DNA of 29,366 nucleotides from a virus, in the IMG/VR virus record IMGVR_UViG_3300022686_000088, positions 1 to 29,366 of that record; one strand, written 5' to 3'. The position numbers and the translations under genes are program-made. A model generated the notes under the pieces. That model worked only from the letters and a program-made list of their open reading frames with translations, searched no databases and had not been told where the DNA came from. Below are positions 1-29,366 of the stretch, piece by piece. Position 1 is the first letter of the stretch, and each line of letters opens with the position of its first letter.

Positions 1-329
1 AGTTCGAGGCCCTGAGCGCCTCCGGCGTCGAGCTGGTCCGGGTGGTCAACAACCCGCCGTTCGGCCCGGACGAGCGCACCACGGCCTTCTGCCGATGGGT
101 TCACGGCCGCATCAAGAGCGTCCGCCAACTCCGGGCCCGGGTGCAGCGCCAGATCGAGGCCTCGCTGGCCGGCGACGTGTCGGCGCTCCAGGCCAACGCC
201 CCGTTCATCGACCCGGAGACCGCGCGCCGCGGGACCGAGGATGAGTTCGCGGCCTTCTTCCGGACCGCAGGGCTCCCGCCCTACCACTTCGGCTGCCGGG
301 ACGACATCGAAGCCGTCCGCCCGCGTTGA
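1..329 (+). CDS. Unrecognised protein, C-terminal fragment (cut by left edge)
   Basis: The reading frame is open from the left edge to a TGA at 327-329, so only about the last 108 residues are visible and the true start lies outside. A GTG at 42 is in frame, but readable codons upstream of it argue that it is not the start. The fragment is soluble and charged, with a PPFGPDERTTAF segment, an Arg-rich helix (GRIKSVRQLRARVQRQIE) and an acidic end. I recognise no domain. It is the only rightward gene in the left part of the window and converges on the leftward tRNA and virion genes, so it belongs to another transcription unit. Coding status is supported by the length of the open frame to the edge and by phage-like composition. 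Confidence 0.55.
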   Translation, partial: FEALSASGVELVRVVNNPPFGPDERTTAFCRWVHGRIKSVRQLRARVQRQIEASLAGDVSALQANAPFIDPETARRGTEDEFAAFFRTAGLPPYHFGCRDDIEAVRPR

Positions 330-368
330 TCGGGAATCCAGGTGATACGGCCTGGAAAGCAGGTCAAG

Positions 369-384
369 GCCTGGATCCCCAGGC
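369..384. terminator. Small hairpin downstream of the left-edge gene
   Basis: GCCTGG and CCAGGC form a 6-bp stem with a 4-nt ATCC loop, 40 nt after the stop of the left-edge gene. Several further CCTGG copies lie on both sides (349-402). No T-run follows on either strand, so it is at best a weak terminator. Confidence 0.25.
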
Positions 385-489
385 GAAAGGTCCCTGGCCT
401 GGCCCAGCTCGATACTCGGCGCGCCGTAGCGCCTTGAGCTGAACCCGGGTCCGGCACTCCACGACGGGCCAGGGCGCCGCGGATTCGAT

Positions 490-565
490 TGGTGTCCCCG
501 GCGGGAATCGAACCCGCGTCGGCGGGTTGAGAGCCCACCATGCTAGACCGCTACACCACAGGGAC
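490..565 (-). tRNA. tRNA-Glu (anticodon CTC), CCA encoded
   Basis: The leftward sequence folds as a full cloverleaf. The acceptor GTCCCTG pairs with CGGGGAC, the D arm is GTGT/GCAT, and the anticodon stem GTGGG/CCCGC closes a loop CTCTCAA with U33 and anticodon CTC (reads GAG, Glu). The T arm is GCGGG-TTCGATT-CCCGC. Discriminator A is followed directly by an encoded CCA (492-490). The gene lies one base downstream of the CAT tRNA and is probably cotranscribed with it. GAG is a common Glu codon in the GC-rich genes here, so the tRNA may support phage translation. Confidence 0.93.
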
Positions 566-566
566 A

Positions 567-642
567 TGGTAGCGGGGACCGGACTCGAACCGGCGACCTC
601 TGGGTTATGGGCCCAGCGTTCTACCCGCTGAACTACCCCGCG
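567..642 (-). tRNA. tRNA with CAT anticodon, initiator-like but with C33
   Basis: The leftward sequence folds as a 76-nt cloverleaf with encoded ACCA. The 5' acceptor strand CGCGGGG faces CCCCGCT, so position 1 is an unpaired C opposite U72, as in bacterial initiator tRNA (C1xA72). The anticodon stem CTGGG/CCCAG has the three consecutive G:C pairs typical of initiators. The loop reads CCCATAA, so anticodon CAT is preceded by C33 instead of the near-universal U33. The D stem keeps the elongator-type T11:A24 pair. The T arm GCCGG-TTCGAGT-CCGGT is normal. It could be a phage initiator tRNA, an elongator tRNA-Met with drift, or a tRNA with another role. Identity beyond the CAT anticodon is uncertain. 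Confidence 0.85.
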
Positions 643-646
643 TCGG

Positions 647-655
647 AACAGTGTA
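647..655 (-). promoter_or_regulatory. Possible extended -10 upstream of the tRNA pair
   Basis: On the leftward strand TGCTACACT matches an extended -10 (TGnTAnnnT) and ends five bases before the CAT tRNA gene. No convincing -35 is seen. The same nonamer occurs on the leftward strand at 18834-18842, after the capsid gene. Confidence 0.3.
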
Positions 656-660
656 GCACG

Positions 661-720
661 AAAAACGCCCGAGGCCGAGGGACCCGTCCATGCGGCCAGG
701 CTACCCCTCGGACACTCGGG
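661..720 (-). terminator. Intrinsic terminator before the tRNA genes
   Basis: CCCGAG (668-673) pairs with CTCGGG (715-720) and CCGAGGG (675-681) with CCCTCGG (705-711), giving a 13-bp two-part stem with a small internal loop. On the leftward strand it is followed by CG and five T. It would end leftward transcription arriving from the virion genes before the tRNAs. The 23-nt loop is longer than usual. Confidence 0.55.
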
Positions 721-844
721 ACATCGGAGAGTCTCCTGACGACGGTCTACAACGACGCGTGTAGCTCTGTGCGTCCCGTCGCCACGCAGGACACCAATCC
801 TGCGGAGCACCAGTGTATCTCATCGACCGTCCGGGCGCGAGGCT
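721..844. other. Non-coding spacer with a perfect hairpin
   Basis: I see no credible gene between the terminator and the zinc-ribbon stop. It holds one perfect hairpin (785-804): CGCAGGA and TCCTGCG with a 6-nt CACCAA loop and no T-run on either strand. Its function is unknown. Confidence 0.4.
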
Positions 845-1033
845 TTAGCGGCCGGCGTCGGCGTCAGCGCGGTCGCAGATGAAGACGGTTGGGTGCCAGA
901 CGCGCGTCGCCTCGACGCCGCAGGAGCAGATCACTCGCTCTGGAGGCTTCTCCTTGATCGAGATCCGGAGTTCGATCTCGCCGACCTGGCAGTCCGGGCT
1001 CGGGCTCGAGCACTTGTAGGTGAAGGTGACCAT
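845..1033 (-). CDS. Small zinc-ribbon protein
   Basis: The 62-residue protein starts with ATG at 1033. Two cysteine clusters can be seen: C8 and C15 near the N-terminus, then the pair in ICSCG around residues 36-38, with one more Cys near the end. This resembles the short FmdB-type zinc ribbons found in many phages, although the first knuckle is spread wider than in a classic CxxC. A role in nucleic-acid or protein binding is usual for such folds but not shown here. It is the last gene of the leftward series and starts only 20 nt after a strong terminator, with no clear Shine-Dalgarno, so it is expressed by readthrough or from an unrecognised promoter. Confidence 0.65.
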   Translation of the reverse strand: MVTFTYKCSSPSPDCQVGEIELRISIKEKPPERVICSCGVEATRVWHPTVFICDRADADAGR

Positions 1034-1050
1034 GCCCGAAGTCTACACCA

Positions 1051-1094
1051 AAAGCAACGGCCCGGCTCCCTTGGTCAGGGGAGCCGGGCCGTTG
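1051..1094 (-). terminator. Strong intrinsic terminator of the virion operon
   Basis: A perfect 16-bp stem (1055-1070 with 1079-1094) encloses an 8-nt loop. On the leftward strand the stem is followed by CTTTTG. It lies between the end of the 133-residue gene and the zinc-ribbon gene, so it is the probable main end of the leftward virion transcript. Confidence 0.8.
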
Positions 1095-1307
1095 GACTCT
1101 TGAGCTAGCCCTAGACGGTGCCGCCGTCATCAATGGGCGCGGTCAGTCACTTCCGCATCTCCGCTCTCCGAAGCTCGCCTGCACCGTGGCGTCCGGTCGG
1201 GTCGTAGCGGGCTCTGTCACGTTGGATTCCACACCTCGTCCTTTGCCTGCTGTTCTGGGGTCGTGGTCGCAGCTACCACGCAGGGGAGTTTACCCCGCAC
1301 CGCTGGC
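1095..1307. other. Non-coding 3' region of the virion operon
   Basis: No credible gene. Translating leftward gives only very short frames, for example a Met-Arg-Lys mini-ORF after GGAG near 1158 and a startless frame ending in APIDDGGTV at 1112. A weak GGGG/CCCC hairpin (about 1280-1298) and a GTGGT/ACCAC hairpin lie just after the stop of the preceding gene. Confidence 0.4.
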
Positions 1308-1709
1308 TCACGCCAGGGTGTATTCGATCTCGACGTGGCTCTGATCGTAGGCCGTCTCGTCGGCCACGGTCGTCAGCGTGATGTTGGTCGCGTCGACGTC
1401 GACGTCGCAGAAGGCCGCGTCGCCGAGAGGTTTCGCACCCTGCACCTCGCCCATGCCGTCCAGGTCGTAGGCGACGCCGCGGAGGGCGACGATGGCGTCC
1501 ATCGCGGCGATGCCGTGCGCCGTGGCCTTGGTCGTGGAGTCGGGGAGGGCGCCGGTCGCGACGACCTTGCGCATCACCTCCTTGCCGCCGAACTGGTAGC
1601 CGGCGGGCTCCTCGGTCGAGTTCATGCGCGCCCGGTGCATCCGGACGAGCTTCTGGAGGGTGTCGCGAGTCGCGCCTGCGCGGTCGGGAAGGTTCTTGAT
1701 CGTAGCCAT
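1308..1709 (-). CDS. Small structural protein, probably abundant in the virion
   Basis: The 133-residue protein starts with ATG at 1709 behind a good GAGGAG Shine-Dalgarno. Its N-terminus is helical and basic (ATIKNLPDRAGATRDTLQKL) and the rest is rich in beta-prone and acidic stretches, including CDVDVDATNITLTT. I recognise no family. Its leader carries the same C/A-rich element that precedes the capsid, decoration and major tail genes, which suggests high expression. Its place after the fibre and lectin genes, at the end of the virion operon, fits a decoration or fibre-associated protein. This function is inferred from context only. It has no signal peptide or membrane segment. Confidence 0.8.
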   Translation of the reverse strand: MATIKNLPDRAGATRDTLQKLVRMHRARMNSTEEPAGYQFGGKEVMRKVVATGALPDSTTKATAHGIAAMDAIVALRGVAYDLDGMGEVQGAKPLGDAAFCDVDVDATNITLTTVADETAYDQSHVEIEYTLA

Positions 1710-1729
1710 GGTCTCAGTTCTCCTCAGAA

Positions 1730-1739
1730 GGGGTTGGGG
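1730..1739 (-). promoter_or_regulatory. C/A-rich leader element, 133-residue gene
   Basis: The leftward mRNA carries CCCCAACCCC 20 nt upstream of the ATG at 1709 and just before the GAGGAG site. It is one member of the recurrent leader family described in the findings. Confidence 0.5.
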
Positions 1740-1794
1740 CGAGACTGCCCTCGTCGACCCGGGTGGGCCGGTGTCTCAGAATGATACCACAGCG

Positions 1795-2547
1795 TCAGGA
1801 GACGTTCCACTTGTTCTTGAGGTAGGCCTCGACATCTGCCCGATCGCCCGTTGAGAGGGCACTGTCATACATCAGGATCTCCCCGATCTCGCCCTCGAAC
1901 GCCGTGGACGTGCCGCCGTCGAACGACCCCACGAAGAAGTTGCCGGAGTTGTCCAGGTTGCCGTAGCCGGTGATGTCGACCGGCGAGGCCGGGACCTCGT
2001 TGAAGTCCTCGAACTGGCGGAAGTTGTTGCCGTCACGGACCATGCTGGTGATCCGCACAGTGTCGTCGTTCCAGGTCTCGCTGGAGTCGGACAGCACCAC
2101 CGCGGTCGTGTCGTCGTCGATCGCGCTGGTCATGTCGTCCGAGGGCGCGGCGTTGTTGATCCGCATGTGGTAGCGAATCGAACCGCCCTTGGCCAGCAGC
2201 TCCCCGCGCTCGCCACTCTGGCTGGTGCGGTAGACGACATGGAACTCGAAGTCGCCGGCACCGACGTTGAGGCCGGTGGGGCTCGGTGTGATGATGAAGT
2301 GCTCGTCGACTCCGTCGAACTCGATCATCTGCCGCCCGCTGACCAGCACTGTCGACGGCTGCAAACCGGCGAGGCCCTGAGAGAGGGTGTGGCTGTTGCC
2401 GGACTTGTCCGCCCACGCGCTGACGTTCGACCCGGTGCCGAACGTGATCGTGCTTCCGTCCTGCGCGTCCCACCACGCCATCAGCCCGGCGATGTCGTCG
2501 GGCTGGAAGCCGGGCACGACCAAGAACGAGTTGAGGAGCATCGCCAT
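1795..2547 (-). CDS. Lectin-like (concanavalin/LamG-type) virion protein
   Basis: The 250-residue protein begins MAMLLNSF, with ATG at 2547 and a second in-frame ATG two codons on. The body has the pattern of phage LamG or concanavalin-A-like jelly rolls. GLMAWWDAQDGSTI is followed by SAWADKSGNSHTLSQ (roughly residues 21-57), then EFDGVDEHF, DFEFHVVYRTS, a TVRITSMVRDGN strand, and a C-terminal FEGEIGEILMYDSALS with an AYLKNKW helix. Such domains bind glycans or act as trimeric fibre tips. It starts three bases after the stop of the fibre-like gene, so the pair probably forms the distal receptor-binding apparatus. The ligand cannot be read from the sequence. Confidence 0.85.
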   Translation of the reverse strand: MAMLLNSFLVVPGFQPDDIAGLMAWWDAQDGSTITFGTGSNVSAWADKSGNSHTLSQGLAGLQPSTVLVSGRQMIEFDGVDEHFIITPSPTGLNVGAGDFEFHVVYRTSQSGERGELLAKGGSIRYHMRINNAAPSDDMTSAIDDDTTAVVLSDSSETWNDDTVRITSMVRDGNNFRQFEDFNEVPASPVDITGYGNLDNSGNFFVGSFDGGTSTAFEGEIGEILMYDSALSTGDRADVEAYLKNKWNVS

Positions 2548-2550
2548 GGA

Positions 2551-3471
2551 TCAGCCCCTCGTTCCGATCAGGTAGATCTTCAGGCCAGCGGCGTCCGCCG
2601 ACGAGCCGGCGTCGTCGATGTCGATCGTGATCTCGGCGTCGTCTGCGAGAGAGGTGTCGGAGATCACCGGTGCAGTGGCCGCGGTCTCCGAGGTCTTCTC
2701 CGTCGCGTCGATCGTCAGCTTGGTCGACAGGATCGTCGAGCCGCTCTCGTTGATGTCGACCGTGACCGTGCCGGTGGTGGACGCCGTCGTGAGAGAGGCC
2801 CGCACCTCGCTCAGCGTAAAGGCGTAGGGCATCCGGAACGTCACCTTGCCGGTGCCCGTGGTCAGGACCGTGGTCTCGTCTGAGGCCGCGACGATCAGCG
2901 ACTCGGTCGGGGTGCCGGCGGCGCCGAAGGTGAAGGCGTGCCAGTCACCGGCCCCGTTCGAGACCAACAGCACGCCGGAATACTGCGAGGTGAGCTGGAG
3001 GTTCGACGCTCCGTTGATCGTGTCGGAACCGTTCGGGTCGATCGTGATGGTGCCGGTGCCCTCGTGGAAGACCAGCAGCTCGCGGCCCTCGTTAGCAGCA
3101 GCCAGAGCCTCCAGATCGACGTCGAAGCTGCTCGCGCCCGTCGTCACCACGATCATGTCGTCCGCGTCCACCGCGTAGGTCGTGCTGGCCTCTTGACGCA
3201 GCTTCCGCATGAACGTCCAGTTCGACAGTAGGCGGTAGGCCGAAGCGTCGGACGCGATCGGAACGTCGCCTGAGCCGGCCGTCTTGTAGAGGGCCCAGGC
3301 CAGGGTGTGGTCGTAGCTCCCGGCCGCGAAGGTGCTCTGCAAGTCGGCGAGCGTGTCGTTGTGGAAGTAGAGCGGTATCGGCCGGTCAAAGATGTTCTGG
3401 AAGTTGTCGTTGACCTTGCCGTCCCAGGCCGTCTCGGCCGAGCCGGGGATCTTGCGGGAGTATCGGGCCAT
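2551..3471 (-). CDS. Tail fibre-like protein with C-terminal phage beta-domain
   Basis: The 306-residue protein starts with ATG at 3471 behind AGAGG. The N-terminus (ARYSRKIPGSAETAWDGKVNDNFQNI) looks like an attachment segment. The last 115 or so residues, from SLIVAASDETT to YLIGTRG, match a beta-sandwich type seen at the end of many phage tail and fibre proteins, including the hallmark VTFRMPYAFTLSEVRASL and the INESGSTIL strand. The middle (about 100-190) is Gly/Thr/Ser-rich and beta-prone. Gene order, directly after the tip protein and before the lectin-like gene, supports a distal tail structure. Which of the two proteins contacts the receptor is unknown. Confidence 0.85.
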   Translation of the reverse strand: MARYSRKIPGSAETAWDGKVNDNFQNIFDRPIPLYFHNDTLADLQSTFAAGSYDHTLAWALYKTAGSGDVPIASDASAYRLLSNWTFMRKLRQEASTTYAVDADDMIVVTTGASSFDVDLEALAAANEGRELLVFHEGTGTITIDPNGSDTINGASNLQLTSQYSGVLLVSNGAGDWHAFTFGAAGTPTESLIVAASDETTVLTTGTGKVTFRMPYAFTLSEVRASLTTASTTGTVTVDINESGSTILSTKLTIDATEKTSETAATAPVISDTSLADDAEITIDIDDAGSSADAAGLKIYLIGTRG

Positions 3472-3479
3472 GATGCCTC

Positions 3480-6359
3480 TTAGGTGACGTTGGTGAAGGT
3501 CTGCGTGACGGGCTCCGCGAGCTGGCCTCCTCGGACCTGGGTGATGCGGAGCTTGAAACCGGCCGGCTCGGACGACGCGAAGTCGGCGAGGCGATCTGTC
3601 TCAGTATACGTGAAGGCAGCGACCGAGACGGTCTCGGTTCGCAACAGCGTGTTGGAGAGGTTGAGCACCTCGACGATGAAATCTCCCTCTGGGGCCGGAT
3701 TCGGCGACGCCGTGCCGTAGCCACTCTGGCCGGCTCCGGCTCCGGGGGACTGCGGGTTCGAGTAGGCCCAGAGGAAATCCAGGTCGTCCTCGCCCGGGAC
3801 CGCGGTCAGGCGGTAGGTCAGGTCGGACCAGCGCACAGTGCCGCTGCCTGCGGAGCCCGATCCCGTGTCCAGTCGGATGTCCGAGACCTGCACCGGCCGG
3901 GGACCCTTGCCGTAGACCGGCAGGTCGAATGCGGTGATGGTCGACAAGGGGATCGTGCCTACGCCAGTGGGCGCCGACTTCGCGTAGACCGTGGAGTCCA
4001 CCGTGAGGATGACGTTGTCCTGAATCAGAAGGCCGTCGGAGTCCTCCAAGATGTAGATCACGTCGCCCATCGCCAGGTCGATCGGTCTGGTGTCGTAGCG
4101 ACCTCGGATCAGACCGCGCATCTCGTAGGTGCTGCCGACGACGTTCACGATCCGCTGGAGGAACATGATCTCCTGTTCGCCAGCGGCGTTGATGGCCACC
4201 GCGAGCTGGCGGCCGGCGCGCCACGCCGTCAGGTCAGACGACAGATCCAGCACCGTGCCGATGTCGACTCCGAGGGCCGTGAACTGGGGCCCGATGCTGA
4301 GATCCATCTCGGAGTCGGCAGGGAACGACGCATCGAGGGTGCCGCCGGTCATAATCGAGCCGTCGTTACCCTCGAAAGTGAACGTGGAGTTGTCCGGACT
4401 CAGGTAGATGTCGGAGCCTAGCACGGCCGAGTGCGCGCGGATGCGTGGGACAAGCACGGTCTGCGGACCGTTCGCACCGGTGAGGATCTCCGGCACCTCG
4501 ATCAGCCCGAAGGACAGATCGGCCTCGACCGGCGTGCCTCCACTTCCGGTGTTTCCGCCGTTCACCTTGAACTGAGAGAGCGGGGCCCCGTAGAAATCCG
4601 GCATCACGTGGAGCTGGACCTCTCCGCTCTCCGGATCGACGATGACCTTGGTGACTCGCATCACCTCGTTGAAGCCGTCTACCAGGATAGCCTGGCCAGG
4701 GATTAGCCGCCGGCATCCACGGTTGCACGAGATCATGTGAGCGCCGGAGCCTGCGCCGGCCATCTCTTCGAGCTCGCGCCTCGCTGCGATCAGAGAAGCG
4801 GTGTCGAAGAAGATCGTCGAGATGATCTGCACCACCCGCTGCCGATAGAATTCGGCGAATGCCGCCTGACCGTCGTCATCGACGGTGATGGTCATGTCCC
4901 GATACTGGTTATCCTGATCGGTGAACGAGAACACCAGGCGGTCGACTGGGCGACGGGAGTGGTTGCCACGGATCTCGGGGACCTTGGTCTGGAGATCGTA
5001 GGTGACGTTCGCGAGCGTTCCTCCGGACGGATCACGCAGAGGCACGAACTCCAGCAGCCCGGTTCTGAAGTTCAGCGCCAGGAAGCAGCCGATGTCCTGC
5101 ATGATGCCGCCGATGAGACCCTGGAGATCCTGAGCGTCCGGCGCGATCACGCTGCACCTCAGATCCTCGGTCTCGGTCAAGGTGCCGAGGTCCTCCAGCG
5201 TGTTGATGTCGATCTCGGCCGAGGACCCTGTCTTGGGCTGTCCGATGCCGTGCGGCCACGGATCGTAGAGGAGTTCGGCGAGGATGTGCGCGATGTTCAG
5301 GCCGTCGTCGCCTTGGCTGACGTAGACCGACACAGTGCCGTCGTTGGTGGCCCCAGAGATCGTCTCGTTGGTGAAGATGTCGGTCGTGTTCGACGGAGAT
5401 ACCGGGCGCGTGACCTTGAAGACAGTGAAGTCGGTGGGGGTGCCGAGGCCAGTGTTGCCCGAGAGCTGGATCTGAGTCAGCGCGCCGAGGTTCGCGTCCC
5501 CGAGCACGGTGATCTTCGCAGTGCCCTTCGTGCCGTTGGTGACAGTGGACACGATGTAGGTCTGGCTACCGAGCACCTGCGTAGCCGAGAAGCCTTGCGA
5601 GGACATCGACAGGTGGACAGACTGAAGCTGCGTCTCGAAGACGTAGGTCATCAGTGGCCAGTTCGGTGACGGCCCAAGACGCTTGCTGATCCACTGGATG
5701 TAGCAGAGGTGTGGCCAAGAGGAACTGATGCCTCCGTTGATCGAGGTGAAGGACGGATCGCTGTTGATCGGCTGACCGTCGGCTACTCCGTTCTGCCCCC
5801 AGAAGATCCGAAAGCTGCCCTCGTTGCCCAGGTTGATCGTGGAGCCGGAAGGGTGAGACTCGCGCGAGATCGGGCCGGTGAAGATCGGCTTGCCTTGCTG
5901 CTCGATGCTATACAGGGTCCAGGCCGGGCCGACGCAGATGGCGTGCCATCCATCCTCTCGAAAGACGTCCACCTTCGGTGCGCTGAACACCGAGCCCTTA
6001 CCGCCCTCGGCCTTCTCCTTGGCCTTCTGTCGGTTGCCTGCTGCGCAGAACACGTAGCCGAGTCGGCGCCTGCCGATGAGACGAGGAACGAAGGTTCCAC
6101 GCGTCGCAAGAGCCGTGGGCTTGTCGTCCTGAGCCAGCGACTTGTTCTTCTTCTTCAGCAGCTCGGCAGCCAGCAGAGACAAGCCGATCGACAGAATCAG
6201 AAGGGCGACTGTGACCAGAGCCTTGGATGGCTCATTGGGATCGACCTGCGGAGGGAAGGCCGCAGTCCAGAGAGTGTAGAGACCGAGCGCCGTGGTGCTG
6301 CCGATGATGAGCGGGAGCTTCAGCTCGTCAGGATCGTCGTAGATTCTCACAGCGCCCAC
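3480..6359 (-). CDS. Large tail-tip/host-specificity protein (gpJ / GTA megatron-like)
   Basis: The 959-residue protein starts with GTG at 6359 inside the end of the NlpC/P60 gene (13-nt overlap). Its size and place after DUF2460, DUF2163 and NlpC/P60 genes match the central tip protein of GTA-like and chi/YuA-like siphophages, which forms the tail-tip cone and contacts the cell. Two strongly hydrophobic stretches stand near the N-terminus, about residues 15-36 and 47-67. Then come a KKKNK basic patch, a Trp-rich region (about 135-260), a hub-like central region containing RLVFSFTDQDNQYRDMTI (about 470-600), and a C-terminal part with fibronectin-like strands. The fold assignment rests on gene order and overall pattern, not on a catalytic motif. 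Confidence 0.85.
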   Translation of the reverse strand: MGAVRIYDDPDELKLPLIIGSTTALGLYTLWTAAFPPQVDPNEPSKALVTVALLILSIGLSLLAAELLKKKNKSLAQDDKPTALATRGTFVPRLIGRRRLGYVFCAAGNRQKAKEKAEGGKGSVFSAPKVDVFREDGWHAICVGPAWTLYSIEQQGKPIFTGPISRESHPSGSTINLGNEGSFRIFWGQNGVADGQPINSDPSFTSINGGISSSWPHLCYIQWISKRLGPSPNWPLMTYVFETQLQSVHLSMSSQGFSATQVLGSQTYIVSTVTNGTKGTAKITVLGDANLGALTQIQLSGNTGLGTPTDFTVFKVTRPVSPSNTTDIFTNETISGATNDGTVSVYVSQGDDGLNIAHILAELLYDPWPHGIGQPKTGSSAEIDINTLEDLGTLTETEDLRCSVIAPDAQDLQGLIGGIMQDIGCFLALNFRTGLLEFVPLRDPSGGTLANVTYDLQTKVPEIRGNHSRRPVDRLVFSFTDQDNQYRDMTITVDDDGQAAFAEFYRQRVVQIISTIFFDTASLIAARRELEEMAGAGSGAHMISCNRGCRRLIPGQAILVDGFNEVMRVTKVIVDPESGEVQLHVMPDFYGAPLSQFKVNGGNTGSGGTPVEADLSFGLIEVPEILTGANGPQTVLVPRIRAHSAVLGSDIYLSPDNSTFTFEGNDGSIMTGGTLDASFPADSEMDLSIGPQFTALGVDIGTVLDLSSDLTAWRAGRQLAVAINAAGEQEIMFLQRIVNVVGSTYEMRGLIRGRYDTRPIDLAMGDVIYILEDSDGLLIQDNVILTVDSTVYAKSAPTGVGTIPLSTITAFDLPVYGKGPRPVQVSDIRLDTGSGSAGSGTVRWSDLTYRLTAVPGEDDLDFLWAYSNPQSPGAGAGQSGYGTASPNPAPEGDFIVEVLNLSNTLLRTETVSVAAFTYTETDRLADFASSEPAGFKLRITQVRGGQLAEPVTQTFTNVT

Positions 6360-6937
6360 TCCTCGCGCTGGTAGAACCGGCGCACGTCATGCAGCTCGTA
6401 GGGCTCCGGAAAGTAGAGGCCGGTGTAGTGGACCCGCTGCCCGTCGGCCTGCCACATGGTGTTCTCGCGAGGGCCTACGATCATGGCGTGGCCTGGACCG
6501 CCGCCGATCGGGCCGGAGATCAGGATGTCCCCGGGCTGAACATCCCAGACTTCCATGGCCGTCTTCTCTTCTTCGCGAGACTCGACAGGGATGCTGCCAG
6601 AGTAGGTGCGCAGGAACCACTTGAGAGCTGCCCGCGCCTTGGCCGCGTTGTGCATGGCCGTGTCGTGCGGGATCTCAGGCAGAGGCATGGGCTCGCGACG
6701 GAACAGTTCGTCCAGCACGCGAGCCACGAAGGCCGTGCAGAACACTCCGCCCTCCGGGCCTTGCTTGACGATCGAAGGCGAGTAGGGAGTGTGCTCCCAT
6801 CCAGTCAACACGGCCTCGAGCCTGCGCTCGAACTTGCGACCGCGCGCCACGTCCTCGACGAAGCCGTTGCCGTCCGCGTGTGCGCCGAACTTCACAGGGC
6901 CCCAACGCAGGCCCACATCTCGGTAGTGGATACTCAC
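6347..6937 (-). CDS. NlpC/P60-type tail cysteine peptidase
   Basis: The 196-residue protein starts with GTG at 6937, overlapping the preceding stop (GTGA). Family features are the nucleophile region GGVFCTAFVARVL with Cys67 at the start of a helix, and GPGHAMIVG with His150 at the start of a strand. PGDILI just before it is a typical NlpC/P60 segment. Homologues in lambda (gpK) and GTA (orfg14) cleave cell-wall peptide cross-links during entry or help assemble the tail tip. The third catalytic residue is not certain from inspection. It sits between the DUF2163 and tip genes in the conserved tail-tip order. Confidence 0.88.
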   Translation of the reverse strand: MSIHYRDVGLRWGPVKFGAHADGNGFVEDVARGRKFERRLEAVLTGWEHTPYSPSIVKQGPEGGVFCTAFVARVLDELFRREPMPLPEIPHDTAMHNAAKARAALKWFLRTYSGSIPVESREEEKTAMEVWDVQPGDILISGPIGGGPGHAMIVGPRENTMWQADGQRVHYTGLYFPEPYELHDVRRFYQREEWAL

Positions 6938-7803
6938 TGGAGGGTGCCTCCGTCCTCGAAGTTCGGATGGTAGGGCGGGATGGCGAAGCCGATCCCGAGG
7001 AAGTTCGCCTCGTTGCTGTAGCGGGCGCGGCAGGTCTCGATCGTCTTGTCACACCCTGAACGCAGCACCACCGTCCGGCCGTCCCAGTCCTCCGGAGGCT
7101 TGCGGCGCATGAAGAACTCCAGCCGGTTGCCGTTGATCTCGTCTCGCCAGTCGTGGATGCTGATGGTCAGACCTTCGAGGGTCATGTCGCCGCGCTGATA
7201 GAACCGATCGCCAAGGCCGGTCGGAATCGCGCTGACCGTGACCTTGGAGCCGTCGATGTCGGTGATAAGCACGTTGAGCGTTCGACTGGCGACCGACATG
7301 TCGACCTTGCAGACCGGCCCGCCGAGGATGTTCACGCACTGGTGGTTGCAAGGCAGGCCCAGTGCGACTTCCTTGATGCGAGCCTTCAACGGCAGAGCTT
7401 CTATTCGGCACAGGCCGGGCTCACCTTCGGCGTTGCGAACATATTCTCCACACTCCCCCTTGAAGACGGTGCTGACCGTGAGGGTGCCCTCGGCGTTCTC
7501 TGACCTCTGGATCTCGATCACCTCGACGGTGGTGACCGCGAATGGCTCACCGCTGGTGTAGCGGTTCTGGAAAGCAGCGGGATCCTCCGACACCGGCAGC
7601 GTGATCGTCAGCGGGTTGTCCTGAAGGATGCCGTCGTTCTCCGGGAGTTGGATCTCCATCGACGGCGTGGACTCGTAATCTACGCCGCCGAATGAATAGT
7701 CCGAGTCGAGGTTGGTGAACGCCTCGGGAGACGTAGGACCGCCGTGGGTGAACTTGACCAGCGTGAACGGCGTCTTCTGTGAGAGGTCAATCGCTTCGGC
7801 CAT
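6934..7803 (-). CDS. DUF2163 / phage BR0599-family tail hub protein
   Basis: The 289-residue protein starts with ATG at 7803. The C-terminal signature GCDKTIETCRARYSN followed by NFLGIGFAIPPYHP is that of the BR0599 family. Further Cys in LPCNHQC and GPVCKVD (about 150-167) complete the usual cysteine set. Lambda gpL, in the equivalent position, binds an iron-sulfur cluster through conserved Cys, so a cluster here is a reasonable inference. The N-terminal half resembles the beta-rich hub domain of DUF2163, with CGEYVRNAEGEPGLCRIEALPLKA. GTA orfg13 is the counterpart. It lies 8 nt after the DUF2460-like gene and overlaps the NlpC/P60 gene. Confidence 0.9.
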   Translation of the reverse strand: MAEAIDLSQKTPFTLVKFTHGGPTSPEAFTNLDSDYSFGGVDYESTPSMEIQLPENDGILQDNPLTITLPVSEDPAAFQNRYTSGEPFAVTTVEVIEIQRSENAEGTLTVSTVFKGECGEYVRNAEGEPGLCRIEALPLKARIKEVALGLPCNHQCVNILGGPVCKVDMSVASRTLNVLITDIDGSKVTVSAIPTGLGDRFYQRGDMTLEGLTISIHDWRDEINGNRLEFFMRRKPPEDWDGRTVVLRSGCDKTIETCRARYSNEANFLGIGFAIPPYHPNFEDGGTLQ

Positions 7804-7811
7804 CGGTGCTC

Positions 7812-9470
7812 CTAGGGGTCGACGTCGACTTCCTTCTCATTCTGGGTCTCGACAGTCGTCAGTCTAACTCTACACCCAGCCTCGGTAGCCTGCCACTTCT
7901 CTCTGAGGAACTCCTCATCGAAGCGGGTGATTCGAGCCACAGCGAACCTCTCGATGGTGGTGACATCGAGCCCGATGGGCATCGACTGCCCGAGCACCAG
8001 GGTCAGGCGCCACCGGCCGCCGATCTCCTGCACGGTGTTGATCTGGCGGATCAGAGGCGGGGATCCGTCATTGAAGACGATGCCAGCGGCGATGTTCTGC
8101 TCGGTCCAGATCGACTCGAAGTCAGCGAACACTCCCTGTGGAGTGATCTCGATGAACTGCGGATCGGTGTCGATCACAGCCCACACGAACTCGCGGTCTA
8201 TCGCCCAGAAGTTCAACAGCGGCCCCTTGCGGCTGTCGAAGAAGGACAGCACCTCCCAGAAGCTCTGGCGATCGGTGAAGCCGAGGTCGAAGTGCTGCAC
8301 CTGGTTGTAGCGGGTGCCTTCCTTGAACACGACCGACTTGCGGCCCTTGCGCGTCTCTCGACCATAGCGGCGATACGACGTGCGGACGGCAGAGGAGAAG
8401 TCTGGTTCGATCTCGAAGACCGGCTTCCCGAGTTCCACGGTCCAGCCGGCCGGGAAGCCGAACGCCACCGGGGGCAGGGAGTTCTTGCCCTTGTGCTCGC
8501 GACAGGTCAGAGTGAGGTCTACCACCGTCTCTCCGGTGGACTGCACTCGGTGATCCAGCTCCGGCTCGAGCAAGATCTCCAGGTCAATGAGAGGGGCCAC
8601 GGCGTAGCGGCCGGCTTCCTTGGTGGAGGCCAGCGCCGAGTTCAGGACCAGTCTGTCTCCGAGAGGGTAGTTGATCGAGTGGACGTCATAGGCCCCGCTC
8701 AGGTGCATCTGTGGTCCGACCGGAACGATCACGATGCGTCCGCCTTGGAAGAATCGACGACTGTCAGCGTCTACGAACAGCTCGGTGCCGGAGCTGTCTT
8801 GCGTGACCAGAGTGAAGTCCTGGTAGATCGGCATGACGATGTTCTCGTCCGTCATGCGACGCAGCGTGACGTAGAGACGGTCTGCGATCTCCGGGGTCAT
8901 CTGAAGCCAGCGGAAGGTGATGATACGCTCAGGGCGATCTCCGTCGGCTCGACGCTCCTCGGCTCCGGTAGCTCGGCTCCGAGTGATGTCGGTGGGATAC
9001 CTGGTCTCCATCTCGACCTCGGTGGCCCAGTTGTGCATGAAGATGTCGATGCCGGTCGGGAACGGCAGCGGCTCTGGAGCGATGACGCCGGTCTTCGCCA
9101 TGATCTCCAGACCGACATCGGTGACTCGCAGCTCACTCGTGCTGCCGGAGTCTGCGATCGTCTCCGCGGTATAGCGGGTGACAGCCACGGTGCTTGGAGT
9201 TTCTGCTGCCACCTCGATGCCGACGTCGGTGACCTGGACTTCACTTGCTCCACCGTCGTTGCCGTCGGCCACGGCTTCCGCGGTGTAGCGAGTGACGCCT
9301 GCCTTGGGCGGAGACTTCGCGAAGACCTCCACGCCGACGTCGGTGACCTGGACCTCGCTCGTGCTGCTGGAGTCGGCGACCGTCTCCGCCGTGTAGCGGG
9401 TGACGGCGGCCTGCGCGGGGGACTCCGCGAAGACCTCAACGCCGATGTCGGTTACACGAACGTCAACCAT
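7812..9470 (-). CDS. DUF2460-like distal tail protein with N-terminal VTDVGVEV repeats
   Basis: The 552-residue protein starts with ATG at 9470. Residues 1 to about 125 are an imperfect repeat with three full units of about 36 residues and one partial unit. Each unit has a V-x-VTD-(I/V)G-(V/I/L)-E strand, and the three full units end in a VTRYTAE segment. Related VTQ(L/V)GVEV repeats are common in phage virion proteins. From about residue 135 the sequence resembles distal tail proteins of the GTA orfg12/DUF2460 type, with FPTGIDIFMHNWATEVEMETRYPTD at the join, FRWLQMTPEIADRLYVTLR, VQHFDLGFTDRQSFWEVLSFFDSRKGPLLNFW and a C-terminal FDEEFLREKWQA. GTA orfg12 is only about 210 residues and lacks the repeats, so this is an extended fusion. 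It is the first gene of the tail-tip module. Confidence 0.82.
   Translation of the reverse strand: MVDVRVTDIGVEVFAESPAQAAVTRYTAETVADSSSTSEVQVTDVGVEVFAKSPPKAGVTRYTAEAVADGNDGGASEVQVTDVGIEVAAETPSTVAVTRYTAETIADSGSTSELRVTDVGLEIMAKTGVIAPEPLPFPTGIDIFMHNWATEVEMETRYPTDITRSRATGAEERRADGDRPERIITFRWLQMTPEIADRLYVTLRRMTDENIVMPIYQDFTLVTQDSSGTELFVDADSRRFFQGGRIVIVPVGPQMHLSGAYDVHSINYPLGDRLVLNSALASTKEAGRYAVAPLIDLEILLEPELDHRVQSTGETVVDLTLTCREHKGKNSLPPVAFGFPAGWTVELGKPVFEIEPDFSSAVRTSYRRYGRETRKGRKSVVFKEGTRYNQVQHFDLGFTDRQSFWEVLSFFDSRKGPLLNFWAIDREFVWAVIDTDPQFIEITPQGVFADFESIWTEQNIAAGIVFNDGSPPLIRQINTVQEIGGRWRLTLVLGQSMPIGLDVTTIERFAVARITRFDEEFLREKWQATEAGCRVRLTTVETQNEKEVDVDP
9070..9470 (-). repeat. Intragenic tandem repeat (about 110 nt per unit)
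   Basis: Three full units and one partial unit encode the VTDVGVEV/VTRYTAE repeats at the start of the distal tail gene. Landmarks on the + strand are GTCGGTGAC, repeated near 9117, 9224 and 9337 (GTCGGTTAC in the copy near 9448), and GTGTAGCG/GTATAGCG near 9170, 9280 and 9390. Variation is mostly at third codon positions, which suggests selection on the protein. Confidence 0.7.
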
Positions 9471-9474
9471 CGGT

Positions 9475-10563
9475 TTAGGTGTCGACCCTCATCCCGAGCT
9501 CGACGCCGTCGACTTCGGTCTCGGTCCAAGCCGCGGTCGTGACCGGGTTCTGCTCCATGATCCGCATGTCGGCCGAGACCGACGTGCTGCTGACAGTGAT
9601 CGGAGTTCCTTGATCGGCTTCCGATGCGCTGACGTCCCTGACGCGCACCTCCAGATCGCGAGAGCCGCTGTTCTTCATCCGATGGCGGACGGTGACAGCC
9701 ACAGCTCGGATGGTAGGACTGTCGGACAGAGAAGGCCCGACGTCGTCCATCGTGTAGAGATCGACGTCGTTGACAGCCTGAGAGGTGACCTCGCTGCTGT
9801 CCACTCCGCTGGAGTTGTTGGGGGCGTTGTTGACCAGGTTCCAGTTCGTTCCTCCGGAGCTTGGATCCCAGTCGGTCTGGTTGCCGTCGCCGTCCGTCTC
9901 CATCCCATACACGAGGAACGGAACAGTGTGGAAGTCGTCGAACACGGTGCCGGCAGGGGAGTTCACATCGTCCCACACCAGGAAGTTGTCGAACTGAAGG
10001 TTCGTGGCTGGAGCCGCGAGTTGCACTCTGTCAGCACCGTCGATCGCCTGGTTGGCCGTGTTGACACCGGCGGTGTTCAGGATGGTCGAAGAGTTGCCGA
10101 GTCGATCGAATCGGCGCAGCTCGAAGCTGCCGTTCACTCCGGTCCTTACTACGACCTTCAGAACGTAGACGAACCAGCCTCGAGCCGTAGCTCCCCACGG
10201 AATGTCCCCGGAAGTCTCCAGCACCGTGGTTCCCCGGCGGGCCTCGATCCTGAAGTTGCCGGAGAAGCTCGGGGAGTTGATGATCTGAAGGTTGAACTGC
10301 TCTCCTGTCCCGTCGCGGATCTCCAGGATGGTTCCGGAGCCGGTTCCGTCGGTGGTCTTCCGCATGTCGAACTGGACGAACCAGGTATTCGACACCGATC
10401 CCACGAGAGCGGGGGTGCGAATGGCGTCGTTGAAGAACTCCGTTCCAAACCCATGCTTGCGTCCCGTGACCCCGCCGAAGGATCCTGAAACGGTCCCGTA
10501 GAGCTTGGTGTAGTAGTCCAGGGACCGTCGGACCTCGAAGCCCTCTACCCATCTCAGTGACAT
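9475..10563 (-). CDS. Beta-rich virion protein, paralogue B of tandem pair
   Basis: The 362-residue protein starts with ATG at 10563, directly after the stop of its paralogue. Shared landmarks with the upstream gene are an N-terminal W-x-EG-x-E motif, a V(S/D)NTW strand, a TTVLETS (here) / TTIATSS (paralogue) strand, a WFVYVLKV/WHYIELKV strand with GSFELR/GSYELR, a DNFLVWD/DDIYILD segment before an NxxxGD or AGTVFDDFH stretch, DGDGNQTDWDPS/NGDGTAIDWSIE, and a C-terminal QNPVT-A-W-TETEVD. The first 200 residues look like a concanavalin-like jelly roll, with an added beta domain after it. Position between the tape measure and distal tail genes suggests a tail-shaft or tip decoration. Function is not established. 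Confidence 0.82.
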   Translation of the reverse strand: MSLRWVEGFEVRRSLDYYTKLYGTVSGSFGGVTGRKHGFGTEFFNDAIRTPALVGSVSNTWFVQFDMRKTTDGTGSGTILEIRDGTGEQFNLQIINSPSFSGNFRIEARRGTTVLETSGDIPWGATARGWFVYVLKVVVRTGVNGSFELRRFDRLGNSSTILNTAGVNTANQAIDGADRVQLAAPATNLQFDNFLVWDDVNSPAGTVFDDFHTVPFLVYGMETDGDGNQTDWDPSSGGTNWNLVNNAPNNSSGVDSSEVTSQAVNDVDLYTMDDVGPSLSDSPTIRAVAVTVRHRMKNSGSRDLEVRVRDVSASEADQGTPITVSSTSVSADMRIMEQNPVTTAAWTETEVDGVELGMRVDT

Positions 10564-11583
10564 CTAGCTGATCCTCTCGAAGCCGAACTGGCCATTGTCG
10601 ATGTCGGTCTTCGTCCAGGTGGACGCGGTGACCGGGTTCTGGTCGAAGAAAACAGGGGTGTGGGCCACGGAGGTTCCATCGACAACGATGTCGTCTCCGT
10701 TCGCCGTCATCGAAGTGCCGTCGTAGAACTTGGTGCGGAGAGTGGACGATCCGGCAGCCGCCATCCGCGCGCCGATCGAATACTTGACGCCGAAGATCGT
10801 GCCGACGCCGGTAGCTGGGTTGTTCTCGTAGTCGTAGAACTCCTCGTCGGTGTTGGTGTTGGTGTAGACGTAGTCGGTAGATGACGGGTTCGTGGGATCG
10901 TCATCGACCTTGTCGTAGTGCGTCGTGGGAGTGGTCGGCTCGATGCTCCAGTCGATGGCCGTGCCGTCTCCGTTAGGCTTCAGGTGATACATCACCGAGT
11001 CGCCACGGAAGTCGTTGTTGACGGTGCCGGTGCCGTCCAGGATGTAGATGTCATCCATCCGGTTCGTGGTGCCTCCGTTGTGGAACCACGAATGTCCGTC
11101 GGCCCCGGACGAGCCTAGTTCTTGGAGATCGACAGGGCCGGCATCAGACAGCACGTTCTGTTCGTTCACGCGCAGCTCGTAGCTGCCGGTGTTGGTCAGC
11201 GTGACCTTTAGCTCGATGTAGTGCCAGACGTTGAACGCCAGGACCTCGGACGAGGTCGCGATGGTGGTGGCTCCTCTCGTGATCCGAAGATCGAATCCGC
11301 CACCGCTGGTGACGGCCTCGAGCTTGAGCTGCTCGGAGGCTCCGTTCAGGAAGCGCCACTCCCAGTCGGCAGCGCCCAGGTAGAGACCGAAGCCAATGAT
11401 CCAGGTGTTGTCGACGCCGAGAGACGGAGTCGTCATGTGCCCGGTGTTCGACGTGATGTAGCGCGCACCTGGAGAGGTGCGGCCGGGGGTCGCTGGTCCC
11501 ACTCCGGAGTGGGATAGGTAGGCCTGGCTCCAATGGGTCGTCGAGCCCCACAGCTCCGCACCCTCTGTCCACTTCAACACCAT
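10564..11583 (-). CDS. Beta-rich virion protein, paralogue A of tandem pair
   Basis: The 339-residue protein starts with ATG at 11583 behind GAAGGTG. It shares the full architecture of the next gene: the KWTEGAEL N-terminus, VDNTWIIGFGLYLG, LKLEAVTSGGGFDLRITRG, WHYIELKVTLTNTGSYELRVN, a DDIYILDGTGTVNNDFRGD segment, HLKPNGDGTAIDWSIE, and the terminal NPVTASTWTKTDIDNGQFGFE. The jelly-roll-like first half and the virion operon context support a structural role, perhaps glycan binding on the tail. Divergence from its neighbour is high in the loops and low in the strands, as expected of an old tandem duplication. No enzymatic motif is seen. Confidence 0.82.
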   Translation of the reverse strand: MVLKWTEGAELWGSTTHWSQAYLSHSGVGPATPGRTSPGARYITSNTGHMTTPSLGVDNTWIIGFGLYLGAADWEWRFLNGASEQLKLEAVTSGGGFDLRITRGATTIATSSEVLAFNVWHYIELKVTLTNTGSYELRVNEQNVLSDAGPVDLQELGSSGADGHSWFHNGGTTNRMDDIYILDGTGTVNNDFRGDSVMYHLKPNGDGTAIDWSIEPTTPTTHYDKVDDDPTNPSSTDYVYTNTNTDEEFYDYENNPATGVGTIFGVKYSIGARMAAAGSSTLRTKFYDGTSMTANGDDIVVDGTSVAHTPVFFDQNPVTASTWTKTDIDNGQFGFERIS

Positions 11584-11589
11584 GTTTCG

Positions 11590-14500
11590 TCACCTTCTCC
11601 GTGTGCCGGAGCTGTCTGTCTGGTTCTTTCTCAAGAAGGATAGCATAGCACCCTTGCCGCCCTGGAGCAGTTTCTCCATCGTAGCGTTGGTGGCCGGAAC
11701 CACCGGGAGAACCTGCCCGTCGCCGGCACCGCTTCCGCCGCTGCTGCGGCTGTTCGCCTCTGCGCGCTCGCTTGCCTCGCGGGCCTGACGGAGCTGCTCG
11801 CTCACCAGGCCGCCTGTCTGGAAGAAGGGCCCACTGCGGCCCACGCTGCGCGCCCGGGAGCGCGTGCCGAGACCGACGAGAGCCCGCAGCGCCATCGGAT
11901 CTCCGGCGCCGGACCGCAGTCGATCGAAGAAGTCCGCACCCATGCGCGCCACGGTGTGGACCGGATTGACCCACTCGCCGGGCGTGAGGCGCGCCAAGAC
12001 AGTGTCCGACTTCGGAGCACCCGGGGGCGGGCGCGACTCGAAGCTGGGACCGCCGGGGACGTTGCCGCCGACGGCGAAGTTCGGAACGGTGACCGGGCCG
12101 CCGGAGCTGAAGCCGCCGACCGGGGAGCCGATGCCCAGGCCGAGGATCGCCTTCGCGATGGCTAGCTGCACGAGCTGCTGGAGGATGAGTCGCGCGATGT
12201 CCTGAAGGAACCTGGCGAACCTCTCCCGCAGGTCGGTGTCGGTCGTCGGGTCGAGAGCGTCGACCACGCTGTCCGACACGAAGCTGGTGAACCTCTGGAC
12301 GATCCCCTGCGCGATGTTGACGCCGGCCTGGAAGGACGACGCGAACTGCTCAGCGAACCCGCGGAGTCCTTGCGCGAAGCCGAGCCCGAAGTTGCGAACG
12401 CTCTCGCCGACTCCGTCGATCTGGCGCCGCAGCTCCTCGATCACAACGCGCTGCTTCTCGATCTCCAGCGTGGTGCGCTCGGTCTCGGCTACCTCCTGCT
12501 GACGCAGCGCGATGATCTGCGACTGGATGGCAGCCTTCGCCTCTTCGCCGTTCGCTGCGCGCAGGTCTCGCTGGAGCTGCTGCTCGGCCAGCCCCGCGGC
12601 CTGGATGCGGTTCTGTCGCTCGACGGTCAGCACGGCGATGCGGTTACGTGCAGCAGCCAGCTCGCGCTCGACCTGCGTAGCGCCGGCCTGCCGAAGGCGG
12701 AAGAGTTCCTGCTCTCCGCGCACTTGCTGGGTAGTGACCGCGGCCTGGGCCTGTGCCTGCTGAAGCTGCTGACGGAACTGGTCGGTGACCTGCTCGTCTC
12801 GAGCCCCGATCTCGAACGGGAGTTGATCCTCGCCTCCTTGTGCCTGACCGAAGGCCTCGCGGAACTTGGCCAGAAGCTCCTCCGCGCGCTCGGCGATGGA
12901 GGTCTCGTCGAACTCCGGAACCGGAGCGGTCGCAGCCTCGCGACGCTTTTGGATCTCTTCCTCCAGTCGGCGGATGCGCTCTCCGGCCCTTCGGTTCGCG
13001 TCCTCGTCGATCTGCGCCTGCTCGTTCTTGATCTCCTCGATCTCTCGGTTCAGGTCCTTCTCCAGCTCCTTGAGCTGAATGTTCCTGGTGTTGATTTCGG
13101 CCTCGCGCTCGGCCGCATTTAGGCGGGACAGATCTTCGGATGCTCCCAGTTCCAAGTCGAACAGCGCCCTTAGCCTGGTGAACGCGTTGCTTGCGGCCGT
13201 GATGATGGACTGGAAGGCAAGGATCGCACCTCGTCTGACTTGCGCGAAGATGGTGGCGCCGAGGCCAATGGCGCGAGTGGCCACCTGCTCGACCAACGTG
13301 CCGAACACTTCGGGCAGATCGCGGAGCGACAGATCGATGCCGAGGATCTCGGCTGCAACCGATCTCGCTGCGAACACCAGTGCTCCGAACACCGCTACGA
13401 TCTGGAACAGGCGCGGAGGGATGCTTCCGATCAAGAGCAGCACCCGGGACAGTGGCCCGGACAACAGCCCCACGATAGTCACGATTCGGCCGAACCCTCC
13501 GGCCAGCAGAGCAACGCCAGCACGCGCGACCGCGATGATGGTGATGAGCTGGGTCACGCTCGACACCACGTCCTGGACACTGCCGTCGGTCAGCCCGAAA
13601 GCCTGCGCGATCCGGATCACCGGCTGGAAGATTGCCGAGATGACAGAGAATGCCTGGCGCACTCCTCGCACCAGTCCGACCACGGCCGCAGCAGCGATCT
13701 CCAGACCAGCAGCGATGGTGGCTCCGGCCTGAGCCAGACCACCGAATCCGATCTCCCCGGCCAGCTCGCGGAACACTCCGGAGATCCGATCCAGCGCGTC
13801 GAAGATGGCGGCGAACGCCGCGAGTGCCTGCGGGGTCGGCTCCAGCAGACCGGTCTGCTCGTTGACCTGGACCAGCGTATCGAAGATGTCCTGGAGCGTG
13901 GTGCGCAGGGTCTCTGAGAAGTCGACGGCCGCAGCACCGGTGACGACTTCGAGCGCGCCGCGGATGCGGTTGGCCAGGCCCGGGATCTCGTTCGCGATCC
14001 GGCGGGCCGCCTCGGCCGTGCCGCCCAGGCGATCGGTCAACTCGGCGAACAGCTCGTTGCCGTCGGCCGCCGTTCGGACGAGCTGGTTCAGCTCGGCCGC
14101 GCCGCCGAAGAGGGCAGCCAGTCGAGTGGTCTGGGCCCGCGCCGTGCCGCTCAGGATGGACCTGGTCTCCTCCGCGAGCTGCTGCTGCGACAGGTTGATC
14201 GAGGTCGCCGCCTGCGAGATGAGGACCGACAGGTCGGCGATCTGGTCGATGTTTAGACCCCGGGCGAGGCCAGGGCCGACCGCCTGCTGGAAGGCAACTC
14301 CCAGTTCACCGACGGTCGCGGTGGTCTCCAGGGAGCGCACCAGCAAGGTCCGCTGCACTTGCTCGCCGGCCCGGACCGCCGCGTTGAAGGCCTCCTGACC
14401 GCGGAGCTGGCGGCCCTGGAGATCGGTGATCCGGCCCGCCGATGCGATGATGCCGGCGAACCCGACTCTAGTGGCCTGGAGCTCGGCGTTGAATCGGACG

Positions 14501-15042
14501 CCCAGGCTGACTAGGTCGCGGAAGCTCGAGGCTGCCTGCCGGGCTAGGGCGAACGCCGCCAGAGCGCCGACCAGCCGGCGGAAGGTGAAGAGGAGGCGGT
14601 TGCCCTGTCGGTTCAGCCCAAGCAGCTCACGGCGCTGCTGGCGGGCCGCTTCGGTCGCTCGGCGCTGAGCCCGTTCTGCCTCGCGCTGGGTCCTGACGGA
14701 CTGCGCAGCGGCCCTCTGGCGGTCCAGGCTGGCCTGCCTCGTGATGCGGCTCAGCTCGCGTTCGATGCGCGCCCGCTCCTGCACCTGGGCGTTGAGGGCT
14801 CGAAGACGCTGGGTCTCCTCGCGACGAGCAGCGGCGGACTCTCGGGCGGCCCTGGCCTGCTGCTGTTGCTGGCGGGTGGCGCCGGGGTCCGCGATGTCGG
14901 TGCGGACCGCGCGGCGCGCTCGGTCGAGGTCGCGAAGGGCGCGAACGGAAGCGTCGATCTCGCGGCGAAAGTCCCGGAACGTGGTCCGGAACCGATCGCG
15001 AGCGGTCAGCGTATAGCGAAGTTCGCCACGGTCGATGGCCAC
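11590..15042 (-). CDS. Tape measure protein
   Basis: The 1150-residue protein is the longest in the window and starts with GTG at 15042, immediately after the chaperone stop, so translation is probably coupled. Residues 1-130 are a highly charged Arg/Gln/Ala coiled coil (for example ARATRQQQ-like runs). Residues about 430-570 contain several long hydrophobic segments, such as GGFGRIVTIVGLLSGPLSRVLLLIG. Residues about 640-900 are again Glu/Gln/Arg coiled coil, and the C-terminus is Gly/Pro/Ser-rich. This pattern, with the position after the tail assembly chaperone genes, defines the protein that sets tail length and is ejected with the DNA. No peptidoglycan-hydrolase motif was recognised in it. 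Confidence 0.95.
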   Translation of the reverse strand: MAIDRGELRYTLTARDRFRTTFRDFRREIDASVRALRDLDRARRAVRTDIADPGATRQQQQQARAARESAAARREETQRLRALNAQVQERARIERELSRITRQASLDRQRAAAQSVRTQREAERAQRRATEAARQQRRELLGLNRQGNRLLFTFRRLVGALAAFALARQAASSFRDLVSLGVRFNAELQATRVGFAGIIASAGRITDLQGRQLRGQEAFNAAVRAGEQVQRTLLVRSLETTATVGELGVAFQQAVGPGLARGLNIDQIADLSVLISQAATSINLSQQQLAEETRSILSGTARAQTTRLAALFGGAAELNQLVRTAADGNELFAELTDRLGGTAEAARRIANEIPGLANRIRGALEVVTGAAAVDFSETLRTTLQDIFDTLVQVNEQTGLLEPTPQALAAFAAIFDALDRISGVFRELAGEIGFGGLAQAGATIAAGLEIAAAAVVGLVRGVRQAFSVISAIFQPVIRIAQAFGLTDGSVQDVVSSVTQLITIIAVARAGVALLAGGFGRIVTIVGLLSGPLSRVLLLIGSIPPRLFQIVAVFGALVFAARSVAAEILGIDLSLRDLPEVFGTLVEQVATRAIGLGATIFAQVRRGAILAFQSIITAASNAFTRLRALFDLELGASEDLSRLNAAEREAEINTRNIQLKELEKDLNREIEEIKNEQAQIDEDANRRAGERIRRLEEEIQKRREAATAPVPEFDETSIAERAEELLAKFREAFGQAQGGEDQLPFEIGARDEQVTDQFRQQLQQAQAQAAVTTQQVRGEQELFRLRQAGATQVERELAAARNRIAVLTVERQNRIQAAGLAEQQLQRDLRAANGEEAKAAIQSQIIALRQQEVAETERTTLEIEKQRVVIEELRRQIDGVGESVRNFGLGFAQGLRGFAEQFASSFQAGVNIAQGIVQRFTSFVSDSVVDALDPTTDTDLRERFARFLQDIARLILQQLVQLAIAKAILGLGIGSPVGGFSSGGPVTVPNFAVGGNVPGGPSFESRPPPGAPKSDTVLARLTPGEWVNPVHTVARMGADFFDRLRSGAGDPMALRALVGLGTRSRARSVGRSGPFFQTGGLVSEQLRQAREASERAEANSRSSGGSGAGDGQVLPVVPATNATMEKLLQGGKGAMLSFLRKNQTDSSGTRRR

Positions 15043-15342
15043 CTAGAATCTCCCGCCCTTGGCGGAGAACCCGAGTGCCTTGAGGAACTCCTTGGCACCT
15101 CCGGCCGGTGCGTTCTTCGGCGCCTTCATGGGTCGATCACCCACCGCCGCGAGCCAGCCATTGGTCAGTTCCCGCATCGCCTTCGACTCACCCTGCGCAG
15201 CGACCATGTGGGTCCACGCCTGCTCCGCCTTCTCCTGGTAGAAGATGCGCGTCAGGCCTGCTGCGATGGCGTTGAAGGTCAGCACGTCCAGATCCTTCAC
15301 CTTGTCGATGTCCCAGCCGGTCTGGATGACCAGCCAGAGCAC
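15043..15342 (-). CDS. Tail assembly chaperone, second part (gpT-like)
   Basis: The frame from GTG at 15342 encodes 99 residues, with VIQTGWDIDKVKDLDVLTFNAIAA and a basic C-terminus KEFLKALGFSAKGGRF. It lies between the first chaperone gene and the tape measure gene, the usual place of the frameshifted T part of a G/GT chaperone pair. The frame is also open upstream of the GTG, and its translation there (ELSADSSWSEIEEQ) looks like real protein. This suggests that it is translated by a -1 shift from the preceding gene and that the GTG is not the true start. GT-type fusions recruit tape measure and tail tube subunits during assembly. Confidence 0.75.
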   Translation of the reverse strand: MLWLVIQTGWDIDKVKDLDVLTFNAIAAGLTRIFYQEKAEQAWTHMVAAQGESKAMRELTNGWLAAVGDRPMKAPKNAPAGGAKEFLKALGFSAKGGRF

Positions 15343-15420
15343 CTGTTCTTCGATCTCGCTCCAAGAGGAGTCGGCGCTCAGCTCGCGGGACTCGGGGTCT
15401 CCGTGTCGCTGCTGGGCTGC
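15343..15420 (-). other. Probable -1 frameshift region between chaperone frames
   Basis: The first chaperone frame stops at TGA (15380-15378). The second frame, -1 relative to it, has no stop across this stretch and reads DPESRELSADSSWSEIEEQ into the downstream protein. No classic X-XXY-YYZ heptamer such as GGGAAAG is visible. The runs ACCCCG (about 15393-15398) and GGGG (about 15431) are the only slip-prone places I see, so the exact site is open. Confidence 0.5.
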
Positions 15421-16061
15421 TCGACGAGCTCCCCATCCACTTCGAGGGCTTCGTCCGTGGAGTTGGTCCGGCTGCCCTCGGGAGCGACGCCCGCGACGTC
15501 GCCCAGGGCGTCGTCCAGCTTCGCTTCCGCCGCCCTCCGAACCTTCTCCGAGAAAGGGCCGAAGACCCTCGTGTTGGCCTTGAGGAGACCGTTCACCATC
15601 GCGACCGTGGTCGCCAGGTCCAGCGTCTTCATCACCTCGTCACCGATGTCCGAGTCGTGCGCCTCCTCCCGGGTGAACTCGTCACGCAAGGAGTCGGCGA
15701 GCAGCTCGCCCAGCAGCCTCCGGCACTCGTCGCCGAAGATGCAGTCGAGTGCCTTCGACCAGGCCTGGTCGGACCGCTCCTCGCGGAGGCGGGCGACGTC
15801 GGGCGCGATCGCGCCCATGTGGGTGATGGTCCTCTGGTTGCCGTCCTCGTCGACACCCTGGTCGACGGTTCGCTCGACGTCGTTCTTCCCGCCGGTCAGC
15901 ACGCGCAGCGCCTCGATCACCGGCTCGAAAGCGGTGCGCAGGCGCCACAGCATGGTGAGGCTGACGGGGTAGAAGTTCAGCTCGTGTTCGCCCACCTTGT
16001 GGGCGACGTGCTTCGGCTTGAAGAGGGACTCTCGCTTGAAGAACTTGGCGGACTTGGCCAT
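15378..16061 (-). CDS. Tail assembly chaperone, first part (gpG-like)
   Basis: The 227-residue protein starts with ATG at 16061 behind CGGAG. It begins MAKSAKFFKRESLFKPKHV and has a beta-rich N-terminal part (NFYPVSLTMLWRLRTAFEPV), a charged helical middle and an acidic, Ser/Thr-rich tail ending ETPSPAS. Position immediately after the major tail protein and before the tape measure gene is that of lambda gpG. The disordered C-terminus is where a ribosomal shift would join it to the next frame. Its leader contains a C/A-rich element. The function in tail assembly is inferred from synteny. No catalytic motif is expected. Confidence 0.82.
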   Translation of the reverse strand: MAKSAKFFKRESLFKPKHVAHKVGEHELNFYPVSLTMLWRLRTAFEPVIEALRVLTGGKNDVERTVDQGVDEDGNQRTITHMGAIAPDVARLREERSDQAWSKALDCIFGDECRRLLGELLADSLRDEFTREEAHDSDIGDEVMKTLDLATTVAMVNGLLKANTRVFGPFSEKVRRAAEAKLDDALGDVAGVAPEGSRTNSTDEALEVDGELVEQPSSDTETPSPAS

Positions 16062-16080
16062 GGTGTGGCGGTCTCCGTAA

Positions 16081-16092
16081 GGGTTGAGGGGT
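16081..16092 (-). promoter_or_regulatory. C/A-rich leader element, chaperone gene
   Basis: The leftward mRNA reads ACCCCTCAACCC, ending 19 nt before the ATG at 16061 and followed by a CGGAG site. It is a diverged member of the leader family. Confidence 0.4.
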
Positions 16093-16098
16093 AGAGGT

Positions 16099-16122
16099 CA
16101 GGGGAGGACGGATCCTCCCCTG
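16099..16122. terminator. Perfect hairpin after the major tail protein gene
   Basis: A 10-bp perfect stem (16099-16108 with 16113-16122) closes a 4-nt CGGA loop. No T-run follows on the leftward strand, so it may be a pause site, a partial terminator or an mRNA-stabilising 3' end that lowers expression of downstream genes relative to the tail tube protein. Confidence 0.6.
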
Positions 16123-16147
16123 GGTATCCTACCACAGATCAGCCCGA

Positions 16148-17008
16148 CTAGAGGCCGCGAACCGTCAGCGTCGCGCCGGTCGACCCGATGTTCGAGTTCT
16201 TCAGCGCGGTGCCGGAGAACTGGGCCACGGCGGCCTCGTTCTCCTGGATCAGGTTCATGTCGCCGTCGGCCGAGAGGCTGACCCGGTGGAACTCGTAGAC
16301 GATCTCCTCGTCGGAGTTCAGCGGGTTCACAGAGATGAACTGGAGCGAATACTCCTTGTTCGTGGCCTGGAGCGCCTTGACCCGGTCGATGTTCGCCGGA
16401 GCGCCCATCTGCGCGGTGACCGCCCAGTCGACCGTGTCGCCGTTCATCACTGAGACCGCGGTCGTCGGGAAGAACACGAAGCCGGTCTCGGGGTCCAGCT
16501 CGTAGTCCGTGCCCTCGGTGAGGGAGGTCGGCGTGCCAGAGGGGTCCTCGCGGATGGTGACGTCACTGGTGTTGGCCGGGTCGATGGAGACCGGGTTGCC
16601 GGTGCCGTCATACTTGGTGAGGAGCTGATACCACATGCCCAGCGTGATGTTGGTGGTGATGACAGTGTCGGCCGAGGCCGAGACGCCGGCCACCGCCGGG
16701 TTGGTCAGCTCCTCCGTGGTGCCGTTGAAGAACAGCCCCAGGTTGTCGAAGGACAGCTCGTCGAGCGAGAAGGACAGGCCGATCTCGCGGGACGTCACCG
16801 CGCGGGCGTCGACCTCCGAGAAGCCGGAGAGCGAGCTGCGGTGGGTAAACTCCTCGATCTCGACCGTGGTCGCGAAGGCGGGAGCGTTGCCGAGGTGACG
16901 GTAGCCACTGGGCAGACCAGTGCTCGTGTCGTTCTCGGCGAGAAGGAGGCGGCCACGACCCAGCACGTAGAAGTTCGGGTTCGGGCGTCCGGTTGCATTC
17001 AGACCCAT
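16148..17008 (-). CDS. Major tail (tube) protein
   Basis: The 286-residue protein starts with ATG at 17008 behind GAGGA. It begins MGLNATGRPNPNFYVLGRGRLLLAE, typical of tube subunits that open with a strand pair around a GRG motif, and contains TVEIEEFTHRSSLSGFSEVDARAV, the region that usually forms the tube beta-sheet. An inserted-looking segment (about 130-175, SLTEGTDYELDPETGFVFF) matches the EGTDYxxDxxxG module common in phage tube proteins. It stands directly before the chaperone genes and has its own C/A-rich leader and a 3' hairpin, as expected for an abundant protein. It should polymerise as hexameric rings around the tape measure. Confidence 0.88.
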   Translation of the reverse strand: MGLNATGRPNPNFYVLGRGRLLLAENDTSTGLPSGYRHLGNAPAFATTVEIEEFTHRSSLSGFSEVDARAVTSREIGLSFSLDELSFDNLGLFFNGTTEELTNPAVAGVSASADTVITTNITLGMWYQLLTKYDGTGNPVSIDPANTSDVTIREDPSGTPTSLTEGTDYELDPETGFVFFPTTAVSVMNGDTVDWAVTAQMGAPANIDRVKALQATNKEYSLQFISVNPLNSDEEIVYEFHRVSLSADGDMNLIQENEAAVAQFSGTALKNSNIGSTGATLTVRGL

Positions 17009-17032
17009 GTGAGGATTTCCTCGATCGTTGTC

Positions 17033-17044
17033 GGTTGGGGGGTT
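17033..17044 (-). promoter_or_regulatory. C/A-rich leader element, major tail gene
   Basis: The leftward mRNA reads AACCCCCCAACC, 24 nt before the ATG at 17008 and upstream of the GAGGA site. Confidence 0.5.
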
Positions 17045-17053
17045 ACGTCGGGA

Positions 17054-17491
17054 TCAGCTCGGCGACAGCTCGGCGGCGAAACGCCAGGTGGCGCGAGAGC
17101 CGGTTGAGGGACTCTTCCGTGGAGGGTGGACGTAGTCCTCTGCCTCCTCCAGGAAGATGTCGACTTGTCGAGGAAGCCCGCTCTGAGCGCGCGTGATCCT
17201 CGGGGGGTTCTCTGCGATGTCCCGCTCGAACTCCTCGAACGAGACGGCGCGATCGAAGGCGACCTCCACCACCCAGACCCAGGTCGTCCGCTCGACGTAG
17301 CGGCTCTGGCGGTTCTGTGCTGGGGTGTCGAACGTCGACGACCGCATGTCGATCTTGAGCGTGCGCGGCAGCTTGAAGACGGAGGCACTCGTGGCGCGCG
17401 TCTTGCCGTCCGGGTAGGTGACCTCCGGGAACGAGCCGGCCAGGACTCTCGTCCGTAGCGCGTCGTGGATCATGTCACCGTAGTTCACCAT
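17054..17491 (-). CDS. Tail terminator / tail completion-like protein
   Basis: The 145-residue protein is assigned to the ATG at 17491, which shares its A with the stop of the upstream gene (TGATG). A GTG one codon earlier is possible. It starts VNYGDMIHDALRTRVL, and has TLKIDMRSSTFDT and a WVWVVEVAFDRAVSFEEFERDI segment. The small alpha/beta pattern and place between connector and tail tube genes fit the tail terminator (gpU-like) or another tail completion protein that caps the tube. No diagnostic motif is visible, so the assignment rests on gene order. Confidence 0.7.
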   Translation of the reverse strand: MVNYGDMIHDALRTRVLAGSFPEVTYPDGKTRATSASVFKLPRTLKIDMRSSTFDTPAQNRQSRYVERTTWVWVVEVAFDRAVSFEEFERDIAENPPRITRAQSGLPRQVDIFLEEAEDYVHPPRKSPSTGSRATWRFAAELSPS

Positions 17492-18051
17492 CACTCACAC
17501 TCGGTCTTCGGGTTGCCCCACAGGCGGCAGTTGCCGCCGATGAGCGAGCCCAGCGGGAAGATGCGCCCGCCAGCGGCATCACCCTGGAGGTGGACCTTGG
17601 CGGACTCGGTCTCGCCGAGGCTGATGTCCTGGGCCAGGAGTGGGATCATGTCCTCGATCCACTTCAGGCACTCCTCGATCGTCTCGCGGACTCGGTCCGG
17701 GTCGATGGAGCGGAAGATGCCCTCCTGGTTGTATTGCTCGAGGTCGTCGCCGGAGTTGTCGAAGAACTTGAGCGGCATCCTCTGCGCGAGGAAGCACCAC
17801 ACCCACTTCTCCTCGACCTCCTCGGCCAGGGCGCGCAGGACGCCGGCCTCGCTGGTCGGGTTCTCCGTGGACGGGATCGCGACCAGGTTGGCGACCTGGG
17901 AGGTTCCCAGGCGCGCGTAGAACTGCGTGCGGACTCGACGCGTGGCCCCGTCGATCAACGGCTGAGCGTCGTCAGTCGACTCCACCCCGGACAGGCGCAG
18001 ACGCGCCTTCAGGTCGTCCATGGTGGCGATGAACAGCGGGGCCACAGCCAT
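17491..18051 (-). CDS. Head-tail connector / adaptor-like protein
   Basis: The 186-residue protein starts with ATG at 18051, with GAGGAG 11 nt upstream. MDDLKARLRLSGVESTDDAQPLIDGATRRVRTQFY is the classic helical start of gp6-like head-tail adaptors, which open with a short helix, a loop and a DDA-type turn. LRALAEEVEEKWVWCFLAQRMPL (about 90-115) and RVRETIEECLKWIEDM (about 130-145) form the expected helices. The C-terminal part is Gly-rich with two Cys. It follows the head genes and precedes the tail genes, as a dodecameric adaptor under the portal would. A second in-frame Met at position 11 is an alternative start. Confidence 0.75.
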   Translation of the reverse strand: MAVAPLFIATMDDLKARLRLSGVESTDDAQPLIDGATRRVRTQFYARLGTSQVANLVAIPSTENPTSEAGVLRALAEEVEEKWVWCFLAQRMPLKFFDNSGDDLEQYNQEGIFRSIDPDRVRETIEECLKWIEDMIPLLAQDISLGETESAKVHLQGDAAGGRIFPLGSLIGGNCRLWGNPKTECE

Positions 18052-18053
18052 GG

Positions 18054-18767
18054 TCAGCTACGCTCCTCGTCGACGAAGTCGTCGATCTCCAGGTCCTCGT
18101 CCTCGTCGTCGTCGAGCAGGTCGCCGAAGAACTCGTCGTCGGACAGTTCGTCGTTCGGACTCGCGTCGGCTGGCGGAGGCCCGTTCACCAGCTCGTCGAA
18201 GATCACCTCGGCGTCGTCGGCGGCCGGCATCTCGACGTGTGGCTGGGCATCGCCCTCGATCACGTCGTCCAGGCTCGGCTCCTCGACCGTGGCCTCATCC
18301 TCGATGATCGGCTCCGGCGCTGCTGCGCGCTCGGCCTCCAGCGTGGCTTGCTTGCGGGCGCACTCCTCGGCCTCCTGCTGTGCCTTCTCGGCCGCCTTCT
18401 TCGCAGCGACCTCGCGTTGCTCCTTGGCGAGCTGCGCAAGTTGCATCTGCACGTCGGCGTTGTGTGGAGTCTCCGACCGGATCGGCCGCTGCTCGCGCTT
18501 GGTCTTCGGATCGTATTCGTCGATCTCGGCCGGCAGCGGTGGGGCCTCGGACGAACGGAACTTGACCACCTTACCGGATGGCGTGACCTTGTAGCTGCCA
18601 GGACGGCGCGCAACTTGGTTGTTGGCGATCAACTCACGGAGAGCCGCCTCGCGACCACGGAAGACGTTGATGTCGATCTCCTGGCCGGGGTGATAGAGGA
18701 TGGGGCCGATCTTCACCGATCCCTGGTCGGTGACGAACAGGACCTTCTTGTCTGCTGTCTGGTTCAT
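18054..18767 (-). CDS. Acidic coiled-coil head-region protein
   Basis: The start is placed at the ATG at 18767, preceded by AAGGA at 10 nt. An upstream ATG pair at 18791 lacks a Shine-Dalgarno. The 237-residue protein has a small folded N-terminal part (VLFVTDQGSVKIGPILYHPGQEIDINVF). A charged coiled coil follows around residues 110-160 (QLAQLAKEQREVAAKKAAEKAQQ), then a long Asp/Glu-rich tail (DELSDDEFFGDLLDDDEDED). Such proteins between the capsid and connector genes have been seen as head-completion or scaffolding helpers, but I recognise no family. The acidic end could mimic DNA or bind basic internal proteins, which is speculation. Confidence 0.75.
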   Translation of the reverse strand: MNQTADKKVLFVTDQGSVKIGPILYHPGQEIDINVFRGREAALRELIANNQVARRPGSYKVTPSGKVVKFRSSEAPPLPAEIDEYDPKTKREQRPIRSETPHNADVQMQLAQLAKEQREVAAKKAAEKAQQEAEECARKQATLEAERAAAPEPIIEDEATVEEPSLDDVIEGDAQPHVEMPAADDAEVIFDELVNGPPPADASPNDELSDDEFFGDLLDDDEDEDLEIDDFVDEERS

Positions 18768-18804
18768 CTTGTGTGGTTCCTTGTGCATCATTGCTGGTGT
18801 GAAC

Positions 18805-18834
18805 AGGGGGAGGGACCAAGTGGCCCCTCCCCCT
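18805..18834. terminator. GC-rich hairpin after the capsid gene
   Basis: AGGGGGAGGG (18805-18814) pairs with CCCTCCCCCT (18825-18834), and CCA/TGG inside the loop can extend the stem. On the leftward strand no T-run follows. Lying between the capsid stop and the next gene, it probably acts as a partial terminator or 3' stabiliser that sets high capsid expression. Confidence 0.6.
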
Positions 18835-18863
18835 AGTGTAGCAGGTCAGAGGGGGTCAGGGGA

Positions 18864-19910
18864 TCAGCCCGAGACCACCTTCATGCTGACCATGCTGTCC
18901 GGGCGACGCGGGACCGGCAGCGGACGGCTCGTGACGAGCTGCCACCAGACCGACGGATCCTCCTGCACCCAGCTCTTGGAGAAGCGACGGCGACGGATCG
19001 CGCGACCCTCTAGGGCGGTGATGTCGGAGATCGGGCCGAAATACATCGTGTTCTCGGCCTCGGGGAGCACCGAGACGAACTCGGCATACTTCGGACGGAC
19101 CAGGTCGTAGCTCGCACCAGCGACCGTGGTCTTCCGCGAGTAGCTCCAGACGGCGAGGCCGCTGAAGTTCCCCAGGAAGATGGAGCCGTCGGCGTTGAAC
19201 TGCTCGTTGAAGGTCACCTGACCGGCGCTGATGTTCTGGGTGTCGAGCAGCGCGCGAACGCCGTCCGAGTTCAGGAACGCCGTGGTGGCCTCCGAGCCCA
19301 GGAGGACGTGCGTCAGGCCGAGGCCGACGTCGTCCGAGACGAGCTGCTTGGCCGTCAGGAAGTCGTCCGACGGGTTGCCACTCGCCAGGTCCCAGAAGTC
19401 GGTCAGGGTCACGTCGTGCGACGACGACCGAGGGAAGACGACCTCGAAGGCCTCCTCCTCGTCCACCTCGTAGGTGATCGAGCCGCGGAGCGCCTGGGCG
19501 CAGAGATACTCCTCCGCCTCGGTCACGACGTCGTTGAGACGCTGCGACGTGCGGGAGATCTCGCGCTCGGCGCCGTCCAGGACGTCGCCCTCGTCGACGA
19601 AGATGGCTCCGCCGATCTGGCGGTCGAGGATCAGCTCGGCCGGGTTGAGGTGTCGCTTCACGCGGACGTGCGACGTGGTGACGTTCAGCCGTTTCTCGGT
19701 GTAGGGCGTGATCTCGATCGCCTCGCCGGTTCGGCGGGCGAACGGACTGACCACGCGGTCGCCGATCAGGATCGGCACCTCGAAGGTCTCCGCTGCGACA
19801 AGGTCTTCGTTCGAGAAGACCAGTCGCCGGATGAACTGGTTGGGGGACTTGAGCTCGTTGACGAGGCTCGTCAGCGCGGCCCAGCCCGTGATGTCCTTGG
19901 TCTCAGCCAT
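18864..19910 (-). CDS. Major capsid protein (lambda gpE family)
   Basis: The 348-residue protein starts with ATG at 19910 behind AAGGA, close to the 341 residues of lambda gpE. The E-family pattern can be followed: LVFSNEDLVAAETFEVPILIGDRVVSPFARR in the N-terminal arm and E-loop, then EKRLNVTTSHVRVKRHLNPAELI, ERE-ISRTSQRLNDVVTEAEEYLCAQAL as the spine-helix region, SEATTAFLNSDGVRALL, and a C-terminal RRRRFSKSWVQEDPSVWWQLVTSRPLPV. It forms the HK97-fold shell. Gene order of protease, decoration and capsid supports this. A C/A-rich leader and a strong 3' hairpin suggest high expression. Confidence 0.93.
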   Translation of the reverse strand: MAETKDITGWAALTSLVNELKSPNQFIRRLVFSNEDLVAAETFEVPILIGDRVVSPFARRTGEAIEITPYTEKRLNVTTSHVRVKRHLNPAELILDRQIGGAIFVDEGDVLDGAEREISRTSQRLNDVVTEAEEYLCAQALRGSITYEVDEEEAFEVVFPRSSSHDVTLTDFWDLASGNPSDDFLTAKQLVSDDVGLGLTHVLLGSEATTAFLNSDGVRALLDTQNISAGQVTFNEQFNADGSIFLGNFSGLAVWSYSRKTTVAGASYDLVRPKYAEFVSVLPEAENTMYFGPISDITALEGRAIRRRRFSKSWVQEDPSVWWQLVTSRPLPVPRRPDSMVSMKVVSG

Positions 19911-19928
19911 GGTAGTGGTTGCTTCCTT

Positions 19929-19958
19929 GGGGGTTCAGGTCAGGGGTTCAGGGTTGGG
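19929..19958 (-). promoter_or_regulatory. C/A-rich leader element, capsid gene
   Basis: The leftward leader reads CCCAACCCTGAACCCC and then TGACCTGAACCCCC, with the last C-run 18 nt before the ATG at 19910. AAGGA follows. It is the longest and most repeated version of the element. Confidence 0.5.
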
Positions 19959-19959
19959 A

Positions 19960-20736
19960 TCACGGGACCTGGGTCAGGCCACGCACGATGATGCCCTTCT
20001 CGCGCAGCTTCTCGCTGCGGAGGGCGGCGTCCAGCTCCGATTCGCTCGGAGCGCCGTAGGCCGCGAGGATGGTCCTCATCGCCGCGGTGTTGATGTCGTC
20101 GCGGTAGACCTCGCCCTTGATGAGCGCGATCGCCAGGACGTCGTCGGAGGCGTCGAGCTGGACGCCCTCCTCGCCGGGGTTCGCCTCGTAGACGAACGCG
20201 TTGATCTCGTTCGTCCCGTTGAGCTGGGTGCCCGGATCGCTCGCGGCCAGGACGTGCGCGTTGCCCGTCAGACCGGAGACGTCGATGTCGACGCTCGGGG
20301 CGCCGGCCGACTCGTCGAACGTGATCGTGATGACCGCGTCCGCGTCACCGAGGTCGGTGCCCATCGTCGCCGCAGCGGAGAGGGTGTAGGGCTTGCCGGC
20401 ATCCGCCAGCAGCGCGTTGACCTCGGCCTCCAGCGCCGCAGCCGCCACGTCGAACGCGTGGACGGAAGCCAGACCGTCGACCATGAGCTGGAACGTGCCA
20501 GCGGAGGCCGGGGTGGAGTCGGCGGTGATGGTGTAGACCGCAGCGTCGCTGGGCTGGGTGTAGGGGACCCACTTGCTGTTCGCCTTGTCGAAAGCGAGCG
20601 GGGCGCCCAGGGGGAGCAGCTCCGCGCCGGCCGAGGCCGCGATGCGGACACGCTTGGTGCCGTGCATCTCCGGGGTCATGCGGGGGGTGACACCGAGCGT
20701 CTTGGAGCTGAGCAGAGAGTGCTTCTTCAGAGCCAT
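19960..20736 (-). CDS. Capsid decoration protein with inserted domain
   Basis: The 258-residue protein starts with ATG at 20736 behind GAGGA. The ends carry the gpD-like decoration pattern: ELLPLGAPLAFDKANSKWVPY (about 39-59) and, far downstream, INAFVYEANPGEEGVQLDASDDVLAIALIKGEVYRDDINTA (about 180-220). Between them about 115 residues look like an independent beta domain (FQLMVDG, AAAALEAEVNALL, ITITFDES, DVSGLTG), related in style to a repeat widespread in phage virion proteins. Lambda gpD is about 110 residues, so this is a decorated trimer subunit with an extra surface domain. It precedes the capsid gene, as in lambda. Confidence 0.82.
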   Translation of the reverse strand: MALKKHSLLSSKTLGVTPRMTPEMHGTKRVRIAASAGAELLPLGAPLAFDKANSKWVPYTQPSDAAVYTITADSTPASAGTFQLMVDGLASVHAFDVAAAALEAEVNALLADAGKPYTLSAAATMGTDLGDADAVITITFDESAGAPSVDIDVSGLTGNAHVLAASDPGTQLNGTNEINAFVYEANPGEEGVQLDASDDVLAIALIKGEVYRDDINTAAMRTILAAYGAPSESELDAALRSEKLREKGIIVRGLTQVP

Positions 20737-20764
20737 TGGTGAGTTTCCTCGTTCTCAGTTCAGA

Positions 20765-20777
20765 TTGGGGTTGGGGT
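20765..20777 (-). promoter_or_regulatory. C/A-rich leader element, decoration gene
   Basis: The leftward mRNA reads ACCCCAACCCCAA, 28 nt before the ATG at 20736. The same 13 bases occur at 21387-21399, inside the protease gene. Confidence 0.55.
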
Positions 20778-20796
20778 TCTCAGCGAGAGCGAGGGC

Positions 20797-21369
20797 TCAC
20801 GCCACGGCGCTCGAGCGCCGCTGGGACTTGTTGTGCCGCTCGGCGATCTGCTTGCCGAGGTTCCACTGCTTGGACTCGGACTTGGTGAGACCGTGGACCT
20901 TGCGGCCACCCTTCTCGACCTCGTCCTCCTCGTCCTCGTCGGCGTCCTTGCCGGGCTGACGGCTGGCCTTCTCCAGCTTCTCGATGCGGGCGTTGGCCTC
21001 GTCGCGCTCGCGCTTGGCCTTCTCCAGCTCGGTCTCCTCGGCGCCTTCGCCGTCGGACTTCGCCTTCTCCAGCTTCTCGGCCTCGGCCTCGGCCTTGGCG
21101 CGCTTCGCGGCCTGCTCGCGCCGGTGCTTGATGAGCTTCTGGACGTCGCCGGGCTTGCTCATGTCGAGCTTCGCCACGAACAGGTCGTCCAGATACTTCT
21201 CCAGCTCCTCCTCGGTCGCGTCGGCGCCCGGGGGCTCGGGGAGTTCGTTGGCGGGGGTGTCGATCACGTCGTCGGCGTCCGGCTTAGCGGGCGCGACCGC
21301 CTCGGCGACCGCCGGGGCCACTGCCTTCGCGATCTCCGCCGCGAGAACCTTCATCTCTTCGGGGGTCAT
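20797..21369 (-). CDS. Probable nested scaffold protein from an internal start
   Basis: An in-frame ATG at 21369 (Met321 of the protease-scaffold) has GAGGA 10 nt upstream and, before that, a C/A-rich element identical over 13 bases to the decoration gene leader. The product would be 190 residues. It begins MTPEEMKVLAAEIAKAVAPAV, followed by Pro/Asp linkers and long charged helices (HRREQAAKRAKAEAEAEKLEK, KAKRERDEANARIEKLEKA), and ends in a basic tail suited to bind the capsid protein. This is the arrangement of lambda C/Nu3, where the scaffold is made from an internal start in the protease gene. The internal start is inferred from sequence signals only. Confidence 0.65.
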   Translation of the reverse strand: MTPEEMKVLAAEIAKAVAPAVAEAVAPAKPDADDVIDTPANELPEPPGADATEEELEKYLDDLFVAKLDMSKPGDVQKLIKHRREQAAKRAKAEAEAEKLEKAKSDGEGAEETELEKAKRERDEANARIEKLEKASRQPGKDADEDEEDEVEKGGRKVHGLTKSESKQWNLGKQIAERHNKSQRRSSAVA

Positions 21370-22329
21370 GTTGAGGTCATCCTCGGTTGGGGTTGGGGTG
21401 TCGTGAAGGCGGGACTTGCCGACCAGTTCGACTTCGGCCCGGCCTGCCATCGAAACACCGATCCACTCGCCAAGCTCATAGCCGGCCAGCAGATCGGGAT
21501 CGTGGATCTTGAGGATCAGGCCCCACGCACCGGTGGGGTCGATCTCGTTGCCGGCATCGTCCATGATGCCGGCGAACTTGGGGTCACCGGCGGGCACGAT
21601 GTAGTGCTCGGCGATGTGGACGTCTTCCTTCGACAGGGGAATGTTGTCGTGCTCGATGTCGATGTTCCCGCCGTGCAGCAGGAAGTTGTGCGCCATCTTG
21701 CGGATCTCGTCGGCGGACATGAAGTCGCCCTCGTGGTCGACCAGGTCCGGGACGTAGACGAGCGCGTGGAGCAGGCCCTCGTTGTCCATCTTCGCGATGG
21801 TCGTCTGAAGGTCGAACTCCGCCTCGCCGTCCTTGATGCTCTTGAGCAGGGAGCGCACGCCGTTGATGCCTCGCCGGCACAAGCTGACGGTGTGGATCTC
21901 GCCGTTGCGCAGCCGGCGGCGAGGCTTGCGGCTTTGCTTGTTCAGCGGCAGGCCCTCGTCGTCCTCTTCCTCGTCTTCCTCGGCCTGCGGCGCCTTGCGA
22001 GTCTTGCGCGACTTCTTGGCCATCGCGACGTCGACCATCTGCCGGCGGAGCTGCGCGAGCGCGCGGGTCAGCTCCATCTCGTCCACCTCGTGGGTGTGGC
22101 CGTCGGCCTCGCCGATGACGAGGTTGCCCTCGGCATCCATGGTCCACGGGTGGGAGTGCTCGTCCTCGGTGGCGGCGTCCCCGGTCGAGGGCGACGTCTG
22201 GCCTCCGAGAGTGCCGTTCTCCAGCTCCCATGAGTAGAGCGAGACGGCGTGCTGGTGGCGTTCGACGGAATCGGTGAGGAGGGTGATCGTCTTCTTGACG
22301 GGGGCCTTCCGGCGGGTCTTCGTCGTCAT
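20797..22329 (-). CDS. XkdF-like prohead protease fused to scaffold
   Basis: The start is placed at the ATG at 22329, with AAGGA 9 nt upstream. The open frame continues further, but that part is antisense to the portal gene and reads as noise. The 510-residue protein has a His-rich N-terminal region (ERHQHAVSLYSWE, EHSHPWTMDA, DGHTHEVDE). An acidic linker follows, then the XkdF-type protease domain (about 170-305) with YVPDLVDHEGDFMSADEI, IDIEHDN (His227) and GVSMAGRAE (Ser293), the probable catalytic His and Ser. From about 320 on it is Ala/Glu/Lys-rich coiled coil with a basic end, typical of scaffolds. The protease would mature the prohead and cut its own scaffold part. Confidence 0.88.
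   Translation of the reverse strand: MTTKTRRKAPVKKTITLLTDSVERHQHAVSLYSWELENGTLGGQTSPSTGDAATEDEHSHPWTMDAEGNLVIGEADGHTHEVDEMELTRALAQLRRQMVDVAMAKKSRKTRKAPQAEEDEEEDDEGLPLNKQSRKPRRRLRNGEIHTVSLCRRGINGVRSLLKSIKDGEAEFDLQTTIAKMDNEGLLHALVYVPDLVDHEGDFMSADEIRKMAHNFLLHGGNIDIEHDNIPLSKEDVHIAEHYIVPAGDPKFAGIMDDAGNEIDPTGAWGLILKIHDPDLLAGYELGEWIGVSMAGRAEVELVGKSRLHDTPTPTEDDLNMTPEEMKVLAAEIAKAVAPAVAEAVAPAKPDADDVIDTPANELPEPPGADATEEELEKYLDDLFVAKLDMSKPGDVQKLIKHRREQAAKRAKAEAEAEKLEKAKSDGEGAEETELEKAKRERDEANARIEKLEKASRQPGKDADEDEEDEVEKGGRKVHGLTKSESKQWNLGKQIAERHNKSQRRSSAVA
21387..21399 (-). promoter_or_regulatory. C/A-rich leader element inside the protease gene
   Basis: The leftward mRNA reads ACCCCAACCCCAA, 17 nt before the internal ATG at 21369, in the same relation to a GAGGA site as in the other leaders. 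In the protein it encodes part of the TPTPTEDD linker. Confidence 0.55.
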
Positions 22330-22341
22330 GCTGGGGGATCC

Positions 22342-22371
22342 TTGGCCTAGCGCGCTGCCGTATGGTATTCT
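22342..22371 (+). promoter_or_regulatory. Weak candidate promoter for the portal gene
   Basis: TTGGCC (22342-22347) and TATTCT (22366-22371) are 18 bp apart on the rightward strand, overlapping the leftward candidate. The match is weak, and a phage-specific polymerase or sigma factor could use other sequences. Confidence 0.25.
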
Positions 22372-22391
22372 ACTACATGGATCCGAGTCAA
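22362..22391 (-). promoter_or_regulatory. Candidate promoter for the leftward virion operon
   Basis: On the leftward strand TTGACT (22391-22386) and TACCAT (22367-22362) stand 18 bp apart. TAGAAT (22372-22367) is a better hexamer but only 13 bp away. The implied start point lies about 25 nt before the protease ATG at 22329. This short divergent spacer is the only non-coding gap at the head of the operon. Confidence 0.45.
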
Positions 22392-22431
22392 GCAGGGTCC
22401 CTCCAAGAATTCCGGTCGGAGCTTCCCCCGA

Positions 22432-23979
22432 ATGTCGAACCAGAGATACAGCCGATCCGTGCGGAAGATCCTCCCCACGGACGGTAAGGCGCCTCTCCCC
22501 CTGCGATCGAGCAGGCCTCCGATCACTCTCCGCAAGGCCGTCCACGATCTGTGGCCGGCGCTCGAGCCTGGGGTCGGCGCGCTCCAGGCCATCCTGAAGG
22601 CGGTCGGCGAGGACCGTCCCTCGCAGCAGTCGGACGAGGAGGGAGAAATCACTCTGCCGTTCGACTTCCGCGCGGCGACCAGGTTCAAGATCCACAACGT
22701 CCACCACTCGACCTGCATCGAGGCGCGCAAGCAGGCCATGGTGGGTCTGGGGCACAAGAAGGCCGAGACCGACGAGCAGTCGAAGGCGGCCGAGATCCTG
22801 AACCCGCTGACCCGCGTCTCGTGGCAGACCACGCTGACGCAGCTCGCCGAGGACTACGTCAACGTGGGCAACGCCTACCTGGAGATCAGGCGCGAGGGTG
22901 ACCAGCCCGACGGCCGGATCGTCGGTGTCCACTACCTGCCGGCGTGCAACGTGCGCCTGGTGCTGGAGGACGACCGCGGCATCAACCGACACTGGAAGGT
23001 GCTCAACGGGGCGTCGCTCTCCTCCGGCCGGCGCGGCTCGGCCGGCGTGCGTGGCTCGCGCAATCTGCTCATGGCTCAGTTCGGCGACCTGGCCGACTTC
23101 CAGCGCCGGGTGGCGAGCAACGCGATCGACGGCATCACCGGCGGCGAGCTCGGGTTCTCCGAGGTCGTCCACATTCCTCAGCCGGCTGTCGGCCTCGACC
23201 GTTGGTATGGCTTCCCGGACTGGCTCGCGGCGACGGGCTACGTCGAGCTGACCCAGGCCGTGTTGCAGTCGCAGTTCGACCTATTCTCGAACCGCGGCGT
23301 TCCTGAGCTGCTGCTGTTCGCGCTCGGCGGCAAGATCGACGACGAGACCTGGGCCGAGATGAAGCTGGCGTTCGACGGCTTCGTGGGCTTCGGTCAGTGG
23401 CACAAGTCGGGCATGTTCAACATCCCCGACGGCAACATAGAGATCCAGGTAGAGAAGCTCGCGCTGGAGCAGATCCTCAACGGCAACTTCTTCAAGGACA
23501 TGATGGAGGTCCTCTCGACCACCATCGTCTCGGCCCACCGCGTCCCGCCGCCGATCGCTGGCATCCTGATCCCGGGCAAGATGGGCGCGGCCAACGAGGC
23601 GGCCAACGCGATCGTCGCGTTCCAGACCCTCGTGATCGGCCCGGCTCAGCACCACTTCCAGACGGTGCTCGGCTGCACGCTCGGCAACGAGCGGCTGAAC
23701 GGCGGGCTTGGGCTGACCATGTCCGACTTCGAGCTGGAGACCACTGTCGAGGTAATGTCGCGGATCATGGCGAAGCTCGCCACGATGAACACGATGGGCC
23801 GGATGCGCGATCAGCTCCCCGAGGCAGCGGCCGAGGGCCGCGACCTGGAGGACGGCCTGGAGAAGTCGATCAGCCAGCGCGTCCATACGATCATGGCCGA
23901 CGAGCAGCTCATGGCCGGCATGTTCGCAGAGGCCGCCCGCATCCAGGCGAACGGTCACGGCCTCAACGGCCGTGGCTGA
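22432..23979 (+). CDS. Portal protein
   Basis: The 515-residue protein starts with ATG at 22432, with GGAG 10 nt upstream. It has the features of the HK97/PBSX-type portal family: an N-terminal helical part ending in FKIHNVHHSTCIEARKQAM (about 80-105), LAEDYVNVGNAYLEIRRE (about 138-155), VVHIPQPAVGLDRWYGFPDWLAA, then SQFDLFSNRGVPELLLFALGG, the long wing and stem helices, and SAHRVPPPIAGILIPGKMGAANEAANAIVAFQTLVIGP (about 365-405). It forms the dodecameric DNA gate of the head. It is divergent from the protease-capsid block, which is unusual. Its end overlaps the next gene by 8 nt. Confidence 0.93.
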   Translation: MSNQRYSRSVRKILPTDGKAPLPLRSSRPPITLRKAVHDLWPALEPGVGALQAILKAVGEDRPSQQSDEEGEITLPFDFRAATRFKIHNVHHSTCIEARKQAMVGLGHKKAETDEQSKAAEILNPLTRVSWQTTLTQLAEDYVNVGNAYLEIRREGDQPDGRIVGVHYLPACNVRLVLEDDRGINRHWKVLNGASLSSGRRGSAGVRGSRNLLMAQFGDLADFQRRVASNAIDGITGGELGFSEVVHIPQPAVGLDRWYGFPDWLAATGYVELTQAVLQSQFDLFSNRGVPELLLFALGGKIDDETWAEMKLAFDGFVGFGQWHKSGMFNIPDGNIEIQVEKLALEQILNGNFFKDMMEVLSTTIVSAHRVPPPIAGILIPGKMGAANEAANAIVAFQTLVIGPAQHHFQTVLGCTLGNERLNGGLGLTMSDFELETTVEVMSRIMAKLATMNTMGRMRDQLPEAAAEGRDLEDGLEKSISQRVHTIMADEQLMAGMFAEAARIQANGHGLNGRG

Positions 23980-24511
23980 TTACGATCGGTTCGTCTCCGC
24001 GTTGACCCTGCGCCTGTGCAGGGAAGCCCAGCGAGTGGTGCTGCGAGAGCTGAAGTCCCGCACGCTGAGATCGGCTCTGCACTGTCGGCTAGACGCCCGC
24101 GGACCTCGCGTGTGGAAGGCGCGTCTGGCCGTGCCTCACTACTGGGCCATCTACTACCACGACGGCCGTGGTCCTGTGCGGCCGAAGCGCGGTCGGTTCC
24201 TGGTCTACTTCCGTTCGATCGAGGACGACCCTCGCGTTCGACCGTCATCAGCATCCCCGGAGCGATACACCCAGACCAAGCGGCTGCGGCTCAAGCCGGA
24301 GACGTTCCGCCGGCTGGTGGCCCAGGGCAAGATGATCGTGACCACCGGAGTCGGGCCGGCTGCGCCCAATCCGTTCTTCCGGAAGCTCAACGACTTCTCA
24401 GGGCGCGCTGGCAGGATCACTCGGCCAGCGTTCAGCCGCTATGTGCGCCAGGCGTTGCGCGACGAGAAGCTCGATCGGCTGATGCCCAGCTCACTCATCG
24501 ACATCTTCTGA
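23972..24511 (+). CDS. Neck/head-completion-like protein
   Basis: The 179-residue protein starts with GTG at 23972 inside the end of the portal gene. It is basic, with an Arg-rich helical N-terminus and a central WAIYYHDGRGPVRPKRGRFLVYF that resembles the conserved strand pair of some phage neck proteins (HK97 gp10 region). PNPFFRKLNDFS and a C-terminal RPAFSRYVRQALRDEKL helix follow. Its coupling to the portal gene supports a role at the head-tail joint. I do not see a diagnostic family motif, so this is an inference from context and the YYHDGRGP segment. Confidence 0.7.
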   Translation: MADYDRFVSALTLRLCREAQRVVLRELKSRTLRSALHCRLDARGPRVWKARLAVPHYWAIYYHDGRGPVRPKRGRFLVYFRSIEDDPRVRPSSASPERYTQTKRLRLKPETFRRLVAQGKMIVTTGVGPAAPNPFFRKLNDFSGRAGRITRPAFSRYVRQALRDEKLDRLMPSSLIDIF

Positions 24512-24556
24512 CGCTCGATAATCGAGCGTCGAGCGCCGGATTATCGAGCGTCGAGC
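24512..24556. terminator. Inverted and direct repeat between convergent genes
   Basis: CGCTCGATAATCGAGCG (24512-24528) is a 17-nt palindrome that can form CGCTCG/CGAGCG with an ATAAT loop. ATCGAGCGTCGAGC occurs at 24521-24534 and again at 24543-24556. The block separates the neck gene from the end of the metallopeptidase-like gene and includes the last codons of the latter. It is a plausible bidirectional terminator without T-runs. Confidence 0.5.
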
Positions 24557-24939
24557 AGGGCGCGGTAGACCTGCGCGTAGGCAACGCCCCAGGCGTCGCA
24601 GTGGTCACCGTCGATCTCCTCCTGGTCCCAGGAGAGAGTGTGCGCCCATTCATGGACGAGGCAGTCCATGGCGATGACCCGGTCTCGACCTGGGTCGATG
24701 CGGATCCAGAAGCGGTCAGCGCGGCCGTCCCCGTCCTCGTCGATCTTGCAGGTGGAAGCGAACGCGCCGGGCGTGTTATCGACCGTGACCAGGACCGGCA
24801 GGGACGGCGGCAGCTCGTGCTGAAGCCGGCGAATGTCGCGCTGAAGCCACGAGCCGTAGCTGTGAGGGAGAACGGCCATGACGATGATCCCAGCCAGGGA
24901 GGCAAGGGTCATGGCCAGGAGGGTGCGAGACATCCTCAT
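24541..24939 (-). CDS. Membrane-anchored HEWAH metallopeptidase-like protein
   Basis: The start is placed at the ATG at 24939, whose TG overlaps the stop of the RuvC-like gene (ATGA). A longer frame upstream is noise. The 132-residue protein has an N-terminal hydrophobic helix (TLLAMTLASLAGIIVMAVL, about 6-24), either an anchor or an uncleaved signal. DEDGDGRAD (67-75) has the DxDxDG spacing of a calcium loop. DCLVHEWAH (92-100) is a zincin HExxH motif, and HCDAW (113-117) could give the third ligand. Proteins with this HEWAH and DHxxAWG pattern occur in other phages, generally without a known substrate. With the anchor, the active site should face outside the cytoplasm. Confidence 0.75.
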   Translation of the reverse strand: MRMSRTLLAMTLASLAGIIVMAVLPHSYGSWLQRDIRRLQHELPPSLPVLVTVDNTPGAFASTCKIDEDGDGRADRFWIRIDPGRDRVIAMDCLVHEWAHTLSWDQEEIDGDHCDAWGVAYAQVYRALLDAR

Positions 24940-25520
24940 CGGTTGAGCATCCGGTTTTTGCGCTCCTCGCGAGCGAGCAGCTCGAGCCCCCACAGCGCGA
25001 GGCCGATGCCGTCCACGACCTGTTTGCGGCTGGTCTTGTTCAGAGGCTCGGCGCCAGGGATCTCGTCGAGGTCGGCCGAGATGCCCAGCTTCTTCAGGAG
25101 CTTCTTCTGGTGGTCGGCCTTGTCTTGCGTGCCCTTCCAGGTCACCGGGAGAGGCATCTCGACACGCTTTCCGACGAGCCGACCAATGCCCATGGCCACG
25201 CCCTGCGTGACACCGAGCTGGACGATGTTGTCGGGTCGCGGGTCACCGGGACGGAAGGCCTGTCCCTCGACCACGACCAGGTCCGGGATGATGTGCTGGC
25301 CGAGCCAGTTCGTCATCTCGCAGAGGCCGTCGTCGATCGAGTCGAGTAGCTGCGTGATGCGGCTTCGGATCTGGCGACCCTTGGCCTCGGCGGCGAAGAC
25401 TCTCTCGATGCGGATGTGTTCGAGCTCGCGACCTGGCATTTCCGCGGAGAGCAGGGCGATGCCGGTGTTGAAGGTGTCTGGGTCGACACCGATGACGTGG
25501 AACTTGGTGGTCTCGGTCAT
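24936..25520 (-). CDS. RuvC-like Holliday junction nuclease
   Basis: The 194-residue protein starts with ATG at 25520, overlapping the HD gene stop (ATGA). The RNase H-type fold is marked by VIGVDPDTFNTGIALL with Asp13, DLVVVEGQ with Glu85 near the end of the fourth strand, and KQVVDGIGLALWGLEL with Asp170 in the C-terminal helix, together the expected acidic metal site. Length matches RuvC (about 170-190). Such phage enzymes resolve branched replication or recombination intermediates before packaging. Its neighbours in the leftward operon are nucleotide and replication genes. Confidence 0.85.
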   Translation of the reverse strand: MTETTKFHVIGVDPDTFNTGIALLSAEMPGRELEHIRIERVFAAEAKGRQIRSRITQLLDSIDDGLCEMTNWLGQHIIPDLVVVEGQAFRPGDPRPDNIVQLGVTQGVAMGIGRLVGKRVEMPLPVTWKGTQDKADHQKKLLKKLGISADLDEIPGAEPLNKTSRKQVVDGIGLALWGLELLAREERKNRMLNR

Positions 25521-26188
25521 AGCAGGCCATACTCTCGCAGCGCGAGCTTGTAGACCATCGGCGCCTCGTCGGGGCCGAGGTAGTGGATCGGGTGGTGATA
25601 CCGCTCGGGGATCTCACGCACCCAGGGAGGTGGAGGAGTGAACATGTGCGCGGCCTCGTGGAAGAGGGCCGCGACGTCGTAGAGCTTCACGGTCTTCCAG
25701 ACCGGGTCGTCCTTCGGAGGCAGACGCAGGGCGTCGAGGATCACCTGTTCGATCTGGTGCTCGAACGACTTGTAGCCGGGGACCATGTGCTTCATCGGCG
25801 ACGGCCAGTCACCAGCGTAGGCCTCGACCGCGTCGTGAACCAGCGCGCAGCGCGCCACGGTGGAGCCGCGACCGTGGTCCAGCTCCGCCATGTGGCACAC
25901 CATCAGCATGTGCTCGGCGACGGAGTAGAACCGCTTGCAGTGGCCCATGTAGCGGACCTGCATCCCGCATGAATGCGCGATGTCTTCCAGCCGCACATCG
26001 CGAACGTGGAGGTCAGGCAGCCGCAGGCGGACGTGGCTCTGGGTCGTGATGTAGGCGCGGTGCGCGTCCTTCATCGAGTCGACCATCTCCTGGAGCACTT
26101 CCATCTGCGGGCCCTCCATGTCGATGGTCGAGTCCTCGATGCGGCCCGCGCCGTCCGGATCGGTGCTGATGTGGTGCAGTTCGTCCAT
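25517..26188 (-). CDS. HD-domain nucleotide phosphohydrolase (YfbR-like)
   Basis: The start is placed at the ATG at 26188, which shares its A with the upstream stop (TGATG). An in-frame ATG 11 codons upstream lies inside the kinase-like gene. The 223-residue protein has the HD signature: KRFYSVAEHMLMV (Arg86, His93), ALVHDAVEAYAGDWPSPMKH (His118-Asp119) and VKLYDVAALFHEAAH (Asp170). This arrangement and the YAGDWPSPMK stretch are close to 5'-deoxynucleotidases of the YfbR type, which dephosphorylate dNMPs. Next to a dNMP-kinase-like gene it suggests control of the dNTP pool or removal of a chosen nucleotide. Confidence 0.85.
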   Translation of the reverse strand: MDELHHISTDPDGAGRIEDSTIDMEGPQMEVLQEMVDSMKDAHRAYITTQSHVRLRLPDLHVRDVRLEDIAHSCGMQVRYMGHCKRFYSVAEHMLMVCHMAELDHGRGSTVARCALVHDAVEAYAGDWPSPMKHMVPGYKSFEHQIEQVILDALRLPPKDDPVWKTVKLYDVAALFHEAAHMFTPPPPWVREIPERYHHPIHYLGPDEAPMVYKLALREYGLL

Positions 26189-26754
26189 CAGCTCACCAGT
26201 TGCGCGCCACTGAGCATCCACTGCCGGACCTCGTGTTCGAGACCCTGCAAGGTGCCGTCGTTGACCAGGTCGAACGTGCCGACCTCGGGGCCGAGGTTGA
26301 TGTAGCTGCGGCTGTCGCCGGAGAAGTCGCAGCCCGGGCGGTAGACGCGGATCAGGCGCACGTTCTCGGCACCGACCTGGTCGATCAGGTAGCGGGCCTC
26401 CGGCTCGAACCCGGAGTCGGTGATCGCGATGATCCCGTCGACGTTCCGGATATCCTGCCAGAGCAGCTTGCCGAAGATGTCGATCCCGTGGAGCGGCTTG
26501 TAGTAGGTCTCGCTCAGCGCGATGTAGACCTCGCGCGGCGTCTTGCCAAGGAAGACAGGGAGCGGATCCTCTTTCTTGCTCTCGTAGGCGCCGTGCGCCA
26601 GCGTGCCCATGCCGTAGAGAGTGTGCGCCTTTTCCTTCAGCACGCGAGCGAACTTGTCGACGGTCGCGTGGAAGTGTAGGCGAAGGATCTGGCCGACCGT
26701 GTCCTTGCCGGAGCGCGGCGGGCCGTTGATGAGGATGATCTTCTGGTTGGTCAT
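26188..26754 (-). CDS. P-loop kinase, deoxynucleoside monophosphate kinase-like
   Basis: The start is placed at the ATG at 26754, overlapping the protease stop (ATGA). The upstream part of the frame is antisense-like noise. The 188-residue protein opens with a Walker A loop, ILINGPPRSGKDTVG (residues 7-21, GPPRSGKDT). VDKFARVLKEKAHTLYG, TPREVYIALSETYYKPLHG and FGKLLWQDI follow, then IIAITDSGFEPEARYLI as a probable Walker B/base-binding stretch, and VRLIRVYRPGCDFSGDSRSYI near the lid. This resembles phage dNMP kinases and related P-loop enzymes. Substrate is not certain. It sits directly before the HD phosphohydrolase gene. Confidence 0.8.
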   Translation of the reverse strand: MTNQKIILINGPPRSGKDTVGQILRLHFHATVDKFARVLKEKAHTLYGMGTLAHGAYESKKEDPLPVFLGKTPREVYIALSETYYKPLHGIDIFGKLLWQDIRNVDGIIAITDSGFEPEARYLIDQVGAENVRLIRVYRPGCDFSGDSRSYINLGPEVGTFDLVNDGTLQGLEHEVRQWMLSGAQLVS

Positions 26755-27407
26755 AACTCTCGCATCAGGAGGTGGAAACAAGTGTATTGGACCGGCTCGT
26801 TCATGCCCATGCCGATCCTGATGACCATGGCGATCACCTGACCGTCGGCGTCGAACACCGGTCCGCCTGATGAACCAGGATACACCGGGGCGGAGCAAAC
26901 GTCGGGATCGGTGATGATCCCTTGTCCCAAGAAGAGACGCCCGGCCATGCCGGGATATCCGGCGACGTAGACCCGCTCACCGAAGGCCGGCACGCGCGGG
27001 TCGATCTCGTGGAGGGGAACAATACGGTCACCTATCTCGAAGGCGATCAAGGCTGAGTCCACCGTGTCGTGAATCTGGAGCACGCGCCCATTCATCAGAC
27101 TCACTCCACCGCTGCGGATACTGATCGAGGTGAGAGTCTCTGCCGGGCTGTCGGGTTGGACAGCGTGCGCCGCGGTCATCAGCACGATCTCGTCTCCGAT
27201 GATCTGCACCGGGAAACACGTCGCACTTGTGAGCTTGTGCTTTGGCGGCTGACCGAGCGCGATGTTCTCGATGCGCCAGACGCAGCTCAGCTTCCAGACG
27301 TTCTCAGCGGCTTTCTGGACCGCTAGAGGCACGGATGCGGTTGGGACGGTCACGGGGACGGCGCACGCTGAGGTCAGTAGCGCCAACGATGGGAGGAAGA
27401 ATCTCAT
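26751..27407 (-). CDS. Exported trypsin-like serine protease, probable lipoprotein
   Basis: The start is placed at the ATG at 27407. The frame continues upstream but the added residues pass through a terminator hairpin. The 218-residue protein begins RFFLPSLALLTSAC, a short signal with a lipobox-like LTSAC (Cys15; Thr at -3 is unusual). The chymotrypsin-fold triad is complete: LMTAAHAV (His81), DTVDSALIAF (Asp117) and YPGSSGGPVFD (Ser180). Cys42, Cys64 and Cys171 could form disulfides outside the cytoplasm. It should therefore act in the periplasm or on a membrane surface, which is unusual for a gene placed between replication genes. No Shine-Dalgarno is seen. Confidence 0.85.
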   Translation of the reverse strand: MRFFLPSLALLTSACAVPVTVPTASVPLAVQKAAENVWKLSCVWRIENIALGQPPKHKLTSATCFPVQIIGDEIVLMTAAHAVQPDSPAETLTSISIRSGGVSLMNGRVLQIHDTVDSALIAFEIGDRIVPLHEIDPRVPAFGERVYVAGYPGMAGRLFLGQGIITDPDVCSAPVYPGSSGGPVFDADGQVIAMVIRIGMGMNEPVQYTCFHLLMREL

Positions 27408-27414
27408 CCTGGAA

Positions 27415-27420
27415 TCATAC
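27415..27420 (-). promoter_or_regulatory. Possible -10 giving a leaderless protease mRNA
   Basis: TATGAT on the leftward strand ends seven bases before the ATG at 27407, preceded by GGGG and without a recognisable -35. The spacing is that of leaderless transcripts and would explain the missing Shine-Dalgarno. Confidence 0.3.
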
Positions 27421-27433
27421 CCCAGAAATGGGA

Positions 27434-27455
27434 ACGGCGACCCGAAGGTCGCCGT
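27434..27455 (-). terminator. TTCG-tetraloop hairpin upstream of the protease gene
   Basis: On the leftward strand ACGGCGACC-TTCG-GGTCGCCGT forms a perfect 9-bp stem with a stable TTCG loop, followed by TCCCATTTCT. It would end transcripts from the polymerase and small basic gene before the protease gene, which then needs its own promoter. The T-run is imperfect. Confidence 0.6.
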
Positions 27456-27549
27456 CCTGCCTCGTGGCCCGATCGCCAAACGTATTCCCACCTACCACCA
27501 CTTCATTCGAGAGACTCGTGGCCGGCCGGTCGAGGCTCACTCCATTGTA

Positions 27550-27801
27550 TCACCGCTTGCCTCGCTTGTGGCACTCGATCCGAACAGTCCTGCGAACCGT
27601 CTTCCGAACCAGGAAGAGGTAGGCCGGGAACTCCGCCCGGACGTAGCGGTCCAAGGCTCGAGCCACCGAGTCGCGGAACTTCTGCACGCCCTTGCCCGGC
27701 GGCACCGCATATTCCTCCCAGTCTCCCGGCTCCATCTGGTAGCACCGCTCGATGAGTTTGGAGTATTTCGAGACTCGCTGCTTGCGCTTCTTGGTCGTCA
27801 T
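27550..27801 (-). CDS. Small basic protein of unknown function
   Basis: The 83-residue protein starts with ATG at 27801, overlapping the polymerase stop (ATGA), so the two are translationally coupled. It is strongly basic at both ends (TTKKRKQRVSKYSK and KTVRRTVRIECHKRGKR) with a central EPGDWEEYAVPPGKG loop and an amphipathic helix (FRDSVARALDRYVRAEF). Nucleic-acid binding is a natural guess from charge and from coupling to the polymerase, but I recognise no domain. Confidence 0.7.
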   Translation of the reverse strand: MTTKKRKQRVSKYSKLIERCYQMEPGDWEEYAVPPGKGVQKFRDSVARALDRYVRAEFPAYLFLVRKTVRRTVRIECHKRGKR

Positions 27802-29366
27802 GCTAGGACCGGCTCCTCTTCCCAGATCGTGAGCCGTCCCTCGGCATCGAACACCGGGTCCGCCTCCTTCTTCCAGCGACGCATCAGCGCGGCCTCGGTC
27901 TTGACCTTGGTGTGCTTGATGACGACCGACATGGAGTCCTCCATGATCCGCTGGATCTCCGTCGCGCGATCGTGTAGCGAGTCCGGACCCTCGTCAGGCA
28001 GCTCGAAGATCAGCTCGTCGTGAACGAAGTTCACCACTCGGCAGCCGTAGAGGATCGACTGGCACGTCGCATCACGGACCGCGCGCACTGCGTTGAAGAC
28101 AGCGTTCTTCGCACCCTCGGCGGCCGGACTTTGCATGGCCTTTCCGTTCGCGCACGCGGTGAATGAGCACGCGGCTCGGAACATGCCGAGCGGGGTCGTG
28201 TAGCAGAGGCCAGCGATCTCGCGGCCGGACTCTTCGTCGTGGCCGATCACCGGGTTGACCTCGTCGATGCAGTCGTCCGAGATGTGCTTGAAGTAGGGGC
28301 GCATCTCCGGGTAGGTGGCGTGCCACACGTTGTCGCGGATCAGACTCGCGAGCTGGATGCCGCGCAGCGTCGGGTTCCACTCGAAGTCGGCCGGCTTCAT
28401 CTCGTAGAGATCGTTCGCGTGCCAGAGCACGGACTTGGTTGGCTCGTCGAACTCCTCGGGGTGCTCCTCTGCGCGATCCTCCGCGATGGTGATGAAGTTC
28501 ACACCGTAGTTGTTCTTGGCGAACTCCAGCATCGTCTTCGGGCCAAGGCCTCCCGGGAACCCGAGGCCGGTCGGCTTGGCCAGCTTGCGCCACGCTCCGA
28601 AGAACTCGGGGTTCTCCTTCTTGAGCAGCATGAACGCGCCGTAGACGTCGTCGAAGTTCGTGAGGTCGATGCCCAGGTCCTCGCACCAGGTGGAGAACTC
28701 TGGGTCGAGGCTCGCCGCGAGCTGCGCGCCGAGGAACGCGTGCATGTTGTAGTCGGCGTTTACCTTCTGCCAGTGGACACTCTCCTCGCCGAACAGGTTG
28801 TAGGTGATCTCAGCGACGCAGACCAGCTCCAGGCTGGAGTAGTCGACCGAGCACAGCACGTTGCCCGGGCGCGGGACGAAGCACCCTCGAACCTTCGGGT
28901 GGACCTGCTGGCCGTTGCCCGAGGGATACTTGTCGTTCGTGCGGGAGCTGGTGCGCGTGGTCTTCACCAGGATGTTGAACGGGAAGTGGACCACGTCGGA
29001 GAACTGGCCGCTGCCCTTCGGCCACTCCATGCGCGGGAGGTCGGTGCTCACGAGCTTCTGGAGCTTCTGACGGTGCCCGTAGATCTTGAGCAGAGGGTCG
29101 AGATCCTCCAGGTCGCCGATCACCTCCTTGTCGGTGGAGATGGCTCCACCGTCGGTGAGCTTCAGTGCGTAGCCGACCCGGTCGGCGATCTCCTTCACGT
29201 GGGCGCGCAGCGGCTCGTCCTTGCGCTTCTCCTTCTGCGGATCGGCGATGCGGACGTCGCCCTCTCGAAGGGCCTCCAGATAGGGCCCCCAGTCGTCGCA
29301 GACCCAGATCTTCTTGGTGGTGGGCGGTTCGACGCCCTTCTCCTTCGCCTTGCGGAGCTGGGCCTC
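27798..29366 (-). CDS. polA: Family A DNA polymerase, C-terminal part (cut by right edge)
   Basis: The frame is open to the right edge, giving 522 visible residues. A GTG at 29198 is internal, since good protein (KKIWVCDDWGPYLEALREGD) precedes it. The polymerase domain is complete. Motif A is SVDYSSLE (catalytic Asp near 28844). Motif B is RKLAKPTGLGFPGG, with Arg and Lys in the places of E. coli R754 and K758 and Leu in the place of F762 (codon 28565-28563). Motif C is FVHDELIFELPDE (about 28010). The exonuclease region, if any, lies outside. It is coupled by ATGA overlap to the small basic gene and should replicate the phage genome. Confidence 0.93.
   Translation of the reverse strand, partial: EAQLRKAKEKGVEPPTTKKIWVCDDWGPYLEALREGDVRIADPQKEKRKDEPLRAHVKEIADRVGYALKLTDGGAISTDKEVIGDLEDLDPLLKIYGHRQKLQKLVSTDLPRMEWPKGSGQFSDVVHFPFNILVKTTRTSSRTNDKYPSGNGQQVHPKVRGCFVPRPGNVLCSVDYSSLELVCVAEITYNLFGEESVHWQKVNADYNMHAFLGAQLAASLDPEFSTWCEDLGIDLTNFDDVYGAFMLLKKENPEFFGAWRKLAKPTGLGFPGGLGPKTMLEFAKNNYGVNFITIAEDRAEEHPEEFDEPTKSVLWHANDLYEMKPADFEWNPTLRGIQLASLIRDNVWHATYPEMRPYFKHISDDCIDEVNPVIGHDEESGREIAGLCYTTPLGMFRAACSFTACANGKAMQSPAAEGAKNAVFNAVRAVRDATCQSILYGCRVVNFVHDELIFELPDEGPDSLHDRATEIQRIMEDSMSVVIKHTKVKTEAALMRRWKKEADPVFDAEGRLTIWEEEPVLA

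Follow-up and report, generated by a model that had tools for sequence, protein, structure and literature searches.

The C/A-rich tracts found before several virion genes of the uncultured phage recorded in IMG/VR as IMGVR_UViG_3300022686_000088 (29,366 bases, analysed over its whole length and called the window here) are probably local, strongly C/A-rich cases of an unstructured ribosome-loading leader carried by independently initiated, abundant virion genes. We infer this ribosome loading, and a higher expression of the genes concerned, from the composition and position of the leaders, from their conservation in relatives and from their predicted weak folding. In the proposed mechanism, a leader placed ~16-45 nt upstream of such genes would, being poor in G and U, remain single-stranded within a GC-rich transcript, because C and A cannot pair together. 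The open leader would offer 30S subunits a landing (standby) surface beside the Shine-Dalgarno (SD), and initiation would be raised on the capsid, the decoration protein and, via an internal start, the scaffold. Genes coupled by overlap would be supplied with ribosomes from the preceding gene and would therefore need no C/A leader.

Most head and tail genes of the window lie on the minus strand, including the protease ORF and the decoration, capsid, connector-type, tail tube and tape measure genes (Table 1). The decoration protein had 0 matches in PHROG or Pfam, and no match was found in these collections for the 133-residue protein starting at 1709 either. The sole phage-record match of the portal (22642-23781) is to Halorubrum virus BJ1 (23%, E 2e-6); unlike this match, other genes of the family resemble those of bacterial phages. 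Positions 22330-22431 form a divergent spacer between the protease (minus) and the portal (plus), a layout common to many relatives. Additionally, tRNA-Glu(CTC) and tRNA-Met(CAT) genes lie side by side on the minus strand (490-642), and an Rfam scan of the window gave no leader match, these two tRNAs alone passing the threshold.

Table 1. Genes, leader tracts and the putative nested product of the window.
Feature	Positions	Strand	Basis or remark
XkdF-type head protease ORF	20797..22329	-	PF14550 E 1.2e-21; phrog_3017 head maturation protease
Nested in-frame product, probable scaffold, 190 aa	20797..21369	-	internal ATG
Decoration protein	19960..20736	-	by position and within-family homology; 76 family matches
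Major capsid protein, protein E type	18864..19910	-	phrog_29 E 3.8e-45; 83 family matches
Major tail (tube) protein, Ig-like domain	16148..17008	-	phrog_807 E 2.5e-42
Portal	22432-23979	+	opposite direction to head/tail block
Pure C/A 17-mer inside protease ORF, before internal ATG 21369	21385..21401	-	encodes Thr-Pro linker
14-nt pure C/A tract before decoration start 20736	20765..20778	-	window sequence
C/A-rich stretch before capsid start 19910	19929..19958	-	CCCAACCC..AACCCC..CCCCC
AACCCCCCAACC C/A tract before tail-tube start 17008	17033..17044	-	looser than CCCCAACCCC
CCCCTCAACCC before start 16061 (tail chaperone by position)	16081..16091	-	looser than CCCCAACCCC
CCCCAACCCC before start 1709 (133-residue protein)	1730..1739	-	exact copy

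An earlier note on this DNA had described C/A-rich tracts before six ATGs (1709, 16061, 17008, 19910, 20736 and the internal 21369), and all six are present on the mRNA strand as described. The word CCCCAACCCC occurs in three exact copies (1730-1739, 20767-20776 and 21389-21398), all of them on the minus (mRNA) strand before starts and none on the plus strand. Its window-wide count is not in excess (3 with at most one mismatch vs 2.21 expected), and it is notable for its placement, not for its number of copies. In the capsid leader, CCCAACCC lies at 19951-19958 and CCCCC at 19929-19933, and the C/A stretch makes up most of the 49-nt spacer. The tract-to-ATG distances, given earlier as 17-28 nt, come to 18-30 nt when taken from the coordinates (20, 19, 24, 18, 30 and 19). 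The further statement that the tracts stand right before the SD fails at the decoration start 20736, where ~14 nt more intervenes between the tract and a weak SD, GAGGAA.

The tracts were also said to mark uncoupled starts and to be lacking at coupled ones, which is mostly the case. Of the 19 starts examined on the minus strand, 6/7 uncoupled and 1/12 coupled ones have a C4 run in -45..-11 (Fisher p=0.0017, in a test that, like the other start-position tests in the window, was designed after the finding was known). When a 15-mer with C+A of at least 12/15 was required in addition to the C4 run, 5/7 uncoupled and 0/12 coupled starts qualified, the window's background being 8/243 for the remaining ATGs of that strand and 2.5% for random positions, so that the element is not equally frequent at random positions. 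The C+A threshold without the C4 run gave a weaker separation (5/7 uncoupled vs 3/12 coupled, p=0.067). The rule fails at the protease start 22329, which is uncoupled and has no C/A tract (C+A at most 10/15). The uncoupled gene 18791/18767, omitted by the earlier note, has a C-run that doubles as the 3' arm of a hairpin.

GC hairpins were observed after the capsid and tube genes in the window (16094-16130 and 18805-18835) as well as in L022, L091, L093, L160 and L174; terminator-like T-runs accompany them in several relatives and are absent in the window. The CCCCTCAACCC tract sits directly after a GC hairpin. A promoter-like word, TGTGGTANNNT, is common to the window leaders of 16061 and 1709 and to L174, where it stands before the protease and chaperone genes; before the chaperone gene, a hairpin follows it directly.

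A single-protein search with the capsid found no relative, and a search with the tail-tube protein gave 11 distant loci. The family was recovered by alignment-based IMG/VR scans using the capsid, which yielded 24 loci and then 80 kept of the 288 relatives reported. The 83 loci used here are the window, L022, L023, L088-L108 and L159-L217, and the gene order of the window is kept in many of them. The nearest relatives, L174, L088 and L159, are at 56-58% in the capsid; a GTDB genome scan returned only relatives at 22-28%, and no capsid relative above 31% identity was found among the phage records. Start positions were transferred from the window to the relatives at a fixed offset and near-duplicates were removed, which accounts for most of the rows left out of the composition set (16/76 for decoration, 17/83 for capsid). 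Leaders were taken as spaced when the gap was at least 30, and their composition was measured at -45..-17.

The C/A composition is found in the same place in the relatives. Spaced decoration leaders contain C.414, A.304, G.126 and T.157 (n=46), with C exceeding G in 44 and the reverse in 1 (one tie), and with A exceeding T in 34 vs 7. Similarly, spaced capsid leaders contain C.370, A.299, G.148 and T.183 (n=53), with C>G in 47 against 3 (three ties) and A>T in 37 vs 14. When leaders sharing a 9-mer were dropped, C still exceeded G in 27/28 decoration and 32/36 capsid leaders. The combined profile peaks at -30..-16, where C+A reaches 0.78 and G falls to 0.09 (n=70), dips at the SD and rises again at -5..-1. 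C+A in the controls was 0.59 for other uncoupled genes of the family (n=85), 0.56 for tail-tube-related phages (n=40) and 0.54 for GTDB prophage loci (n=40), and leaders with C+A of at least 0.8 numbered 42/70 for decoration and capsid vs 10/85, 3/40 and 3/40. Furthermore, G is steady at about 0.07-0.11 across contig GC of 0.39-0.68, with C replacing T (only 7 leaders lie below GC 0.55). The C/A-rich leader trait extends beyond the window's family: capsid leaders of five distant cultured phages have C+A of 0.73-0.93, and A/C-richness was also seen before the tail-tube genes of unrelated phages, with starts chosen by SD.

Other genes of the family fit the ribosome-loading leader less uniformly. 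The coupled g17_4 and tmp leaders show no C>G bias, and tube leaders with a gap of at least 30 have C>G in 13/15, with A>T not seen. Evidence against this reading comes from the coupled g17_0 leaders, which are nonetheless C>G (26 vs 5, n=36), from the abundant tail tube, whose gene is closely coupled (median gap 15) in the majority of relatives, from the uncoupled protease start that has no tract and from the chaperone leaders, which are C-rich but T>A (A>T in 11 vs T>A in 26, n=42) and many of which carry terminator-like hairpins.

Structure prediction supports the earlier suggestion of an unstructured leader, since C/A composition predicts weak folding. When the leader was swapped for its complement, the predicted fold became 6-9 kcal/mol stronger for the decoration and capsid genes, and the native fold was weaker than the complement version in 43/46 decoration and 42/53 capsid leaders. 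Shuffling the leader shifted the predicted fold by ~1 kcal/mol or less, and therefore it is composition and not base order that sets the weak folding. Compared with shuffled versions, native capsid leaders fold slightly stronger (-14.3 vs -13.0, p=0.02) and native decoration leaders slightly weaker. Predicted SD-to-ATG accessibility changed modestly (0.56 vs 0.53 for decoration, 0.58 vs 0.49 for capsid); because it is barely altered, any benefit must sit in the leader, and the folding models suggest that the gain is likely an open landing site rather than an unmasked SD.

The internal ATG (21369) shares the frame of the protease ORF around it, and the tract at 21389 is coding sequence. Using an N-terminal pattern picked without reference to the SD, we found a homologous internal Met in 48/62 non-redundant ORFs, the window included. 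An SD of at least 4 precedes 41/48 of them and an SD of at least 5 precedes 29/48, compared with 16.6% and 4.1% of 1,570 control Met codons. In addition, C+A at -30..-16 is 0.63 vs 0.53 in controls and at least 0.8 in 9/48 vs 2.2%, figures that are somewhat inflated because the pattern was written after viewing candidates, some of them listed for C/A content; the SD figure is free of such selection. The internal starts of L174 and L159 have no SD and a C/A run up to the ATG, and the peptide encoded there is unlike the window's. These data suggest that the homologues of 21369 probably represent a conserved nested start for a scaffold, a probable role judged by position and sequence character. 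Selection on the nucleotides at the internal start is more weakly supported than the nested scaffold start itself. In phage lambda (C/Nu3), the scaffold is translated from a start nested in frame in the head protease gene. The arrangement in the window is alike in this nesting, and differs in the C/A-rich tract ahead of it and in that its scaffold role is presumed.

The earlier note had offered two roles for the element, an unstructured translational enhancer or a binding site for a phage regulator. The former is favoured by the C/A-rich leaders that relatives have in the matching position before the same head genes, the weak predicted folding, the recurrence at the internal start and the C-rich leaders where the SD is lost. 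The latter, widened to any site at which a small RNA or an RNA-binding protein of phage or host would recognise a specific sequence and control late translation, seems improbable to us. Its support is the three exact CCCCAACCCC copies before starts and a weak excess of CCAAC-type words in non-redundant decoration and capsid leaders, in counts that include the window's own leaders (CCAACC 9 vs 3.9±1.9, reached by 2/200 shuffles; CCAACCC 6 vs 1.7, reached by 0/200). As a conserved word, CCCCAACCCC was rejected: relatives with the same gene order share no word in their leaders, shuffled leaders have as many C-runs or more, and it is only the C/A composition that persists among them. ACA trinucleotides show no clear excess either (112 vs 99.0±8.8 in mono- and 102.0±6.7 in dinucleotide shuffles), and the dependence of folding on composition and not on order also argues against a site of this kind. 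A template-strand G-quadruplex (four G3+ tracts) was likewise tried and rejected, occurring in 3/99 decoration/capsid leaders vs 1.3±1.0 in shuffles.

Somewhat less probable again is a role in transcription, as a Rho-utilisation (rut) site or another element, on which Rho would load if the next gene were untranslated. C far above G, spacers of ~40-80 nt and the hairpins that several relatives have downstream of capsid and tube would suit it. Rho accepts pyrimidines, and thus the depletion of T alongside G counts against rut, as does a bias that is maximal at the SD edge, returns at -5..-1 and is present where spacers are close to 30 nt. Another reading, in which phage spacers have a general strand bias, C-runs drift locally and there is no translational selection, would agree with the mild C>G of most uncoupled leader sets examined and with the A/C-rich tube leaders of unrelated phages, and we also give it little credence. 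The decoration/capsid effect is position-locked and greatly exceeds that of the family's remaining uncoupled leaders, and it also occurs at the internal start, where the leader is coding sequence. The least probable of these alternatives is that the C-rich leader pairs with G-rich 16S rRNA, a model derived from C-rich ribosome-binding sites (RBSs) selected in vitro. C-rich phage leaders, including one of a late gene, match the description published in the part of that work considered here (PMC3310771), but complementary 7-mers are not above shuffles (327 vs 353.6±20.6 mono- and 366.6±22.5 dinucleotide, 92 leaders), counted against E. coli 16S, which may not be the host's.

The leaders described here are probably, by analogy, a variant of known CA-rich enhancers or of the C-rich RBSs selected in vitro. 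In this regard, CA-rich elements upstream of the SD of gltI, dppA and yifK, which are GcvB targets, raise translation in the experiments described in PMC3879156. As presented there, they are similar in being C/A stretches just 5' of the SD, position-tolerant and with a proposed initiation boost, and they differ in belonging to bacterial transporter genes, in their ACA repeats and in their tested activity, whereas the family of the window would carry a predicted enhancer on phage head genes that is C-dominated and without a clear ACA excess. C-rich RBSs have been selected by ribosome display and noted in phage leaders, one of them before a late gene, and they work poorly in E. coli cells, according to the sections of PMC3310771 used here. 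The same sections show further likeness in a C-rich leader within ~18-30 nt of the start, noted before a late phage gene, and in the existence of SD-less versions, comparable to L159, L174 and L088. The published sites lie no more than 18 nt upstream of the AUG, whereas most leaders of the window's family retain an SD and their complementarity to E. coli 16S is not above shuffle. The start-associated sequence (SAS) of cluster K mycobacteriophages, as outlined in PMC3203893, is a 13-bp word that is conserved and includes the SD; it is likewise a repeated element before some phage starts, with a translation role proposed and unproven, while the element in the window's family is upstream of a separate SD and has no conserved word. 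Our literature search, chiefly of freely readable papers, did not find C/A-rich leaders described as a trait that a phage family shares on its head genes; the closest is PMC3310771.

A small branch of the family has leaders of this composition without the SD. Only 12/126 decoration/capsid starts have an SD below 4. The capsid leaders of L088, L159 and L174 are C-rich (with A or T), G-poor and SD-less, and their capsid N-termini, MAETRDVLSW, match MAETKDITGW of the window. The decoration leaders of L159 and L174 are also C-rich, G-poor and SD-less, and L088 has an SD there; the L088 capsid leader is C/T-rich, the others of the subgroup being mostly C/A. In the divergent spacer between protease and portal, these three loci have the start context GATTCTACCACATG, which reads as the promoter-like word in reverse complement. 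SD use is sparse throughout the genome of L174 (10/21 called genes at SD of at least 4), and SD frequencies from de novo gene calls are upper bounds because callers favour SD-bearing starts. SD-less initiation tuned by structure and start context has been described in Flavobacterium, in the portion of PMC6847099 cited here. It is possible, and we put it forward only tentatively, that in L174, L159 and L088 the G-poor, C-rich leader has replaced the SD as ribosome-binding site of the head genes, also at the nested start, so that the signal would be SD-independent and coded by composition, the window being a mixed form.

Lastly, if the tracts are indeed ribosome-loading leaders, they would provide natural, repeated cases, on head genes in a large group of uncultured phages, of a translation signal whose code is base composition and not a word. 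The idea that late phage genes are served by C-rich leaders could be tested on them, and they would suggest a simple design rule for expression in high-GC laboratory hosts, namely to avoid G and U in the stretch upstream of the SD. The SD-less branch would be a natural experiment in this respect and is the part most worth testing.

Follow-up and report, generated by a model that had tools for sequence, protein, structure and literature searches.

XkdF-type proteins are widespread head proteases of phages and of domesticated elements of Gram-positive bacteria, and the source of the scaffold in these systems is not evident from the database records examined, which list single genes. The locus described here raises the question of whether one such gene specifies both a protease-scaffold and a separate scaffold. 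It lies in a complete virus record of 29,366 bases, referred to below as the window, in which a head-tail run on the minus strand leads from an XkdF protease-scaffold gene (22329..20797) through a 258-aa gene (20736..19960) and the capsid gene (19910..18864) to the tail genes. The main features of this run are as follows.

20797..22329, minus strand: XkdF-type protease-scaffold gene, an open frame of 510 aa (PF14550, E=1.2e-21; phrog_3017, head maturation protease, E=1.4e-17).
21430..21798, minus strand: protease domain, residues 178-300 (PF14550 match; AlphaFold pLDDT mostly >90 from about residue 181 to 300).
19960..20736, minus strand: gene at the decoration position, 258 aa, without a family match, between the protease-scaffold gene and the Phage_cap_E capsid gene, as for lambda D.
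18864..19910, minus strand: major capsid protein, lambda gpE family (PF03864, E=1.5e-43).
22362..22391, minus strand: candidate head-operon promoter, TTGACT-18-TACCAT (consensus scan only).

The protease scored 77.5 bits against PF14550 (Peptidase_S78_2, XkdF family; cut-off 24) and has the invariant motif residues of the family in common with other members. The product of 19960..20736 may be a decoration protein, a role assigned from gene position alone. The portal gene is encoded on the plus strand, divergent from the other head genes (window 22330-22431), which separates portal and protease expression. Near its N terminus, the XkdF protein carries a His-rich cassette, HSHPWTMDAEGNLVIGEADGHTHEV (residues 58-80, about 22090-22158), that by eye resembles the C-terminal cassette of the split XkdF proteases L006, L007, L010 and L011, as if it had been moved from end to end.

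The initial annotation had proposed that a scaffold start is nested in this gene, on the basis of an in-frame ATG, a Shine-Dalgarno sequence and 13 bases in common with the leader of the next gene. All three were located as described. ATG 21369 is codon 321 (Met321) of the 510-aa frame, GAGGA precedes it by exactly 10 nt, and ACCCCAACCCCAA occurs exactly twice in the window, upstream of this ATG and in the leader of the next gene. An in-frame start with initiation signals is therefore present inside the protease gene and past the protease domain. The features of the nested site are the following.

20797..21369, minus strand: proposed nested scaffold frame, 190 aa, from Met321 (in frame; modelled as entirely helical from residue 323; aligns with the nested start of a close relative, L260).
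21380..21384, minus strand: Shine-Dalgarno sequence GAGGA before the nested ATG (sequence; duplex energy -6.4).
21387..21399, minus strand: leader element ACCCCAACCCCAA inside coding sequence (exact copy of 20765-20777).
21376..21405, minus strand: disordered linker, residues 309-318, which carries the codons of the element (pLDDT <50 at 309-318).

The strength of the Shine-Dalgarno sequence at 21369 falls in the range of the protease, decoration, capsid, tail and 16061 genes (-5.2 to -6.6), and 11 of the 79 internal ATGs in the window, 21369 included, have one as good; this signal therefore proves nothing alone. The region upstream is more distinctive. Positions -40 to -17 are 88% A+C and 4% G, against coding means of 53% and 31%, and the region from -40 to +20 folds at -4.8 kcal/mol, against a coding mean of -18.6, making ATG 21369 the second least structured of the 79 internal ATGs. 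Among 5,861 coding codon positions in the window, 0.07% matched the nested start in A+C composition, 0.1% in openness and 0.017% in both. The decoration and capsid leaders are similar to the nested upstream region in A+C content and openness. The stretch before ATG 21369 thus looks like a complete gene leader lying inside coding sequence.

The signal in the window weakens once the amino acids are kept constant, since linker amino acids and linker nucleotides are bound together. Synonymous tests restricted to the window gave p=0.63 for the best Shine-Dalgarno sequence in the tail and p=0.075 for Shine-Dalgarno strength combined with openness at Met321. These tests are weak because GAG-GAY codons for Glu-Asp yield GAGGA by default at the GC content of the window, and selection on the Shine-Dalgarno sequence alone was dropped as an argument for this gene. 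A four-codon out-of-frame ORF (ATG ACC TCA ACA TGA; window 21368-21382, minus strand) has its ATG within GAGGATG, and its stop codon forms an ATGA overlap with the nested start; relative L260 has no such ORF.

To place the nested start within the protein, an AlphaFold model was built with 25 family members. The model showed a confident protease fold up to about residue 303, the disordered linker, and then only helices from residue 323 to the C-terminal end, the first spanning residues 323-345; the helical part was of moderate to low confidence. This places Met321 at the boundary between domains, and a product started there would comprise the entire helical part. The 190-aa product is a predicted scaffold, its function assigned from position. 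A PDB fold search with the whole model returned no match (best E 0.35), and we therefore claim no fold link between the window protease and other proteases; comparing a profile with solved structures yielded nothing beyond weak, chance-like matches.

The shared element was then compared across the window through its core motif, AACCC[CT]. The leaders concerned are listed here.

20765..20777, minus strand: identical 13-mer ACCCCAACCCCAA in the leader of the next gene (sequence match).
19911..19959, minus strand: capsid gene leader with three AACCC[CT] motifs (motif count).
17009..17053, minus strand: major tail protein gene leader with AACCCCCCAACC (sequence).
16062..16147, minus strand: leader of gene 16061 with ACCCCTCAACCC (sequence).

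The window has 12 copies of AACCC[CT] on its minus strand and one on its plus strand. Seven of the 12 minus-strand copies fall within 438 nt of leader sequence (binomial P=1e-10), and the nested site is one of the five minus-strand occurrences outside leaders. The element had been said to precede five other virion genes; the sharing with leaders stands, and the number for AACCC[CT] is four (starts 20736, 19910, 17008 and 16061). The protease gene and the genes with starts at 18767 and 18051 lack the motif in their leaders. The 18767 leader and the 16061 leader contain perfect or near-perfect G-rich/C-rich hairpins (18805-18834, 14 bp, and 16099-16122, 10 bp) just downstream of apparent -10 sites. 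At the nested site the element encodes TPTPT with CCA, a codon used for 9% of prolines. Given TPTPT, the probability of the exact element codons under window codon usage is about 0.0014, a figure that ignores a possible slippage origin of the six-base repeat.

The initial annotation had named as contrary evidence homologues with neither the internal ATG nor the element. When the protease, the capsid, the portal and a tail-region protein were each searched against IMG/VR, no close relative was found; one was reached through the DNA polymerase, in the 54.6-kb record IMGVR_UViG_3300032373_000010 (L256, L260, L261), and it is the one close relative known. Its XkdF protein (L260) is 40% identical to that of the window over 207 alignment columns and retains the ATG, GAGGA, AACCCT and MTPEE. 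BLASTP aligned its MTPEEI with the window MTPEEM exactly at Met321, where the relative reads AACCCTGAAGAGGAATACACC-ATG; the longer upstream stretch, CTCAACCCTGAAGAGGAATACACC-ATG, has AACCC[CT], GAGGA and ATG in the same order as the window. With a minimum free energy of -2.8, the nested site is the least structured among 18 in-frame internal start codons of the gene, and a 6-kb stretch of the relative has just two copies of AACCC[CT] on its minus strand, one of them at this site. The element lies in another codon frame and encodes different amino acids (LNPEE, against TPTPT in the window), and AACCC[CT] is therefore not kept for the sake of the protein, with the caveat that, given Asn-Pro, the motif arises fairly easily in the relative. 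Because the decoration and capsid leaders of the relative are A+C-rich without exact AACCC[CT], we think that what is conserved is a standby region, open and rich in A+C, with AACCC as its common form in the window lineage. The divergent portal arrangement is apparently found in the relative as in the window.

To extend the comparison, fused XkdF genes were collected by two IMG/VR alignment searches and one of GTDB genomes, together with phage records, giving 228 genes in 55 clusters at 60% identity, window counted. A site was counted as strong when an in-frame start codon (ATG, GTG or TTG) with a strong Shine-Dalgarno sequence lay at least 20 codons beyond the protease domain. Such a site was present in 206 of the 227 other, more distant genes and in 48 of the 54 other clusters, so that the proposal of a nested scaffold start like that of lambda Nu3 in an XkdF gene, which we consider the best reading, emerged from the comparison both stronger and more general. 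The site is usually AAGGAGGA-like and is followed by a peptide like [MVL][TKN]KEE[LIV]xKxVxxAlxP. Examples are Lactococcus phismq86 (ACAGGAGGAAGTCGAA-ATG-MTQEELKKALGEA), Enterococcus EG-TP1 and the PBSX-type genes of the Bacillus subtilis group (GGGAAGGAGACTGAAGAA-ATG), the last of which makes the proposal testable in a standard laboratory element. In these PBSX-type xkdF genes (L124-L134) the nested ATG is found near codon 185, and most of the loci have AAGGAG. The nucleotide element itself is not family-wide; other hosts have a strong AAGGAGGA in its place.

Strong sites were found in 46 of 55 tails compared with 4 of 55 protease parts, and synonymous shuffling of the tails gave a combined P=2e-14; the clusters are related and not fully independent. 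The scaffold peptide recurs later in many fused XkdF genes, which provides an internal control. The M, V or L before the peptide was written as ATG, GTG or TTG in 44 of 44 first copies and in 5 of 26 later copies (P=1.7e-13); for valine alone, GTG was used in 20 of 20 first copies compared with 2 of 14 later ones. A strong Shine-Dalgarno sequence preceded 42 of 47 first copies and 3 of 51 later copies. In these comparisons the peptide profile was seeded from sites chosen on DNA, and first and later copies were distinguished by order only. On a tree of the protease domain, start ability was kept through about 21 switches among ATG, GTG and TTG, although many branches are weak and few switches are forced. 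For openness, the nested sites ranked in the top 4% (median) of positions in the genes that carry them. As a family member the window is highly divergent, with a very long branch in this tree, and its Met321 start was not significantly recognised by the Bacillota scaffold-peptide profile.

A second, proximal site was observed 7-9 codons past the XkdF domain in L153, L159, L178, L196, L198, L200, L205, L221, L236 and L241. It consists of a strong Shine-Dalgarno sequence and TTG, with the peptide motif Y-[SG]-[EKT]-E-D-x-x-L, for example AGCGAGGAGGACGTAGAT-TTG, mostly at -11.2 to -11.6. The pairing of proximal and distal starts suggests two nested scaffolds in gut Clostridia-type phages. XkdF proteases are labelled 'DNA methyltransferase' in PHROG 1530 and in Lactococcus phage records (H7, H8, H11, H15, H17), an apparent propagated misannotation.

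The analysis shows the signals in the sequence, how they are conserved and where the domain boundary is predicted to lie; internal initiation, the relative amounts of the products and their scaffold and protease roles are inferred. It is very probable that this one gene yields both a 510-aa protease-scaffold and a free scaffold, the latter by initiation at ATG 21369. A single transcript, perhaps from the promoter-like site at 22391-22362 (consensus only), would serve both products. Initiation at 22329 would give the fusion, and a second initiation at ATG 21369, directed by the leader-like, open A+C-rich stretch and Shine-Dalgarno sequence in the disordered linker, would give a 190-aa all-helical scaffold without the protease. 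The free scaffold, in excess, would co-assemble with the capsid protein and drive capsid assembly, while a minority of fusion molecules, by way of the scaffold domain common to both products, would bring the protease into the prohead; the fused protease copies would then degrade the scaffold.

Three other explanations were weighed against this model. Prohead proteases commonly cut themselves and their scaffolds, and a single fusion polypeptide could release its scaffold by self-cleavage in the linker, with no internal initiation and with TPTPT as a mere flexible linker. The predicted disorder of the linker and the weak window-only synonymous tests are in keeping with this explanation, which does not, however, predict start codons with Shine-Dalgarno sequences past the domain in 48 of 54 clusters, the all-or-none use of ATG, GTG or TTG at the first peptide copy, or the leader-like composition, and we regard it as improbable. 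Even less probable is that the A+C-rich element is some other nucleotide signal, such as a C-rich Rho or S1 binding site or a recombination or packaging-related repeat, beside which the ATG is incidental. C-rich, G-poor tracts such as this one resemble Rho-loading sequence in general, and the seven copies in leaders are also intergenic; against this, the element directly precedes Shine-Dalgarno sequences and start codons, AACCCT, GAGGA and ATG follow one another in identical order at the aligned residue of the relative, and distant genes have a strong Shine-Dalgarno sequence at the analogous place without the element.

Nested initiation could also be real but begin elsewhere, such as at the GTG of codon 337, where the duplex energy is slightly better (-6.6 compared with -6.4). 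That codon lacks the leader-like context and is not the start aligned in the relative, and a product begun there would have an incomplete first predicted helix; we give this explanation very little credence. Initiation at ATG 21369 remains the preferred reading for the window gene. For the family, we lean towards the view that nested in-frame scaffold initiation is ancestral and near-universal in fused XkdF genes (Bacillota, Synergistota and Campylobacterota elements, among them the PBSX-type ones of the Bacillus subtilis group), many gut Clostridia types having two nested starts for a long and a short scaffold. If this is true, one or two proteins go unlisted in most single-gene annotations of these genes. 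A conserved hidden start is a concrete answer to the question of where the XkdF scaffold comes from, and implies that many annotations lack a structural protein; the window itself shows an entire leader placed within coding sequence.

The nested scaffold is an established arrangement, known from lambda and Mu; the near-general presence of one in fused XkdF genes seems, provisionally, to be undescribed. In narrow searches of the open-access literature, a Mu-like case, PaMx73, was the only nested or internal-start scaffold found, and no description was found of a full leader with a genome-specific element embedded in coding sequence; since the searches were narrow and confined to open-access papers, novelty is provisional. 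The internal start of PaMx73, at Val177, was likewise deduced from sequence, namely from ACGAGGA and a spacer of 9 nt (PMC4378225).

Lambda C/Nu3 offers a close parallel, with an in-frame scaffold start within the protease gene and, in C/Nu3-D-E, the same order of protease/scaffold, decoration position and E-family capsid gene (PF03864 for 18864..19910; decoration by position). However, lambda C is an S49-type peptidase by record annotation, whereas the protease of the window has a match to PF14550 and none to an S49 family, and Nu3 has a weak Shine-Dalgarno sequence (-2.7, compared with -6.4 in the window). The window gene would thus work like lambda C/Nu3 without being a homologue of gene C. 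The Mu record similarly describes Z as starting internally, within gene I; unlike the genes studied here, Mu I/Z and PaMx73 are not described as XkdF proteases, and they represent few genomes, the PaMx73 start being a sequence inference. The fused XkdF genes of Bacillota phages and PBSX-type elements have the protease family and a strong in-frame start past the domain in common with the window, but are annotated as single genes in the records examined, lack the AACCC element and mostly have starts farther from the domain. In L003 (1452-4034), a homing-endonuclease-like insertion (ORF 2522-3340) lies between the XkdF gene and a probable scaffold. Finally, the split XkdF systems of Rhizobium RHph_Y1_11, Vibrio 29Fa.3 and Rhodobacter RcTiptonus also place a protease and then a likely scaffold before the capsid gene, but as two separate genes, overlapping by 23-26 nt in two cases, rather than as one nested frame. 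Split XkdF genes are thus an alternative way of uncoupling protease and scaffold.
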